Source: Phocaeicola massiliensis B84634 = Timone 84634 = DSM 17679 = JCM 13223 (GTDB lineage: Bacteria > Bacteroidota > Bacteroidia > Bacteroidales > Bacteroidaceae). Taken from it: DNA of 64,000 bases. A model generated the notes under the pieces. The model did not search any database. It was not told the DNA's origin and saw only the letters and a program-made list of their open reading frames with translations. The stretch lies in NCBI RefSeq assembly GCF_000382445.1, contig NZ_KB905472.1, forward strand, positions 436,776 through 500,775. Reading direction: 5' to 3'. Below, piece by piece: positions 1 through 64,000 of this stretch (positions are counted from its first letter, which is position 1; each line of letters opens with the position of its first letter). The position numbers were made by a program, and so were the translations under genes.

Positions 1-79
1 TTTATTGTGATTTACAGTATAAATAATCCAAGGATCTATTTAATACAAGCATTGATTATCAGTAGATTATAAAAAGGAA

Positions 80-96
80 TAGTTCTAGAAGAACTA
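80..96. promoter_or_regulatory. Dyad upstream of susC
   Basis: A perfect inverted repeat, TAGTTCT-AGA-AGAACTA, lies 41 bases before the susC start codon in the AT-rich leader. It could be an operator for the SusC/SusD operon or a short RNA hairpin. No good -7 box was found between it and the ATG; TATCTTTA at 118-125 differs from TAnnTTTG at one base. The role is inferred from position only. Confidence 0.3.
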
Positions 97-137
97 CGTT
101 GATAGTAACTTATTTATTATCTTTAAATTAATACTTT

Positions 138-683
138 ATGTTAAAGAGAGTCAAGTCGGTCAGTATGCTGCTATTTCTTATGGCTGCATCTACAGGAAGC
201 ATGAATGCTGTTTCAGCTCCTGCAATAGCAAGTTCAAATGCTATTGAGCAACAGACCGAAACCTGTAAAGGAGTTGTAAAGGATGCTATGGGTGAAACAG
301 TCATCGGTGCGTCCGTAGTAGTAAAAGGTACAACCAATGGTACAATTACCGGTATCGATGGTGATTTTACCTTGAGTGGAGTTTCCGAAGGAAGTATTCT
401 TGTTATTTCCTATGTAGGTTATGTTACCCAGGAAGTAAAATTCAACGGTCAACCACTTAATGTAATCCTGAAAGAGGACAGTCAAACATTGGAAGAAGTT
501 GTCGTAGTAGGTTATGGTGTACAAAAGAAAGCTAATTTAACAGGAGCAGTTGCAACTGTAAATGCAAAAGCATTGGAAAGCCGTCCCGTGTCAAGTGTTT
601 CTGCAGCTATAGCAGGACAAATGCCTGGTGTAACAGCTATTCAGAGTTCAGGTGCTCCGGGTAGTCAAGCTGCTGATATGTAA
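138..683 (+). pseudogene. SusC-like TonB-dependent receptor, N-terminal part (split by IS66)
   Basis: This is the 5' part of a SusC-family outer-membrane transporter gene. It encodes a signal peptide (about residues 1-27), a carboxypeptidase-regulatory-like beta domain starting near GVVKDAMGETVIGAS, the TonB-box-like VVVVGYG segment and the start of the plug domain. Native coding stops at 679, where an IS66 element begins; the stop codon at 681-683 lies inside the IS. Removing the IS and one copy of the 9-bp target repeat joins 679 to 3440 in frame, reading SQAAD-ITIRGKNS, and gives a 1021-residue protein. SusC proteins import oligosaccharides or other nutrients together with SusD. The truncated product has no barrel and should be non-functional. 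Confidence 0.93.
671..679. repeat. Target-site duplication of the IS66 element, left copy
   Basis: TGCTGATAT occurs here and again at 3431-3439, directly flanking the two IS ends. IS66-family elements normally duplicate 8 bp. The ninth matching base may be chance, or it may mean the exact IS end is one base off. The match shows simple insertion without later rearrangement. Confidence 0.9.
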
Positions 684-700
684 GCATTCTATTTTCCGCC

Positions 701-731
701 TTGACGCACATTATTCACAAACCTACCTTTG
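701..731 (+). promoter_or_regulatory. Bacteroides-type promoter of the IS66 genes
   Basis: TTG at 701-703 and TACCTTTG at 724-731 are separated by 20 bases, matching the Bacteroides -33 TTTG / -7 TAnnTTTG layout. It lies just inside the left inverted repeat and ends 22 bases before the first ATG at 753. That placement means an upstream TTG start at 729 cannot be real, because it overlaps the -7 box. Confidence 0.65.
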
Positions 732-752
732 CGCCATAACCAAATAACAACA

Positions 753-1127
753 ATGATTATGGCGAAAGAAAAAGTAAACTATCAGGAGGTATATGACCTC
801 TACCAGTTATGCAGCGAGACCAAGGATCTTCGCGAGTTCTGTGCGGATTATGGAGTAAACTACGACAAGTTCATGAACTGGCAACGTCATCAGCTTTGGA
901 GCGAGAAGTTAGGCAAGACAGTTCAGGTTGATCAGCCCAAGGTTGCTAAAGTCCAGATAACCGGTAAACCTTGCAACAGTCCAACTGTTAAGATGGAAGT
1001 GAAACAACCGGAAGGCGAACCTCCTATTAAGTGGGTGAAACTGCAATTGACATCTGGAGCGACATTGTTTCTGAGAAACACCAGCGTTCTTGATCTGAGT
1101 CTGTTGCTTAATAAAATGATAGGATGA
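753..1127 (+). CDS. IS66 accessory protein (TnpA-like ORF1)
   Basis: This is the first gene of the IS66 element, of about 124 residues. In IS66 transposons the first ORF is a small DNA-binding accessory protein needed with TnpB and TnpC for transposition. The N-terminal part (YQEVYDLYQLCSETKDLREFCADYGVNYDKFMNWQR) looks like a helix-turn-helix, and the C-terminal part (PIKWVKLQLTSGATLFLRNTSVLDLSLLLNKM) resembles the conserved ORF1 tail in Bacteroidetes IS66 elements. ATG at 753 or at 759 is possible; both follow the -7 box. The gene stops one base before the tnpB start, consistent with coupled translation. Confidence 0.8.
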   Translation: MIMAKEKVNYQEVYDLYQLCSETKDLREFCADYGVNYDKFMNWQRHQLWSEKLGKTVQVDQPKVAKVQITGKPCNSPTVKMEVKQPEGEPPIKWVKLQLTSGATLFLRNTSVLDLSLLLNKMIG

Positions 1128-1128
1128 T

Positions 1129-1473
1129 ATGCTTGGACTGAGTGCTAACCTGAACTATTACCTGTTCAACGGTAATGTGGATTTACGGAAAGGCATCTTC
1201 CGTTTGTGTGAAAGTATAAGGCAAGAGATGTCACTTGACCCTAGTGATGCGTCCAATGTATATATGTTCATGTCCCGTAACCGGAAGGTCGTCAAGATAC
1301 TTCATTACGAACGCGGTTTTTATGTGCTTTACGAGAAACGTCCTGTCATTGGAAAGTTCAAGAAACCTGTGTTTGACGAGGTGTCAAAATGCTACCGGAT
1401 ACAGTGGTCTGACATGGCTTACCTGACGGAAAGTATCGTAGTCGACAGAATGTATGTAACTCCTAAAGAATGA
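1129..1473 (+). CDS. tnpB: IS66 family accessory protein TnpB
   Basis: This 114-residue protein matches the IS66 Orf2/TnpB family. The family hallmark LFNGNVDLRKGIFRLCESI appears near the N-terminus, followed by YMFMSRNRKVVKILHYERGFYVLYEKR. TnpB is required for transposition of IS66 elements, although its biochemical role is poorly defined. It starts right after the ORF1 stop and is followed by an 88-base gap before tnpC. Length is normal for the family and the frame is intact. Confidence 0.93.
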   Translation: MLGLSANLNYYLFNGNVDLRKGIFRLCESIRQEMSLDPSDASNVYMFMSRNRKVVKILHYERGFYVLYEKRPVIGKFKKPVFDEVSKCYRIQWSDMAYLTESIVVDRMYVTPKE

Positions 1474-1561
1474 ATAATAAGGCGTTGATTTACAATGGAA
1501 TAATACAAAAATAATCGATAAAAAGTTTGCGTAACTGCCTGATTTTTCGTACCTTTATATC

Positions 1562-3343
1562 ATGATTGATGAAAGAGCATACGAGTTACTTTGCTGCCAG
1601 CTGGGTCTGGCGAATGAGGAAAAAGCAGGGCTTCGCAAACAGAATAAAGAACTGATTGCGAGGCTTGAGTCTATTGAAAAATCCAACAAGGAGAACTCAA
1701 AAACTCTGATTGATACAATCAATGACCTCAAAGAATCCCTCGAAAAGCAATCAACCACGGTTGAACATTACAGGAAAGAAATGGAACTTATGAGGAAGCA
1801 GCTTGAAGCAAAAGACGAGGTGAACATGATGCTTGCAAACGAGATATCCAATCTCAGACTTCAGCTTGAAGACAGCAGGAAACACCGTTTCGGCCGTACA
1901 TCTGAGCAAAGAAGGCTGCTGAACAACCGTAACATTGACAAGTCTGCAATGGAGAAGTCCGAATATGACGGTTCTGACAAGAAAGGTGATGATGATAATA
2001 AGGCCAATGGTAACGAAGCTGGTGGCAATACCTCTTCCGATAACGCAACAGCACAGAACAGCAAGCCTTCAAGAAGAAAGGAAACCGCACCACGTGCGGA
2101 AAAGACCAGGCTGAAGGTGGACAAGGTAGTGGTACATGAAATAGAAGACTATTACCAACTCCCGGATGGTGCAAGGCTTATGAACCGCAACGGAATGGCT
2201 GATGTGTGGGAATACAGGTTTATAGAACATGTGCGTGCCCATAACGTGGAACATGTGTACAAGGTGGCAAGGGTAAAGCTTGCAGACGGCACTTTCACTA
2301 ACACGATGGAGCATCCCTTGAAAAACCTTGGAGGAATCTTCTCTCCTGAACTGCTTGCCCGTCTGCTTTGTCTGAAATATGACTTCAGCATGCCTGAGAA
2401 CAGACAGATAAGACTGCTTGCAAGAGAAGGCATCCATATAAGCAATACCACGCTGAACAGCTATATCCACAACGGAATCTCCAGGCTTAGGGAGTTTATG
2501 GAAGATGTCTTCAAGAAGTTTGTACAACAGGCAAAATACCTTATGGTTGATGAGACTACCGAACTCGTTGGAGTTGAAACACCGGAAGGTAAGGCTTACA
2601 GGAGAAAGTACTTATGGGCTTTCTTTGCAAAGCATGTCAAGTTGGTTTATTATCATTACAATAACGGCAGCAGAGCATCTGATGTGGCAAAGACCTTCCT
2701 TGATCATTTTATGGGATCTATATCTACAGACGGATATACGGTTTACAGAATGTATGACGGAGAAGGCTCAAAGGTGCTTCATATAGGATGCTGGACGCAC
2801 TGCAGGAGGTTGTGGGTTGATGCTTTGCCATCAGACAGGACGGCGATGGACATAATAGATTCTATCGGTGATTTATTCAGGAATGAAGACCTGTTCCGCA
2901 CAATGAAACTCAGCAGTGAGAAGATAAAGGAAAAAAGACTTAAACTTACGGGACCTGTTCTTGAACGTATACATCATAAGGTGGTCATGATGATGCAGGA
3001 TGCGAAGATCATGGCTAACGAACTGATAAGAAAGGCTGCGAACTACACGATAAACCAGTGGAAATCCTTGAGAAATATCCTCAAGGACGGTTCAGCGGAA
3101 ATATCCAACAATCTCTGTGAGCAAAGAATGAAACCTGTAAAGCTGCTGCTCAAGAACTGTATGAATATAGGAAGTGAGGCAGCCGCAGAAAACTCGGCAT
3201 TCATCTTCTCCCTGATAGAAAGCTGTAAGTTGAACGATATAGATCCTCAGGATTACCTGAAGCACTTGTTTGAATGTATTCTTCATGGTAAGGACTGCGA
3301 CAAGAAGGCTCTTCTGCCATGTTTTTATAAATCGGAATGTTAA
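1562..3343 (+). CDS. tnpC: IS66 family transposase TnpC
   Basis: This is the DDE transposase of the element, 593 residues. The N-terminal 110 residues are a long charged coiled coil (heptad-rich, starting near EEKAGLRKQNKELIARLESIEK). A low-complexity Asp/Asn/Lys linker follows, then a zinc-finger-like/HTH region and the catalytic core. In the core, YLMVDETTELV carries the first Asp, STDGYTVYRM the second, and the conserved CWTHCRR motif lies between catalytic segments. The C-terminus (SNNLCEQRMKPVKLLLKNCMNIGSEAAAENSAFIFSLIESCKLNDIDPQDYLKHL) is the conserved IS66 tail, including the Glu of the DDE triad. No frameshift is seen, so it is probably active. Confidence 0.95.
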   Translation: MIDERAYELLCCQLGLANEEKAGLRKQNKELIARLESIEKSNKENSKTLIDTINDLKESLEKQSTTVEHYRKEMELMRKQLEAKDEVNMMLANEISNLRLQLEDSRKHRFGRTSEQRRLLNNRNIDKSAMEKSEYDGSDKKGDDDNKANGNEAGGNTSSDNATAQNSKPSRRKETAPRAEKTRLKVDKVVVHEIEDYYQLPDGARLMNRNGMADVWEYRFIEHVRAHNVEHVYKVARVKLADGTFTNTMEHPLKNLGGIFSPELLARLLCLKYDFSMPENRQIRLLAREGIHISNTTLNSYIHNGISRLREFMEDVFKKFVQQAKYLMVDETTELVGVETPEGKAYRRKYLWAFFAKHVKLVYYHYNNGSRASDVAKTFLDHFMGSISTDGYTVYRMYDGEGSKVLHIGCWTHCRRLWVDALPSDRTAMDIIDSIGDLFRNEDLFRTMKLSSEKIKEKRLKLTGPVLERIHHKVVMMMQDAKIMANELIRKAANYTINQWKSLRNILKDGSAEISNNLCEQRMKPVKLLLKNCMNIGSEAAAENSAFIFSLIESCKLNDIDPQDYLKHLFECILHGKDCDKKALLPCFYKSEC

Positions 3344-3422
3344 AACTAAACTATTTTCTTACGGACATTTTTATTTTATCGGCTGAAAAACAGCCGATAA
3401 AATTGTCGTAGCGGAAAATAGA

Positions 3423-5963
3423 ATGGTTACTGCTGATATTACTATTCGTGGTAAGAACTCTATCAATGCAGCCAGTCCATTGGTTATTGTAGATGGAGTA
3501 CCGGGTAGCATGAATACAATTGACCCAAATGATATTGAAACATTTACAGTTTTGAAAGATGCTGCTTCTGCTGCTATCTATGGTGTACAGGCTGCTAACG
3601 GTGTAATCTTGATTACTACGAAACAGGGTAAAAAAGGAGAAAAGACACGCGTAACTTATTCCGGTAATGTATCTTGGTCTTCTCCGGTAGCAAAACGTGA
3701 ATTAGTGAATGCTTATGAATATGCTGTTTTATATAATGAAGCAACTTTAAATGAGAATCCTAATGCTACATTGATGTTCTCTCCGGAAGAAATAGAAGAC
3801 TATCGTACCGGAGCATTACCCAGCACAGACTGGTATGAAGCTGCTATTAAAAAGAGTGCTATAGAAACAATGCATAATGTTTCTATCAGCGGTGGTACTG
3901 AAAAAACAACGTACAATGCTTCATTAGGTTATATTTATCAGGATGGTTTGACTGCCGATAATGATTATTCTCGATTCAATGCCCGTATGAATTTGAATTC
4001 GGAAATCAATAAATATATAAAGGTAGGTATCAATGCATCCGGTTATAGAGGTGTCTCTAATGATGCATGGAATGGCTTTGTGTCTGTTTATCAAGGCGTG
4101 ACTCGCGAAAAGCCGACTAATAAAGTTTATAACGAAGATGGTTCTTATACTTATTCCGGTGTAGATAACCCGGTTGCCATACAAGGAGACAAGTCAGGTT
4201 TCAGACGTAATACACAGCAGGAAATAAATCTTACGGGTCATGCTACTATACAGATTTTACCTGAATTGAGTATTAAAGGTGTATATTCAGTACGTAATTA
4301 TACCAGTAACCAAGATGGTTTTAAAAAGCATTTCACTTATGGTAGCGGAAGCAATGCGTATGATTCCGGTTTGCGTGAAGGCTATGATAAATATTATAAC
4401 CACAACTATTACACAGGACAAGTCTTGATTAACTTCAATAAGAGTTTTGGCAAACATAATATCAGTGCATTAGCGGGTTTTGAATCTTATGAACATATTT
4501 ATAAGTATACAGAAGCTACTCGTCAAGGTGGCGGTAGTGATGAGTTGCCTGAATCTCTGAATACATTAGACCAGTCTTCACAAAAAAATAAAGACGGAGG
4601 TTATGAAATGGCTCGTTTGTCTTATTTCGGACGTATCCAATATGATTATGCAGGTAAGTATCTGTTTGAAGCTAATTTACGTAGTGATGCCTCTTCACGT
4701 TTCCCGAAAGATAATCGTTGGGGAGTATTCCCCGCATTCTCTGCAGGATGGAGAATTTCTGAAGAAGCATTTATTAAAGACAATGTAGACTGGCTGAGCA
4801 ATTTGAAGTTACGTCTTGGTTGGGGTAAAACCGGTAATGAGGAATTGAAATCCGATGATATTTATCCGGCAGTACCAACATATACATATAATATAGCTGA
4901 CAATGCTACTAAATATTTATTCAACAATACTTTGTACTCAGCTATATATGAAGCTCGTTATGTGAACAATAATTTGAAATGGGCAACGGTTACTAACTAT
5001 GAATTAGGTTTGGAAGCCGGTTTCTTAAACAACATGATTAATTTTGAATTATCTGTTTATAAGAAGAAAACCAATGATATGTTGCTGTATCCCCCTATTC
5101 AGGGAGTTATCGGTATGAATGCTCCGGCACAGAATATTGGTAGTGTGCAGAATACCGGTTTTGATTTCTTGATTAACCATAACAAGCAAATTAATAAGGA
5201 CTGGAACTATTCTGTATCATTGAATGTATCTTATGTAAAGAATGAGATTACGGATATGGCAGGTACAGAAGGTCCGACAAGCAACGACAAGATTTGGAAT
5301 TTGGAAGGATATCCTATCGGTTCTTACTACGGTTATGTAGCCGACGGCTTCTTTAATACAGAAGAAGACCTTCTTAACTGTCCGAAACGTTTGGCTGCCG
5401 GTCAGGAAAAATTAGGTGATATCAAGTACAAAGATTTGGATGGTGATAAGAAAATTACAGAAAAAGACCGTACTGTTATAGGTAAGAATTTCCCAAGTTG
5501 GACCGGAGGTTTGAATCTGAGTGTAGGTTATAAGAATTTTGATCTTTCTGCTTTATTCCAAGGAGCATTTGATGTAGACGGATACTACACCGCTGAAGCT
5601 GCTTATGCATTTTATAATGGTGCAACTGCTTTGAAAAGACATTTGGATCGTTGGACTCCGGATAATCACAATGCTTCTTATCCTCGTGTTACACGTTCTA
5701 GTCAAACAAACTTTGTAACATCTTCTTTCTGGCTTCAAGATGCATCATACGTTCGTTTGAAAAACCTTACTTTAGGCTATACATTACCTCAAGCATGGTT
5801 AACTAAAGCCGGTATCGCTAATGCAAAGGTATTCTTAACCGGTGAAAACTTATTTACTTTTACAGGTTTGGACGGTGGTATCGACCCGGAAGAAAGCAAT
5901 GAACGAGGATGGTCTTACAGTAACGTTAAAAAACTGTCTGTCGGAGTAAAACTTTCATTCTAA
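3423..5963 (+). pseudogene. SusC-like TonB-dependent receptor, C-terminal part (split by IS66)
   Basis: This is the 3' part of the split susC gene. Native sequence starts at the second target repeat (3431); the open frame begins with an ATG inside the IS end, so the first residues are not native. It encodes the rest of the plug (ITIRGKNSINAASPLVIVDGVPG, then DAASAAIYGVQAANGVILITTKQGK) and the whole beta-barrel, ending in the typical aromatic C-terminus (VKKLSVGVKLSF). It has no signal peptide and so should not reach the outer membrane. The rest of the frame is undamaged over 840 codons, which argues for a recent insertion. susD starts 27 bases after the stop. Confidence 0.93.
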
Positions 5964-5990
5964 TATTTCAAATAAAACAGTATAAATAAC

Positions 5991-7619
5991 ATGAAAACAA
6001 AATTTTTACATATAGCAACGGCCTTATTATTTGTAGGATTCACTTCTTCATGTAGTGATTTCTTAGACCGTTATCCATTGGATGAGCTATCTGATAGCAG
6101 TTTCTGGAAAACAGAGAATGATGCGATGATGGCCGTAACTGATATTTATGGCTGCCTGCCTACATGGGATCAAGACGAAGATATCAATTCAGATAATGCA
6201 GTTCATGGCATTAAATGGGCTGCCGGTAACATATCAAAAGGTGTTTACGATCCGATGGACCAAAGCTGGGCGGGTAGTTATACTCCGATTCGTCAATGTA
6301 ACTTGGTATTGGAAAAAGTAAAAGATATCGAAATGAGTGACGAATCACGTAAAAAAATTGAAGGACAGGCTTATTTCTTCCGTGCATTTGTATACTTCAA
6401 TTTAATCCGTTCTTTTGGTGATGTTCCTTATATTGATAAACCATTGAACTTAACGGATGTAGAAGATATCACTCGTACTCCACGCGAAGAAGTGTATGCA
6501 AAGGTTATGGCAGACTTTGACAAGGCAATTGAATATTTGCCTGAAGAATGGGATGCCGCAAATACTCCTCGTGTTACCAAAGGAGCTGCCTTGGCTATGA
6601 AAGCTAGAGCTGCTTTGTACTATAATAACTGGCAAGTTGCAGCAGATGCTTCTAAGGCTGTAATGGATTTAGGTAAATATGAACTTTATGATGCCGGAAA
6701 TACCGGTAAATATCAGGAGTTGTTTTGGGAAAAATCAGATGGATGTGATGAAAATATCTTGTATGTACAATTCAACTACCCTGATAAAACTCACTACTTG
6801 ATTGGTTGGGAATGTTTCCCTACTTTAGGTTGGGGAGGTATGAATCCTACTCAGAGTTTGGTTGACGCATTCGAAGATAAAGACGGTGCTCCTATCAGTA
6901 AATCTACAATTTATAATGAAAAGGATCCGTTTAAAAATCGCGACCCTCGTTTGGAAGTCAATGTACTTCATGACGGAGAAGAAATGTATGGTGTTACAAT
7001 TAAAGTCAAACCGCTGAAATCAAGTGGAAAAACCGGTATTGAACAGCACGGTGATGCTACAGCAACCGGATATTATCAGCAAAAATGGTTAGACCCAAGT
7101 ATTGATCCTCAAAGCGAAGGTTGGAATATGGGTAAAGACTGGGTGGTTATTCGTTATGCCGAAGTTCTGCTGACTTATGCAGAAGCGATGAATGAGCTTC
7201 ATCCGTTGAGCGCAGAATCATTTGATGCTGTCAATCAAGTTCGTAGACGTGTAGGTATGCCTGATTTACAAAATACAGACCCAAGCAAACCGACATATTG
7301 TGCTACTCAAGATGAACTTCGTAAACGTATTCAAAACGAATGGCGTGTAGAGTTTGCACTCGAAGGCGGTAAACGTATGTGGGATATTCGTCGTTGGGGC
7401 ATTGCCAAAGAAGTTTTGAATGCACCGTTCTTGGGATTGAAGATGAAACCTGTAGAAGGAGTAGTAGATGGCAAACCGGCAATTGTGGATTATATTCTTT
7501 ATGAAGGTGAAAATATAAAATTGGCGGGTAGTCATTATGAAGATCATAACTACTTACTCCCTGTTCCTCAGACAGAAATCGATTTGAATCCTAAACTGAC
7601 TCAGAACCCGGGATATTAA
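5991..7619 (+). CDS. SusD/RagB family nutrient-binding outer-membrane lipoprotein
   Basis: This 542-residue lipoprotein has a signal peptide ending in the lipobox TSSC at Cys21, followed by SDFLDRYPLDELSD, the usual SusD start. The TPR-like scaffold of the family is recognisable in GQAYFFRAFVYFNLIRSFGDVPY and TKGAALAMKARAALYYNNW. The C-terminal signature VVIRYAEVLLTYAEAMNE, the RRRVGMP segment and the final LPVPQTEIDLNPKLTQNPGY are all present. SusD caps the SusC barrel and binds the ligand at the cell surface. It is the intact partner of the disrupted susC just upstream. No glycoside hydrolase is nearby, so the substrate cannot be predicted. Confidence 0.95.
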   Translation: MKTKFLHIATALLFVGFTSSCSDFLDRYPLDELSDSSFWKTENDAMMAVTDIYGCLPTWDQDEDINSDNAVHGIKWAAGNISKGVYDPMDQSWAGSYTPIRQCNLVLEKVKDIEMSDESRKKIEGQAYFFRAFVYFNLIRSFGDVPYIDKPLNLTDVEDITRTPREEVYAKVMADFDKAIEYLPEEWDAANTPRVTKGAALAMKARAALYYNNWQVAADASKAVMDLGKYELYDAGNTGKYQELFWEKSDGCDENILYVQFNYPDKTHYLIGWECFPTLGWGGMNPTQSLVDAFEDKDGAPISKSTIYNEKDPFKNRDPRLEVNVLHDGEEMYGVTIKVKPLKSSGKTGIEQHGDATATGYYQQKWLDPSIDPQSEGWNMGKDWVVIRYAEVLLTYAEAMNELHPLSAESFDAVNQVRRRVGMPDLQNTDPSKPTYCATQDELRKRIQNEWRVEFALEGGKRMWDIRRWGIAKEVLNAPFLGLKMKPVEGVVDGKPAIVDYILYEGENIKLAGSHYEDHNYLLPVPQTEIDLNPKLTQNPGY

Positions 7620-7709
7620 TAACATTATAATATCTACAAGCAATAATTTAAGTGAGGGCATTGTCTTATAGTAAGTGTCCTCACTTACTTTATTAAATAA
7701 ATATATAAG

Positions 7710-9185
7710 ATGAAACGACTGGTCTATACCCTATTTGGAGCTTTGTTTATCCTTTATTATATATGTTACCAAGGAGTGTTGTCGCATGTGCTTTACTATC
7801 ACGAACAACATCATCTTTTCCTTTTTTCTAAATCTTATTTTCTGCAATGTGTTCAATCTGAGGGTTGGCTAAACTATATCACTAACTTTATTATTCAATT
7901 TTTCTATTATCCTATTTTAGGAAGTACTATTTTGGCATTCTTGTTGGCATCAGTCTATTGGTTGACAAATAGCATTATAAAAATAATAACCGGAAAGAAT
8001 GATCTGTTGCAATTGTCCATTATTCCTTCCCTTATTCTTTTTTTCTATACAATGGAAGCGAATCATTCTCTTTCTATATTACCAGGAAGTCTGCTATGCC
8101 TGTTGATGCTCTATTTGCTTCTTTTGTTTATTCAACGTTACCGAAACGTATTTCCCCTCTTTCGTCTACCTGATATATCAAATAAAAAAATACGTGTTTT
8201 ATTAACTTCTCTCTTTTTACTAGGATATACAGGATATGGTTTTCACTATTTTTTTTATAACTACAATAGGAATGAGCGTATAATGTTAAAAGCCGAACAG
8301 TTTGTAAAAAGCAAAGACTGGAGAAGTGTGCTGGAGTATACAAAAAAATATTTAGATACCGGACGTTATAATCAGCTCATTTCTTATTTTCATCATTTGG
8401 CACTTTATCATACAGGACAGCTTCCTTATCATTTATTGGATTATCCACAAAAACAGGGAGTCAAGGGACTTTACTTCCCGTGGAACAGTGACAGTCGTGA
8501 GAGTGAATACGGACATATTCTTTATGAAGAACTTGGGTATATCAATGAGGCACAACGCTGGGAGTTTGAGTCAATGGTAGTATGGGGAGAAACAGCACCT
8601 CACCTTATAAATTTGGCACAATATAACATTGTAAACCACCGCCCGTTAGTGGCACAACGCTTTATTAATAAGCTAAAACAGTCTCTTTTCTATCGAGAGA
8701 AAGCTTTGCTACTTGAAAAAATTATAAATGAAGGCAAAGTTCCCGGACTAAGAAATGCATTGGATGGAAAGGTGGATACTCCGGCACGGTTTGCCAATGT
8801 CTTGAATATAGGGCCTGAATTGCAATATTTATGTGAGAATGACAGCACCAACAAAATGGCTTTTGAGTATTTAATGAGTAACTTATTACTGAGTAACCAT
8901 GTGGTTCGTTTTGTGAATAACTTGAAATTCATGTCATCTTTTTCTTATACAAAACTTCCTCGTATTTATGAAGAAGCTCTTTATATTTATAAATTAGGTG
9001 TTGGCGAAGAAGAGTTTTCAAAGGTAGGAATAAAAATAAGTCCGGCAACGGAAGAACGGTTTAAACGATATTATAGTCTTGTACAGAGCAAACAGTTAGG
9101 CACTTTGCAAAAGGAGTTCGGAAATACGTATTGGTTTTATTTGAATTATATCAGTCCTTATGGTAATAAGGTGATAGCTAATTAA
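7710..9185 (+). CDS. DUF6057-like membrane protein
   Basis: This 491-residue protein has about five or six hydrophobic segments in the first 190 residues (for example residues 4-26, 48-64, 72-95, 104-140 and 163-183). A soluble helical C-terminal half follows that looks TPR-like (AEQFVKSKDWRSVLEYTKKYLDTGRYNQLISYFHHLALYHTGQLP). It resembles the Bacteroidetes family DUF6057; that assignment is from memory of the family pattern. The function is unknown. It overlaps the next gene by one base (TAATG), so the two are translationally coupled. It lies 90 bases after susD and may be part of the same transcription unit. Confidence 0.7.
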   Translation: MKRLVYTLFGALFILYYICYQGVLSHVLYYHEQHHLFLFSKSYFLQCVQSEGWLNYITNFIIQFFYYPILGSTILAFLLASVYWLTNSIIKIITGKNDLLQLSIIPSLILFFYTMEANHSLSILPGSLLCLLMLYLLLLFIQRYRNVFPLFRLPDISNKKIRVLLTSLFLLGYTGYGFHYFFYNYNRNERIMLKAEQFVKSKDWRSVLEYTKKYLDTGRYNQLISYFHHLALYHTGQLPYHLLDYPQKQGVKGLYFPWNSDSRESEYGHILYEELGYINEAQRWEFESMVVWGETAPHLINLAQYNIVNHRPLVAQRFINKLKQSLFYREKALLLEKIINEGKVPGLRNALDGKVDTPARFANVLNIGPELQYLCENDSTNKMAFEYLMSNLLLSNHVVRFVNNLKFMSSFSYTKLPRIYEEALYIYKLGVGEEEFSKVGIKISPATEERFKRYYSLVQSKQLGTLQKEFGNTYWFYLNYISPYGNKVIAN

Positions 9186-10660
9186 TGGGAAATTATATGA
9201 AAATACAAAATCTGCTTTACTATACATTAATTATTTTTTTGTCAGGATGTACGCAATATCATCAGGCAGAAAGTATGAGTGACCGATTACCGTTAATTTA
9301 TCCGGATTATACGGATGTGACTTTCCCTATCAATATTGCACCTCCTAATTTTAGAATTCAGGAGGAAGGAGAGGCTTTCCAGACAGAATTAGGATGCGGA
9401 GAGGAAAATTATGACATTCTTATTCAGGATGACGAACCAATAGTCCGTATACCGGAAAGCGAGTGGAAGGTACTGTTGGAGAAAGCTGCCGGCAAAAAAA
9501 TATATGTCAGAATTACTATTAAGCAGCATGGCAAATGGGTACGTTATTCTGATATTCAGGATAGTATATCCGTTCATGCGATAGATCCTTTTTTAGCGTA
9601 CCGTCTGCTTTATCCCGGATATGAACTTTGGAATGAAATGGGAATTTATCAACGTGACCTGACAACGTATGAGCAGACTCCTATCGCTGAAAATAGAAAT
9701 TTTGGGAAGCAATGCATTAACTGTCATACGTTTAACCGAAATTCACCCGATACGATGATGGTTCATGTGCGTGGTAAACAGGGGGGCACTTTAATTTCCC
9801 TTAATGGTGAGATGGAAAAAGTCGACCCTAAGCCTGAAGAATACAGGCATGGAGCCACTTATCCTGCCTGGCATCCTTCCGGCAGATATATTGCATTTTC
9901 TGCCAATGAGATACAGCAGTTCTTCCATTCCTCAGGACAAAAGCCCATAGAAGTATCTGATTTGGCTGCCGATTTAATGATTTATGATGTACAGACTCAC
10001 GAAACATTTACTGATTCGTTAGTTTATGGTGAACAATATATGGAAACTTTTCCAACATGGAGTCCTGATGGAAAACAGATTTATTTCTGTCGTGCTGAAG
10101 GATATCGTCAAGGAATGTCTTTGGACAGTATCCGGTATGATTTATATCGTATACATTTTGACGCAGAACATTCCAAACTGCATACATTGGAATGTGTCTA
10201 TAAAGCATCAGCCCTTCGTAAGACTGTCTCTTTTCCGAGAATTTCACCGGATGGCAGGTTCCTTTTATTTACTCAGTCTGATTACGGCAATTTCTCCATC
10301 TGGCATCCTGAAAGTGATTTATATCTGCTTAATTTGGCTACAGGTAATATACGAAATATCGCGGAAATAAACAGTGACAATGTGGACAGTTTTCATACCT
10401 GGTCTTCAACAGGAAGATGGCTGGTCTTCAGCAGCAAACGTCTGGATGGGTTGTGGGCTCGTCCGTTTTTTGCGCATTTTGATCCCGAGACAGGACATTT
10501 TAGTAAGCCTTTCCTATTACCTCAGAAGGAGCCCGATTTTTATGATACCTTTACATATACCTATAACTTGCCGGAATTAATCAAGGCGCCTGTAAAGACT
10601 GGCAAAAAATTGTTGGAAACAATAGAAGAACCTATACATCGGGCTAAAGTCAAAAATTAA
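9185..10660 (+). CDS. TolB/PD40-type beta-propeller lipoprotein with a CxxCH haem motif
   Basis: The better start is the ATG at 9197 (MKIQNLLYYTLIIFLSGC), giving a lipoprotein signal with lipobox LSGC; the ATG at 9185 adds four residues. The C-terminal half has WD40-like/PD40 repeats (ATYPAWHPSGRYIAFSAN, FPTWSPDGKQIYFCRAE, FPRISPDGRFLLFTQSD, FHTWSSTGRWLVFSSKR), a TolB-like propeller. Just before it, at about residues 173-177 from 9197, is CINCH, a c-type haem attachment motif, within NFGKQCINCHTFNRNSPD. This combination suggests a surface or periplasmic mono-haem protein. It is coupled to the preceding membrane protein. Substrate and redox partner are unknown. Confidence 0.8.
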   Translation: MGNYMKIQNLLYYTLIIFLSGCTQYHQAESMSDRLPLIYPDYTDVTFPINIAPPNFRIQEEGEAFQTELGCGEENYDILIQDDEPIVRIPESEWKVLLEKAAGKKIYVRITIKQHGKWVRYSDIQDSISVHAIDPFLAYRLLYPGYELWNEMGIYQRDLTTYEQTPIAENRNFGKQCINCHTFNRNSPDTMMVHVRGKQGGTLISLNGEMEKVDPKPEEYRHGATYPAWHPSGRYIAFSANEIQQFFHSSGQKPIEVSDLAADLMIYDVQTHETFTDSLVYGEQYMETFPTWSPDGKQIYFCRAEGYRQGMSLDSIRYDLYRIHFDAEHSKLHTLECVYKASALRKTVSFPRISPDGRFLLFTQSDYGNFSIWHPESDLYLLNLATGNIRNIAEINSDNVDSFHTWSSTGRWLVFSSKRLDGLWARPFFAHFDPETGHFSKPFLLPQKEPDFYDTFTYTYNLPELIKAPVKTGKKLLETIEEPIHRAKVKN

Positions 10661-10825
10661 CAGTTCTATTTGAAGAAAGCATATAAAATATTATCTTAAT
10701 AAGAGTATGGGTTGGTTAATATTGCGCTAATGAAAACAAATAGCTAATAATCAACCCATTACTATTGATTTAGAGCGTCCGAACGAGTAATGTACATAAA
10801 GTACAGAGCATGGAAAAACAAATAA

Positions 10826-11254
10826 AAAAAGCAGTCGGGACAAGCTACAGGAGACTATCCCTGCATTCGGTATGCAGAAATATTGTTGATATATGCCGAA
10901 GCGCATACGCATACTGCCGGATTTGATTCTCAGACACAGGCAGCTCTTAATGAATTGCGTGATCGTTGTGGTATGCCTGATGTTCCGACCAGCTTAAGCA
11001 AGGAAGAAGGGTTGGAGCTGATTGCAAACGAACGTCGTATTGAGTTGGCGGCAGAAGGGTTTCGCAGTGACGATATGTATCGTTACAGTGATGAATATTG
11101 GAATAAACATATCAACAATGTAGAAATTGCAGCTCCTGATGGCGATAATATTATCACTATGAGTTGGAATCCCCGTATGCACTTGAGACCTATTCCTCAA
11201 ACTGCAATCGACTTGAATCCGCTTTTGGCTGATGACCAAAATCCCGGTTATTAA
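10826..11254 (+). pseudogene. SusD-like C-terminal remnant
   Basis: The open frame runs from just after a TAA at 10823-10825 and has no plausible start codon. From about 10850 it matches the last quarter of a SusD protein: CIRYAEILLIYAEAHTHT, LNELRDRCGMP, IANERRIELAAEGFRSDDMYRY, LRPIPQTAIDLNPLLADDQNPGY. The upstream three quarters, and any matching susC, are absent. The 184 bases between the propeller gene and this remnant hold only an imperfect TGGGTTG/CAACCCA inverted repeat and no gene. It is a deletion scar of a second susC/susD pair, distinct in sequence from the intact susD at 5991. Confidence 0.85.
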
Positions 11255-11299
11255 AATCCTATAAACGTTTTATATAATAGGGTTGATTATATAAATAAG

Positions 11300-11337
11300 A
11301 AAGCCGGCTGAATGATGAGAAATTCAGTCGGCTTTTT
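11300..11337. terminator. Bidirectional hairpin terminator between the susD remnant and prmA
   Basis: AAAGCCGGCTGAAT (11300-11313) pairs with ATTCAGTCGGCTTT (11322-11335), 13 of 14 bases, followed by a T-run on the plus strand and with A-rich sequence on the other side. It separates two converging genes. Confidence 0.75.
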
Positions 11338-11361
11338 AATTTTATCGGTATGTGCTGACTT

Positions 11362-12207
11362 TTATAGCATGATGAATTTCACAGCCGCCCAATTATTCTT
11401 TTCCCGGTAATGAATAAATTTCATTCCCAGGTTTTCCGCTTTCTCCCGGATGACAGGAATATCCTGTACATAGAATCCGCTCATGTAAAGCTCGGAACCG
11501 GCATGCATACAAGCTGCATATTGAGGCATATCCGCCAATAATATATTGCGGTTGATATTGGCGATAATGACATCAAAGGGCTTGCGTCCTTTTAATAAGG
11601 AGGCATCTCCCAATTCTACCGTAATATTATTAATCTGATTCAGAATAATATTGTCTTTGGAATTGTTTACACACCAGTCGTCAATGTCGATGGCGGTAAC
11701 GGGATTGGCTCCGCGCATGGATGCCAGGATAGCGAGGATAGAGGTACCGCATCCCATATCCAGTACAGATTTGTCTTTTAAATCGGCGTCCAGCAGTTCG
11801 CTGATGATGGAACTTGTCGTTTCGTGATGTCCTGTTCCGAAAGCCATTTGAGGGTTAATCAATATTTCGTACTCTGTTTTCGGAGTATCCTTGTGAAAAG
11901 TACTGTGAATGCAACAACGGTCACCGATAACGATAGGTTGGAAGAAATTCTTTTCCCATTCTTCATTCCAGTTTTTATCTTCGGCCTCTTTTACGGTATA
12001 TTCTACTTTTGCGTTAGGGATGGGAAATTCCGAAATCATTTCATCCAGTACTTCTTTATTGAACAAGGCTTGTTGGATGTAGGCTTGTATACCGCCTTCA
12101 CATTCCACAAAACTCTCAAATCCGATATCTCCTGCCAGTGCAGATACTACATCATTTACTGTTTCATTGCAGGGGTGAGTGGTAAAGGTTACTTCTAAAT
12201 ATTTCAT
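11362..12207 (-). CDS. prmA: Ribosomal protein L11 methyltransferase
   Basis: This 281-residue SAM-dependent enzyme trimethylates ribosomal protein L11. The N-terminal L11-recognition domain covers about residues 1-110. The Rossmann methyltransferase core follows with INPQMAFGTGHHETTSSII, SVLDMGCGTSILAILASMRGA (SAM-binding motif I), AIDIDDWCVNNSKDN and DVIIANINRNIL, the last being the PrmA-specific Asn-rich loop. Length and motif order are normal for Bacteroidetes PrmA. It is followed downstream by the bidirectional terminator, and the small glutaredoxin-like gene lies 11 bases upstream, so the two are probably co-transcribed. Confidence 0.95.
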   Translation of the reverse strand: MKYLEVTFTTHPCNETVNDVVSALAGDIGFESFVECEGGIQAYIQQALFNKEVLDEMISEFPIPNAKVEYTVKEAEDKNWNEEWEKNFFQPIVIGDRCCIHSTFHKDTPKTEYEILINPQMAFGTGHHETTSSIISELLDADLKDKSVLDMGCGTSILAILASMRGANPVTAIDIDDWCVNNSKDNIILNQINNITVELGDASLLKGRKPFDVIIANINRNILLADMPQYAACMHAGSELYMSGFYVQDIPVIREKAENLGMKFIHYREKNNWAAVKFIML

Positions 12208-12217
12208 ATGTCTTTGT

Positions 12218-12478
12218 TTATTCGATTACTTTACGGAGTAATGCTTCCATTTCATTTTTGAAAATTCCGGCTTCGTGTACTTTCACACCATCCACATAGA
12301 AAGTCGGGACATAGTAATAGTCGTATTGGTCGGCTATATCAGGATGTTGTGTTTCCTCTATCATTTCTATTTCTATCGGTTGGAATTCAGGGTACTCTTC
12401 TTTCAGCTCTTCGATGTAACGCAATGCCTTTTTGCAAAACGGACATCTTTCCTGATAAAATAATTTCACTGCTTTCAT
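12218..12478 (-). CDS. Small thioredoxin/glutaredoxin-fold protein (CPFC active site)
   Basis: This 86-residue protein starts at MKAVKLFYQERCPFC, with the redox motif C-P-F-C near residues 11-14. The cis-Pro region YYVPTFYVDGVKVHEAG is near residues 55-70. A longer frame reaching 12526 exists, but its extra 16 residues lie upstream of the natural thioredoxin-fold start and look non-native. The protein is likely a cytoplasmic thiol-disulfide oxidoreductase of glutaredoxin type; its substrate is unknown. It lies immediately upstream of prmA on the same strand. Confidence 0.85.
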   Translation of the reverse strand: MKAVKLFYQERCPFCKKALRYIEELKEEYPEFQPIEIEMIEETQHPDIADQYDYYYVPTFYVDGVKVHEAGIFKNEMEALLRKVIE

Positions 12479-12743
12479 GTGGTTGTTTGTTTTAAGTTTA
12501 TATACCCTTAAAAAGGGTAGTGGCAAAGATAGGGAGAAAAAATGAGAATAAGAGTAGAATAGGTGTTAATTGCTTTTCTCCTTATACTGTTCGGCATCTA
12601 TTTATCTTCTTCATTCCGGTCGGATATCAACAGGTAAACTTTGTTCCATGATACAGATTCCTCCGATATTGGTTTTGGGGGGAATATCCGGTTTATTGAA
12701 GAATATCTTCGAGTCAATTTGTTGTTTTCCGTCTTTTCTTTGC

Positions 12744-12751
12744 GTATCTTT
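12744..12751 (+). promoter_or_regulatory. Bacteroides -7 box for the HU-like gene
   Basis: TATCTTTG matches the TAnnTTTG -7 consensus. A TTG triplet lies 20 bases upstream. Transcription would start near 12757, so the palindrome array at 12765-12852 would form the 5' leader of the HU-like mRNA. The 200 bases before it (12530-12740) hold no gene that can be supported. Confidence 0.6.
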
Positions 12752-12764
12752 GTATGTTTGCAAA

Positions 12765-12852
12765 TGCTTAACCACGAAGGTGGTTAAGTCTGACCACAAG
12801 GGTGGTTAAAGTTAGTCACGTCCGTGGTGAAAGTTAACCACCTTCGTGGTTA
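12765..12852. repeat. Array of four 22-bp imperfect palindromes before an HU-like gene
   Basis: Four units lie head to tail with an exact 22-bp period: 12765-12786, 12787-12808, 12809-12830 and 12831-12852. Each is an imperfect palindrome with a CCAC...GTGG-type core (unit 1 contains TTAACCACGAAGGTGGTTAA). Unit 4 carries the exact reverse complement of that 20-mer, TTAACCACCTTCGTGGTTAA. In RNA each unit can form a stem of up to 8 bp with a four-base loop. The array lies between the -7 box and the ATG at 12890, so it can act as DNA operators on one helix face or as an RNA hairpin series. Confidence 0.9.
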
Positions 12853-12889
12853 AGGAATAATTGACTTTAACTAATAAAAGAAGAACAGT

Positions 12890-13513
12890 ATGGCAATACT
12901 ATTTGATTGGTATGAGAATCCCCAAAGCTCTGAACAACAGGGAGAAGAGAATGCGTTGCATCCGCGTCTCCGGCTGAATGGGAAGATGAGCACGGCCCAA
13001 CTCCGTGCCCGTATTCAGAAACGTTGTACGCTGACGGAGACGGACGTGATAGCCGTGCTTGATGCGCTGTCACACGCCATGGGCGAGGAATTGGCAGACG
13101 GCAAGCAGGTGCATTTGGACGGTATCGGGTTTTTTCGTCCCAACCTGGTGAGCACCGAGCCGGTGACGGAAAAGACGAAGTACAAGAATACGAAGGTAAA
13201 ACTGAAGGGGATTGTCTACCGACCCGACCAAGCTTTGTTGGATGAGGTGGGGAGGATAAAGGTGCAACGCACCAAGTTCCCTTTTCATTCGGCCAGACTG
13301 ACGGTTGGGGAAATAGATGCACTGCTGACGGAGTATTTCGTGACCCATGATTTTGTGCTGCGGAAGAGTTTCCAACTTCTTTGTGGTATGACACAAACCA
13401 CGGCCAACTCCCATTTACATCGCTTGTGCGAGGAGGGAAAGTTGGAAAATGCAGGACTTCCCAAACAACCGGTTTATAAGCCTGTGAATGGACATTATGT
13501 TGTGAATGACTGA
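12890..13513 (+). CDS. HU-like (HU_rel/HU-HIG family) DNA-binding protein
   Basis: This 207-residue protein has an HU/IHF-related fold in residues 30-120: TAQLRARIQKRCTLTETDVIAVLDALSHAMGEELADGKQVHLDGIGFFRPNL, then the arm region and a RTKFPFHSARLTV tail. Bacteroidetes carry many such divergent HU paralogues of unknown role. The C-terminal part (about 140-190, VTHDFVLRKSFQLLCGMTQTTANSHLHRLCEEGKLEN) resembles a winged-helix or HTH module, which would give sequence-specific binding. It is transcribed through the 22-bp palindrome array, an obvious candidate for autoregulation (inference). Local base composition is more GC-rich than its neighbours. Confidence 0.85.
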   Translation: MAILFDWYENPQSSEQQGEENALHPRLRLNGKMSTAQLRARIQKRCTLTETDVIAVLDALSHAMGEELADGKQVHLDGIGFFRPNLVSTEPVTEKTKYKNTKVKLKGIVYRPDQALLDEVGRIKVQRTKFPFHSARLTVGEIDALLTEYFVTHDFVLRKSFQLLCGMTQTTANSHLHRLCEEGKLENAGLPKQPVYKPVNGHYVVND

Positions 13514-13598
13514 TTCTTTGTATATTCATTATATTATAAGTATTTAATCGGTTTTTTAAGAAACGATTCCATGTTCTGCTGACAAAGGTAAAATAGGG

Positions 13599-13629
13599 AA
13601 ATCCCTACCAACTAATAGGGATTTTCTTT
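13599..13629 (+). terminator. Terminator after the HU-like gene
   Basis: AAATCCCTA (13599-13607) pairs perfectly with TAGGGATTT (13616-13624), followed by TTTCTTTG. A second TAGGG at 13594 could pair with the same CCCTA, giving two mutually exclusive hairpins. The T-tract overlaps the -33 box of the next promoter. Confidence 0.6.
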
Positions 13630-13659
13630 GTTATGGAGTAAAACCTCTGATTATCTTTG
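13627..13659 (+). promoter_or_regulatory. Promoter of the Gly/Trp and Ser/Arg-rich secreted protein
   Basis: TTTG (13627-13630) and TATCTTTG (13652-13659) are separated by 21 bases, a near-perfect Bacteroides -33/-7 pair. The ATG of the downstream gene is 45 bases after the -7 box. Confidence 0.75.
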
Positions 13660-13703
13660 TACCGGAAAAGGTAGATAAAATAACAAATAAACAAGTGACG
13701 AGT

Positions 13704-15128
13704 ATGAAAAAGATTGTATTGACTTCGCTTATGATGGTGTGCTTGCCTTTCCTGGCAGTGGCACAAAGCGTAGAAGACGACCTTTATTTCATCCCGAAAA
13801 AGAAAGCCGAAAAGAAGGAAGAGGTTAAGCAGGAGGTAAAGGTAGCAGTTCCGCAGAAGCAGAACAATACCACTGTCTATGCAGCTCCCGGTTCTACGGT
13901 TGTTGTGAAGGATGTAAAAGGCAATATGCGTGATGTGGATGAGTATAACCGTCGTTATACTTCACAGGATAATACGTTCTCGATGGAGAATGATACTTTA
14001 TATATCGAGGAAAAACCTTTGAATGAGAGAGGTGAATGGGTAAATGGTTTCGAAGGTTCTCAAGATGATTATGAATACGCTATGCGTATCGTTCGCTTCA
14101 GAAATCCCCGATATGCTATCCCTGTGAGCAGCCCGTTGTATTGGGATGTGGTTTACGGACTTCCCTCTTGGGATTGGAATGTGTATGATGACGGATTGTA
14201 TGCATACGTTTTCCCCACTTATACAAATAGATTATGGTGGGATTGGCGCTTTAACTATCTTTACGGACCCGGATGGAGCTTCAGCTGGGGATGGACTTCA
14301 CCATGGTATTATAGCAGTTGGTATCCCAATTATTGGTATGGCGGTTACTGGGGTGGCGGCTATTGGGGACACCATGCTTGGCATCATCACCATCATTATC
14401 CCGGCTATGGCTGGGGCGGCGGTTATTGGGGCGGCGGACATGGATGGTATGGTTCAAGTGCTCACCGTCCGGGCATTCATGCCGGCAGATATAACAACAA
14501 TTATAACTCATCACGCCCGAACCGTAATAATTACGTAAATAACTATGGCCGTACTAACAGCAGTTCCTATGTAGGACGCAGTGAAGGCGGACGCACCAGT
14601 TCAAGTAGTTATCGTTCGGCTGCTCGTAGAGGTTCCAGTTCGGGAAGAGTAGTTTCCGGTTCAAACAGTTCGAATTCGGTTCGTCCGGGAAGAACGACTT
14701 ATCGCTCTCGTACCGGAGAAAACATATCAGTCGGTCAGTCGGCAGGTTTACGTAATGAGAATGTTTACACTCGTCCCGAGGCAGGAAGAGGTTCTTCTTA
14801 CAACAGGCCAAGCAGCACTCGCAGCAGTGTTTCTGGTTCGTCTTCTTATCGGAGAAATTCTGACGGTACGGTAGGTCGCGGAGCATATCGCAGTAACAGT
14901 AACAGCAGTTCTTCTCGCGGTAATTCTTATTCACGGAGGGATTCTTACTCACGGCAGAATTCATCTTCTCGGAATAATATATCAACCTCCAGAAGTAACT
15001 CGTCATACCGTAGCAACAGCTCTTCGTCATCTTCACGCAGCAGCTATTCAAGCGGTGGAAGCAGTGTTTCACGAAGCTCCGGTGGCGGCGGTTCACGTTC
15101 AAGTGGCGGAGGCTCTCGCAGAAGATAA
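13704..15128 (+). CDS. Secreted low-complexity protein (Trp/Tyr/Gly-rich, then Ser/Arg/Asn-rich)
   Basis: ATG at 13704 (MKKIVLTSLMMVCLPFLAVAQ) gives a clear signal peptide; the GTG three codons earlier is unlikely to be the start. Residues 25-150 are a normal mixed domain with conserved-looking DDEYAMRIVRFRNPRYAIPVSSPLYWDVVYGLPSWDWNVYDDG. Residues about 170-255 are extremely rich in Trp, Tyr, Gly and His (for example YWGGGYWGHHAWHHHHHYPG). The last 200 residues are Ser/Arg/Asn/Gly repeats ending SRRR. No enzyme motif is seen. It may be an envelope or matrix protein. It is followed 49 bases later by a FadL-like porin gene and may share its transcript. Confidence 0.85.
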   Translation: MKKIVLTSLMMVCLPFLAVAQSVEDDLYFIPKKKAEKKEEVKQEVKVAVPQKQNNTTVYAAPGSTVVVKDVKGNMRDVDEYNRRYTSQDNTFSMENDTLYIEEKPLNERGEWVNGFEGSQDDYEYAMRIVRFRNPRYAIPVSSPLYWDVVYGLPSWDWNVYDDGLYAYVFPTYTNRLWWDWRFNYLYGPGWSFSWGWTSPWYYSSWYPNYWYGGYWGGGYWGHHAWHHHHHYPGYGWGGGYWGGGHGWYGSSAHRPGIHAGRYNNNYNSSRPNRNNYVNNYGRTNSSSYVGRSEGGRTSSSSYRSAARRGSSSGRVVSGSNSSNSVRPGRTTYRSRTGENISVGQSAGLRNENVYTRPEAGRGSSYNRPSSTRSSVSGSSSYRRNSDGTVGRGAYRSNSNSSSSRGNSYSRRDSYSRQNSSSRNNISTSRSNSSYRSNSSSSSSRSSYSSGGSSVSRSSGGGGSRSSGGGSRRR

Positions 15129-15177
15129 GAGTTAGAGATTAAACTAGACAGATGATAGAATTAAATAGACTTGGTAT

Positions 15178-16758
15178 ATGAAAAATAAAGTAATATTAAC
15201 CGCTTGTGCGTTGCTGGCAATGGCAACGGCAGGTGCACAAAATGCATACGATGCCGAGCGGTTGCTTGGTAATGATTTGAACGGAACAGCTCGTTTTGTG
15301 GGTATGGGTGGTGCAATGGGCGCTTTGGGCGGCGATATGTCTGTGATGGGCACGAACCCTGCTGGTATCGGCATCTATCGCAGCAATGATGTTGCATTGT
15401 CTTTCGGTTTTAATAATACGGCAGCGAAGAGTAATTTTTATGGCACATCGATGAAGGAAGACCGGACACGCGCTTCTTTCGACCAAATCGGTTTTGTATA
15501 TAGCAATAAGATTGGCAATAATACTTCTCTGCGTTTTGTGAATTTTGGGTTCAATTATCATAAGAGCAAGAATTTCAATCGTTTGTTCTCGATGGGAGGA
15601 ATATTGGATAACGGTCTCTCGCAGAGTATGCAATTGGCGGAACTGATGGACATAGGAATGGAAGGAGTAGGGGTTACCGGACCTGAATCGTTTCAGGATA
15701 AGATTATCCGTGTGGACAATCCTTATGCAAAATATTGGAATAAGTTGCCGGTGCTGGGAGTCTTGGGTGCCCAGACCGGTGTGGTGGACTGGCCGACCGG
15801 ACAGGATAGAGTAATGGGTTGGAATTGTTATAGCAATAATTTCTTCAGCAAGGAGACCGGCGGTATCAGTCAATATGATTTTAATGTATCTTTCAATATC
15901 GAAGATAGAGTGTACTTGGGAGCTACTCTGGGAGTATATGATGTCAGCTATAATCGTTTCTCTTCTTATACGGAAGATTTGAATGATGATTTCGGTAAAG
16001 AAAACGGTGGTTATACCTTGGATAATTATTATACTTTGGACGGAACCGGTATTGATTTGAAACTGGGTGTGATTGTCCGGCCTTTCGAAAGTTCGCCTTT
16101 CCGTTTGGGCTTTGCCGTACATACTCCCACATGGTATGATTTGAGAGAGAGCTATAATGCCAATTTATCTTCAAATATTGATTATTATGGAGAGGCGTAC
16201 AATCAGAATCTTGGTGATTTCTTGATTGGACGTGATTATGATTATCTCACTTATGATTATAATCTGACTACACCGTGGAAGTTTAATGTCAGCGCAGGTA
16301 CTACTGTCGGAGGTTTGGTAGCTATCGGAGCAGAATATGAATATCAGGATTATTCTTCCAGTAAATTGGAGGATGTGGATGGTTATCCGCTGGGCGACCA
16401 GTCAAGTGTGGACGATTATCTGAAAGGTGTTCACAATCTGCGTGTAGGTATGGAAACGCGTATTGTTCCCGAGTTTAGCATTCGTGCCGGATATAACTAC
16501 ACATCGGCAGCTTTTGCTAAGGATTCTTATAACGCACTGGCTTTGTATAGCACACATACCGATTATAACAATACGGAGTCAAAGAATACGTTTACTTTCG
16601 GTTTAGGTTATCGCGGAAGCGTGATATATGCCGATTTAGCTTATAAATATGATATGTATAAGTCTAAGTTTTATCCTTTTGATGATGTGGAGCTGAAAGC
16701 CGCACAGGTGGATAACTCACGTCATCAGTTGTTGTTCACTGTAGGAGCACGTTTTTAA
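15178..16758 (+). CDS. OmpP1/FadL-family outer-membrane transport protein
   Basis: This 526-residue beta-barrel protein has a signal peptide ending near ATAGAQ. The N-terminal motif NGTARFVGMGGAMGALGGDMSVMGTNPAGIGIYRSND is the FadL-like hatch start that is often annotated as haemin receptor in Bacteroides. Alternating hydrophobic strands follow to a terminal Phe (HQLLFTVGARF), the usual OMP C-terminal signature. FadL-type proteins pass hydrophobic compounds across the outer membrane; the ligand here is not known. A strong terminator lies about 40 bases after the stop. Confidence 0.85.
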   Translation: MKNKVILTACALLAMATAGAQNAYDAERLLGNDLNGTARFVGMGGAMGALGGDMSVMGTNPAGIGIYRSNDVALSFGFNNTAAKSNFYGTSMKEDRTRASFDQIGFVYSNKIGNNTSLRFVNFGFNYHKSKNFNRLFSMGGILDNGLSQSMQLAELMDIGMEGVGVTGPESFQDKIIRVDNPYAKYWNKLPVLGVLGAQTGVVDWPTGQDRVMGWNCYSNNFFSKETGGISQYDFNVSFNIEDRVYLGATLGVYDVSYNRFSSYTEDLNDDFGKENGGYTLDNYYTLDGTGIDLKLGVIVRPFESSPFRLGFAVHTPTWYDLRESYNANLSSNIDYYGEAYNQNLGDFLIGRDYDYLTYDYNLTTPWKFNVSAGTTVGGLVAIGAEYEYQDYSSSKLEDVDGYPLGDQSSVDDYLKGVHNLRVGMETRIVPEFSIRAGYNYTSAAFAKDSYNALALYSTHTDYNNTESKNTFTFGLGYRGSVIYADLAYKYDMYKSKFYPFDDVELKAAQVDNSRHQLLFTVGARF

Positions 16759-16797
16759 TGGATTTATTGTGAGTCTAATATAGTTAAATTTAATGCG

Positions 16798-16839
16798 AAT
16801 GTATCAGGAGCGAAGCTTGCTCTTGATACATTTTTTTTT
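16798..16839 (+). terminator. Rho-independent terminator after the FadL-like gene
   Basis: TGTATCAGGAGC (16800-16811) pairs with GCTCTTGATACA (16819-16830) across a 7-base loop, 11 of 12 bases plus a G-U pair, followed by nine T. The remaining 188 bases to the next gene hold nothing recognisable. Confidence 0.9.
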
Positions 16840-17027
16840 GTAGGATGTTGTGGCTAAAGGGAAAAGCTGTCTAATTCTTTTGTTGTTTTTGCATTATTGC
16901 TTTATATAATAAGATTGATTTCTGTGCAGTTTGCATTGAGGGGATTGCTTGAGAAAGATTTTGTAACGCAAGGGGATATATGATTGTTTCTTTGCTATTT
17001 GATTAAAAGAGGATTATTAACATGTCA

Positions 17028-18161
17028 TTATTTATGACGGTATTCTTTCTTTTTCCAGAAATTGAGTCCGACATATACACGTAGTGTTCCGAAAGTGTTA
17101 GTCAGTGAAAAATCTTCTTTCCGATAATCGTAGGTGTGCATGACCAGTGCGGCACCTGCGAAGTATTTGCTGTTGTTATAGACTATGGAGGCACGGGTAA
17201 TCAAATCGAAATTGATATCTTTTATCCAGTGGGTATGGGGTTGGGGAGTATCGTTTATCTTTGATTTCTTATAGGCAATGGCGGGAAGGAGTGAAAGATT
17301 GGATACCCAGTTCTTGGCAAAGACCCAGTTATAGCCGTAGCCCAGACAAAGGCTGTAATCCGAATATTTCACTTTCTTGAAAAGTAAAGCATTGTGTAAC
17401 TGATCACGCATCTCGGTCGGTAATTTATCATAATCAAAAGAAATATTATGCTGTGAGTAAGAGAATCCTGCCATTAAAGAACCGGCACTTTTCCTTTGGT
17501 TTGTAGATTGGCTGTAAGCGGCAGGGTAGGAAAATCGTTTGTAATTGAATATCCAGTAAGCGTTCAACCCCTTGATTTTACTTTGAAAGCCGTTGAAGTC
17601 CATATTTTTGGTCGGGGTATTTAATTGGAAGCCATTGTACGAGCGTATCTTGAAATCGCTTCCCGTTTTTCTCCAATACAGGTCTACTCCGAATTTGGAA
17701 CTGTAGAGGTTTAATGCCATTTCTGTTTTCTTGGCTTTATTTTTATGTCCGCCGAATATGTCTTTTACATCAAAAGAGTATCCCAAAAATATCCAGCGCC
17801 AACCAAAATAAACTCCCAATTTGAAGTTGGCATTCGGTGAGAAACTTATGCTTTGTTCACCGTTGTTGCTGTTGCTTCCCAATCGGTAATATTCATACCA
17901 ACTGCTGTGTTCCAGCATAAACGCCAGATTATAAAGGTTGGGGGAGATGAAAGTGGTGTCGACAGCATTGAACTCTTTTCCTACCTTTCTGATTTTCCGC
18001 CCCGTGTGACGCACTGTAGTGGCAATACCATCTGTCAGATTGACAAGAACGCCTTTACTGTTTTGCGCTGTTGTATCCTTCTTTATCTCTTCTTGTGCGG
18101 AAGCATTCAGGATATAAAGAAAGAAGCTGAGCAGCAAACAGATTTTCCGGGCGTTCGTCAT
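17028..18161 (-). CDS. DUF4421 family envelope protein
   Basis: This 377-residue protein has a signal peptide (MTNARKICLLLSFFLYILNASAQ). A DUF4421-like region follows, with DTTFISPNLYNLAFMLEHSSWYEYY, LGVYFGWRWIFLGYSFDVKDIFGG and SKFGVDLYWRKTGSDFKI. The C-terminal half reads as alternating beta strands, suggesting an outer-membrane barrel. The function of the family is unknown. The oxidoreductase gene lies just upstream on the same strand (10-base gap), suggesting one transcript. Confidence 0.8.
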   Translation of the reverse strand: MTNARKICLLLSFFLYILNASAQEEIKKDTTAQNSKGVLVNLTDGIATTVRHTGRKIRKVGKEFNAVDTTFISPNLYNLAFMLEHSSWYEYYRLGSNSNNGEQSISFSPNANFKLGVYFGWRWIFLGYSFDVKDIFGGHKNKAKKTEMALNLYSSKFGVDLYWRKTGSDFKIRSYNGFQLNTPTKNMDFNGFQSKIKGLNAYWIFNYKRFSYPAAYSQSTNQRKSAGSLMAGFSYSQHNISFDYDKLPTEMRDQLHNALLFKKVKYSDYSLCLGYGYNWVFAKNWVSNLSLLPAIAYKKSKINDTPQPHTHWIKDINFDLITRASIVYNNSKYFAGAALVMHTYDYRKEDFSLTNTFGTLRVYVGLNFWKKKEYRHK

Positions 18162-18171
18162 AAATGTGATG

Positions 18172-19161
18172 TTAGAGTTTATTTAAAATACGATCCATTA
18201 CCCAGTTTGTGGGAGTGGCACTGATTCCGTCACAAGTACAGATTGCTTTTCCTTGCAGATGTTCTACCACAGCCTTGATGAGAGGCAGTTGTACATGAGG
18301 GGGATTTTCGGGCAGGAATTCTTCACGGCCTCTTTCTGTGTGGAGGGCAATAGGTTCGTAAGTGAAGACAGAGAAACAAATCATTCCTTTGTCGCCAATG
18401 ATTTCGATGCGGTCTTCTTTGGCAGATTCATGTGCCACAAAGCACCATGAGCCGGAACCGGGCAGACCGGAATCAAATTTGAAACAGGCACTGATGGTGT
18501 CTTCTGCCTGATACAGACCACCTCGGTTGCTTTTATATCCTTCTGCTTCAAGTATGCAGCCGAACATATCTTGTAATAAATCCAATTGATGAGGGGCAAG
18601 GTCGTAAAAATAACCGCCTCCCGCAATGTCCGCCTGTACGCGCCAAGGAAGGTTTGTACTGTTATAATCGAGATTACGTGGTGGTTGGGCAAAACGAATT
18701 TGTATATTGATTACGTTGCCGATTTCTCCGTTCTCTACCATTTGACGCACTTTCTGAAAATAAGGAAGGTAGCGGCGATAGTAAGCTACAAAACACGGAA
18801 CTCCTGTTTCCTGCGAGATGCGGTTGATGCGGGCGCAATCTTCATAGCTGGCTGCCATTGGTTTCTCAATATAGACAGGTTTTCCGGCTTTCATTGCCAT
18901 GATGGCAAAGGTGGCATGGGAAGAGGGGGGCGTAGCGATGTAGACAGCATTTACGTCTTCATCACCAATGAGTTGTTGTACGTCGGTATACCAACGTGGG
19001 ATATTGTGTCTTTTGGCGTATGATTCTGCTTTTTCTTTGTTGCGGCTCATCACAGCCACTACTTGAGAGCCTTCAATCATGGCGAAGGCGGGTCCACTCT
19101 TTTTCTCGGTTACTTCACCGCAACCGATAAAACCCCATTTAACTGTTTTCAGTTTGTTCAT
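18172..19161 (-). CDS. Gfo/Idh/MocA family NAD(P)-dependent oxidoreductase
   Basis: This 329-residue protein has an N-terminal Rossmann fold (VKWGFIGCGEVTEKKSGPAF, with GxGxxT as the nucleotide-binding loop). The family motif EKPMAASYEDC carries the conserved EKP lysine near residue 97. The C-terminal alpha/beta dimerisation domain includes GGGYFYDLAPHQLDLLQDMFG, with the catalytic-type D...H pair. Family members oxidise or reduce sugar or inositol hydroxyls. The exact substrate cannot be read from sequence. It is upstream of and probably co-transcribed with the DUF4421 gene. Confidence 0.9.
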   Translation of the reverse strand: MNKLKTVKWGFIGCGEVTEKKSGPAFAMIEGSQVVAVMSRNKEKAESYAKRHNIPRWYTDVQQLIGDEDVNAVYIATPPSSHATFAIMAMKAGKPVYIEKPMAASYEDCARINRISQETGVPCFVAYYRRYLPYFQKVRQMVENGEIGNVINIQIRFAQPPRNLDYNSTNLPWRVQADIAGGGYFYDLAPHQLDLLQDMFGCILEAEGYKSNRGGLYQAEDTISACFKFDSGLPGSGSWCFVAHESAKEDRIEIIGDKGMICFSVFTYEPIALHTERGREEFLPENPPHVQLPLIKAVVEHLQGKAICTCDGISATPTNWVMDRILNKL

Positions 19162-19250
19162 TACTATAATATTTTCGTCATTTCTCCTGAAATGACAACA
19201 ATTCAGATTGCAAATATATTAAGATTTTGCAATTTAAACCGTATAAAAAA

Positions 19251-20066
19251 TCACTTATTATAGTATTTCTTTTGTAGTTCTCTGAATTCGGGAGTTAGGG
19301 TATAGGTGTCGAGCCATGCATTCAGACTGTCCAGCAAGATGGGAGAATGTTTACTTACTCCCCATGAATAAAACTGGGTAAAACTGATGGCTGTCTTTAT
19401 ATCCAGTTGCGGAAAATCATTGATGGAAGCTTGGGCGATGCTTTCATCACATACTGTGTAGTCTATATCTCCGTGAGCCACCATTGCCAGCAGTTGCTCA
19501 GGACCATATTTTTCTACTTCTTGAATGTAAATAGTGTCTCCGATTTCGTTGCTCAAATTATGGATGCGGAGCAGGACCGGTGATCCCTTGACTACGTGAA
19601 GGGTTTTGCGTGCCAGTTCTAATTGGCTGTGAATATACATACTGTCATTTTCCTGTTCGGGCTTGCGCTGCACCAACACTTGCTTGTTGAGAAGGATGGG
19701 GTGGGTGAACAGCAATGAGTCTTTCGATTCGCTGGTTACTATGGTGCTGTTTGCCAGTATGTCATATTTTCCGGTTAATATGCCTTCCTGTCTTTTTTCA
19801 AAACTCATTTCCGGAATAATTTCGGGTGTCAGTCCTTTACTGCGGGCAAACGCATTCAATAATTCATAATGAAAACCGCTCACAGTATCCCCATCGGCAA
19901 AATAACTGATGGAATTATATTCTGTCACAGCTCGCAGGATTCCCGATTCAACGATAGTCTGATAGTCTCGGGGTTTACCCTTTTCTTTGTCTTTTCCGGG
20001 AAAGAAGAGAGTATAGAGGGTAACAGCCACAATTCCCATTATGATATATTTCAAATATCTCTTCAT
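19251..20066 (-). CDS. Membrane-anchored periplasmic solute-binding protein (SBP_bac_3 type)
   Basis: The start is ATG at 20066; a GTG one codon earlier is less likely. The N-terminus (MKRYLKYIIMGIVAVTLYTLFFPG) is an uncleaved signal anchor. The following 245 residues look like a family 3 extracellular binding domain: GILRAVTEYNSISYFADGDTVSGFHYELLNAFARSKGLTPEII, MSFEKRQEGILTGKYDILANST and the end SLNAWLDTYTLTPEFRELQKKYY. It resembles the sensor domain of MltF, but no lytic transglycosylase domain is attached. It may bind amino acids or peptidoglycan fragments. The porin gene is 8 bases upstream, indicating an operon. Confidence 0.82.
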   Translation of the reverse strand: MKRYLKYIIMGIVAVTLYTLFFPGKDKEKGKPRDYQTIVESGILRAVTEYNSISYFADGDTVSGFHYELLNAFARSKGLTPEIIPEMSFEKRQEGILTGKYDILANSTIVTSESKDSLLFTHPILLNKQVLVQRKPEQENDSMYIHSQLELARKTLHVVKGSPVLLRIHNLSNEIGDTIYIQEVEKYGPEQLLAMVAHGDIDYTVCDESIAQASINDFPQLDIKTAISFTQFYSWGVSKHSPILLDSLNAWLDTYTLTPEFRELQKKYYNK

Positions 20067-20074
20067 CACTGCCG

Positions 20075-22177
20075 TTAATCAAAGAAATTCCATGAAAGTC
20101 CGAACTTAATGGTTCTCGGGTTGATAGGATAATGAGGTGCGAGGAAGTATCTTGAACTTCCCGAACCTTGATTGATATGATACATCATCACAAAGAAACG
20201 GGTACGCTTCAAATGTAGATTGGCATATACATTAACGATGGGATAAGAACCGATTTCAATTTTGTCTTCGGGATTCTGATTATAGAATTGACCGATGGCA
20301 GGAGAATAGTCCGGCGCATAATACTTCGTGAAATAACGCACATCGGCTCCCAGTTCCAGTTGGAGTACTTTCTTGGCAAGTCCTGTTTTGATATATAGAT
20401 TGCCATACATGGATAGCTCCGGCAAAGGTAGTATATCTTGTTTGCTCGATTTCTGATAAGCTACTTCACCGTCCAGATGAAGGATACCGAATTTTAATTT
20501 TTGCTGCAGAACGGCACTTAATACTTGAATATTTCCGGTGTATTGCTCTACGGCGGCATTATTCTTAAAAGAAAGAATCTTGCCTTCATTGTCTTTTACG
20601 GGGACACTGGTATTGGCAAGGTAGGTGTAGTTCTTGATATTTTCTACACCGGCACGCAAAGTTGTTCCCCATTTATCGAAACTTAGCTTGCCTTCCAGTC
20701 GGGTACGCATGATTTTGGACAAGTCATCATTGTTCCACCAATAATGCTTAGAATGGAAGTGTCTGAAATAGAAGACCGGATTCTGGTTTTTGATAAATGC
20801 ATTGGCTTCCAACCGAATGGTATCGCCAAATAGAGGTATATTTAAATCTCCATTGCCTTCAATATTGAATTGCCCGGCATCCTCACCTGCGATAGCCAGT
20901 TCTCCTAAGATGTTATAGTGTAGCAGCTTACCTTGACGTTTGGATAACTCGCCTCCAATGGACAGCACGCTTTCTTTATAATGTCCCAAACGGCGTTCTT
21001 TGGGAACATCTGTTGTATCTGTCAATGTAAAGTTGCGGTATTCATAACTCATAAAAGCGGTGAGACCTGCCTTAGCCCATTTGTTAAATCCTTCGTGCAG
21101 TGATATGCCGATGGTATTTTTGATGGAAGAGCGTCGGGTTTTATCAATAGAGTCGTTGCCCAAGTAATTGTGCTCAAAATATTTCTGATTCTGTTCGTCA
21201 TCATAAGAGATGTATTTGCGTCCGTTCAGGTCGACTTGCAAGGTATGGATGAAGCTGGTAACAGGAACGAATTCTTGGATAATTCTTACAGAATCTTTAG
21301 TTACGCTGTCTGTTTTTTCTTTGTGAAAACCAAGGTTGTAACGCTGGGTCATAAATACGTGATAGCTGGTATTATGATTCCATACTTTGTTCAAGTTGGT
21401 GGGGATGTCGTACGATTTGTATTCCTTTTTTCCTTCTGCCATGTCCAAAGGATTGGTGATGTAACGGTCGTCGGCAATACCGCCGTTTTCAGCTATTTTC
21501 AGGTTGTCATTGTTGAATATAAAGTGCATGTTGTATTTGTCTCCCCGATAGCTGGCAAACAATCCTCCGTTGAAGAATGCTGTGGATTGGCTGGCATAGA
21601 GACCGCGTCCGTAGAGATAATCAATATAAAAACCGACACCGAATCGCTTGTTGGCATTGATGGCAAAGTAGGATTTGAAACGCTCTTCACCGTTACGGCT
21701 ATCGAAAGTTTTATAATAGCTCAGGTTGGTAAAGGGAGAAAGCGTATTGGTAAATATGATATCTTCCGGGCGGAGTACGGTAAGGTCGTATGGATCGGTA
21801 AAAAAGAACTGACTGGCATCCCGACGGTCGAAAAAAAGACGCGACAGGCGGGGAGAGCCTAAGTTGCCCAAGTAGTTATATTGTCCGGTCATGCCTCCGG
21901 TGTCGTTTGTGTTCTGGAAAGCGTGTGTAAGGGTATCTACCGGTACGAAGGTCACATTACCGAACCGGCTGTCTATTTTCCATGAATAAAGCCCGATGGG
22001 AATTGTGTTTGCATCGATCACGGCAGTTGTATCTATAGGGTTACCATTACGGTCACGCTGCCCCATGCTTAATCCGCTGGCAGAAGAACCGAAGTTATTA
22101 TTCAGTGTGTTTTGTGCCTGCAACATCACTTGGCTGCACAGAAACATTAATAGAATGAGTGAGAATATTCTTTTCAT
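20075..22177 (-). CDS. Putative porin (Porin_10 family)
   Basis: This is a 700-residue outer-membrane protein. The start at 22177 (MKRIFSLILLMFLCSQVMLQAQ) gives a clean signal peptide; the longer frame to 22225 would run through the promoter and terminator. Features include YNYLGNLGSPRLSRLFFDRRDASQFFFTDPYDL, SPFTNLSYYKTFDSRNGEERFKSYFAINANKRFGVGFYIDYLYGRG, and a C-terminus ending in the aromatic FGLSWNFFD, all typical of the Bacteroidetes putative-porin family. A -7 box at 22186-22193 lies only 8 bases before the ATG. The mRNA would be nearly leaderless if that promoter is used. Confidence 0.85.
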   Translation of the reverse strand: MKRIFSLILLMFLCSQVMLQAQNTLNNNFGSSASGLSMGQRDRNGNPIDTTAVIDANTIPIGLYSWKIDSRFGNVTFVPVDTLTHAFQNTNDTGGMTGQYNYLGNLGSPRLSRLFFDRRDASQFFFTDPYDLTVLRPEDIIFTNTLSPFTNLSYYKTFDSRNGEERFKSYFAINANKRFGVGFYIDYLYGRGLYASQSTAFFNGGLFASYRGDKYNMHFIFNNDNLKIAENGGIADDRYITNPLDMAEGKKEYKSYDIPTNLNKVWNHNTSYHVFMTQRYNLGFHKEKTDSVTKDSVRIIQEFVPVTSFIHTLQVDLNGRKYISYDDEQNQKYFEHNYLGNDSIDKTRRSSIKNTIGISLHEGFNKWAKAGLTAFMSYEYRNFTLTDTTDVPKERRLGHYKESVLSIGGELSKRQGKLLHYNILGELAIAGEDAGQFNIEGNGDLNIPLFGDTIRLEANAFIKNQNPVFYFRHFHSKHYWWNNDDLSKIMRTRLEGKLSFDKWGTTLRAGVENIKNYTYLANTSVPVKDNEGKILSFKNNAAVEQYTGNIQVLSAVLQQKLKFGILHLDGEVAYQKSSKQDILPLPELSMYGNLYIKTGLAKKVLQLELGADVRYFTKYYAPDYSPAIGQFYNQNPEDKIEIGSYPIVNVYANLHLKRTRFFVMMYHINQGSGSSRYFLAPHYPINPRTIKFGLSWNFFD

Positions 22178-22185
22178 AACGCCCG

Positions 22186-22193
22186 CAAAGATA
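22186..22193 (-). promoter_or_regulatory. -7 box directly before the porin start
   Basis: The minus strand reads TATCTTTG, a perfect TAnnTTTG box. With initiation about 7 bases downstream the transcript would begin at or next to the ATG at 22177. There is no clear TTTG at the -33 position, so the assignment is moderate. Confidence 0.5.
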
Positions 22194-22199
22194 CAATAT

Positions 22200-22245
22200 A
22201 AAAATAAAAGGAAGCGCTTTTCCACTGTGGAAAGTTCTTCCTTTT
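22200..22245 (-). terminator. Terminator of the 2-oxoacid oxidoreductase operon
   Basis: AAAAGGAAG (22206-22214) pairs with CTTCCTTTT (22237-22245), with an inner stem TTTCCAC-TG-TGGAAA. On the minus strand it is followed by a T-rich tract, so it ends transcription coming from korC. Confidence 0.8.
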
Positions 22246-22270
22246 ATTATTCGTTTAGAGTTATTTTAAC

Positions 22271-22813
22271 TTACTGAGGCTTAATAATCTCCATTCCGAT
22301 GTGAATTGCTTCTTCGTTTACGGGGATAAGGTGGTGGTGGCGCTCGGGCAATGTCTTGCGTAACGCTTTCAGTACACTTTCAATAGCTACCACCGGACGC
22401 AGTTTCAATAATCCTCCCAAAACAATCATATTGAATGTTTTGGCAATGCCGCGTTCATTGGCTGCATCCATAGCGTCGATGCGGTAAATCTGAATGTCTT
22501 TACGGGTTGGTGGTTCGATAATACCATATCCGTCGTAAATCAGAATACCTCCCGGTTTTACTTTGTTTTCAAACTTAGCCAATGAAGGCTGATTCAGTAT
22601 GATGGCTGTATCATATTGGCTGAGAATGGGAGAGGAGATGCGTTCATCGCTGACGATAACTGTAACGTTGGCAGTTCCTCCTCGTTGTTCGGGACCGTAT
22701 GCCGGCATCCAGGTTACCTCCTTGTTTTCCATCAGTCCTGAGTAAGCCAATATCTTACCCATTGACAATACGCCCTGACCGCCAAATCCTGCTATAATTA
22801 TTTCCTGTTTCAT
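22271..22813 (-). CDS. 2-oxoacid:ferredoxin oxidoreductase, gamma subunit
   Basis: This 180-residue protein matches the gamma (KorC/VorC/PorG-like) subunit. It opens with EIIIAGFGGQGVLSMGKILAYSGL and continues with EVTWMPAYGPEQRGGTANVTVIVSD, both hallmarks of the family. ATG at 22813 is preferred over GTG at 22816. With the alpha, beta and ferredoxin-like subunits it oxidatively decarboxylates a 2-oxoacid to acyl-CoA and reduces ferredoxin in the cytoplasm. It is the last gene of the operon, 13 bases after the beta subunit, and is followed by a strong terminator. Confidence 0.93.
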   Translation of the reverse strand: MKQEIIIAGFGGQGVLSMGKILAYSGLMENKEVTWMPAYGPEQRGGTANVTVIVSDERISSPILSQYDTAIILNQPSLAKFENKVKPGGILIYDGYGIIEPPTRKDIQIYRIDAMDAANERGIAKTFNMIVLGGLLKLRPVVAIESVLKALRKTLPERHHHLIPVNEEAIHIGMEIIKPQ

Positions 22814-22826
22814 CACTTTTGTTTTT

Positions 22827-23591
22827 TTATTCTTTATCTTTCAAATCGCCCAACGGATAGAAGGGGAACATGTGTTCCACCATCCAGTCATTGGATGCTT
22901 GTGGTGTCATCTTCCAACCTGAGTTACAGGTGGAAACGATTTCTACCAGATTGGAACCTTTTCCGTTCATCGAGTTTTCGAAAGCTTTGCGGATGGCTTT
23001 CTTTGCCTTGCGGATAGCGGCAACTGTATGAACAGCCTGACGGGTGACGTATGCTGTACCCTCCAGTGTGGCGGCTATTTCGGTCATTTTCAATGGATAA
23101 CCGTGGATGGTTACGTCGCGACCGTAAGGACAGGTTGCGGTTTTCATGCCGATTAGTGTGGTCGGAGCCATTTGACCGCCGGTCATACCGTAAATAGCGT
23201 TATTGATAAAGATAATGGTAATGTTTTCGCCTCTGTTTAGCGCGTGGATGGTTTCGGCTGTACCGATACATGCCAGGTCGCCGTCACCCTGATAAGTGAA
23301 TACCAGACGGTCGGGCCATAAACGCTTCACGGCAGTAGCAACGGCAGGTGCACGTCCGTGAGCAGCTTCCTGCCAGTCAATGTCCAGATAGTTATATGCA
23401 AATACGGCACATCCCACCGGTGATATGCCGACGGTCTTGTCCTCCATGCCCATTTCTTCGATTACTTCGGCTATCAGCTTATGAACCACACCGTGGCTGC
23501 ATCCGGGACAGTAGTGCATCGGATTGTCGTTCATTAGCGTTGGTTTTTTATAAACCAGATTTTCGGGTTTTATGATTTCTTCTCTTGTCAT
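22827..23591 (-). CDS. 2-oxoacid:ferredoxin oxidoreductase, beta (TPP-binding) subunit
   Basis: This 254-residue subunit binds thiamine pyrophosphate. The motif TYQGDGDLACIGTAETIHALNRGENITIIFINNAIYGMTGGQ (GDGD...NN) is the Mg/TPP signature. YCPGCSHGVVHKLIAEV near the N-terminus is the conserved CPGC segment, and GPVGCAVF-like ISPVGCAVFAYNYL follows. Length is normal for Kor/Vor beta subunits. It lies between the small membrane protein gene and the gamma subunit on one strand. Confidence 0.94.
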   Translation of the reverse strand: MTREEIIKPENLVYKKPTLMNDNPMHYCPGCSHGVVHKLIAEVIEEMGMEDKTVGISPVGCAVFAYNYLDIDWQEAAHGRAPAVATAVKRLWPDRLVFTYQGDGDLACIGTAETIHALNRGENITIIFINNAIYGMTGGQMAPTTLIGMKTATCPYGRDVTIHGYPLKMTEIAATLEGTAYVTRQAVHTVAAIRKAKKAIRKAFENSMNGKGSNLVEIVSTCNSGWKMTPQASNDWMVEHMFPFYPLGDLKDKE

Positions 23592-23609
23592 ATTTTCTCC
23601 TCCTATCGC

Positions 23610-23777
23610 TTAACACATGAACCGTAAAAAGAACTCTATCAGCTTGGTAAAGATAGCTGCGGCACAAACATAAATGAATACTTTAAAGTCACTGACAAAG
23701 AAGTAAGTAAGAACAGCTGCCAGTGCCAATACCATGAATATGATATTCAATATGTTTCTAATCAGATTCGTGTTCAT
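23610..23777 (-). CDS. 55-residue two-helix membrane protein inside the oxidoreductase operon
   Basis: An ATG at 23777 opens a 55-codon frame that stops at 23610. The product starts MNTNLIRNILNIIFMVLALA and ends KLIEFFLRFMC. Residues about 8-27 and 32-45 are hydrophobic and separated by a short SDFK turn, predicting a small hairpin in the inner membrane. The frame fills the gap between the alpha (7 bases upstream) and beta (18 bases downstream) subunit genes exactly, so it is very probably translated. No known motif is recognised. It may tether the complex to the membrane or couple it to a ferredoxin-using membrane enzyme (inference). Confidence 0.8.
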   Translation of the reverse strand: MNTNLIRNILNIIFMVLALAAVLTYFFVSDFKVFIYVCAAAIFTKLIEFFLRFMC

Positions 23778-23784
23778 ACGTTTA

Positions 23785-24867
23785 TTATTTAATAATTTTT
23801 TCTTTGAGCGCAGTAACTACTTCATCCGGGTCGGGAACGATACCTCCCAAGCGTCCGAAGTATTCGACGGGCACTTTACATTCTACTGCCAGACGAACAT
23901 CTTCCACCATTTGTCCGGCATTCAGTTCCACGGTGAGGATACCTTTTACTTGGCGGCTGCGTTCGGCGATTGCTTTAGATGGGAACGGCCACAATGTAAT
24001 AGGACGGAGCAAACCTACTTTGATACCTTCTGCGCGTGCTTCCTCCATTGCTTTTTGAGCAATGCGGGCACATGAGCCAAAAGCCACAATCAGATACTCG
24101 GCATCATCGCAATGAATTTCTTCATAGCGTACTTCTTTTTCTTCTATTTCAGCATATTTTTGTTGGAGATGGATATTGCGTTTTTCCATTTCGGCAGGAT
24201 CCAATTCCAGTGAAGTTACAATGTTGGGACCTCGGTGTTTGAGCTTGCCGAAGGTTGCCCATGGGCAACGTGCCATAACTTCTTCGTTGGTGAGGCGCGG
24301 ACGCTGTTCGGGTAATACCACTTTTTCCATCATTTGTCCGATAACACCATCTGCCAAAATGATGGCAGGGTTGCGGTATTTGAATGCCAAATCGAAGGCC
24401 AGACCTACGAAATCAGCCATTTCCTGTACTGATGCCGGTGCGAGAGCTATCAGGCGATAGTCACCGTGTCCTCCTCCTTTTACTGTCTGGAAGTAGTCTG
24501 CCTGGCTGGGCTGGATGGTTCCCAAGCCGGGACCTCCACGCATGACATTCACAATTAAACAAGGGAGTTCGGCTCCTGCAATGTACGAAATGCCTTCTTG
24601 TTTCAAGCTCACACCGGGGCTTGAAGAAGAGGTCATTACCATTTTTCCGCTGGCTGCACCTCCGTATACCATATTGATAGCTGCTACTTCGCTTTCGGCC
24701 TGAAGCACTACCATACCGGTAGTTTCCCAAGGTTTTTCGTCGGCAAGAGTTTCCAATATTTCCGATTGGGGGGTGATGGGATAGCCGAAATAGCCGTCCA
24801 CTCCGAAGCGGATGGCGGCATGGGCTATGGCTTCATTTCCCTTCATTAAAACGACTTCTTCTGCCAT
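23785..24867 (-). CDS. vorB: 2-oxoacid:ferredoxin oxidoreductase, alpha subunit (VorB-like)
   Basis: This 360-residue subunit has the pyrimidine-binding domain (LMKGNEAIAHAAIRFGVDGYFGYPITPQSEILETLADEKP), MVTSSSSPG-like MVMTSSSSPGVSLKQEG and the PGLGTIQPSQADYFQTVKGGGHGDY segment. The C-terminal domain II (AEYLIVAFGSCARIAQKAMEEARAEGIKVGLLRPITLWPFP) follows. It is most like 3-methyl-2-oxobutanoate dehydrogenase subunit VorB of Bacteroides, which uses branched-chain 2-oxoacids; 2-oxoglutarate remains possible. It follows the ferredoxin subunit by 13 bases. Confidence 0.93.
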   Translation of the reverse strand: MAEEVVLMKGNEAIAHAAIRFGVDGYFGYPITPQSEILETLADEKPWETTGMVVLQAESEVAAINMVYGGAASGKMVMTSSSSPGVSLKQEGISYIAGAELPCLIVNVMRGGPGLGTIQPSQADYFQTVKGGGHGDYRLIALAPASVQEMADFVGLAFDLAFKYRNPAIILADGVIGQMMEKVVLPEQRPRLTNEEVMARCPWATFGKLKHRGPNIVTSLELDPAEMEKRNIHLQQKYAEIEEKEVRYEEIHCDDAEYLIVAFGSCARIAQKAMEEARAEGIKVGLLRPITLWPFPSKAIAERSRQVKGILTVELNAGQMVEDVRLAVECKVPVEYFGRLGGIVPDPDEVVTALKEKIIK

Positions 24868-24880
24868 ATGTTTCTTTATT

Positions 24881-25111
24881 TTATTGTTGTTTTACTTTAT
24901 ATACACTGATGCATCCGTCGGGACACACTGTAGCACAAGACGCACAGCCGTTGCAAGTATCTTCCAATACTTGTTGGGCAAACGTATATCCTTTTTTATT
25001 CACTTCTTTGGCGGTGAGCGATATTACATGTAGCGGACATGCCACTACGCAGAGATTGCAGCCTTTGCAACGTTCTGTGTCGACTACAATTGCACCTTTA
25101 ATTTTTGCCAT
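24881..25111 (-). CDS. 4Fe-4S ferredoxin-type delta subunit of the oxidoreductase
   Basis: This 76-residue protein has two classical 4Fe-4S motifs: CKGCNLCVVACP (near residues 16-27) and CNGCASCATVCP (near 52-63). They match the delta (KorD/VorD) subunit that passes electrons to free ferredoxin. The start MAKIKGAIVVDTERC is the normal family start. It lies between the TPR protein gene and the alpha subunit gene on the same strand with gaps of about a dozen bases. Confidence 0.94.
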   Translation of the reverse strand: MAKIKGAIVVDTERCKGCNLCVVACPLHVISLTAKEVNKKGYTFAQQVLEDTCNGCASCATVCPDGCISVYKVKQQ

Positions 25112-25122
25112 AGGGTTAGTTA

Positions 25123-25401
25123 TTATTGATTATACATGTCTTTATTATAGAAATTAAGAATATCCATCAGCATGGTGTGTGCCTGGACTGCCGGACTTTC
25201 AGGGTTTCGTTCGATGGCTTCCAGATAGTTATTCAGAGCTTGTTGCCAATCACCTTTTTTGCGATAGGCATTGCCCAGCAAATAATAGGCTTCATCTTTG
25301 GAACCCTGATGGTTTCCGATGAAATTAGTTAGCGCGTTAATCGCTGTATCTGTTTCTCCTCGTTCTATAAGTTTCTTTATGTCTGATAATTGCTTTGCCA
25401 T
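25123..25401 (-). CDS. Small tetratricopeptide-repeat protein
   Basis: This 92-residue protein contains about two TPR units (SKDEAYYLLGNAYRKKGDWQQALNNYLEAIERNPESPAVQAHTMLMD; the GNAYRKKGDWQQAL stretch fits the TPR consensus). No signal peptide is present, so it is cytoplasmic. It is the first gene of the oxidoreductase operon, with the Fe-S subunit 11 bases downstream. It may be an assembly or docking factor (inference). The same gene order is common in Bacteroidales as far as I recall. Confidence 0.85.
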   Translation of the reverse strand: MAKQLSDIKKLIERGETDTAINALTNFIGNHQGSKDEAYYLLGNAYRKKGDWQQALNNYLEAIERNPESPAVQAHTMLMDILNFYNKDMYNQ

Positions 25402-25428
25402 TGCTTATGGTAATAATCTTGTTGCATA

Positions 25429-25436
25429 CAAAGATA
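25429..25436 (-). promoter_or_regulatory. -7 box of the oxidoreductase operon
   Basis: The minus strand reads TATCTTTG 28 bases before the TPR gene start. The 318-base gap from here to 25719 otherwise holds only the terminator hairpins of the DUF4468 gene. Confidence 0.55.
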
Positions 25437-25617
25437 CTCTTTATTTGTAATTAACAGGAAGTTTAGAGTAGAAAAAACGAACTTTCTGCTAAATTCATTT
25501 AAAACTTTATGTCCGTGAAACGGGTGGATATGTTATTTTGTTTTTCCTAATGATTTGATTATGATAGAAATAGTTTCAAATGAAACCATTGATCTCCGGT
25601 TCTGTTATTTATTCTTA

Positions 25618-25670
25618 AAGAAAACAATTGTCCCACGGCTATGAAGAGGAGTCTCTCAGAGTCGTGGGAC
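25618..25670 (-). terminator. Hairpin terminator after the DUF4468 gene
   Basis: GTCCCACGGCT (25630-25640) pairs with AGTCGTGGGAC (25660-25670), 10 of 11 bases. On the minus strand it is followed by AATTGTTTTCTTT. A second small hairpin, GTCGGA/TCCGAC, lies between it and the stop codon. Confidence 0.6.
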
Positions 25671-25719
25671 GATGAATGGTCGGACATGACATATCCGACT
25701 GTTTTTATTTCGGTAAACT

Positions 25720-26847
25720 TTATTTTATGATTTCACCTACATACATATTATATGTTTTCTGTCCATCGTTGTTCGGATTCATTTTTTTCGCTTCTTCACC
25801 GGTGATATTCTGTTGCATCAGTTTTTTGCATTTGACCACTACGGATGGCTTGTTGTTTCCTTGCATATAGAAAGAAACTGTATAGCTGTCGCTTTGTGAC
25901 AAAAGCATATTTCCCATTGTTTTTTGCGTGTCGATGAGACAGAATGCTACGTCTTTGCCGAATAGCTTTCCAAATCCGCCCCAACATTCTTTGCCGATTT
26001 CAAATTGTTCGTCGTTGCCTGCGGTGATGGTCATACGGACAGCGGCTTGTATTTGTGCATCGATGTTTTGGGTCGTTGGTGCAGTAGGAGCAACAGGTGC
26101 AGTAGGAGCAACAGGTGCAGTAGGAGCAACAGGTGCAACAGGTGCGATGGGGGCTGTGGGGGCTACCGGTGCCGTGGGCTGTATATTGGCAGTGTTGGAT
26201 TGTGTTACGGTTACGCCCGGAGTAGCCACAGTTACAGCCGGAGTCGGAGTAACAGGAGCCGGTTGCAATCCCAAAGCAATCATTCTGTTACCTAATGATG
26301 ACTGGATAGATTTGAACAGTTCATCTTTCAGGTCAATTGTTTTTCTTCTAAATTTACCACAGATGGGTGCCAGTTTGGTTTTTGACTTGTTAAGTGCCAT
26401 ATCGTCAGTAATCCATTCTTCGGCAACATATTTTTCACCGCCGTCACGGGCTTCATCGTACCAATAGCGAATACGTGTCATTTCCAAATCGCATTTGCCC
26501 GGTTTGCAGGTCATAAGGAGCTGGTAATAAATGCGTGTTCTGTCTAATGACAATGCTGAAGAGGTGAATACCAGATATTCTTCTCCACCGGCTGCTATCG
26601 TACCCTCTTCTTTATTGGTATAAAGAACCCGGGCATTAAGTTTGCCTTCGGGCTTGAAGTATGTATTGGCCCAGTCAAGCAATGCATCATACAATTGTTC
26701 TTGTGAGAGGGCAGGAACTTGCATTTCTGTAGTAAAAGAAACTTTTCCATCAACAACGGGAATAGCTCCCGCCAAATATTTCTCATCGGTTTGTGCCTTG
26801 GCTAATAAAGGCAGACAGATGAGTACTGAAAGTAGAAACTTCTTCAT
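25720..26847 (-). CDS. DUF4468 domain protein with Ala-Pro-Thr repeat linker
   Basis: This 375-residue exported protein has a signal peptide ([19 protein letters not shown]). Residues about 25-190 match DUF4468 with a TBP-like fold: [53 protein letters not shown] linker near residues 200-260 is almost purely Ala/Pro/Val/Thr (repeated APVAPT), encoded by 18-bp tandem repeats. The C-terminal domain (about 265-375) is separate, with [31 protein letters not shown]. The function is unknown. A -7 box (TATCTTTG on the minus strand, 26879-26886) precedes it. Confidence 0.85.
26081..26134. repeat. Three perfect 18-bp tandem repeats inside the DUF4468 gene
   Basis: The unit GCAGTAGGAGCAACAGGT is repeated exactly three times and flanked by partial copies. 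On the coding strand it encodes a six-residue APVAPT-type repeat. Copy number could change in frame by slippage, altering linker length without loss of the protein. Confidence 0.9.
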
Positions 26848-26892
26848 AGTAATAATATTAATTGTTTTTAATAGTAAGCAAAGATAGAAATA

Positions 26893-26927
26893 AAAAAAAA
26901 GAGAAGCTATAAAGCCTCTCTTTTTTT
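26893..26927. terminator. Terminator after rpiB
   Basis: AGAGAAGC (26900-26907) and GCCTCTCT (26914-26921) form a 7-of-8 stem with an A-run on one side and a T-run on the other, so it can act in both directions. It ends the tkt-rpiB transcript just before the DUF4468 promoter. Confidence 0.7.
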
Positions 26928-26951
26928 ACTTTTATTATTATAGAGTGAAAT

Positions 26952-27386
26952 TTACTTCACAGGTATCTTCTCTATACGTTTTTGATGGCGTCCGCCTTCG
27001 AAATCGGTTGAGAAGAATTCGTTCATGATTTTGTCTGCCATTTCATTGTCGATGAAACGTCCCGGCATTACCAGAACATTGGCATCATTGTGTTGGCGTG
27101 CAAGATGAGCAATCTCGGGCATCCAGCACAATGCGGCACGAATACCTTGATGCTTGTTCAATGTCATGCTGATACCTTCACCACTACCACAGATAGCAAT
27201 ACCCGGATAACATTCTCCGGCTTCGACTGCCAGTGCCAGCGGGTGTGCAAAATCAGGGTAGTCACAACTATCTGTGCTGTATGTACCAAAGTCTTCAAAC
27301 GGATAGTTCTTGGCCTTCAGCCAAGTTTTTACATATTCTTTCAATTCAAATCCGGCGTGGTCGGATGCCAAACCTATTTTTTTCAT
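26952..27386 (-). CDS. rpiB: Ribose-5-phosphate isomerase B
   Basis: This 144-residue enzyme interconverts ribose 5-phosphate and ribulose 5-phosphate. It has the LacAB/RpiB signatures GLASDHAGFELKEYVKTWL, DSCDYPDFAHPLA, GIAICGSGEGISMTLNKHQGIRAALCW (active-site Cys near residue 71) and NVLVMPGRFI. Its start codon overlaps the tkt stop codon (ATGA), so the two pentose-phosphate genes are translationally coupled. Confidence 0.95.
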   Translation of the reverse strand: MKKIGLASDHAGFELKEYVKTWLKAKNYPFEDFGTYSTDSCDYPDFAHPLALAVEAGECYPGIAICGSGEGISMTLNKHQGIRAALCWMPEIAHLARQHNDANVLVMPGRFIDNEMADKIMNEFFSTDFEGGRHQKRIEKIPVK

Positions 27387-29395
27387 GCCAGCATTTCTTT
27401 TACCTGGTTATACACATTCTGTGCCGTGAAGCCCAGTTTTTCATCCAATACTTTATAAGGAGCAGAGAATCCGAATGATTCTAATCCCCATACTTTACCA
27501 TTTGCACCAACCAAACCTTGGAGATTGACAGGCAGACCGGCTGTCAGACCGAATACTTTGGCATCGGCAGGGATTACGCTGTTTTGATATTCTTTGCTCT
27601 GATTGCGGAACAGACCTTCTGAGGGCACTGAGACAATGCGTACTTTGACACCGTCTTTGCGTAGTAGTTCAGCACCTGCCACCAAAGTAGATACTTCGGA
27701 ACCGGATGCTACAAGAATTACATCGGGGTCAGTATCTGAACCGGCAACAATGTAAGCACCTTTTTCTACTTGACTGTAGTTGTTGCCTGTGGGCAGGTTG
27801 TTGATGTTCTGACGTGAGAAGATCAATGCTGTTGGAGTAGAGGTATTTTCCATAGCCAGTTTCCATGCAACGGTTGTTTCTTCTACATCAGCCGGACGGA
27901 GTACCAACATGGAGTTATGTCCTTTGTGGTTCTTCAATTTTTCCATTAGGCGGATTTGTGCTTCCTGTTCTACCGGTTCGTGGGTAGGTCCGTCTTCACC
28001 TACGCGGAAAGCATCGTGTGACCAGATGAATTTAATGGGGAGTTCCATTAAAGCTGCCATACGAATAGCCGGTTTCATGTAGTCTGAGAAGACAAAGAAA
28101 GTAGCACATGCGGCGATGATACCACCATGCAGAACCATACCCAAACAGCAGCATGCCATGGTTAGCTCGGATACGCCTGCTTGTAAGAAAGCACCGCTGA
28201 AGTCACCGTAAGTGAATGCATGGGTTTTCTTTAGAAATCCGTCTGTTTTGTCAGAGTTGGATAAGTCGGCAGAAGAAACAATCATATTTTCTACTTCGGT
28301 AGCCAATACTCCGAGAACAGTAGCTGATGCGGCGCGGGTAGCGGCATTGGCTTTCTGTTCGATAGCATTCCAATCGATTTGGGGAATTTTTCCGGAGAAC
28401 CAGAAATCCATTTTAGCTGCCAATTCGGGATTTGCTTTTGTCCATTCGGCCTTGTATGCATATCGTTCGGCAACAATTTTCTTCAATTCTTCTTTGCGTT
28501 TGGCATAGAGCTCTTTTACTTCAGTAAAAATCTGGAATGGATTTTCAAGGTCGCCACCCAAATTTTTGATGGTATTGATATATGCCTCACCACCCAAAGG
28601 AGCACCGTGAGTACCGCAGTTGCGTTCATAGCTTGAGTTATCCGCTTTACGTGCACCTTTACCCATAACAGTTTTACCGATAATCAACGTCGGTTGTCCG
28701 GTTACAGCTTTGGCTTCAGTCAATGCAGCACGGATAGCATCAGGGTCATTGCCGTCAATGGTCATTACTTTCCAGTGCCATGCTTCATATTTTTTAGCAA
28801 CATCTTCGCTGGTAACAGCATCCGTTTCAGTAGAAAGCTGAATATCGTTTGAATCGTAGAACATAATGAGGTTGTCCAAGCCTAAGTGACCTGCCAAACG
28901 ACCTGCTCCCTGAGAAATTTCTTCCTGGATGCCACCATCGGAGATGTAAGCATATATAGTCTGATTCATCACGTCTCCCAAACGGGCTTTCAAGAACTTG
29001 GCTGCGATGGCTGCACCTACCGCAAATGTATGTCCTTGTCCCAAAGGACCGGATGTATTCTCAATACCACGCATAATATTCACTTCGGGATGTCCCGGAG
29101 TGGGGCTTCCCCATTGGCGGAATTCTTTTAGTTCATCTATAGTGAACTTGCCACTCATAGCTAATACGGAGTAAAGCATCGGTGACATGTGGCCCGGGTC
29201 AAGGAAGAAGCGGTCACGACCTTCCCAACACGGATTTTCCGGGTCATATACTAAGAACTCTGAAAAGAGTACGTTTATGAAATCAGCGCCACCCATGGCA
29301 CCGCCGGGGTGACCGGAGTTGGCTTTCTCTACCATCGCTGCGGCTAAAATACGGATATTATCGGCTGCGCGATTCATTAGTTTCTTATCATTCAT
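27383..29395 (-). CDS. tkt: Transketolase
   Basis: This 670-residue TPP enzyme of the non-oxidative pentose phosphate pathway is complete. Motifs include the N-terminal KANSGHPGGAMGGADF, the TPP/Mg signature GDVMNQTIYAYISDGGIQEE...MFYDSNDIQLS, the central RVGEDGPTHEPVEQEAQI and the C-terminal transketolase domain (GSDTDPDVILVASGSEVSTLV). Length is normal. It is transcribed with rpiB behind a -7 box (minus-strand TATCTTTG at 29419-29426) located 24 bases before the start. Confidence 0.96.
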   Translation of the reverse strand: MNDKKLMNRAADNIRILAAAMVEKANSGHPGGAMGGADFINVLFSEFLVYDPENPCWEGRDRFFLDPGHMSPMLYSVLAMSGKFTIDELKEFRQWGSPTPGHPEVNIMRGIENTSGPLGQGHTFAVGAAIAAKFLKARLGDVMNQTIYAYISDGGIQEEISQGAGRLAGHLGLDNLIMFYDSNDIQLSTETDAVTSEDVAKKYEAWHWKVMTIDGNDPDAIRAALTEAKAVTGQPTLIIGKTVMGKGARKADNSSYERNCGTHGAPLGGEAYINTIKNLGGDLENPFQIFTEVKELYAKRKEELKKIVAERYAYKAEWTKANPELAAKMDFWFSGKIPQIDWNAIEQKANAATRAASATVLGVLATEVENMIVSSADLSNSDKTDGFLKKTHAFTYGDFSGAFLQAGVSELTMACCCLGMVLHGGIIAACATFFVFSDYMKPAIRMAALMELPIKFIWSHDAFRVGEDGPTHEPVEQEAQIRLMEKLKNHKGHNSMLVLRPADVEETTVAWKLAMENTSTPTALIFSRQNINNLPTGNNYSQVEKGAYIVAGSDTDPDVILVASGSEVSTLVAGAELLRKDGVKVRIVSVPSEGLFRNQSKEYQNSVIPADAKVFGLTAGLPVNLQGLVGANGKVWGLESFGFSAPYKVLDEKLGFTAQNVYNQVKEMLA

Positions 29396-29418
29396 AGCGT
29401 AAAATGTTATTTATGGTG

Positions 29419-29426
29419 CAAAGATA
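29419..29426 (-). promoter_or_regulatory. -7 box of tkt-rpiB
   Basis: TATCTTTG on the minus strand, 24 bases before the tkt ATG. The -33 region is AT-rich without a clear TTTG. Confidence 0.5.
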
Positions 29427-29530
29427 ATTAAATCTTTGATAATGTCATTCCTAACTCTATGAAGAATATTCTATAGAATATATTTTCATATTTCGGTTTA
29501 ACAAACTTGTATGGTTTATGGTTTGTTCCT

Positions 29531-31017
29531 TTATAAAAGTTCCAGCAATTGTTTTTTTACCGTATCTACTCCCGGGAAGCCGGTAAACTTATTTTTGATG
29601 CCTCCTTCTTTGTCAATAATCATATAAGTGGGCACTCCCTGAATGCTGAATTGTTTGTTGATGTAAGCCCATTGTGCATTGGTGAGGCGATAATGTTCTC
29701 CATGGATGTCTGAAATCATGTTCTCCCATGTTTCTTTTGGTGAGTTCTCACCGGCAATGAATAAATATACTATGTCCTTGTCTGCCAATTCTTCTTTCAT
29801 TGGTTTCATATCTTTCATTGCTTTTTGGCAGGGACCGCACCAAGTTGCCCAAAAATCTACCAGCATGACTTTTCCTCTGAATTTGGAAATGATGGAAGCG
29901 AATAAATCTTCATTTGCTACTTCGCCGGTTTCGTTGATGGTGAAGCCCGTTTTCTTTTTATTGGCTTCAATCGTTTCTATCAGCTTATTATTCATCGAAG
30001 TCAGTTTTTCCAGATAGTAAGGGTTTTCCATCAGGCGAATTTCCTGAAAATCGGTTTCAGTCAACGGACAGAAGTCGGTGATTTTTTCGGCATATTTCAT
30101 AGCTTTGCGTATATCAAAGAAAAGGCCTTTATCAGCACCCATATAGTTGGTTACTACTTTCATACCGGCTTCTCGTACTTTCTTGCTGTATTCCATGAAC
30201 AGCGGGTCATATTTCTTTCTCAAGTCTTGCATCTTTCCGGCTAATGCTTTGGCGCTTTTTCCTGCATCAATACTGTCTTTATATGCTTTGATGACTGCTG
30301 CATCTTCGGCTGAAGTCCGGTCTGACGAAATAATATAGCTGAATATGTCTTTCATATTGCCGTCCAAAGGGACACGTATTTCATAGCCTAAATATTTTAG
30401 CATTCTGGAATAGCCGTTGCAGTAAAGCATTTCATTGCTGTTCAGTGCTCCTATGGTTCTTATATAGTCATAATAATTGGTGGGCAGGTCGGGGGCTTTA
30501 TAGCTTTTGAATGCTTCTCTTTCGGGTAGTCCGCTATAATATATATATGCATTCATCAGATTTGAGTTGATACTGTTGAGTGCTGCGGTACATTGAAATT
30601 TATTGTCTATCAGCAATAATTGGCGGGATGCATTATCCAGTTCTTTGGCATTTTGTATGATTGAATTTCTGTTTTGGTATTTGTTCAGGCAATAGGCTTT
30701 ATATTCTTCTGCCGACATATTATATATTTCTTTTAGAAAATCTTTTCCTTCCCATTCGGTTGCCCATTTGCTGTTCAGGGTTTTGTTGAGTTGCGCCATT
30801 GTGCCTGAGAAATATAGTTTCTCTCCTTCCGGTTTGTTCTGTTTCAATAATTTGCTTTGTGAACGGCTGATTTCCCGTAAATTAATGATTATTTTGGTGT
30901 CTTCTCCGGGAGTCATAAACAATGTACTGATTTTCTCTCTTCCCATCACTAAATCAAGGCTGGTCGGAGCAGAGAGGTCGATTGCTGTGCAGAAGCTGCC
31001 GTCTTCTTTGATTTCTA
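29531..31017 (-). pseudogene. TlpA-like thiol-disulfide oxidoreductase, C-terminal part (split by IS1380-type element)
   Basis: This is the 3' 495 codons of a gene whose first 201 codons lie at 32614-33217. It includes a helical middle domain and a C-terminal TlpA/thioredoxin domain with VMLVDFWATWCGPCQKAMKDM (CGPC active site near residue 590 of the restored protein) and the cis-Pro segment SIQGVPTYMIIDKEGGI. The open frame runs on to 31222 inside the IS, so a naive start there is artificial. Joining 32614 to 31017 reads NEIPIE-IKEDGSFCTAI and gives a 696-residue secreted protein. It probably acts in periplasmic disulfide reduction or repair. Confidence 0.92.
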
Positions 31018-32608
31018 CCTTAATTCCGCAACATAATTGATAATTATTTTTATAAGTTCCTGAGCAACATTTTGTTGCCCAGGTTTTTGCCATGTCAGCG
31101 TTTTCACTTACCTTAGTGTTGCGAATCCAAAGACAAAGAAAACCGTAACAAGCATGGCAAATGTAGCAATAAAATCCGAAAGACTCACTCCTTTTGGAGG
31201 CATATTTCCAATCATGGAGCAATTTACCTCCCTTCTCTCCTCTACAATTGACTCAACACTTGGGTTGAGATGCAAACTCTATGGTTATCAATACAGCGAA
31301 ATCATCCGCTCCCTCCTATGCGTTTACTTCTGCGGCGGTTCTTGCGTTGAGGATGTCACCGCCCACTTAATGAGTCATCTTTCCCTTCACCCCACACTCC
31401 GCACCTGTAGCGCCGACACCATCCTCAGGGCAATAAACGAACTGGCCCGGGAAAACATCTCATACACATCTGATGCCGGAAAGTCCTATGACTTCAATAC
31501 GGCAGACACACTCAACACATTGCTCCTGAATTGCCTGTTGGCCACAGGGCAGTTGAAAGAGGGCGGGGAGTATGACGTTGACTTTGACCACCAGTTCATT
31601 GAGACGGAGAAGTACGATGCAAAGCCCACGTACAAGAAATTTCTTGGTTACAGGCCCGGTGTGGCCGTTATCGGCGACATGATTGTCGGCATAGAGAACA
31701 GCGACGGCAACACCAATGTACGCTTTCACCAGGGTGACACGCTAAAGAGGATTTTGGGGAGACTTGAAGAAAAGAAAATGGCAGTCAACCGCTTCAGGGC
31801 CGACTGCGGCTCATGCTCTGAAGACATTGTGGATGAGGTCAGGAAGCATTGCAGGACATTCTACATACGTGCCAACCGCTGCTGCTCGCTCTATGATGAC
31901 ATCTTCGCGCTCAGGGGGTGGAAGAGGGAAGAAATAAACGGCATTGTGTTTGAGTTGAACTCCATTCTCGTTGAGAAGTGGAAAGGCAAACCGTATCGCC
32001 TGATAATCCAGAGACAGAGACGCATGGGCAGTGGACTTGACCTGTGGGAGGGGGAATATACATACCGCTGCATCCTGACCAACGATTACGAATCATCCAT
32101 GAGCGACATCGTGGAGTTCTATAACATGCGTGGAGGCAAGGAACGCATCTTTGATGACATGAACAATGGGTTTGGATGGGGCAGACTGCCTAAATCCTTC
32201 ATGGCGGAAAATACCGTGTTCCTGCTCCTGACGGCACTGATACGCAATTTTTACAAGGCCATCATGCAAAGGATTGAAGTGAAGAAGTTCGGGCTCAAGG
32301 AAACCAGCCGTATCAAGACGTTTGTCTTCAAATTCATTTCAGTACCTGCCAAGTGGATTAAGACCGCAAGGCAATGTGTGCTGAACATCTACACCGACAA
32401 CCATGCATATGCAGAAGCCTTCAAAACTTCTTCCGGATGATTTACGTCACTTGATGGCCACTGATTGCGTATTGCCTCAAGTCGCTTTATGGGGTAAGGG
32501 GATAGTATGCGCATTGAAACGGACGCGAGGACTTAATGGCTGTCTTACGAATCAAAAGTCCATTTCTCTTGTAGGTAGCACTTCGGGAATGGAGTTGCGG
32601 ATTTAAGG
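31018..32608 (+). mobile_element. Complete IS1380-family insertion sequence, 1591 bp
   Basis: The left end CCTTAATTCCGCAAC (31018-31032) is matched at the right end by the reverse complement CCTTAAATCCGCAAC (32594-32608), 14 of 15. TTCTA flanks both sides (31013-31017 and 32609-32613) as a 5-bp target duplication. One intact transposase gene (31154-32440) lies inside. Size and gene layout match Bacteroides IS1380-group elements such as IS942 and IS614, some of which are known to activate neighbouring resistance genes. It lies antisense to the disrupted gene. A GGGCAACA/TGTTGCTC hairpin near 31064 may protect the transposase gene from read-through. Confidence 0.95.
31154..32440 (+). CDS. IS1380 family transposase
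   Basis: This 428-residue transposase has the family pattern: an N-terminal FGGIFPIMEQFTSLLSSTIDSTLG and a first catalytic Asp in GGEYDVDFDHQFIETEKYDAKPTYKKFLGYRPGVAVIGD. The second is in RFRADCGSCSEDIVDEV, and the Glu region is EFYNMRGGKERIFDDMNNGFGWGRLP (the YxxRGxxE-type motif). The C-terminus is KWIKTARQCVLNIYTDN. All catalytic segments are present and the frame is open, so it is probably functional. Confidence 0.95.
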   Translation: MANVAIKSERLTPFGGIFPIMEQFTSLLSSTIDSTLGLRCKLYGYQYSEIIRSLLCVYFCGGSCVEDVTAHLMSHLSLHPTLRTCSADTILRAINELARENISYTSDAGKSYDFNTADTLNTLLLNCLLATGQLKEGGEYDVDFDHQFIETEKYDAKPTYKKFLGYRPGVAVIGDMIVGIENSDGNTNVRFHQGDTLKRILGRLEEKKMAVNRFRADCGSCSEDIVDEVRKHCRTFYIRANRCCSLYDDIFALRGWKREEINGIVFELNSILVEKWKGKPYRLIIQRQRRMGSGLDLWEGEYTYRCILTNDYESSMSDIVEFYNMRGGKERIFDDMNNGFGWGRLPKSFMAENTVFLLLTALIRNFYKAIMQRIEVKKFGLKETSRIKTFVFKFISVPAKWIKTARQCVLNIYTDNHAYAEAFKTSSG

Positions 32609-33217
32609 TTCTATGGGAATTTCGTTTTCATTACCGGTCAATAACTCACAAAGGTAGGCATTTAGGTTGAGTTGATAGTTATGTTTATAGTCCAAAAGTT
32701 TTCCACTCAGTGTAGCCTTTCCCATTGTCAATTGAGGAGCCGGTAATATTTCTACAGCATTTGTTTTTTGTTTTACCTCTTCCGGTAACACTAATTCGGG
32801 TAATTTCCCATTTAAAGAAATTCCCCATATTTTGAAGCAGTCTTCGCAGTCACTTTCTATAAAGTCTATCGTTTTTACGGTAGCCGGCAGGGTAGGAAAT
32901 ATCAGACTGAAAGTAGCCTCACCGCTGTCGGGCATCCAAAATTCTTTGTCAAGGGTGATGCCACTGCCCGAACGGATGGGGTATTTTTTACCGTTATCAG
33001 CTAACAGATAGCTTTCTCCGCTGATTCTAATCCAATTGTGTGGGCGATAATATGCTTTGATATCCAAAACGGTAGCGGTGTCGGAAAGTGTGATTTGGTT
33101 GATCTCCACTGTGGATGTGTTGCGAACAATAAACGGAGGCTGGTTGACTTTACGTTCTTGGGCTTGTATGGAACATAAGGTTCCCAAAGCCAATAATAAT
33201 GTGCATAAGGTTTTCAT
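32603..33217 (-). pseudogene. TlpA-like thiol-disulfide oxidoreductase, N-terminal part (split by IS1380-type element)
   Basis: This 5' part encodes a signal peptide (MKTLCTLLLALGTLCSIQAQ) and an N-terminal domain (VNQPPFIVRNTSTVEINQITLSDTATVLDIKAYYRPHNWIRISG) ending in NENEIPIE. The last native base is at 32609-32614, at the target duplication; the final Pro and stop codon come from the IS end. It therefore should not be treated as a stand-alone 204-residue protein. The presence of DCEDCF near residue 128 is a CxxC and could interact with the distal thioredoxin domain in the intact protein. The cleaved fragment would be exported but lack the catalytic domain. Confidence 0.9.
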
Positions 33218-33235
33218 AATATAGTTTTGTTTTGG

Positions 33236-33275
33236 AAAAAAGCCGCCATTGATTTTTGATTGGTCAATGGCGGCT
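33236..33275 (-). terminator. Terminator of the galactose operon
   Basis: AGCCGCCATTGA (33241-33252) and TCAATGGCGGCT (33264-33275) form a perfect 12-bp stem. On the minus strand six T follow. It lies about 50 bases after the galK stop codon. Confidence 0.9.
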
Positions 33276-33322
33276 GATTAAGTTTATTTTGACTTTTGTG
33301 TTAAGTTCACATATCTGTGAGT

Positions 33323-34477
33323 TTAGATCAATTTACGAGAACCGTCGCTGATAACTACATCGTAAACTTTCGGACTGCGACCAAATTTTTCTTTGAATCT
33401 TTCTTTTGCAGTAGTGATGAATGTTTCATAAAGTTCATTCTTCACTAAGTTGATAGTACATCCGCCGAAGCCACCGCCCATAACACGTGAGCCGGTAACG
33501 CCACAATCGAATGCGATATCATTTAAAAAGTCAAGTTCTTCGCAGCTAACTTCATATAATTTGCTCATGCCATTGTGTGTTTCATACATTTTCTGGCCGA
33601 CAGTTTCATAATCACCTCTTTCCAATACATCACAAACATCAAGTACACGTTGGATTTCTTCGATGACATATTCTGCGCGCATGTAATCTTCTTCGCTGAT
33701 GTCAGCTTTAGCTTCCTGCAACATTTCCATTGTACAATCACGTAAAAACTCTACATGTGGATGTTTCTTTTGAATAGCGGCAACAGCAGCTTCGCAGCTC
33801 TGACGACGCTTGTTGTATGCAGATGATGCCAACTCGTGCTTAACTACGGAGTCTACCAATACTAAACGATACCCTTCCGGTTTGAATGGGAAATATTGGT
33901 ATTCCAATGAACGGCAATCCAAACGGATTAAGCTACCTGCTTTACCGAATACAGAAGCAAACTGGTCCATGATACCGCAGTTTACGCCACAATAATTGTG
34001 TTCAGTTGCCTGACCTATTTTAGCTAATTCGAATTTATCTATCTTGTTGTCGCCAAACAAATCGTTGATAGCATAAGCATATGTGCTTTCCAGTGCAGCC
34101 GATGAAGACATACCGGCACCCAAAGGCACATCACCTGCAAATGCAGTATCAAAGCCTTTTACGTTTACACCGCGCTTAATCATCTCACGGCAAACTCCGA
34201 AGATGTATCTTGCCCAGCTGGCTTTTGGAGCATCTTCTTCGTTCAAACCGAATTCTACATAGTCTTTCAGGTCGATAGAGTAAGCGCGTACTTTATCTGT
34301 TCCGTTAGGTTTGATTTCAGCAATCATACCTTTATCTACAGCACCCGGAAATACGAAACCACCATTATAATCGGTGTGCTCACCAATGAGGTTGATACGA
34401 CCGGGTGAAGCATATACTGAACCTGTTGTGCCATCAAAATGTTTGATGAAGCGACTTCTTACATATTCTATGTCCAT
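33323..34477 (-). CDS. galK: Galactokinase
   Basis: This 384-residue GHMP kinase phosphorylates galactose at C1 with ATP. It contains the galactokinase signature GRINLIGEHTDYNGGFVFPGAVD near the N-terminus, the GHMP motif GDVPLGAGMSSSAALESTYAYAI (ATP loop), CGIMDQFASVFGKAG with the catalytic Asp, and the C-terminal GSRVMGGGFGGCTINLV. It is the last gene of galM-transporter-galK and is followed by a strong terminator. Confidence 0.96.
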   Translation of the reverse strand: MDIEYVRSRFIKHFDGTTGSVYASPGRINLIGEHTDYNGGFVFPGAVDKGMIAEIKPNGTDKVRAYSIDLKDYVEFGLNEEDAPKASWARYIFGVCREMIKRGVNVKGFDTAFAGDVPLGAGMSSSAALESTYAYAINDLFGDNKIDKFELAKIGQATEHNYCGVNCGIMDQFASVFGKAGSLIRLDCRSLEYQYFPFKPEGYRLVLVDSVVKHELASSAYNKRRQSCEAAVAAIQKKHPHVEFLRDCTMEMLQEAKADISEEDYMRAEYVIEEIQRVLDVCDVLERGDYETVGQKMYETHNGMSKLYEVSCEELDFLNDIAFDCGVTGSRVMGGGFGGCTINLVKNELYETFITTAKERFKEKFGRSPKVYDVVISDGSRKLI

Positions 34478-34518
34478 GATAATTCTATAATTTAAAGGTT
34501 AATATATCGCATTTATTA

Positions 34519-35790
34519 TTATTCTGCTTCTCTTCTTGTAACCTTGCTGCCGATAAGGGCGTAGAACAGCAGGTAGACAGCGCAAGCTACTACACACCAG
34601 AAACTCTGAATGTAGCCTACGAGGTCGGCAACTGTAGCTTGGATAAACATCATCACAGCGCAACCGAATACCATTGTCATAAAAATACCGGAAGCGATGG
34701 CTGTATATTTGCCAAGACCTTCAACTGCCATATTGAAAATAGCTCCCCACATTACTGAAGTACAAAGACCTACCAGTAGGAATGAGAAGATGCCCAAAGG
34801 AATTTCTTCCCAAATAATTTCGAGTGTACCCCAATTCACACCCGGAAAAGCTACCGTGATGGTAGGTGCAAACATACCAAACAAAACGAGGATGATAGTA
34901 GCTGATGATACAACGGTAATCATGGTGCGGCTCGATACTTTTTCACCAATACTGGCACCTACGAAACGACCAATCAGCATCATAAACCAATAAACGGCTA
35001 CAATCATACCTACTGTGCTGGCGGGGAGTCCGTAGTCACTGATGAGGTACTGTTGTACGAAGTTAGGTACACCTACTTCGATACCCATATATACGAAAAT
35101 ACCCAAAGTACCCAATGCAAAATGACGGTAACTCATAGCACCTTTGATAAGGTCTAGCTGTACAGGAGCTTGTTTAGGTTCTTCAATTTTAGTGAATGAA
35201 ATTACGATGAAAGCCACAACGAAGATAGCAAGTGCAATCATCAAGGCAGGTGTTGCATCGGAAATTTTGGCTTTTGCAGCATCACCGATGAGAGCTCCCA
35301 TCAGAATATAACAAGCTACAGCTGCGGTAGAGTTGAACACACCGCCAATCTGAATTAGCTGGTTACCGCTGTTACCACCACCTCCGAGAAGGTTCAGCAT
35401 GGGGTTAACCACGCAGTTAAGGATACACATACACAGACCGGCGATAAAAGCACCAATCAGGTAAACAGCAAATACAAGACCAAGATTATTATCTACATCC
35501 ATCAGACCGCTGATCCACTGGATAAGGATACCCACACTACCTACGACAAGACCGATAAGGGCGGTTTTTTTATAGCCATACTTAGAGATAAGCATACCGG
35601 CGGGAATACCCATTACGAGGTAAGCGATGAAGTTACCATAGTTACCAATCTGTGCAAGCACATTTGAAATTGGTCCTTGGTTTTTGATAATTGTTGCCAT
35701 GGGTGTACACAGGTTGGTCACGAAGGCAATCATTGCAAAAAGGGCAATCATGATGATGATAGCACCCCATTGTTTTGTTTTTTGAGCCAT
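34519..35790 (-). CDS. MFS sugar transporter (FHS/GluP-like)
   Basis: This 423-residue integral membrane protein has about 12 transmembrane segments. The N-terminal half contains GNYGNFIAYLVMGIPAGMLISKYGYKKTALIGL, a classical MFS loop 2-3 motif, and FNSTAAVACYILMGALIGDAA. Placement between galM and galK makes galactose or glucose the likely substrate, imported by proton symport. Gaps to its neighbours are about 40 bases, consistent with one operon. The C-terminus is short and charged (KVTRREAE). Confidence 0.9.
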   Translation of the reverse strand: MAQKTKQWGAIIIMIALFAMIAFVTNLCTPMATIIKNQGPISNVLAQIGNYGNFIAYLVMGIPAGMLISKYGYKKTALIGLVVGSVGILIQWISGLMDVDNNLGLVFAVYLIGAFIAGLCMCILNCVVNPMLNLLGGGGNSGNQLIQIGGVFNSTAAVACYILMGALIGDAAKAKISDATPALMIALAIFVVAFIVISFTKIEEPKQAPVQLDLIKGAMSYRHFALGTLGIFVYMGIEVGVPNFVQQYLISDYGLPASTVGMIVAVYWFMMLIGRFVGASIGEKVSSRTMITVVSSATIILVLFGMFAPTITVAFPGVNWGTLEIIWEEIPLGIFSFLLVGLCTSVMWGAIFNMAVEGLGKYTAIASGIFMTMVFGCAVMMFIQATVADLVGYIQSFWCVVACAVYLLFYALIGSKVTRREAE

Positions 35791-35830
35791 TGTTAAATCG
35801 TTCTTTATGTTTATTTTAAAATTGTTTTGC

Positions 35831-36925
35831 TTATTTTTCTACGCCGAATTTGTAGATGGTTATCTGTTGGTATACCTCTTCCGGTTTTAATACACAAGAA
35901 GGGAAATGACCTTTATTCGGAGTATCAGGGAAATGTTGGGCTTCAAAGCAGATAGCGCTTCTGGCAGGGAAAGTGGCACCGTGAGCGCCTTCAAAGCCAT
36001 TGTGCCAATTGGCTGTATATACTTGGACACCCGGTTCAGTGGTGTAAACCTCCATGCTGCGTCCGCTTTCAGGTTCAACACATTTAGCAGCAAAGCTAAG
36101 GGTTCCTTGTTCGCGTTTATTGAGTACATAGCAATGATCATAGCCGGCACCAAACTCTAGTTGTTCAAATTTGTCATTGATGCGGCTACCCACAGCATGA
36201 GGAGTACGAAAATCCATCGGTGTACCTTCTACTTTGGCTATCTCGCCGGTGGGGATAGATACATTATCCATTGGAGTGTAAAAGTCTGCATTAATAGTTA
36301 CGATGTTGTTTTCAACGCTTGCTGTAGGATTGGCAATACCTGAAAGACTGAAAAAACCGTGGTGAGTGAGATTGACTAATGTTGTTTTATCTGTTACTGC
36401 TGAGTAGGTTATGATGAATTCATTTTGATTACTCAGTGTATAAACTACTGTTACATCCAAATTTCCGGGAAAGCCTTCTTCGCCATCAGCCGATAAATAA
36501 TGTAGCTTCAAACTTTGCGGAGTTACTTGTTCGGCATCCCAAACACGTGCGTGGAAACCGGTTGGTCCACCGTGTAGTGAGTTTGGTCCGTTATTGATTG
36601 TCAGTGAGTATTCCTGCCCATCTAAAAGAAATTTTCCGTTTGCAATACGATTACCGTAGCGTCCTATTAACGTGCTCAAAAAAGGTTCATGACTGTTGAT
36701 TACATGGTCTATACTATCATGTCCTTGGATGACATTAGCAAATTTGCCGTTTTTATCGGGAGCCATTATAGCTAAGACAGCACCACCGTAATTAGTGACA
36801 GCTATTTCAACTCCATTTTCATTCTTTAGTATGAAAAGGTCTGTTTGTTTCCCATCTACTGTTTTTTGAAAGTCGGTCCGTTTCAGACCGCACAAATTCT
36901 CATCGGAAGTTGATGTGTTTATCAT
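35831..36925 (-). CDS. galM: Aldose 1-epimerase (galactose mutarotase)
   Basis: This 364-residue enzyme converts beta- to alpha-galactose for GalK. Motifs seen are IGRYGNRIANGKFLLDGQEYSLTINNGPNSLHGG (Arg and His of the sugar-binding site), NLTHHGFFSLSG with the catalytic-type His, YDHCYVLN, and TEPGVQVYTANW with the conserved Glu/Pro segment. No signal peptide is present; Bacteroides also have exported homologues, but this one is cytoplasmic. It is the first gene of the operon and starts only about 20 bases from the predicted transcription start. Confidence 0.94.
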   Translation of the reverse strand: MINTSTSDENLCGLKRTDFQKTVDGKQTDLFILKNENGVEIAVTNYGGAVLAIMAPDKNGKFANVIQGHDSIDHVINSHEPFLSTLIGRYGNRIANGKFLLDGQEYSLTINNGPNSLHGGPTGFHARVWDAEQVTPQSLKLHYLSADGEEGFPGNLDVTVVYTLSNQNEFIITYSAVTDKTTLVNLTHHGFFSLSGIANPTASVENNIVTINADFYTPMDNVSIPTGEIAKVEGTPMDFRTPHAVGSRINDKFEQLEFGAGYDHCYVLNKREQGTLSFAAKCVEPESGRSMEVYTTEPGVQVYTANWHNGFEGAHGATFPARSAICFEAQHFPDTPNKGHFPSCVLKPEEVYQQITIYKFGVEK

Positions 36926-36931
36926 ATTATT

Positions 36932-36981
36932 GAAAATCTTTTTATAGTAAGTACAAAACTATTGCAAATAAAAAGATTTTC
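36932..36981 (-). promoter_or_regulatory. Galactose operon promoter within a 14-bp perfect dyad
   Basis: GAAAATCTTTTTAT (36932-36945) and ATAAAAAGATTTTC (36968-36981) are exact inverted copies separated by 22 bases. The minus-strand -7 box TAGTTTTG (36954-36961) lies inside the spacer. Arm centres are 36 bp apart. A dimeric or tetrameric regulator bound at both arms would embrace the promoter, so this is a strong operator candidate. No regulator gene is adjacent. Confidence 0.7.
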
Positions 36982-37019
36982 TTCGGTATTCCCAAACTTT
37001 TTGTGGAAAAGTGAACTTG

Positions 37020-38306
37020 CTAAACGTGAAATTTTAATAAATCAGCTACGATAAAGCTGCTTCCGCCGACAAAAATAAAATCTTTTTCACTAGAATGTTG
37101 TTTTGCTGCTTCAACTGCTGCTTTAACATTGGGGTAACTCTGACCTTGCAAACCGACTTGTTGTGCTAACGCTTGCAACTCATTTTCCGGCAGGGCGCGT
37201 TTTACATCGGCACGGGTAAAATAATAAATGGCATCTTTGGGCATCATGCTAAGCACTCCGCTGATGTCTTTGTCATTCACCATGCCCATTACAATGTGCA
37301 GGCGGTCATATTTTTGATGTTTCAGTTGTTCCACAATGTAGGAAATGCCTCCTACATTGTGTCCGGTGTCGCATACCAATGCAGGGTGTTCTTCCAATTT
37401 CTGCCAACGTCCCATCAGTCCTGTCAGTTTTGAAACATGGGCAAAGCCTTCGCGCACATTTTCTTCGGTGAGGTGGTAGCCTATCTTTTTTAGTTGGCGA
37501 ATGGAAGAAAGCAGTGTGTTGGTGTTTTTAAGTTGGCAAAGTCCTCCCAATTCTCCTTTTAGTTCGGCGAAGTCTGTTGTTTGATAAATTCGTTCACCGG
37601 TTTCGTTGACAGAAGAACTTTGTAAGAGATGTTCTTCTTCGGCAAATAGGATAGGGGCGTGAACACTCTGTGCGCGTTCAATAAATACAGGTTTGGTTTC
37701 GGGAGTTGTTTCACCAATAATGATCGGTGTGTTTTCTTTGATAATACCGGCTTTTTCTCCGGCAATTTTTGCCAGCGTATTACCGAGAAACTGTATATGG
37801 TCAAAACTGATATTGGTAATGAGACAGAGATCGGGATGAATAATATTGGTGCAGTCCAAGCGTCCGCCCAGTCCCACTTCAATAATGGCTACATCCACTT
37901 GTTGAGTAGCAAAATAATGGAAAGCCATAGCGGTGGTAAGCTCAAAGAAAGAGGGGTGCAGCGGTTCGAAGAAGGTACGGTGCTTTTCAACGAAGTCAAT
38001 TACGAACTTTTGAGAAACCGGAGTTCCGTTGATGCGGATTCGTTCACGAAAATCAATTAGGTGGGGAGATGTATAGAGGCCTGTTTTATATCCTGCAGAT
38101 TGTAGAATTGCTGCTAATGTGTGTGAGCATGAACCTTTTCCATTGGTGCCGGCTATATGGATGGTATGGAATTTGCGATGAGGATGTTCGAAATATTCAT
38201 CTAAAAGATAAGTGTTTTCCAATCCTTCTTTATAGGCATCCTTTCCTATGTGTTGGAAGAGGGGGGCACTATTATATAAATAATCCAGTGTTTCTTCGTA
38301 AGTCAT
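37020..38306 (-). CDS. folC: Bifunctional folylpolyglutamate/dihydrofolate synthase
   Basis: This 428-residue Mur-ligase-family enzyme adds glutamate to dihydropteroate or folates. Motifs include HIAGTNGKGSCSHTLAAILQSAGYKTGLYTSPHLIDFRERIRING (P-loop TNGKGS and the SPHL signature), EVGLGGRLDCTNI, DHIQFLGNTLAKIAGEKAGIIK and the C-terminal VCDTGHNVGG. Length is normal. It lies 154 bases downstream of dnaJ on the same strand. That gap holds the 13-bp dyad at 38375-38425. Confidence 0.95.
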   Translation of the reverse strand: MTYEETLDYLYNSAPLFQHIGKDAYKEGLENTYLLDEYFEHPHRKFHTIHIAGTNGKGSCSHTLAAILQSAGYKTGLYTSPHLIDFRERIRINGTPVSQKFVIDFVEKHRTFFEPLHPSFFELTTAMAFHYFATQQVDVAIIEVGLGGRLDCTNIIHPDLCLITNISFDHIQFLGNTLAKIAGEKAGIIKENTPIIIGETTPETKPVFIERAQSVHAPILFAEEEHLLQSSSVNETGERIYQTTDFAELKGELGGLCQLKNTNTLLSSIRQLKKIGYHLTEENVREGFAHVSKLTGLMGRWQKLEEHPALVCDTGHNVGGISYIVEQLKHQKYDRLHIVMGMVNDKDISGVLSMMPKDAIYYFTRADVKRALPENELQALAQQVGLQGQSYPNVKAAVEAAKQHSSEKDFIFVGGSSFIVADLLKFHV

Positions 38307-38374
38307 AATCGTAAAAGTTATTGTCCGTTGTGATAGTATATGATAAAAATGGGCAGATATAAGAGGTAAAATAC

Positions 38375-38425
38375 ACTTTCATCCACTGTAAAGATGAAAA
38401 CATTTTCTCTATAGTGGATGAAAGT
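38375..38425. repeat. 13-bp perfect inverted repeat between dnaJ and folC
   Basis: ACTTTCATCCACT (38375-38387) and AGTGGATGAAAGT (38413-38425) are exact inverted copies with a 25-base spacer. G-U pairs extend the stem to about 16 in RNA. No T-run follows on the minus strand, so it is a poor intrinsic terminator. It could be a folC operator or an mRNA stability hairpin. A second 6-bp hairpin (CATAGC/GCTATG) sits at about 38438-38455. Confidence 0.7.
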
Positions 38426-38460
38426 AACTTTTTGGTCATAGCACAACGGCTATGAGATAG

Positions 38461-39636
38461 TTAATCAAAGAAGTTTTTAAACTTTTTGAATATCTTTTCC
38501 TTGATGCTCAGGTTAGGTTTGAAGTTGTCAGATTCCTGCATCTTCTCCATTATTTGCTTTTCTTCTTTATTCAGTGTTTCGGGTACGTATACACTGACAT
38601 TAACCAATAAATCGCCGGTACCTGTACTATATCCATAGCTGTTTACATTTGGCAATCCTTTACCTCGTAATCGTAGCACTTTGCCTGGTTGAGTTCCTGC
38701 TTCAATTTTTACTTTTACTTTACTGTCGATAGTCGGAATTTCTACAGTTCCACCCAATGCAGCTGTAGGAATACTCAATAGAAGGTTGTATATCAAATCA
38801 TTTTCATCACGAATCAGGTCGGGATGTGATTCTTCTTCAATGACAACAAGTAAGTCACCCGGTACTCCGTTGTGCTTTCCGGCGTTACCTTTTCCGTTTA
38901 CTGTCAGTTGCATACCTTCGGCTACTCCGGCAGGAATTTTAACTTCCACCACTTCTTCGCCATATACGATGCCTTCACCCGAACAAACCTTGCATTTGTT
39001 TTTGATGATTTTACCTTCACCGTTACATTGGGGGCATACACTTTGTGATTGCACCATACCAAAGATACTTTGTTGAGTACGTGTCACGCTACCTGTTCCA
39101 TGACATGTAGGACAAGTTTCCGTACCTCCTTCACCTTCGGCGCCTGAGCCGTGGCAGTGATCACATGCTACATATTTCTTCAGTTTGAATTTTTTTTCTA
39201 CTCCCGTAGAAATTTCTTTTAAGCTCAGTTTGACCTTAACACGTAAGTCCGAACCACGGAATTTGCGTTGAGAGGCACGTCCGCCTCCACCGAAACCACT
39301 GAATCCTCCGAAACCTCCACTACGTCCTCCGAATATATCGCCGAACATAGAGAAAATATCGTCCATAGACATACCTTGTCCGAATCCTTCAAAACCGCCA
39401 CCGGCAGCTCCACTCATACCGGCGTGCCCGAACTGGTCGTAGCGGGCACGTTTGTCGGGATTGCTTAGCACATCGTATGCTTCGGCTGCTTCTTTGAATT
39501 TCTCTTCAGCTTCTTTATCTCCCGGATTTTTATCAGGATGATATTGTATCGCTTTCTTGCGGTATGCTTTCTTTATAACATCGATAGTGGCTGTCTTGTC
39601 CACTTCCAGCACTTCGTAATAGTCTCTTTTTGCCAT
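38461..39636 (-). CDS. dnaJ: Chaperone protein DnaJ
   Basis: This 391-residue Hsp40 co-chaperone stimulates DnaK ATPase. It has the J-domain (residues 1-70 with HPD in [11 protein letters not shown]) and a Gly/Phe-rich linker ([12 protein letters not shown] to [13 protein letters not shown]). Four zinc-binding CxxCxGxG repeats follow ([32 protein letters not shown]), then the C-terminal substrate-binding domain. grpE lies 19 bases upstream on the same strand. dnaK is not in the window. Confidence 0.97.
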
Positions 39637-39655
39637 GTTGTTTTATGATACTATT

Positions 39656-40279
39656 TTATTGAGCCACTACAACTTTGGCGTGGCGGATTACTTTATCATT
39701 CAGCTTATAGCCTGTTTGAACACAGTCCAGAATTTTTCCTTTTTGTTCTTCAGATGGTGCGGGAACCAATGCAATGGCTTCATGGTAATCGGTATCAAAA
39801 TCTTTGCCGTCAGTTTCTATCTTCTGAAGTCCTTCCTGATTTAATACCTTTAAGAATTTGTTATAAATCAGTTCGATACCTTCGCGCATTGCTTTTACAT
39901 CGTCCGAGGTCTCTGAAATATTCAAAGCGCGTTCCAAATCATCTAGAATAGGCAGGATGGCAGAGATTGTTTTTTCACCACCGTTTTTAATTAACTCTGC
40001 TTTTTCCTTCATGGTACGCTTGCGGTAATTATCGAACTCGGCAGAAAGACGTAAATACTTATCATGTTGTTCTTCTATGGTCTTTTGAGCGTCAGCCAAA
40101 TCCTTATTTACCTTTTCTTCGGCAGATAGCTCTTCTGCTGCTTCCTTCTGAGTCTCTTCGTCAAGAGCAGCTTCTTCTGTCTTTTCTTGTTTTTTCAAAA
40201 CTTCCTCATCCTGAGGTTGGTTTTTCTCTGTTGGGTTCATATTCTTATTAAACTTTTTGTTTTTCTTATTCTTACTCAT
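39656..40279 (-). CDS. grpE: Nucleotide exchange factor GrpE
   Basis: This 207-residue protein has a Lys/Asn-rich start, a Glu-rich acidic stretch (residues 20-60), a long coiled coil (AEEKVNKDLADAQKTIEEQHDKYLRLSAEFDNYRKRTMKEKAELIKNGGEKTISAILPILDDLERAL) and the C-terminal beta domain (VLNQEGLQKIETDGKDFDTDYHEAIALVPAPSEEQKGKILDCVQTGYKLNDKVIRHAKVVVA). It releases ADP from DnaK. It is the first gene of grpE-dnaJ. No CIRCE element is seen upstream; only the -7 box at 40356-40363 is recognisable. Confidence 0.97.
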   Translation of the reverse strand: MSKNKKNKKFNKNMNPTEKNQPQDEEVLKKQEKTEEAALDEETQKEAAEELSAEEKVNKDLADAQKTIEEQHDKYLRLSAEFDNYRKRTMKEKAELIKNGGEKTISAILPILDDLERALNISETSDDVKAMREGIELIYNKFLKVLNQEGLQKIETDGKDFDTDYHEAIALVPAPSEEQKGKILDCVQTGYKLNDKVIRHAKVVVAQ

Positions 40280-40355
40280 AATCAGTCAGGGTTTTTAGGT
40301 TAATTTATTGCTAACAAATTTCGTGCCTAGTTGTTTCCCTGTCTCAAATATTTTG

Positions 40356-40363
40356 CAAAAGTA
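40356..40363 (-). promoter_or_regulatory. -7 box of grpE-dnaJ
   Basis: The minus strand reads TACTTTTG, matching TAnnTTTG, 77 bases before grpE. It lies back to back with the ABC-F promoter. Confidence 0.5.
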
Positions 40364-40396
40364 GGGAAAATATGTCACACTGGCATACTTTTCTGA

Positions 40397-42076
<1,680 letters not shown>

Positions 42077-42211
42077 TATGTCTCCGAGATAATTTTTTTC
42101 AAGATAGAGGTATAAAGAAGGTGTGCCGTAATGAGCGAGGATGCTGAAAAAGTGATTTTTTTTAGTATTCAATTCTTTTTTGGCACTATAAAATATTTTG
42201 TGTAAATGTGA

Positions 42212-42249
42212 AATACGGGATTCAGCTTGAGTTCCGTATTTTTTATTTT
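42212..42249 (+). terminator. Terminator downstream of the ABC-F gene
   Basis: AATACGGGA (42212-42220) pairs with TTCCGTATT (42232-42240), 8 of 9, followed by TTTTATTTT. It lies 136 bases after the stop codon, at the left edge of the accessory island. Confidence 0.65.
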
Positions 42250-42262
42250 ATAGATTTGCAAA

Positions 42263-42600
42263 ATGAAGAAAATTATGAAAGCAAAGAATCAAGCAGTGCC
42301 TGATGAGGTATTAAGCAAGGAGTTCCTTAGCCGGTTTAAGACAGAAGCCGATGTAAGCAATTTCCTGAAGCAACTACATGCTCAGGTATTGGAGAAAATG
42401 CTTGAAGGTAAAATGGATGCCCATTTAGGCTATGAAAAGAATTCTGTAGCGAGAAATATACAGGTAATTCCTGTAATGGAAGTTATGCGAAGAAAATTCA
42501 AACCGAACATGAAGAAGCTGCCATTTCCATTTCCCGTGACCGTAACGGCCAATTGAGTCGATAGCGGTCCCCAAACATGAGAGCCGTGGTCTTCTATTGA
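42263..42600 (+). pseudogene. IS256-family transposase remnant
   Basis: The first 78 codons read as the N-terminus of an IS256/Mutator-type transposase (LSKEFLSRFKTEADVSNFLKQLHAQVLEKMLEGKMDAHLGYEKN). The sequence then breaks by small indels: EAAISISRDRNGQ appears in a second frame near 42515-42555, and ESIAVPKHESRG, the next family motif, near 42556-42592 in another. The catalytic DDE domain is missing. It is an old, decayed copy, in contrast to the two fresh elements in this window. Confidence 0.85.
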
Positions 42601-42639
42601 AGAAATAAGAGTTTCACCATCAGGCGCAAGATGAATTTC

Positions 42640-42798
42640 CTATTGTTTATTTTCTGTGTCATATATCAAATCTCCTTTTGCATTTTCACATTCAAAGGAA
42701 GGATATGGACAAATTACCATATCTTTGTCGTCATTACTGCACCCATATATGACAATGGACGGACATAACACAAATAAATAATTTAAAAATGTCTTCAT
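42640..42798 (-). CDS. Small lipoprotein, possibly truncated
   Basis: ATG at 42798 opens a 52-codon frame with a lipoprotein-like N-terminus (MKTFLNYLFVLCPSIVIYGC, then SNDDKD). The mature part is only about 33 residues with three Cys (CPYPSFEC). It abuts the IS256 remnant, so the native gene may have been cut at its 3' end. No family is recognised. Confidence 0.45.
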   Translation of the reverse strand: MKTFLNYLFVLCPSIVIYGCSNDDKDMVICPYPSFECENAKGDLIYDTENKQ

Positions 42799-42872
42799 GA
42801 GAACAGTATTTAAGAAGTTAACAATAGATTCCTTATATTTCACACCATCGGATATCCATATATATGTATAGG

Positions 42873-42960
42873 CTTACGCGTACGTACGCGTGACCCGATG
42901 CGTACGTACGTGTAGCCCAACGCGAATATACGCGTGACCCGATGCGTATATACGCGTTGC
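42873..42960. repeat. Array of four 22-bp palindromic units (ACGCGT type)
   Basis: Units lie at 42873-42894, 42895-42916, 42917-42938 and 42939-42960, each exactly 22 bp. Each has a 16-bp palindromic core and a 6-bp linker of the type GACCCG or AGCCCA. Core 1 is a perfect palindrome, ACGCGTACGTACGCGT; core 4 is ATGCGTATATACGCGT; cores 2 and 3 are imperfect. Unit number and period equal those of the array before the HU-like gene, although the sequence is unrelated. No HU-like gene remains beside this copy. Confidence 0.9.
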
Positions 42961-43060
42961 CAAAAGGCCTTGAGGTTTTAAGCAAAGTTCGGCATCTTTT
43001 TGTGTAAGGGTAGATTGCATCACTCCCCCTCACCAAGTCAGTTATTCTCGTTCTCCGTTC

Positions 43061-43116
43061 ATCCTTACATTTTAATCAAAACATTCATATAATCAGACGG
43101 TTAAGAATGTAAGGAT
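43061..43116. repeat. 11-bp inverted repeat in the island
   Basis: ATCCTTACATT (43061-43071) and AATGTAAGGAT (43106-43116) are exact inverted copies with a 34-base spacer. No T-run follows, so its function is unclear. It may be a relic of a mobile element end. Confidence 0.6.
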
Positions 43117-43250
43117 ACCCTTTCATCCTCCTTTCAGCCAGGCTTATCACGTCCTTTCAAATCTGCCTTCAGTATTTGTGTCACGCCCTCAAAAGTATTA
43201 CGAATGAAAGGAGGCTGAGGGGACAATGTAGAGTCCCTATTCACTACCGG

Positions 43251-43264
43251 CCCCCCCCCCCCCC
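43251..43264. repeat. Homopolymer tract of 14 C
   Basis: Fourteen C in a row follow CTACCGG. The tract is unusual in such an AT-rich genome and prone to slippage in replication and in sequencing. It is not within a recognisable gene. The nearest start, the lipoprotein at 43346-43648 on the minus strand, points away from it. Confidence 0.85.
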
Positions 43265-43345
43265 ATCAACAGGACGTTTCAACGGATAATGAAAGGATGA
43301 CGAGAGAAACCGATTTCCGACTGTAGAGCGGAATAATAGTGATAA

Positions 43346-43648
43346 TCATTTCTTCAGATTTCCACATTTCTCTTCTATCAATAGACTATGTTTATCGATT
43401 AGGCTATTGATACTATCGTTAGGAAGTTTGAAGAATGTAGAGTCAATGCCATACAGCTGGGTAAACACACATCTGCAATACTTTTTGGCCTGTATTGTAT
43501 CGACTCCGCTTTCTGCCATGACCTTAGCGAATGACGCAACATTCTTATCTAAGAATTTCTCAAAAAGGACAGCATTACTTTCCTTCTTACTCTGACATCC
43601 ACATACAAACGAAGCCAGAACCAAGCATATCAACCATGTCTTTTTCAT
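43346..43648 (-). CDS. Small Cys-containing lipoprotein
   Basis: This 100-residue protein has a lipoprotein signal (MKKTWLICLVLASFVCGC, lipobox VCGC). The mature part is helical and charged, with a CRC pair (AKKYCRCVFTQLYGIDSTFF) and a C-terminal Cys (EEKCGNLKK). No family is recognised. It starts 3 bases after the stop of the frameshifted Cys/Gly-rich peptide gene, so the two probably form one operon with the decayed gene upstream at 43894-44195. Confidence 0.65.
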   Translation of the reverse strand: MKKTWLICLVLASFVCGCQSKKESNAVLFEKFLDKNVASFAKVMAESGVDTIQAKKYCRCVFTQLYGIDSTFFKLPNDSINSLIDKHSLLIEEKCGNLKK

Positions 43649-43651
43649 AAT

Positions 43652-43907
43652 TTATCCGATTTTATTCATATTCATGCCAAGAGAAAAGCCAGTACCACCA
43701 TCATCCCAAATACAACCAGAGCACCCACATGTACAACTCGGTGGAAGTGGGGAACCACTGCCATAATTCATATTAGGATCAGGGAAAAGGCATCCTTCTG
43801 GACCAGTTGTCTCATAAAAGCATGAAGGAGGGAAGAAGCCTGTTCCTTCAATTTTTTATTGTCTTGTCAGACAAACGAATTTTTTCTAAAGTCTTAATCT
43901 TTTTCAT
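43652..43907 (-). pseudogene. Frameshifted Cys/Gly-rich small peptide, RiPP-precursor-like
   Basis: ATG at 43907 starts MKKIKTLEKIRLSDKTIK, and the frame then meets a stop. One base fewer in the A-run (six T at 43852-43857 on the plus strand) would continue into EGTGFFPPSCFYETTGPEGC and on through a CTCGCSGC segment to a stop at 43652. The restored product is about 84 residues. The leader-like N-terminus with LSDKT and the Gly-Cys core recall Bacteroidales rSAM-modified RiPP precursors (TIGR04149-like). That assignment is by eye and weak, because no maturase gene is nearby. Confidence 0.5.
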
Positions 43908-44195
43908 ACAATCTAATATTTAATGGTTCACGATAATTTAAAAAAGTTCTTTTTGGAAGATTAAGTATAGCAGTTTCTAGTTTCTCATATAGCTCATCTC
44001 TATTTAATAACATGATATATTTTTTCAATTGCAGACAAATATTTTTCCACAAACATTCATTATCCTAACAGAAGGATATTCATTATTTAAATATGATATA
44101 TGTTCATTTTTCCTCATAATAAAATAATCTAGATACTCTATTAATTCATCTATAAAGTCACCTTAATTTAAATGAGGAGGATTTATTTTTCCCAT
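43894..44195 (-). pseudogene. Decayed ~100-residue gene upstream of the small peptide
   Basis: ATG at 44195 reads MGKINPPHLN, then a stop, then GDFIDELIEYLDYFIMRKNE in the same frame up to KIFVCN-stop. After a one-base shift the frame continues KKYIMLLNRDELYEKLETAI up to LYEKD and a stop at 43894. One nonsense mutation and one deletion would therefore explain a 100-residue ancestor. It overlaps the next gene by 14 bases. No homology is recognised. The last 39 codons (from ATG 44013) remain open and might still be translated. Confidence 0.4.
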
Positions 44196-44365
44196 ATTAG
44201 TTTAAGATGTTGCAATCTTATAAAAAAAAACAATACAAGCAAGAAAAACAGAATTTATTTGTCCAAATTATCACATTTTCATCTTACATCGGCACAATCT
44301 AGAGCATGACATGACCGCTTTTCGCTAAAACCCCAATTCCCCGGATAACCTCACCCCTACGGTTA

Positions 44366-44422
44366 ACAAAATGACAGGACTACTGAACCATTGGGAATAA
44401 CCCTTCCGCACATACGTTTTTT
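44366..44422. repeat. 57-bp direct repeat, left copy
   Basis: This copy and 45332-45388 align without gaps at 49 of 57 positions, sharing the block ATTGGGAATAACCCTT and a run of six T. The pair flanks the lipoprotein gene at 44588-45154. The differences are transitions only. The rest of 44196-44587 holds no gene; the segment just before 44588 is AT-rich and may contain its promoter. Confidence 0.75.
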
Positions 44423-44587
44423 CACACATACAATAGTGATTCCTTCTTCAGAAAATTTATCTTAATGATGAAAATCCACCTGATTAATAATGTGTATTTG
44501 GGGTGTTAAATAAGTTATTTTATTTGTTGGCTTTAATTCTGTTTGCTTAATTTATAGAGTAATATAAATCTTAAAATAGGATATACT

Positions 44588-45154
44588 ATGGAAAGGTTAT
44601 TGTTACTATTGTTTATGGGAGTTCTTTTTTTCTCCTGCTCTGATTCTTCTATAAATAAAGAGAGTAAAAATACTACTCAAAATATGGAACAAAGAAGTTT
44701 AACTTCCATGTATACGGATTTGATTAATTCATTTGAAGATGTTTCTGCCCGTGGGTTAGATGGTGTTTCTATTTTGTATCCTGATTATTTTGGAGGAGCT
44801 TATGTAAAAGATGATAAGGTGGTCATTTTTTTAACTAAAGAGTCCGATAAGGATTTCGTTAAAAAGGATTTATCTAAAAGAATTGATTTGAATTATGTTT
44901 CATTTGTGGAATGTGATTATTCTTATGCTGAATTAATGGATTTGGATAAATGGTTATTTGATTTCTTTACGAAAAATAAGAATAAGTCGTTTTTGAATAC
45001 TTTGCATGTTGATGGGTGGAATATAAATAAGAATAAAAATAAAATTATTATTAAATTAAATGATTGTAGTAGTTTTTACATTAATGGATTTAAGAATAAA
45101 GTAATAGATACTCCAATGATAGATTTTGAAAAATCTAGAGGAAGATTGAAGTAA
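44588..45154 (+). CDS. AT-rich orphan lipoprotein
   Basis: This 188-residue protein has a lipoprotein signal (MERLLLLLFMGVLFFSC, lipobox FFSC). The mature part has a regular alpha/beta look, with SLTSMYTDLINSFEDVSARGLDGVSILYPDYFGGAYVKDDKVVIFLTK and a Lys/Asn-rich C-terminus. It is not recognised as a known family; residues 50-110 loosely resemble the start of inhibitor-like or protease-propeptide domains, which is not firm. Codon use is much more AT-rich than in neighbouring core genes. With the flanking 57-bp repeats this suggests recent acquisition. Confidence 0.7.
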   Translation: MERLLLLLFMGVLFFSCSDSSINKESKNTTQNMEQRSLTSMYTDLINSFEDVSARGLDGVSILYPDYFGGAYVKDDKVVIFLTKESDKDFVKKDLSKRIDLNYVSFVECDYSYAELMDLDKWLFDFFTKNKNKSFLNTLHVDGWNINKNKNKIIIKLNDCSSFYINGFKNKVIDTPMIDFEKSRGRLK

Positions 45155-45257
45155 CATTATACTCCGGGAAGTGTTTCCGTTGATAATCATAGGGGAACTT
45201 CTGCAAGTTTAGGCTATAGGGTAAAGTCAAAACATTGACAATGCTATCATTTAGTTC

Positions 45258-45335
45258 TGCCATTCTGAGCTTTGCGAAGAATCTGCAAACATAAAGTAGA
45301 TGTAAACACTTCCTTCACTACGCTCAGGATGACAA
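45258..45335. repeat. Interspersed palindromic repeat (HPERSEG-type)
   Basis: The segment opens with CCATTCTGAGCTTTGCGAAG and ends with CTTCACTACGCTCAGGATGAC, arms of an imperfect inverted repeat. On the minus strand it translates as CHPERSEGSV, the well-known spurious reading of a widespread bacterial repeat. It runs directly into the right copy of the 57-bp repeat. Confidence 0.65.
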
Positions 45336-45388
45336 AATGACAAAACTACCGAGCTATTGGGAATAACCCTTCTGCGCATATGTTTTTT
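45332..45388. repeat. 57-bp direct repeat, right copy
   Basis: Partner of 44366-44422 (49 of 57 identical). Downstream, 45389-45604 contains no supported gene; short open frames there have no start context or family match. Confidence 0.75.
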
Positions 45389-45604
45389 GTGCAGGAAGGA
45401 TAAGTTACGTATGGCATCAGAACTTAAAAAGTCCACTTCTTCCGCACCATTCATTTCCACCACCACGGTATGGGGCGGATGGTATAAGTATGGCTGCTGC
45501 CATCGGCATACTCTTCCAGTTTCCCGTCACCTCATTTGATGAGCCCGGTCAAGTCGCCGGGAGGTGTGCATTTGTGATATACCTTCCTCGCTTTTTTATT
45601 AGCC

Positions 45605-47248
45605 TTAAGACTTGTTTTCACTCTTCCATTTTTCGGCATATTCATTCAGGATTCTGCGAATGCTCAGCCCTATTTTGATGTAATCTTTCTCATTAAGATT
45701 GGCTAAAGAAACTCGTATGCTCCATTCAGGTCCGTCGAATCCCCCTCCGTTCAGCACTACCAATCCGGTTTCTGTTGCCAGACGAAAGACCACATTTAGT
45801 GGATTATATGTTGATTTCAGGTAATGGACGAAATCATCGCCATAGAATTTCTTTGCCCATACCAGCATATCTATTTCCGAATAATATCCGGCACGAAGCG
45901 GGTCATCGGGTAAAATAAATCCGGTATTATCCCATAATGCTTTCAGTCTGCTATGAATCAGGTTAAGCATGGCATGACGATATTTATCCTCTTTATCAAG
46001 CAATGAGAAAGCAGCAAACAATGACATTTGCATTTGTTGTGGAAGTGACAGTCCGGCGGTGTGGTTTAGAGCAACCTGACGGCTGTCGGCCACCATGCGG
46101 TCAATGAATTTCATCTTTTCTACATCTGTAGTCAAAGAACCGTATCGTTTGGCAAGTTCACTTTTGCGTTTACGGGGTAAAGCGGCAATCAGCTTGTCGA
46201 ATACATTATTTTCGTGGATGGCATTGACGGCTATGCGCCATCCCGTAGCTCCGAAATACTTCGAGAATGAATATACGCAGATGGTATTGAACGGTAAATC
46301 TGCCAACAGACTTCTAAATCCGGGAACAAAAGTTCCATAGACATCATCTGTTATTATCATCAGGTTTGGATTCCAACGATTTACTACGTCTTTGATGGCA
46401 TCTACACATTCCTTGTTCAGCTCGTAGCTGGGCGGATTGCTCGGGTTAATTACAAACAGGGCTTTGTACTTCGGGTCACGCAACTTGTTGATATCCTCTA
46501 CTTTGTATTGCCAGGTGTGCAAGCCGTTTTCGTCTATCGTGTCAGCGCTGATGTTCAGTACGTCATAATCGTAACGAGTCAGTTCGGGTATTTCGATGTA
46601 TGGAGTAAAGGCAGGAACCATCAAAGCGATGCTGTCTCCGCGGTGCAATAGGAAGTTTTCTTCTAACGAATCGAATACATAGCACATGCCTGCCGTACCG
46701 CCTTCGGTGGCAAAAAGGTCAAAGTTGCCTTGAGGGGGACGTCCGTCACACATTTCCCGATTCAGATAGTCGCGTACAAGTATTTCCGTATACTTCAGGA
46801 TACGGTCAGGCATCGGATATTGGTTGCCTGCCATACTTTCGGCCCACTCATGTACTAAGGAATCAGGATCGACTGCATGTTCCATCAACATATAATTATA
46901 AGTACGCTTCAACAGACCGATTCCCGGTTCGCCTTCATGGGTTTTCAGCCACAGCTCAAACCGTTGGGCAATACCTTCTTTCTGAGGAATACCGGCTATT
47001 CCTTCAGGCATATCCATGACACGTCGAGATTCTGCAATGGCAAAAGATCCCAAAATGAAGAAGGCTTCACGAGCTTCGGTGGCAATCCAGTTGGGGTTTC
47101 CTCTGCCGGCATTCAGCATGACGTGTGCCATCTTCTTCACACTTTCATCTGCCATTTCTATCAAACGGTTCTTGAGCTCAAACGGACTGATTTTTTCCAA
47201 GTTCTTGTCCATTTTCGCTACGCTGCTCTTATCGCTTAAATATTCCAT
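45605..47248 (-). CDS. asdA: Aspartate 4-decarboxylase (bifunctional aminotransferase)
   Basis: This 547-residue fold-type I PLP enzyme converts L-aspartate to L-alanine and CO2. Its size and motifs fit the AsdA family, which is longer than ordinary aspartate aminotransferases. They include MLNAGRGNPNWIATEAREAFF near residue 45, FATEGGTAGMCYVFDSL, FVINPSNPPSYELN, ITDDVYGTFVPGF and the PLP lysine at about residue 330 in VYSFSKYFGATGWRI. The C-terminal FRLATETGLVVLNGGGFDGPEWSIRVSLAN supplies the substrate Arg. It lies 21 bases downstream of the antiporter gene aspT. Confidence 0.95.
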   Translation of the reverse strand: MEYLSDKSSVAKMDKNLEKISPFELKNRLIEMADESVKKMAHVMLNAGRGNPNWIATEAREAFFILGSFAIAESRRVMDMPEGIAGIPQKEGIAQRFELWLKTHEGEPGIGLLKRTYNYMLMEHAVDPDSLVHEWAESMAGNQYPMPDRILKYTEILVRDYLNREMCDGRPPQGNFDLFATEGGTAGMCYVFDSLEENFLLHRGDSIALMVPAFTPYIEIPELTRYDYDVLNISADTIDENGLHTWQYKVEDINKLRDPKYKALFVINPSNPPSYELNKECVDAIKDVVNRWNPNLMIITDDVYGTFVPGFRSLLADLPFNTICVYSFSKYFGATGWRIAVNAIHENNVFDKLIAALPRKRKSELAKRYGSLTTDVEKMKFIDRMVADSRQVALNHTAGLSLPQQMQMSLFAAFSLLDKEDKYRHAMLNLIHSRLKALWDNTGFILPDDPLRAGYYSEIDMLVWAKKFYGDDFVHYLKSTYNPLNVVFRLATETGLVVLNGGGFDGPEWSIRVSLANLNEKDYIKIGLSIRRILNEYAEKWKSENKS

Positions 47249-47269
47249 AATGTTATAAGGTTTAGATGA

Positions 47270-48967
47270 TTACATTAATAAAACAATGACTACTCCCCAA
47301 ATAATGAGAAGGGTGTTCCCCACGGCGTAGGTCACGGTATAGCCGAGCGATGGGGTCTCACTGTCTACTGCTTCCTGAATAGCTCCCAGTGCAGCAGTGG
47401 TAGTTCGCGCTCCGGCTGTGCATCCCAATGCCAGTGCAGGATGGAAGTGAAATACATATCGGGCCAATATCAGTCCTAGCAATAAAGGCAATGAAGTGGC
47501 AAGGATGCCGATAATAAAAAGCATCGGTCCTACTTCTTTCAGTCCTTGGATGAAACTGGGACCTGCAGAGATTCCTACGACGGCTATAAACATATTCAAT
47601 CCTACATTATTCAATACCCATAGAGAGGATTCCGGAATTTGTCCGAATGTGGGGTGTTTACTGCGCAACCATCCGAATACCAGACCTGCAATCAGTGCTC
47701 CTCCACTTGTGCTGAGACTGATGGGAACTCCGCCTATGTGAATGGCCAAGGCGCCGATAACTCCTCCTATTAAGATGCCGATGCCGACAAATACCATATC
47801 GGTAGCATTGGTAGGCCGGTCGATATATCCTAATTGCTTAGCAGCTGTTTCTACTTCTTTCTTCAGTCCTACCAATTCTAATGTATCACCTGAATCGACC
47901 ACGGTTTGGGCAAACACGGGAATATCAATACCCGCACGTTTGATACGTCTTACACTCACTCCATGCATGAAAGGTTGCTTACGAATGAATTCAAGTTTTC
48001 GGTTGGCATACGGTTTCTTATGTATCATGACCGGCAATACCTCTACAGGGAAATCAAGCAACTGGGGATCTATCACTTCTTCGCCAATCCAATCTTCTTC
48101 TCCTATGGCAAATTCACGACGTCCACTTAATACTACTTCGTCACCTTTTTGTAATAATTGTCCCGGAAGAATTTCGTTAATAATGGTATGATTATGCCTC
48201 ATTCTTTCAACAAACAGCCTTTTCCCTTGCGAAATAAAGTAAGATTCGAGTTGCTCTACCGTTTTACCGTTTCCAAACCAATCGTTTTCTATGGTATAAG
48301 CACGGAATACGACCGGTCGGCGAGCATGTTCGAAGCCGGGTTCATCAGCCTCACTCGTTCCCATTTTTGCTTCCAGTTCTTTACAGGCAGCTTTTACTTT
48401 TTCCAGTCCGCCCAACATTTTCGGACCCAAAGAAGAGAGTACCCATGCTGACCCTGCAGTTCCGTAGATATAGGTAACAGCATAGGCTACGGGAATAATA
48501 TTTATCATATTGTTTTTCTGCTCTGTGCTGATGTTTAAGCCATTGATGGTGTCGTCTGCTACTCCGATAACAGCAGAAATGGTTTGTGCACCTGCCAGTA
48601 ATCCGGCTGCTTCGCCTGCATTATATCCCATTATAAGTGCTAAAATCCAGGTTATAACCAAACAGCCAACGCACATTAAGACGGCAAATCCCACTTGTGG
48701 CAAGCCGTCTTTTTTTAATCCACGAAAGAATTGCGGTCCCACTTTGTAACCGATGGCAAATAAAAATAGTAGAAAGAAAACCGATTTGACCGGCTCTTCA
48801 ATGGTGATGTTGAGTTGACCTACCAGTACTCCGACCAAAAGTACGCTGGTGACGATTCCCAGACTGAATTGTCCTACTTTGATTTTACCAATCCAGAATC
48901 CTGCGGCAATAGTGAGAAAAATAGCCAGTTCTGAATGTTGTCTTAATAGATGTATTACCCATTCCAT
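47270..48967 (-). CDS. aspT: Aspartate:alanine antiporter (AspT family)
   Basis: This 565-residue inner-membrane exchanger belongs to the AAEx family. It has two hydrophobic halves with the duplicated YidE/YbjL-type motif ([12 protein letters not shown] and [12 protein letters not shown]). Between them is a cytosolic pair of RCK/TrkA-C-like domains (about residues 205-375, with [28 protein letters not shown] and [16 protein letters not shown]). It imports aspartate and exports alanine. With cytoplasmic decarboxylation this electrogenic cycle builds a proton motive force. It is the first gene of the aspT-asdA operon. Confidence 0.95.
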
Positions 48968-49095
48968 ATATTCTTATTTCTTTTATAATTGCAATCTACA
49001 ACAGAAGGGATAAAAAAAAGTTGAGTTAAAATCATCCAAATTGTGCATAGTTCTAATATTTTTTGTTTTATTTGCACAGATAGGATGATTGAAGT

Positions 49096-49917
49096 ATGAA
49101 AATTGAAGCGATTGTAAAATATATTGTAGTGAGCTTCTTACTGTTTGCAAACTTGAGTTGTAAAGAAAATAAAGACGAAACACTTATAGCAAAAGTAACT
49201 GACCTGACAGAAGAAGAAGAGGTTATATCGGATATAGAGTATGATGGTGACGGCAGAATAATACGTTATGGTGATACTCCGATAGTGTATGCGGGCGATA
49301 AGGTAACCATAGGAAAAATGGATTGCCTTCATTCGGGAAATAAGCTTTGCTCGGTAACTTTTAAAATGGCTAAAGGCAAGGCGATAGAAAGTCGTACACG
49401 TTGTTTGTTGAAAAGAGGTTCGGAAACATGGGATGTTTTTAAGACTTCGACTTATGAATACGGAGCTGATACATTGTGTATCAAGTCGGACTATTTTGGA
49501 GTGGAAGGAAATGATTTCTTAAAACGCGTCTGTACGAAATATATATTTGGTGATGATGGAAAACTGATGGAATCCATTACCTCACATCATGAATTAAATG
49601 ACAGTACTTATGTGTGTCATAGTTATTATAATTATGATAATCATATTAATTATCGGGCAAATTTGAATATACAGGCTTATGTAATGGATAGTGATGGCTT
49701 GGATGGCTTTTTCTATTTTTTACTAAACTTGGGAGATTTCAGGGTAGATACAGTTTTGCCCAATGATATCGGACGTTGTGTAAATCATGGTGCTGAGACT
49801 TATAACGTGCATGCTAACTATAGATTGGATGATGAATCTCCGATAAAGATAGAAGTCCTGTATAATTATACAAAACTTCTGTCTCGTATCGAATTGTCTT
49901 ATAAGTCATTAAAGTAG
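49096..49917 (+). CDS. Lipoprotein of unknown function
   Basis: This 273-residue protein has a lipoprotein signal with lipobox NLSC at about residue 22 (FLLFANLSC, then KENKDE). The mature part is beta-rich with YD-type repeats (ISDIEYDGDGRIIRYGDTPIVYAGDKVTI and YEYGADTLCIKSDYFG). This is reminiscent of DUF4595-like or RHS-like strand pairs, but no family is assigned firmly. It converges with the TPR gene and overlaps it by 9 bases at the 3' end. It is divergent from aspT. Confidence 0.75.
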   Translation: MKIEAIVKYIVVSFLLFANLSCKENKDETLIAKVTDLTEEEEVISDIEYDGDGRIIRYGDTPIVYAGDKVTIGKMDCLHSGNKLCSVTFKMAKGKAIESRTRCLLKRGSETWDVFKTSTYEYGADTLCIKSDYFGVEGNDFLKRVCTKYIFGDDGKLMESITSHHELNDSTYVCHSYYNYDNHINYRANLNIQAYVMDSDGLDGFFYFLLNLGDFRVDTVLPNDIGRCVNHGAETYNVHANYRLDDESPIKIEVLYNYTKLLSRIELSYKSLK

Positions 49918-52113
49918 TTCATCCAATAGGATATAGATATCTTCTTCCGAAAATCCTTTTTCAATAAGGTATTTTTTGTCTTCCAAATAGAAGGTAAGGA
50001 ACATGTTACGGTCTTCGCACATACTCTGTGCTTTTTGATAATAGTTGATAGCCGTTTCGATATTTCCTAATGTATAGTATAAATGTCCTGCATTCATCCA
50101 GTCTTGCATTTTGGGCTTGGTAGCCTGAAGCAGTAGATCATAATATTTACGTGCTTCTTCATATTTGCCGATAACAAATGAACACCAGCCGATAGCACGG
50201 CGTGCATTATTGGGATTTTTTTCCAGGTATTCCACTTTAAAGAAGTACCCCAAAGCCTCTTCGTATTTTTTCAAGGCTACTAGACATTGACCAATCTGTA
50301 AGGACAGGTTTAAATTGTCGGGCTGAACAATTTCTACTTTTTTGAAGTATTGCAATGCCTGTTCAGGCATGCCCAGCTTATGGTAACACAAGGCCAGATG
50401 ACGGTTAGTCCATAAGGCATCCGGGGCAATGATATCAGCTTGTTTATAATAACTCAACGCTTTATCGTAATTTCCCAATTTCTGGAGGGAATAACCGGCT
50501 TTCTGCCATAACTCGGAGTTGGTTTTATTCTCTTCAAGCAGGATGCTGTATAGCTGGAATGCTTCCTCCATATAATCTTTTTGGAAGAAATAATCTGCCA
50601 ACTTTTTCAGTTCTTCAGGTTGGGTTATTGCTTTTTTAAGGCTGTTATATTTCCACAGTTCAAAGCGGCTTTCGAAGATGTCTTTTTCTTCGGAACGGCG
50701 AGACCATAATTTGAAGAAGCGATATAAATCATGAATATACTGGCGACTGATATTCTCTTTTTTCAAGGTGGACTTCGTCATCTTTGTTATCTGTTCCAGC
50801 TGTTCTTGCGATACAGAGCTTTGCTCGTTCATCTGATGTATCATCAGTTCTCTTTGTGATTCAGGCATTTGTATCAAGCTGAAACAGAAAGAATATTTAT
50901 CTGAATTGCAGAAGGAATCGCTATTGAGTATAATGTCCAATAAGGACATTCTCTTTTCTTCATTATCTCCAAATATGGTAACAATATCGGGAAATTGGCG
51001 GTCGAAAGGATAGAACCAATGTGACATTTGGCGGAAAAAAGGGAACTGCTTTAGTTGAGAGAATGTGCTCATATAAACATCAGCTCCCTCCATTTGCAAT
51101 TCGCCCATTTCACGTAATTTGTCAGTAATGCCCGATTTGTCAATCCAGTTTTCCCATTCCGGGTTAAGATCATCGGAGTCTTCTGTTTCATCGAACCCGA
51201 TTTTGTTGGAGTTCCCAATGCGCGGATTTCTCATCATTTCGGGAATGATTTCTTCCCGCATCTTCCTGTCTATTTTCTGTGTCTCGCGTGAAAGCTGCAA
51301 TTGAATCTGTATGGTATGCAGGTTCTTAATAAAATCAGCATCTTCATTGAGTAGTGAGAGCTTTGCACGTGCTTCGGGATACATCATGATACGATGTTCA
51401 TGGAAAAGTGCAGTTATCACTATACCTACGATAGCACGTTGGTTCACCATAGGATCAGGGTGATTATACGCTTCGAGGAGCAGCATATATTTTCGTATAT
51501 CAAAAATTCTGGATTGGCTCATCGTGACGGCACTGATGAAGACGCAAAGATCATTGACCGGTACCAGAAGTGAATTGAGCAGTGTCTGGGCTTCCTGTAC
51601 TTCGGCTTCCGTCCAATATAAAGAAACCCAGGTTCTTTCGAATAACTCGTTGAGTGCTTTTTCATGACGTTCGCGTATTCCTGCCAATTCTGATTTACAG
51701 CGATTGGCATCACTGTAAATCAGAGGAGCTGTCGCTGCATCTTCCGTATAGGCTTCCAATTGCATTTGCAGTTCGGAAAGAGTATGCGGTTTAGCGTGCT
51801 CATAAGTGCGTATCAAATCATAATATAAAGCAAAAGAAGATGTACTGTTTTTCATGATATGTGTCCGTTCTGCCATTTCGTAAGCCGATCGGAATATTTT
51901 ATTATACATATCCTTTTGTTTGGGATCTTTTATGCCCTTTGCGTTGTATTGCAACATCAGATCGTATGTCGTTTGCAGTGTTTCTACGTCAGTACGCAGC
52001 TGCCAGCTGGAACATTGGCTGGCCATGGCATGGATTTGTACCAATGCTTCTTTCAAACGATGATTTTCGAGTAAATTGAAAACGTATTCTATTTCATTAT
52101 GCATATTAGCCAT
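49909..52113 (-). CDS. Large cytoplasmic TPR protein
   Basis: This 734-residue protein has no signal peptide. Residues 1-490 are mostly helical and carry conserved-looking segments such as NPEWENWIDKSGITDKLREMGELQMEGADVYMSTFSQLKQFPFF. Residues about 520-720 contain at least five TPRs (WQKAGYSLQKLGNYDKALSYYKQADIIAPDALWTNRHLALCYHKLGMPEQALQYFKKVEIVQPDNLNL and more). Similar proteins occur across Bacteroidales without a known function. The overlap with the converging lipoprotein gene leaves no room for a terminator between them. Confidence 0.88.
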   Translation of the reverse strand: MANMHNEIEYVFNLLENHRLKEALVQIHAMASQCSSWQLRTDVETLQTTYDLMLQYNAKGIKDPKQKDMYNKIFRSAYEMAERTHIMKNSTSSFALYYDLIRTYEHAKPHTLSELQMQLEAYTEDAATAPLIYSDANRCKSELAGIRERHEKALNELFERTWVSLYWTEAEVQEAQTLLNSLLVPVNDLCVFISAVTMSQSRIFDIRKYMLLLEAYNHPDPMVNQRAIVGIVITALFHEHRIMMYPEARAKLSLLNEDADFIKNLHTIQIQLQLSRETQKIDRKMREEIIPEMMRNPRIGNSNKIGFDETEDSDDLNPEWENWIDKSGITDKLREMGELQMEGADVYMSTFSQLKQFPFFRQMSHWFYPFDRQFPDIVTIFGDNEEKRMSLLDIILNSDSFCNSDKYSFCFSLIQMPESQRELMIHQMNEQSSVSQEQLEQITKMTKSTLKKENISRQYIHDLYRFFKLWSRRSEEKDIFESRFELWKYNSLKKAITQPEELKKLADYFFQKDYMEEAFQLYSILLEENKTNSELWQKAGYSLQKLGNYDKALSYYKQADIIAPDALWTNRHLALCYHKLGMPEQALQYFKKVEIVQPDNLNLSLQIGQCLVALKKYEEALGYFFKVEYLEKNPNNARRAIGWCSFVIGKYEEARKYYDLLLQATKPKMQDWMNAGHLYYTLGNIETAINYYQKAQSMCEDRNMFLTFYLEDKKYLIEKGFSEEDIYILLDELL

Positions 52114-52163
52114 AAATTATATTTCTATTTATGTGTAAAACAACCGGAAGCCCTTTTAAGTTC

Positions 52164-53345
52164 TCATTTCAGCCAAGTGGCACGTTTCCATATGTATTCC
52201 ATCGGTCCGTGTGAATGATGGCTCATCCACCAGCGGCAGAATGTAAACTGCAAGATGAAGAATGCGATACCCGCCAGGCAACTGACAGTGATGCCATATT
52301 GGTTGTGAAGAGCAAATCCCCAGTTATAGTATAACATAGAACCTACTATGCTTTGAGTAATATAGTTGGTAAGACTCATCTTTCCGTATGGAGTGATTTT
52401 CATTAAAAGATAATGCATATTTGTATTATAGAATGCAAAGATAACTCCCGAAACCAATACCAACATGAATGAGAAGTTAGAAAGCGAGGTGATGATAAGT
52501 GATAAAGGGGTCAATATTGATTTATTGACAATGAATGCCGGCAACATATTGCCTAATCCGTATAAAGGAAAGAATGCGATAAGTGCACCGGCAAGTATTT
52601 TATTCCATACCTTCAAGTTCTCTTTTTGGAATAGTCCGCGTCGTCCGATTAACATACCCAACAAAAACAAAGCTGCCGTTTGGAATACACGTCCGTGATC
52701 CCATGCCCAGGCAAGACTGGCTATTTGTCCTTCCCATAAATTCACCCGGACTGTTTCCAAAAACGAACCATGACTTTGTACGGCAAAGGTGGCATTCCAA
52801 AAGCTGCGGGTGGGAATGGCCGGAGTAATGAAAGACGGGTCCAGGCAGGCACGTATTACATAGTAAAGTGGCAAAGGCTGTATCAATAGCACGCAAGCGA
52901 GAAGGAATACCCATTTGTCTTTCAGACGGCAGGTGAGGGGTAGGATAAAACCTACCAGTGAATAAAGTACCAGCACTTCCGCGGTGAAGAAGCTGGCATT
53001 GATATTGCCTATTAAGAATAACAGGATGAGCCGCCAGCAGAAACGTAATCGGAAATCGTTGCCGCGCATGCGCTGATTATCGTTCTGAATAAAAAAACTA
53101 AAGCCGAAGAGAAGGGCAAATACGGCATATGCCTTTCCGCCGAACATGAAGAATAATCCATTCCAGATTGCTTTGTCCGTAAAGTTGAGCCAGTCACTCT
53201 GCGTGGTTGTATCTGGAAATGAATAGAAATTAAAATGCTCAATGGAGTGCAGAATGATGATTCCCATTACTGCCAATCCGCGTAGCACATCGGCTACATC
53301 TACACGTGCGTGTCCTTTAATTGTGCTTATTACTTTTGTTTCCAT
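52164..53345 (-). CDS. DUF418 family membrane protein
   Basis: This 393-residue protein has about ten transmembrane segments. The start (HARVDVADVLRGLAVMGIIILHSIEHF) is the acyltransferase-3/DUF418-like RG-hxxxN region. The DUF418 C-terminal domain follows (KITPYGKMSLTNYITQSIVGSMLYYNWGF ... FCRWWMSHHSHGPMEYIWKRATW), with the conserved GPxExxWR-type end. The family is thought to be involved in transport or acyl transfer; its exact role is unknown. A minus-strand -7 box TACTTTTG (53364-53371) lies 19 bases before the start. Confidence 0.9.
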   Translation of the reverse strand: METKVISTIKGHARVDVADVLRGLAVMGIIILHSIEHFNFYSFPDTTTQSDWLNFTDKAIWNGLFFMFGGKAYAVFALLFGFSFFIQNDNQRMRGNDFRLRFCWRLILLFLIGNINASFFTAEVLVLYSLVGFILPLTCRLKDKWVFLLACVLLIQPLPLYYVIRACLDPSFITPAIPTRSFWNATFAVQSHGSFLETVRVNLWEGQIASLAWAWDHGRVFQTAALFLLGMLIGRRGLFQKENLKVWNKILAGALIAFFPLYGLGNMLPAFIVNKSILTPLSLIITSLSNFSFMLVLVSGVIFAFYNTNMHYLLMKITPYGKMSLTNYITQSIVGSMLYYNWGFALHNQYGITVSCLAGIAFFILQFTFCRWWMSHHSHGPMEYIWKRATWLK

Positions 53346-53363
53346 GATTTAAACATTGAGTCA

Positions 53364-53432
53364 CAAAAGTAAGTAAAATCTTAAATAGTTGGCTATAATT
53401 AGAGGAAGTAATAAGAAAATTCTCTAATTTTG
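53364..53432. promoter_or_regulatory. Divergent promoters between the DUF418 gene and mfd
   Basis: Two -7 boxes point outward: minus-strand TACTTTTG at 53364-53371 for the DUF418 gene and plus-strand TAATTTTG at 53425-53432 for mfd (21 bases before its ATG). No clear -33 TTTG was found for either. Confidence 0.5.
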
Positions 53433-53452
53433 TTCCCATCTTAAACGAAGAT

Positions 53453-56400
53453 ATGGACATTTCGGAATTACAACGTATATATGCCGGACACCCGAATACT
53501 GCGGGATTGGCTGCGTTATTGGAAGATTCCTCGGTGAGGACTATTTTCCTGGGAGGCTTACATGCTTCAGCGACACCTTTATTTATTTCCTCCTTTATCA
53601 GAGAAAATAAACAGACGTTTGTTTTTATATTGGGAGATCAGGAAGAGGCAGGTTATTTTTATCATGACTTGACGCAAGTAAATGGAGAAGAGAATATTTT
53701 ATTCTTTCCTTCTTCATATCGTCGTGCCATCAAATACGGGCAAAAGGATGCGGCAAATGAGATTCTTCGCACGGAAGTATTGAGCCGTTTGCAGAAAGGT
53801 GATACTTTGTGTGTTGTAACCTATCCCGATGCTCTTGCCGAAAAGGTTGTTTCACAAGAAGAACTGACTGATAAAACATTGAAGCTGAGTGTAGGTGAAC
53901 ATGTGGATACTGAGTTTATTGCAGAAGTGCTTACCGGCTATGGGTTTGAGCATGTGGATTATGTGTATGAGCCGGGGCAATATGCAGTAAGAGGAAGCAT
54001 TATCGATGTTTTTTCTTTTGCTTCTGAATATCCTTATCGCATCGATTTCTTTGGTGACGAGGTGGATAGTATCCGCACTTTTGAAGTGGAGAATCAGCTC
54101 TCGAAGGAAAAGAAGCAAAGCATAGCCATTGTGCCGGAACTGACAAAGGCGACGGACAGGAACGGTGTTTCTTTTTTTGAGTTTATACCAAAGGATACCG
54201 TATTGGCAATGAAGGATTTCCTGTGGGTACGCGAAAGAATACAATCCGTCAGAGATGAGGCGCTCTCTCCACAGGCTTTGGCTGCTTATGAAGGGGAGAA
54301 GACAGAATTGATGAGTTTGGAGACAAAGTTGATTGATGGTTCAGAGTTTGCAGTTCGTGCGTTAGAGTTCAAAAGAATAGAATTTGGGAATAAGCCTACG
54401 GGTACTCCGCAGGCCACTTTGCCCTTTGATACAAGTACGCAACCGATTTTTCACAAGAACTTTGATTTGGTAAGCAGTACGTTTACCGATTATCTGGAAC
54501 AGGGCTATACATTATATATATGTACGGACAGTGAAAAACAGGCTAAGCGGTTGAAAGATATTTTTGAGGAGCGGGGAGATAAAATAGCATTCACTCCGGT
54601 CAATAAGACATTGCACGAAGGATTTAGCGATAATACTCTTCGGAGCTGTTTTTTTACCGACCATCAGATATTCGACCGCTTTCATAAATATAACCTTCGG
54701 AGTGACAAGGCCCGTAGCGGCAAAGTGGCACTGACATTAAAAGAGTTGAGCCAATTTGAACCGGGAGATTATGTTGTGCACATTGACCATGGAGTAGGGA
54801 AGTTTGCCGGGCTGGTGCGTATCCCCAACGGCGATACCACGCAAGAGGTTATCAAGTTGGTTTATCAAAATGAGGATGTCGTCTTTGTGTCTATTCATTC
54901 CTTGCACAAGATTTCCAAGTATAAAGGGAAGGAAGGAGAAACTCCGCGCCTCAATAAACTGGGTACCGGTGCTTGGGAGAAAATGAAGGAACGCACCAAG
55001 ACCAAGATTAAAGATATTGCCCGTGATTTGATTAAGTTATACTCTCAGCGAAAGCAGGAGAAGGGCTTCAGCTATACTCCCGACAGCTTTTTGCAGCATG
55101 AGCTGGAGGCCAGCTTTATTTATGAGGATACTCCCGACCAGCTGAAGACAACTCAGGATGTAAAGGCTGATATGGAAAGCGAACGTCCGATGGACCGTCT
55201 GGTGTGCGGGGATGTTGGTTTTGGAAAAACGGAAATAGCAGTGCGTGCTGCTTTTAAGGCTGTGACGGACAACAAACAAGTGGCGGTACTTGTACCGACT
55301 ACCGTATTGGCTTATCAGCACTTTCAGACTTTCCGTGAACGATTGAAGGATTTTCCGTGTAAAGTGGATTATCTGAGTCGGGCTCGTAGTGCCAAAGACA
55401 GTTCCCGCATCGTGAAAGAATTGGGAGAAGGCAAGATTAATATTCTGATTGGTACGCATAAAATTATTGGCAAAAGCATTAAGTTCAAGGATTTGGGGCT
55501 ACTGATTATAGATGAGGAGCAGAAGTTCGGAGTCAGCGTAAAAGAGAAACTTCGCCAGATAAAAGTCAATGTTGATACTCTGACCATGACGGCTACCCCT
55601 ATTCCGCGTACTTTGCAGTTTTCACTGATGGGTGCGCGCGACCTTTCTGTGATACAGACTCCTCCCCCCAATCGCTACCCCATCCAGACCGAGGTGCATA
55701 CATTCAATGAAGAAATTATCACTGAGGCTATCAACTTCGAGATGAGTCGTAACGGTCAGGTATTTTTTGTAAACAATAGGATACAGAACCTGGTGGAGCT
55801 GGAAGCAATGATTAAACGAAACATCCCGGACTGCCGTGTTTGCATCGGTCATGGACAGATGGAGCCGGAAAAACTTGAGAAGATTATTTTCGACTTTGTG
55901 AACTATGATTATGATGTGCTGCTGGCGACTACCATTATCGAAAGTGGAATTGATATCCCCAATGCCAATACCATTATCATCAATCAGGCGCAGAATTTCG
56001 GGTTGAGCGATTTGCATCAGATGCGTGGACGTGTGGGACGTAGCAATAAGAAAGCATTTTGCTATTTATTGGCTCCTCCACTCACTTCGTTGACTCCCGA
56101 AGCCAAACGTCGTCTGCAGGCCATAGAGAACTTTAGTGATTTGGGTAGTGGAATCCACATTGCCATGCAGGATCTTGATATCCGTGGAGCAGGTAATATG
56201 TTGGGTGCCGAACAAAGTGGTTTCATTGCCGATTTGGGATACGAAACTTATCAGAAGATTTTGGCTGAGGCTGTGAAAGAGCTGAAAGAGGATGAATTTG
56301 CAGACCTTTATGCTGAAGAGCTGCAAGCGGCAGGTGAGGAAAAAATAAGTGGTGAAAACTTTGTGGATGAGTGTCAGGTGGAAAGTGATTTGGAATTATT

Positions 56401-56818
56401 GTTTCCCAATGAATACATTCCCAGCAGCAGCGAACGTATGTTACTTTATCGTGAGTTGGATGGCTTGGAGCTGGATAAAGATGTGTTGGCATTCAAATCC
56501 CGTTTGGAAGACCGTTTCGGGAAAGTTCCGCGCGAAGGTCAGGAACTGCTTCGCATTGTTCCCTTGCGCCGGATGGCAAAACGCTTGGGTGCAGAGAAGG
56601 TTTTCCTGAAAGCCGGACGAATGACACTGTTCTTTGTGAGTAATCCTGACAGTCCTTACTATCAGAGTGCAGCCTTTGGAAAAGTGATTGATTACATGGG
56701 AAAGAATCCCCGTTATTGCAATCTTCGTGAGCAGAATGGTAAACGCAGTATGGTGATAAAGAATGTGGAAACAGTAGAAACAGCGGTCGGCATCTTGCAG
56801 GAAATAGTAAGCCTGTAA
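53453..56818 (+). CDS. mfd: Transcription-repair coupling factor
   Basis: This 1121-residue ATP-dependent translocase removes stalled RNA polymerase and recruits UvrA. The N-terminal UvrB-like domains cover about 1-340 (including VYEPGQYAVRGSIIDVFSF). The RNA-polymerase-interacting domain is near 430-490 (LKELSQFEPGDYVVHIDHGVGKFAGL). Superfamily 2 helicase motifs follow: Walker A GDVGFGKTE near 585, DEEQ near 685, TATPIPRTL and the QMRGRVGRS motif VI near 861. The C-terminal D7 domain includes PSSSERMLLYRELDGLE. All motifs are intact. Its stop precedes the CapA-like gene promoter by 16 bases. Confidence 0.97.
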   Translation: MDISELQRIYAGHPNTAGLAALLEDSSVRTIFLGGLHASATPLFISSFIRENKQTFVFILGDQEEAGYFYHDLTQVNGEENILFFPSSYRRAIKYGQKDAANEILRTEVLSRLQKGDTLCVVTYPDALAEKVVSQEELTDKTLKLSVGEHVDTEFIAEVLTGYGFEHVDYVYEPGQYAVRGSIIDVFSFASEYPYRIDFFGDEVDSIRTFEVENQLSKEKKQSIAIVPELTKATDRNGVSFFEFIPKDTVLAMKDFLWVRERIQSVRDEALSPQALAAYEGEKTELMSLETKLIDGSEFAVRALEFKRIEFGNKPTGTPQATLPFDTSTQPIFHKNFDLVSSTFTDYLEQGYTLYICTDSEKQAKRLKDIFEERGDKIAFTPVNKTLHEGFSDNTLRSCFFTDHQIFDRFHKYNLRSDKARSGKVALTLKELSQFEPGDYVVHIDHGVGKFAGLVRIPNGDTTQEVIKLVYQNEDVVFVSIHSLHKISKYKGKEGETPRLNKLGTGAWEKMKERTKTKIKDIARDLIKLYSQRKQEKGFSYTPDSFLQHELEASFIYEDTPDQLKTTQDVKADMESERPMDRLVCGDVGFGKTEIAVRAAFKAVTDNKQVAVLVPTTVLAYQHFQTFRERLKDFPCKVDYLSRARSAKDSSRIVKELGEGKINILIGTHKIIGKSIKFKDLGLLIIDEEQKFGVSVKEKLRQIKVNVDTLTMTATPIPRTLQFSLMGARDLSVIQTPPPNRYPIQTEVHTFNEEIITEAINFEMSRNGQVFFVNNRIQNLVELEAMIKRNIPDCRVCIGHGQMEPEKLEKIIFDFVNYDYDVLLATTIIESGIDIPNANTIIINQAQNFGLSDLHQMRGRVGRSNKKAFCYLLAPPLTSLTPEAKRRLQAIENFSDLGSGIHIAMQDLDIRGAGNMLGAEQSGFIADLGYETYQKILAEAVKELKEDEFADLYAEELQAAGEEKISGENFVDECQVESDLELLFPNEYIPSSSERMLLYRELDGLELDKDVLAFKSRLEDRFGKVPREGQELLRIVPLRRMAKRLGAEKVFLKAGRMTLFFVSNPDSPYYQSAAFGKVIDYMGKNPRYCNLREQNGKRSMVIKNVETVETAVGILQEIVSL

Positions 56819-56834
56819 CATCGTTTTTCACCGG

Positions 56835-56842
56835 TATCTTTG
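56835..56842 (+). promoter_or_regulatory. -7 box of the CapA-like gene
   Basis: TATCTTTG lies just after mfd and 60 bases before the ATG at 56903. It overlaps an upstream in-frame TTG, which therefore is not the start. Confidence 0.55.
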
Positions 56843-56902
56843 GCTTTTCCGAATATTCTCTTTATCTTGCCGATTATTAACGTTGTAAATCATACCTTTA
56901 AT

Positions 56903-57976
56903 ATGCGGCAGCTCTTTATACTGTTCAGCTTGTGCTTTAGTCTTTCGCTTACTGCGCAAGAGAAAATAACCTTGTTGTTTGTGGGAGACCTGATGCAGCA
57001 TCAGGCACAAATAGAGGCTGCCCGTGTAGGGACATCCTATGATTATTCGTCTTGTTTCAAGCATGTAAAAGATGAGATAAGTGCGGCAGACTTGGCTGTT
57101 GCCAATCTGGAAGTGACATTGGGTGGCAAGCCCTATAGCGGTTATCCGGCGTTTAGTGCTCCCGATGAATATTTGTATGCTGTTAAAGAGGCCGGTTTTG
57201 ATGTGTTGCTTACAGCGAATAATCATTGTCTTGACCGAAGGAAAAAAGGATTGGAACGCACCATTCTGATGCTGGACTCCTTGCATATTCCACATGCGGG
57301 CACTTATGTAAATAAGGGCAAACGGGATGAGGGCTATCCCTTGTTGATAGAAAAGAATCATTTTCGTATTGTTCTGCTCAATTATACTTATGGAACAAAC
57401 GGCATTGAAGTCACTCCGCCCAATGTGGTGAACTACATTGACCGGGAACAAATTAAGAAAGATATTCTTAAGGCGCGCCGCATGATGCCCGATGTCATTA
57501 TAGCGTGTATGCATTGGGGGATAGAATATCGTTCGTTGCCTGAGCGTTCGGAACGGGACTTGGCAGATTGGATGATAACTCAGGGGGTAGATCATGTGAT
57601 AGGTTCTCATCCCCATGTACTTCAACCCATGGAGGTCATACAAGATAAGCATACTCCTGCCAAACATGTCGTTGTGTATTCATTGGGTAATTTTATATCA
57701 AACATGTCGAAAGAAGATACGGATGGGGGAGCTATGGTGAAATTGGAATTGCAGCGTATTTTTAGAATAACTCGTTTGATTAACTGTGAATATTCTCTAG
57801 TTTGGACTTCACGTCCCAATTTAAGTGGAAAAAAAGGATTTGAGCTTTATCCGGCTTCTTTCCTTGATAAACCGATTAAAAATGAGGAGGTTAGTGCGAT
57901 GAAACGTTTTCTTATGAGAGCTAGAATATTGTTTGATACATACAATAGAGGAATAAAAGAATATTTTTTTGAATAA
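56903..57976 (+). CDS. CapA-family metallophosphatase-like protein
   Basis: The start at 56903 (MRQLFILFSLCFSLSLTAQ) gives a signal peptide and 357 residues. It matches the PGA_cap/CapA family related to calcineurin-like phosphatases: TLLFVGDLMQHQAQI (metal Asp), DLAVANLEVTLGGKPYSGYPAFSAPDEYLYAVKEAGFDVLLTANNHCLDR (NxH), IACMHWGIEYRSLPERSERDLADWMITQGVDHVIGSHPHVLQPMEV (GxHxH) and VVYSLGNFISNM. CapA proteins take part in poly-gamma-glutamate capsule synthesis in Bacillus. In Bacteroides the role is unknown, and no capB/capC genes are nearby. Confidence 0.9.
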   Translation: MRQLFILFSLCFSLSLTAQEKITLLFVGDLMQHQAQIEAARVGTSYDYSSCFKHVKDEISAADLAVANLEVTLGGKPYSGYPAFSAPDEYLYAVKEAGFDVLLTANNHCLDRRKKGLERTILMLDSLHIPHAGTYVNKGKRDEGYPLLIEKNHFRIVLLNYTYGTNGIEVTPPNVVNYIDREQIKKDILKARRMMPDVIIACMHWGIEYRSLPERSERDLADWMITQGVDHVIGSHPHVLQPMEVIQDKHTPAKHVVVYSLGNFISNMSKEDTDGGAMVKLELQRIFRITRLINCEYSLVWTSRPNLSGKKGFELYPASFLDKPIKNEEVSAMKRFLMRARILFDTYNRGIKEYFFE

Positions 57977-57991
57977 TTTTTCGGCAAAAAG

Positions 57992-58022
57992 TTTGCAGAT
58001 ATAAAAAAAAGCCTTACCTTTG
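57992..58022 (+). promoter_or_regulatory. Promoter of tRNA-His
   Basis: TTTG (57992-57995), a 19-base spacer and TACCTTTG (58015-58022) form a textbook Bacteroides promoter 28 bases before the tRNA. It starts 16 bases after the CapA-like gene stop. Confidence 0.85.
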
Positions 58023-58050
58023 CATCGCTTTTGAAAGGAAAGCCAATACG

Positions 58051-58124
58051 GTGGCTGTAGTTCAGTTGGTTAGAGCGTCAGATTGTGGTTCTGAATGTCG
58101 TGGGTTCGAGTCCCATCTGCCACC
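58051..58124 (+). tRNA. tRNA-His (anticodon GTG)
   Basis: The sequence folds as a cloverleaf. The acceptor stem is GTGGCTG with CTGCCAC (one U-U mismatch at 6:67) and the discriminator C is at 58124. The anticodon stem is TCAGA/TCTGA with loop TTGTGGT, giving anticodon GTG. The T-arm is GTGGG-TTCGAGT-CCCAT. A G at 58050 supplies the extra G-1 typical of tRNA-His, pairing with C73. CCA is not encoded. Confidence 0.96.
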
Positions 58125-58131
58125 CCGATAG

Positions 58132-58165
58132 AAGAGGAAGTTCGATAAGAATTTCCTCTTTTTTA
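58132..58165 (+). terminator. Terminator after tRNA-His
   Basis: AAGAGGAA (58132-58139) pairs with TTCCTCTT (58153-58160), followed by a run of six T. The 230 bases after it contain two copies of TCAGTTTGAAAA near 58170-58220 and no gene. Confidence 0.85.
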
Positions 58166-58407
58166 TTGTAGTAGGGGCTCAGTTTGAAAAGGGCTCTGGG
58201 GGGCGGTTCAGTTTGAAAACTTGGGGCAATCCGAAAAGTTGTTTCGGCTTCAAAAGAAAGTTGATAAAAGTTGCTTTCACGCATTGCATGTATTGAATCC
58301 TTTTGTTTATCAATGTTTCGGTGTGAAAGGAGACCGATAATGTTCATTTCACACAAAATCTACCCCGTCAGGGAGCATGTTTTACATGTACGTTCGCATG
58401 TACCTCC

Positions 58408-58531
58408 AAAAAGACAAGGACATTTTTTTTAAAGACCAAGAGCTTTCCCAAAAAGACCATAGTCTTTGTAAAAAACTTCAAGACCTTTTTGAAAAAGTTG
58501 GAAGAGTTTTCAGAAAACTTCAAAGTCTTTT
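58408..58531. repeat. Array of six ~21-bp imperfect palindromes (AAAGAC/GTCTTT type)
   Basis: Six A/T-rich dyads are centred near 58417, 58438, 58459, 58481, 58502 and 58522, a spacing of 21 bases. The clearest unit is AAAGACCATAGTCTTT at 58452-58467, a perfect 6-bp-arm palindrome; others such as AAAACTTCAAAGTCTTTT (58514-58531) are imperfect. Open frames through the array on both strands read as low-complexity KDK/FEK repeats and are not credible genes. It lies between tRNA-His and the PL8 lyase gene. Confidence 0.75.
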
Positions 58532-58644
58532 CGAAAGGTACACTACAGCCTTTTATAATAGCACTCAATTTCCATATATCTTTCATCAACCGTGGATTGG
58601 CTTTATTTTAGATTTTAATTTATCGTTGAATCGAAAAAATACAT

Positions 58645-58652
58645 TAATTTTG
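58645..58652 (+). promoter_or_regulatory. -7 box of the PL8 lyase gene
   Basis: TAATTTTG matches TAnnTTTG and lies 29 bases before the ATG at 58682. The -33 element is not clear. Confidence 0.5.
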
Positions 58653-58681
58653 TTCGTTAAACGCATAATAGCAATAAAACA

Positions 58682-60715
58682 ATGAGCAATATTTTGAAGT
58701 TGACCTTAATCTGTAGTTTGATATTCCATGTCTTGATGGGGAAAGCTGCCGGAGTCGGAGAATTAAAACAAATAAAAGAGAACTACAGGCAGATGTTAAT
58801 ACCGTCATCCATAGAGCAGGATTCATTGCTTTCGGATTTGATAAAGATAAAACCGGAAAAGGAGATGTCTGATCAGGCAGTAGTGGAGTTGCACCAACTT
58901 TATCCTTTTGATTTGAAAAAAATAGATGGTTATCTGTCATTGATGTCGGCAGACGGTTCGTGGACTGACATTAATTATGCAGATACTAAGCGTTCAGGCT
59001 GGGAACCTAAACTCCATGCGGAACGAATATTGGAACTGTCGAAACTGTATTATTCAAAAACTACAGAGCATTATCATTCGGAAAAGGTAAAAGAGGCAAT
59101 TCATTTAGCTTTGAAATATTGGTTTGATACCAAGCCTCGTTGTCTGAACTGGTGGTATAATCAGATTGGTATTCCTAAAACACTGGGAGCTGCTTTTATT
59201 TTATTGGAAGAACAGTTGACAGACCAGGAGCACCGGGCTGCTGTAGCGGTAATGGAGAATGCTAAGTTCGGGATGACGGGACAAAATAAGGTATGGTTGG
59301 CCGGAAATGTCTTGATTCGGGCTCTTTTGCAAAATGATGCAGATTTAGTGAAGGCTGCGCGAGATGCTATTGCCTCGGAAATTGTATTGGGTAGAAAGGA
59401 AGGGATTAAAGATGATTGGAGCTTTCATCAGCATGGTCCGCAGCAACAATTCGGAAATTACGGATTGTCTTTTGTCACGGGAATGAGTTTCTTCTTTCAG
59501 CTGTTCAAAGATACCGATTACGAGTTCACCGGACAGCAGAGGGAAATATTGGTTTCGTTGATTGACAAAGGTTATAGATGGGTGATATGGAACAGATATA
59601 TGGATGTCAGCTCGTTGGGACGGCAATTCTTTCATAATGCTCAGATACATAAGGCATATAGTTTGGCATTTGCTGCTGAAGATATGGGATTGGCAGGTTT
59701 TCCTGCGCATGGTAATACGTTGATAGGTCATAAACATTTTGATGATTCCGATTACACGGTTCATCGTAGCAAAGATTGGATGTCTTCAGTTAAAATGGCT
59801 TCTCGCAGGGTGATTGGTACGGAGTTGGTAAATGAGGATAATCTGAAAGGATATTACTTGGGAGACGGAGCGACTTATTATTATGTTCGGGGAGATGAAT
59901 ATCTGGAAGTATTTCCTTTTTGGGACTGGCGGAAGATACCGGGTGTCACTTCGTATGAGGATATTGCACCGATGCCTAATGTCAATGTGACAAGGTCCGG
60001 GAATAACAGTGATTTAGTGGGTGGCTTGAGTAATGGAAAAATTGGAATGACAGCCATGGAGTTGAATCGTGACGGACTGGAAGCGCATAAAGTATGGTTA
60101 TTTGCCGATAAATTTGTTTTCTGTTTGGGGGCCGATATTCATTCAGATACAACTTTGTGTGTAACAACTTCCATAGATCAGCGTTCAAAGAGTGGAGAAC
60201 TTTATGTTTGGAATAAGAAGAAATGGAGTGCAATTACAGGAGCAGAAGCGTTCCGGCAAAAAGATTTGCGCTTTTTTCATGATGCTGTCGGTTATATTGT
60301 TTTGGACGGGGATACATGTGTGGCACAATCGGAAGAACGCGAGGGACGTTGGAGCGATTTTATGGGAATGTATACGCCTGCTACTCTTCATGGAGAAGTG
60401 GCGGCATTGCATTTGCGTCATGGTGTGAAACCGTCGGGTGCTTCCTATCAATATATTGTTCTTCCTGCCGCTACAAAGAAGGAGGTGGAAGAGTTTGATC
60501 CAAAGATGATTAGAGTTATTAAAAATGATAAGGTTGCTCAAGTTGTTTCTTCTCCTTCATGTGGAGAAGGATATTGGATGGCTGTTTATCAATCAGAAAA
60601 TTTTGATATCGAAGGATTGTTTTTTAAAGCGGTTCTTCCGGGTATTTATTATGTAGAGAAGGGATTGGGAGGTCTGGAAATAAAATTATCATCTCCCTTT
60701 AGAATTTCGAAATAA
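58682..60715 (+). CDS. Polysaccharide lyase family 8 (chondroitin/hyaluronan lyase-like)
   Basis: This 677-residue secreted enzyme has a signal peptide in the first 23 residues. The alpha/alpha-toroid domain includes CLNWWYNQIGIPKTLGAAFILL near residue 156 and DWSFHQHGPQQQFGNYG, placing a catalytic His at 251 and Tyr at 260. An Arg at 314 (SSLGRQF) follows at the spacing known for chondroitin AC lyase (His225, Tyr234, Arg288). The central beta domain has YYLGDGATYYYVRGDEYLEVFPFWDWRKIPGVT, a PL8 hallmark. It likely cleaves uronic-acid polysaccharides by beta-elimination. It is solitary: no sulfatase or susCD pair adjoins it. Confidence 0.9.
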   Translation: MSNILKLTLICSLIFHVLMGKAAGVGELKQIKENYRQMLIPSSIEQDSLLSDLIKIKPEKEMSDQAVVELHQLYPFDLKKIDGYLSLMSADGSWTDINYADTKRSGWEPKLHAERILELSKLYYSKTTEHYHSEKVKEAIHLALKYWFDTKPRCLNWWYNQIGIPKTLGAAFILLEEQLTDQEHRAAVAVMENAKFGMTGQNKVWLAGNVLIRALLQNDADLVKAARDAIASEIVLGRKEGIKDDWSFHQHGPQQQFGNYGLSFVTGMSFFFQLFKDTDYEFTGQQREILVSLIDKGYRWVIWNRYMDVSSLGRQFFHNAQIHKAYSLAFAAEDMGLAGFPAHGNTLIGHKHFDDSDYTVHRSKDWMSSVKMASRRVIGTELVNEDNLKGYYLGDGATYYYVRGDEYLEVFPFWDWRKIPGVTSYEDIAPMPNVNVTRSGNNSDLVGGLSNGKIGMTAMELNRDGLEAHKVWLFADKFVFCLGADIHSDTTLCVTTSIDQRSKSGELYVWNKKKWSAITGAEAFRQKDLRFFHDAVGYIVLDGDTCVAQSEEREGRWSDFMGMYTPATLHGEVAALHLRHGVKPSGASYQYIVLPAATKKEVEEFDPKMIRVIKNDKVAQVVSSPSCGEGYWMAVYQSENFDIEGLFFKAVLPGIYYVEKGLGGLEIKLSSPFRISK

Positions 60716-60725
60716 ATAAATTGCA

Positions 60726-61709
60726 ATGCAGTTATATAGCCGAAAGGAAAGTATTGAACGGATGAATGACTTGGCCGGCAAGGGTAGGCCGTTTCTTTTT
60801 ATCATAGACTATAAACAAGAACATTCCTATGTGGAGGAAATCAGTGAGATTGATTCAAGTTTTTGTCAGTATAGTTTTAATGGGATAACCAATGTAGAAA
60901 AGAGGTGCGAAGAATATGACGGAATATTAATATGGGAGACTGCTCCACCGGCTTTGGAAGAGTATCGCATTGCTTTTGATGTGGTGAAGAATAATATATT
61001 GGCAGGTAATAGTTATCTTACTAATCTGACTTGTCAAGTTCCGGTTAAGACTAACTTGACGCTTGAAGCTGTTTTTCGGTATTCCGAGGCAAAGTACAAG
61101 TTATGGCTGAAAGATACGTTGGTTTGTTTCTCACCCGAAATCTTTGTCCGCATCGAAGAAGGAAAGATAAAGTCGTTTCCCATGAAGGGTACAATTGATG
61201 CTTCACTGCCTGATGCATGTCGGCTTTTGATGGATGACAGGAAGGAAGCGGCCGAGCATGCCACTATTGTAGATTTAATTCGGAATGATTTGAGTATGGT
61301 ATCGGAACAGGTGACCGTTACCCGTTACCGTTATTGTGATTGTCTTGAAACTAATAAGGGACCGATACTTCAGACAAGTTCTGAAATTTGCGGGGTGTTG
61401 CCTGAAGATTATTTGTCACATATCGGAGATATTCTTTTCAGGCTCTTGCCTGCCGGCTCCATAACCGGAGCTCCAAAGCCGAAAACAATGGAAATTATTG
61501 CTGAGGCCGAAAACTATGAACGGGGCTTTTATACCGGGGTAATGGGATATTTCGATGGACGGAATTTGGATAGTGCCGTGATGATACGTTTCATAGAACA
61601 GGAGAACGGACATCTTTATTTTAAAGCGGGTGGGGGCATTACCGGCAAAAGTGTTTTGGAGAGTGAATACAATGAAATGAAACAGAAAATATATGTACCA
61701 ATTTATTGA
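60726..61709 (+). CDS. pabB: Aminodeoxychorismate synthase component I
   Basis: This 327-residue chorismate-binding enzyme converts chorismate and ammonia to 4-amino-4-deoxychorismate for folate. It has the short form without the usual N-terminal domain. Motifs are FDVVKNNILAGNSYLTNLTCQVPV, FSPEIFVRIEEGKIKSFPMKGTIDAS (chorismate lysine in KGTI), HATIVDLIRNDLSMV, and LPAGSITGAPKPKTMEIIAEAENYERGFYTGVMGYF. It overlaps pabC by 17 bases. A glutamine amidotransferase (pabA) is not in the window. Confidence 0.95.
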   Translation: MQLYSRKESIERMNDLAGKGRPFLFIIDYKQEHSYVEEISEIDSSFCQYSFNGITNVEKRCEEYDGILIWETAPPALEEYRIAFDVVKNNILAGNSYLTNLTCQVPVKTNLTLEAVFRYSEAKYKLWLKDTLVCFSPEIFVRIEEGKIKSFPMKGTIDASLPDACRLLMDDRKEAAEHATIVDLIRNDLSMVSEQVTVTRYRYCDCLETNKGPILQTSSEICGVLPEDYLSHIGDILFRLLPAGSITGAPKPKTMEIIAEAENYERGFYTGVMGYFDGRNLDSAVMIRFIEQENGHLYFKAGGGITGKSVLESEYNEMKQKIYVPIY

Positions 61710-62286
61710 AACCATACGGATAGAGAAAGGAAATGCCTGCAATCTGTTTTATCATAATCGGCGGTTAAATGAGGTCCGTAGGTATTTCCGGCCGGAATGC
61801 GCACCCTTGCAGTTGGAAGATTATCTGCACTTGTCTGCTGATATGAATGGTGTGAAATGCAGGGTGGTATATACGGAAGAAGGCATAACGGAGGTATCTT
61901 ATTCTCTTTATGAGATGCGACCTGTCCGGTCTTTGCGTATGGTGTGTTCGGATACTATAGACTATTCTTTCAAGAGCACAGACAGAAGAAAGTTGAATAG
62001 TTTGTTTCAGATTCGTCAGGATAAGGATGATATATTAATAGTGAAGAATGGGTTATTGACAGATACTTCAATTGCTAATATTGCTTTATATGACGGGAAT
62101 GACTGGTATACTCCCTTGCATCCTTTGCTGAAGGGAACCAAGCGGGCGGAATTGCTGGATAAAGGCGTATTGAAAGAAAAAGAAATAAAAAAGGAAGAAC
62201 TGTCATCTTTTTCGGCGGTAAGATTGTTTAATGCAATGATAGGTTGGGGAGCCATAGAGTTTCCGGTTGCCAATGTGTCTGACTAG
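61693..62286 (+). CDS. pabC: Aminotransferase class IV, probable aminodeoxychorismate lyase
   Basis: This 197-residue PLP enzyme would release pyruvate from aminodeoxychorismate to give p-aminobenzoate. It shows FIETIRIEKGNACNLFYHNRRLNEVRRYF with the conserved HxxRL, KSTDRRKLNSLFQIRQDKDDILIVKNGLLTDTSIANIALYDG with the PLP lysine region, and TPLHPLLKGTKRAELL. It is shorter than E. coli PabC (about 269) but typical of Bacteroidetes. The reading frame overlaps pabB, so translation is coupled. Confidence 0.9.
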   Translation: MYQFIETIRIEKGNACNLFYHNRRLNEVRRYFRPECAPLQLEDYLHLSADMNGVKCRVVYTEEGITEVSYSLYEMRPVRSLRMVCSDTIDYSFKSTDRRKLNSLFQIRQDKDDILIVKNGLLTDTSIANIALYDGNDWYTPLHPLLKGTKRAELLDKGVLKEKEIKKEELSSFSAVRLFNAMIGWGAIEFPVANVSD

Positions 62287-62377
62287 ATTGTTAATCGCAG
62301 GCATTTTTTTGAGAGTTTCTTTTGTTTCCTTAAATAATTTGCTATATTTGCAAAAAAAATATAAATATAGGTAAGGT

Positions 62378-63526
62378 ATGAGATTGCGGACAGTTGCAAA
62401 ATTAGGTGTAGTGCTTTCTGTTGTATTGTTCTGTATAGCAGTTGGTTTTTATGGATTTACACGATTGAGCATGACCGATAGAGGTCGGGAGTTCAATCTC
62501 TTCTCCTTGGTACCTTCAAACAGTATTGGTGTTTTGGAAAGCGATAATATCAATTATTTTTTAAATGATTTTTCACAACTTAATTATAGCAATGAACTGG
62601 GAGATTTTCAGTTTCCCGGTTTATTCAATTTTATTCTTGGGGGATTGAATGAGTATGCCACTCAGAAAGCACATGGCCTGAGCAGTCGGATGAGCCGTTT
62701 ATTGGTAAGTTTTCATGCTCCGGGGTCTCCGCGTGATCAGGTTGTATATTTCCGCATGGGTGCAGGAGACGAAAAGTTACTTGCCGATATGTTGCAAGAG
62801 CGTGCTCCGGGTGAGTTTCAGCCGAAGAAAGAAAAATATAGAGGAAAGAATATTTATATTTATCCTTTGAATAATAATGAATTTTTGGCTGTTTATAGTG
62901 GGTCAGGTTTCTTTGTCGCGAGTTATCAGAAGCGGTTAATAGAAGAAGTTATAGATGCCAAGGAGGACGAAACGGCATTGAGTGATGATGAGGTATTCTC
63001 GAAGGTATTTGAGAAAAAGAAGTCTCATAATTTCCTCACATTATATGGTCGTACGACTTCAATGCCTTTCCTGCAGAATAATAATCGTTGCTGGAGTGAG
63101 TTTGATTTTCATATGAATAGTGATGTGGTATATCTTACGGGGGATACTTTTATGCCTGATACTTGCAGCTGTACTTCCGAATTTGTGGCAAAAATGCAGT
63201 CAGTGCCCGATGTCAAGGAAGACAGCATTGTTATTTCGGGCAATAAAGATTCGATGAACGGGTATATGGATGAAGCAATAGAAGAAAACGACGGTAGTGG
63301 TCGGACACTGTTTGACGAGTGTGTGGCGAATCTTTCTCGTGACGCTTCTTTCATGTTAGTGGCCGATATGCATAAGGTTTCTGAAAATCCTGAGCGTTTT
63401 CGCCCTTATCTGCCGCCGTTTATTTTAGAGAATGCTACTTTATTTCATTCATTTATTCTGTCTACCCAACTGTCAATTTCTGAGGACCGTCTTTCTCATA
63501 TTATGGTGCTGACGTACAAGGACTAA
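62378..63526 (+). CDS. Signal-anchored protein of unknown function
   Basis: This 382-residue protein has one N-terminal transmembrane segment (VAKLGVVLSVVLFCIAVGFYGFTRLSM, residues about 6-32) and a large extracytoplasmic domain. Recognisable features are LFSLVPSNSIGVLESDNINYFLNDF, a start pattern seen in DUF3352-like Bacteroidetes proteins (uncertain), and LLVSFHAPGSPRDQVVYFRMG. No catalytic motif is seen. Its stop codon overlaps that of the converging MFS gene. Confidence 0.75.
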   Translation: MRLRTVAKLGVVLSVVLFCIAVGFYGFTRLSMTDRGREFNLFSLVPSNSIGVLESDNINYFLNDFSQLNYSNELGDFQFPGLFNFILGGLNEYATQKAHGLSSRMSRLLVSFHAPGSPRDQVVYFRMGAGDEKLLADMLQERAPGEFQPKKEKYRGKNIYIYPLNNNEFLAVYSGSGFFVASYQKRLIEEVIDAKEDETALSDDEVFSKVFEKKKSHNFLTLYGRTTSMPFLQNNNRCWSEFDFHMNSDVVYLTGDTFMPDTCSCTSEFVAKMQSVPDVKEDSIVISGNKDSMNGYMDEAIEENDGSGRTLFDECVANLSRDASFMLVADMHKVSENPERFRPYLPPFILENATLFHSFILSTQLSISEDRLSHIMVLTYKD

Positions 63527-64000
63527 CGTAGCTTATGCTGATGAAAGTGTGGAGCTACTTTTGTCCGGAAGTAGAATAAAGAAATAACTGTTAATACTGC
63601 TCCGAATAAATAAGCTATTTTGAAAGTGGCTATTTGTGCGATATATCCGCCTGCCAGCATACCCACTCCTATACCTACATCCCATGAAGTAAGGTAAGTG
63701 CTGGTAGCTGTACCTCGTTGGCTGTTGGGAGCCAGATTGACAAACAATGTATTGAATGCCGGAAACATGGTTCCAAAACCGATACCCAGTAATAAAGCTA
63801 TGAAAAAGAAGAAATAGGTAGTCCACTGTAGGCTGAAGTCGATTAACCACCCACAGGCACTCAGCCCGAAAAAGCAGAAACAAACCAAATAAAGTCCGGC
63901 TTCGATAACTTGTGTTATCTTGCCACGGTCAACCAATCGTCCGCTGAATAGTCGGCTGGTAGCCATTCCAAAAGCCATAAATGTGAAAAAGAAACCTGTT
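63523..64000 (-). CDS. MFS transporter, C-terminal part (cut by the window end)
   Basis: The frame is open to the right edge, so this is the last ~158 residues of a larger transporter. Four to five hydrophobic segments are present, with the MFS motif FSGRLVDRGK between helices and LLGIGFGTMFPAFNTLFVNLAPNSQRGTATSTYLTSWDVGIGVGMLAGGYIA, typical of the drug/solute exporter group. The substrate is unknown. It overlaps the stop of the anchored protein gene by four bases. Confidence 0.85.
   Translation of the reverse strand, partial: TGFFFTFMAFGMATSRLFSGRLVDRGKITQVIEAGLYLVCFCFFGLSACGWLIDFSLQWTTYFFFFIALLLGIGFGTMFPAFNTLFVNLAPNSQRGTATSTYLTSWDVGIGVGMLAGGYIAQIATFKIAYLFGAVLTVISLFYFRTKVAPHFHQHKLR

Follow-up and report, generated by a model that had tools for sequence, protein, structure and literature searches.

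HU proteins bind DNA with little sequence preference, and to our knowledge the reason why Bacteroidales carry so many HU paralogues is open. REP/BIME sequences with their RAYT are intergenic dispersed palindromes tied to one repeat-carrying gene. Autoregulated repressors act at tandem operators, and in parS/ParB and matS/MatP a protein is paired with private palindromic sites on the chromosome. In satellite islands, iteron origins lie beside VapE/Rep primase-helicases.

The window, a stretch of 64,000 nucleotides of Phocaeicola massiliensis, contains three tandem arrays. The original prediction suggested that they may be one class with a shared architecture and different sequences, possibly functioning as operator or nucleoid-anchoring sites with dedicated DNA-binding partners such as HU-type proteins. 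Array A (12767-12854, no strand assigned) has four units spaced exactly 22 bp apart (12767-12788, 12789-12810, 12811-12832 and 12833-12854) with the core CTTAACCAC nnnn GTGGTTAAG, and a weak fifth dyad centre lies just past them. Array B (42852-42959, no strand assigned) has five units spaced exactly 22 bp apart, of which unit 1 is AT-rich and the others are alternating purine-pyrimidine with the core GCGTACGTACGC / GCGTATATACGC. Array C (58386-58531, no strand assigned) has about six to seven units spaced at 20.5-21.5 bp, and its A- and T-tracts are helically phased; the dyad-chain detector places seven centres in it, one of them negative.

The detector was used in a fixed-arm version, a lax palindrome-chain detector having been dropped since it produced long chance chains. 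In the window it ranks B first (24.1), A second (21.7) and C third (15.3), and the best score over 100 dinucleotide shuffles of the window is 15.6. Both A and B therefore exceed all 100 shuffles, and the possibility that such arrays are no commoner than in shuffled sequence falls away for these two. The score of C was equalled or exceeded in 2 of 100 shuffles and its dyads alone are near chance, but C is a genuine repeat because it recurs across the genome. Counting the window copy, A is found at 7 places in its own genome, and matches at E<=1 number 39 for B and 38 for C. A 400-kb sample of the same genome, picked independently of the arrays, contains two tandem segments scoring at least 18, against 0.00 per shuffle, and no dyad chain that scores as high. 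Compared with the 58 HU-linked arrays described below, these two are nearest to HU cores of the same genome, L099 (0.84, tied with orthologues) and L107 (0.58, a weak match). Nothing pointed to an already catalogued REP/BIME family: an Rfam scan of the window at gathering scores found no RNA family except a tRNA at 58051-58124, and no description of arrays A, B and C or of the HU-linked arrays was found in the literature searched, mostly without subscription papers.

Array A ends 35 bp ahead of a gene (12890-13513, + strand) for a 207-aa protein with an HU-HIG domain and a C-terminal tail, the predicted cognate protein of the array. The protein matches PF18291 with 107.2 bits (Pfam cut-off 26.2), and its tail has no match to Pfam models at E<=0.001. 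The AlphaFold model (mean pLDDT 82.8) predicts a winged helix in the tail, in the order helix-helix-helix-strand-strand at residues 139-198 with block pLDDT 70-89 (helices 139-152, 158-165 and 169-181; strands 185-187 and 195-198). The model shows an HU fold plus winged-helix elements, and its best Foldseek match is 4fmr (BVU_2165). A promoter-like -7 box, TATCTTTG (12745-12752, + strand), lies 14 bp before the array; it is of the TAnnTTTG type, which we take to be the Bacteroidales-type -7 consensus and used to call promoter-like boxes. Among 82 array A units from three genomes, the half-site positions carry 1.54 bits each versus 0.28 at the centre.

Similar arrays accompany most of the related genes examined in the genus. 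The set of HU-HIG loci was chosen and not random, comprising 10 genes of the same genome, 7 loci from a pattern scan (three of them from Bacteroides or its kin), and 29 and 60 of the matches listed. Removal of identical upstream regions reduced 107 hits to 103, of which 71 have a winged-helix-sized tail and 32 do not. Within 300 bp upstream, 58 of the 71 genes with a tail have a tandem array at lags of 20-23, and 13 have none at threshold. The period is 22 bp in 47 of these 58, with about four units, and the array end lies about 58 bp upstream of the ATG. At lag 22, with a direct-repeat score of at least 14 and 220 bp upstream, 46 of 71 genes with a tail score, versus 0 of 32 without and 0 of 71 shuffled (Fisher 2.6e-11 for tail versus no tail). 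Among the tail-less genes, 3 of 32 score at lag 21 and 3 of 32 at lag 20 in the same 220 bp, and 9 of 32 are positive once the test is relaxed to 20-23 bp and 300 bp, mostly through short-period repeats. One gene counted as tail-less, L121, has a tail of 49 residues and a 23-bp palindrome array upstream. For other genera, 5 of 14 tail-less loci pass, one of them as a run of N (4 of 13 without that locus), and one of the 14 has only 2 bp of upstream sequence; among the 10 passing loci with a tail, two have an identical repeat. The folded consensus is dyad-symmetric above the 99% null in 46 of the 58 HU-linked arrays, and 8, including L036, L107 and L099, are at or below the 95% null. Of the 58 arrays, 36 have a TAnnTTTG box close to their start, versus 6.6% of shuffled regions. 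At these 36 loci the array sits at a promoter-like box, the position expected of an operator array.

The cores of the HU-linked arrays fall into about 23 types that track protein relatedness, which is the correlation of core clusters with HU paralogues that the original prediction proposed to look for. Pairs from the same protein cluster share an array cluster in 45 of 53 cases, versus 71 of 1600 for other pairs. Mean array similarity is 0.35 at winged-helix identities below 0.30 and 0.82-0.88 above 0.70 (Mantel 0/500), with a dip to 0.48 in the 0.60-0.70 bin. The correlation with array similarity is 0.38 for HU-domain identity and 0.31 for winged-helix identity; since the HU domain correlates at least as well, the winged helix does not stand out. 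The L099 and L102 proteins are 63% identical, and among the sites listed for them in the P. massiliensis genome they share no place except the array of the L102 gene itself.

Further copies of the arrays are scattered in the genome, as found in a search that covered A and the arrays of L102 and L115. Dispersed A copies occur in 5 of 60 genomes, all five with an orthologue of the HU gene of array A (HU-A), and no further Phocaeicola with HU-A turned up when a second collection was scanned by pattern. The L102 array is present at 15 places in its own genome at E<=1e-4, the gene's copy counted, and in 40 genomes its protein has no full-length match above 65% outside that genome; the exceptions are weak array matches at 4 places in G015 and a partial protein match in G010 (73% over 81 residues). 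The L115-type array is present in G010, G015 and G000, all with an L115 orthologue, and G019 has neither this array nor such a protein at E<=1e-30; the L115 query held only the region before the array and the first two units, and its matches are mostly 33-54 bp. All 31 dispersed A and L102 loci examined lie outside ORFs of at least 90 aa; one, L093, runs 39 bp into the edge of a 100-aa ORF. In an A copy common to two species, 4 of 64 half-site positions are changed versus 8 of 16 centre positions (p 1.4e-4). The HU-A array of P. vulgatus has shifted to GTGA half-sites, and its one clear dispersed copy is mostly GTGG; P. vulgatus ATCC 8482 also has the L115 type, with several dispersed copies. 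Together, private cores and dispersed copies for the three searched arrays suggest that each HU-winged-helix protein likely recognises its own private set of sites, and each of the many such genes in the genus probably has its own half-site code.

A different pattern holds for arrays B and C. At no fewer than 10 places in the genome, a B-type and a C-type match (E<=1) are at most 200 bp apart, and the two types form parts of one element, in which 22-bp alternating purine-pyrimidine units are followed by 21-bp phased A-tract units. The idea of a shared architecture with different sequences thus describes the window but not the genome. The full element is about 2.57 kb with sharp ends and one gene seen, a VapE-like primase-helicase, with the B and C arrays just upstream of it; no clear target duplication is visible at the ends. 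Array B belongs to a solo copy (42847-43336, no strand assigned) that has no VapE-like gene and whose tail is homologous to the L210 tail, and array C is related to the element's C part, with most B units missing. Solo copies keep the right end of the VapE-bearing form, a MITE-like trait with the interior gone. The best similarity to any of the 58 HU-linked arrays is 0.49 for B and 0.53 for C, which is the level between unrelated arrays. No HU gene was found in the element. When the B/C loci were searched by tblastn with 40 of the 71 HU proteins, five weak matches appeared (E 3e-4 to 0.009): four are in L208 on the PF18291 matches L113/L114, about 8 kb from its arrays, and the fifth is in L210 but outside the element. 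Because B and C resemble no HU-linked array and sit in a VapE element, a single class for A, B and C is rejected: array A has the company of 57 other HU-linked arrays and a likely dedicated HU partner as predicted, and B and C appear to have neither. The B and C arrays are probably the replication or control region of the VapE element.

A divergent VapE-like gene also faces the array at 16 of the 71 HU loci with a tail, versus 0 of 32 controls, three of which have less than 0.6 kb upstream. The 16 are a lower bound since the loci span only 0.8-3 kb upstream. The VapE-like genes of the HU loci and of the B/C element are related, and both proteins match primase and helicase families. The array class of A and the B/C element are thus linked through related VapE-like genes.

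These observations bear on the strongest alternative, in which the arrays are iteron-like origin or control regions of small mobile elements with VapE and HU genes; the dispersed copies would then be MITE-like, internally deleted relics that retain the cis-acting part, with any host role incidental. It would account for the VapE-like genes at both kinds of array, for the sharp ends and solo copies of the B/C element, and for the A copies of P. sartorii, which are pieces of a larger element. Each of the eight P. sartorii loci compared joins a piece from the outer part of the HU-A locus (within 363-853) to one from its array segment (within 2810-3006), and three of the eight also keep the 3' end of that locus (from 3497). 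They lack the VapE-like and HU interiors, and two copies have inverted ends. Part of the dispersal is therefore mobile-element history. These copies fit a MITE-like pattern, with the ends of a longer coding copy retained and the interior deleted. However, no VapE-like gene is found in the 0.8-3 kb upstream at 55 of the 71 loci, and in P. massiliensis, and for the most part in P. faecalis, the A copies have nothing beyond the array and its immediate flanks in common with the HU-A locus. None of the 11 L102 copies compared shares a piece of at least 80 bp with the HU gene itself, and no coding parent is seen for this set. The half-sites of the A copy found in two species are conserved, as they need not be in an inert relic. 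On balance this alternative seems rather unlikely.

It is improbable that the dispersed copies are ordinary operators for the regulon of each HU-winged-helix protein. The cognate cores and the promoter-like box at 36 of 58 gene-linked arrays are what such a regulon would have, but the 31 dispersed A and L102 copies show no excess upstream of genes. The L102 set lies in 4 convergent, 6 tandem and 2 divergent gaps, with no promoter preference, and the promoter-like box seen at the L102 gene does not recur in the aligned dispersed copies. A tandem-hairpin 5' UTR leader that controls translation of the HU gene is disfavoured to the point of being very improbable: since the array follows the promoter-like box it is predicted to be transcribed, and array B alone has more G-T than A-C symmetry breaks (251 versus 121, an excess that may reflect copies inheriting one consensus), but the breaks across 46 HU-linked arrays are equal (107 G-T, 113 A-C), a lack of G-U bias that favours a DNA site over an RNA hairpin, the strict 22-bp phasing with half-sites about every 11 bp suits one face of the DNA helix, and dispersed copies occur in convergent, divergent and tandem gaps alike.

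The reading that appears likeliest, with moderate confidence, is that array A is the operator of its own HU gene and its dispersed copies are distant sites, with B/C a separate VapE element. The HU-HIG protein would use its winged helices to bind array A, with dimers sitting side by side at intervals of two helical turns, and may thereby repress transcription of its own gene. The dispersed copies would serve as distant sites for the same protein, whose HU part might bend or wrap the DNA or bridge distant arrays. More tentatively, and as a possibility short of probable, Bacteroidales including Phocaeicola could run many parallel self-addressed chromosome-organising systems. Each HU-winged-helix paralogue would have a private 4 x 22-bp address, present at its gene as well as at scattered sites, and would wrap or bridge only those, and duplication would split both protein and address set, as for L099 and L102. 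VapE-linked elements may have spread the addresses.

If private codes exist, the question of the many paralogues becomes directly testable, since half-sites can be read from sequence across about 23 core types, and HU-winged-helix proteins may be an overlooked family of site-specific nucleoid proteins. Some of the dispersed intergenic repeats in these gut bacteria would also gain a candidate protein and a possible origin.

The window protein belongs with the HU-HIG clade of HU/IHF proteins, given its PF18291 match and 4fmr as its best solved structural match. The HU-HIG domain and its fusion were already known; the Pfam description covers the domain fusion alone, and the array class of A, with its 22-bp arrays and dispersed copies, goes unmentioned in the part of the literature that was searched. 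Like REP/BIME, the HU-linked arrays are dispersed intergenic palindromes with one gene carrying the same repeats, but they have an HU/winged-helix partner, strict 22-bp phasing, about four units and one set per paralogue. The B/C arrays resemble satellite-island iterons in lying just upstream of a VapE-like gene, but their element is about 2.57 kb with one gene seen. As with tandem operators, parS/ParB and matS/MatP, the predicted sites are private palindromes at the protein's own gene and around the chromosome. In contrast to all of these, the HU-linked sets are many, parallel and differently coded within one genus, and their proteins have the HU fold.

Array A (12767-12854) consists of four units of 22 bp and lies 35 bp upstream of a gene (HU-A, 12890-13513) for a 207-residue protein with the HU-like DNA-binding domain PF18291 (HU-HIG). 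A TATCTTTG box at 12745-12752 ends 14 bp before the array. No match to a VapE-like (primase-helicase-like) protein was found within 1.5 kb upstream of the HU gene in the window, and the neighbor past the small upstream ORF is PrmA. A dyad-chain detector ranks arrays A, B (42852-42959) and C (58386-58531) as the top three chains of the 64-kb window. The original prediction that such arrays are commoner than in shuffled sequence is borne out for A and B, which outscore all 100 shuffles of the window, whereas the score of C, although third best, is reached by two of the 100.

The 4.65-Mb genome has 17 PF18291 matches. All seven long HU-HIG genes have an upstream tandem-repeat score of at least 14, with a sequence that differs for each, and the upstream repeat at HU-HIG locus L107 is weak and lacks a dyad. 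No upstream array is seen by eye in three short HU-HIG genes and five classical HU genes of this genome. Among 103 non-redundant HU-HIG genes, mostly from Phocaeicola, 71 have a tail of at least 70 residues past the HU domain and 32 have a shorter one. Within 220 bp upstream, a score of at least 14 at lag 22 is found for 46/71 long-tail and 0/32 short-tail genes (Fisher 2.6e-11), and at lag 21 for ten and three, respectively; no shuffled upstream region reaches this score. A looser test (300 bp, lags 20-23) is passed by 58/71 long-tail genes and by 9/32 short-tail genes, the latter mostly owing to short-period repeats; L121, with a tail of 49 residues, has a true palindrome array with a 23-bp period. 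The 58 arrays have a median of 3.9 units, span about -142 to -58, and have periods of 22 bp (47 arrays), 21 bp (10) or 23 bp (1). Dyad symmetry of the folded consensus units is above the 99% null for 46 of them and above the 95% null for 50. At 27 loci from other genera, the looser test is passed by 10/13 genes with a tail and 5/14 without (one being a run of N). The association of tail and array is strong genus-wide and looser in other genera. Three loci in other genera (L242, L248 and L253) have two successive 22-bp repeats, unlike in sequence, upstream of the HU-HIG gene.

The 58 arrays comprise about 23 core types (similarity cut-off 0.6), and these correlate with the HU paralogues, as the original prediction anticipated: 45 of 53 pairs from the same protein cluster share an array cluster, versus 71 of 1600 other pairs, and 0/500 Mantel permutations match the observed array-protein correlation. 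Array similarity is at background (0.35) when identity in the winged helix predicted for the tail is below 30%, and is 0.57 at 50-60%, 0.48 at 60-70% and 0.82-0.88 above 70%. Since HU-domain identity correlates with array similarity as well (0.38 versus 0.31 for winged-helix identity), these results do not set the winged helix apart.

Conservation of the half-sites suggests that the array A type is selected as a DNA site. In 82 A units, information is 1.54 bits per position in the half-sites versus 0.28 in the four central bases. One A copy lies between the same two genes in P. massiliensis and P. faecalis (L069 and L078), with changes at 4/64 half-site bases versus 8/16 central bases (p = 1.4e-4). 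Symmetry-breaking pairs in 46 arrays include 107 G-T and 113 A-C, where about 74 each are expected; this equal excess is the pattern expected of transitions in a DNA dyad, not of RNA pairing.

The three HU-linked arrays searched for further copies are also dispersed, and none of 31 such loci checked is inside an ORF. Array A occurs at seven places in its own genome, including the one at HU-A, and its matches (E<=0.001) occur in 5/60 genomes, all five with an HU-A orthologue. The P. vulgatus version has two clear places in P. vulgatus. The array of L102, another HU-HIG locus, occurs at 15 places in its own genome (E<=1e-4); elsewhere among 40 genomes, P. faecalis has five weak matches at four places and the other 38 have none. 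The L102 protein has no full-length match above 65% in the other genomes of the 40, and its match in P. vulgatus ATCC 8482 is partial (73% over 81 residues). The array type of HU-HIG locus L115 is present in P. vulgatus ATCC 8482, P. faecalis and G000, a further genome searched; it was not found in P. sartorii, which has no protein of the L115 group at E<=1e-30. In P. massiliensis the L115 and L102 searches have no place in common except the L102 gene's own array. An unselected 400-kb sample (20 stretches over four contigs) has two tandem segments (lags 20-23) scoring at least 18 versus 0.00 per shuffle and two dyad chains of at least 14 versus 0.2, but no dyad chain of at least 18. For the two tandem segments, the closest of the 58 cores come from paralogues within this genome: the L099 group (0.84) and, as a weak match, L107 (0.58).

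In P. sartorii there is support for a mobile-element origin of the A copies: all eight compared join an outer segment of the HU-A locus to its array segment, and three of them also have its 3' end. They lack the interior parts of both the VapE-like and the HU gene, and two copies have inverted ends. What the P. massiliensis copies have in common with the HU-A locus is limited to the array and its close flanks, as is mostly the case in P. faecalis. A divergent VapE-like gene lies across the array at 16/71 long-tail loci versus 0/32 controls. Each of the 11 aligned L102 copies forms a unit of some 210 bp that has inverted flanks, and none contains a piece of HU coding sequence. For the A copies, a mobile origin is compatible with function as a site.

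Arrays B and C do not belong to a single class with A, as had been proposed, since they have no likeness to any of the 58 HU-linked arrays and no HU gene was found in their element; the proposed HU-type partner is supported for A only. At no fewer than ten places in the genome, B and C are at most 200 bp apart. The full element (L210, 4235-6807) has sharp ends and contains a VapE-like gene, whose product has a VapE-like domain and DUF3874, followed by B, C and a tail. Solo copies lack this gene; one of them occupies 42847-43336 in the window, which also has a C-type copy (58386-58531). B units show purine-pyrimidine alternation, and C units have A- and T-tracts in helical phase. The element is found in 42 plasmid records; 40 of these come from Phocaeicola, with P. 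massiliensis as the source of all ten listed. Some copies have a further small repeat, a GGGGCGAGG...CCCTGCCCCTAC hairpin (L210, 6222-6300), inserted between B and C; this repeat is also present at other places. The B/C copy in the window includes a 14-C run (43251-43264), possibly a slippage or assembly-sensitive tract. Adjoining array B is a 97-residue ORF (42263-42556) without a Pfam match that resembles a truncated transposase. In P. faecalis a tail-less HU-HIG gene is preceded, at a distance of about 570 bp, by a B-like array (L190, 301-390). The segment adjoining array C (58252-58358), with TTTCACAC-type inverted repeats, also occurs in L042/L215 and in the P. faecalis A-array copy L094, and may link A- and C-type elements. 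A tRNA gene (58051-58124) immediately precedes the array C segment; element insertion at tRNA genes is common.

Anatomy and conservation give good support to the prediction that the HU-linked array is the binding site of the HU-winged-helix protein encoded beside it. The protein would repress transcription and would wrap and bridge DNA at the arrays. The structure modelled for the window protein (mean pLDDT 82.8, pTM 0.51) has a predicted HU fold, and the helices and strands of its C-terminal part follow in the order of a winged helix. The 22 chains that match it by sequence are HU or IHF, and the best solved structural match of the model is BVU_2165 (4fmr, E 8.7e-5).
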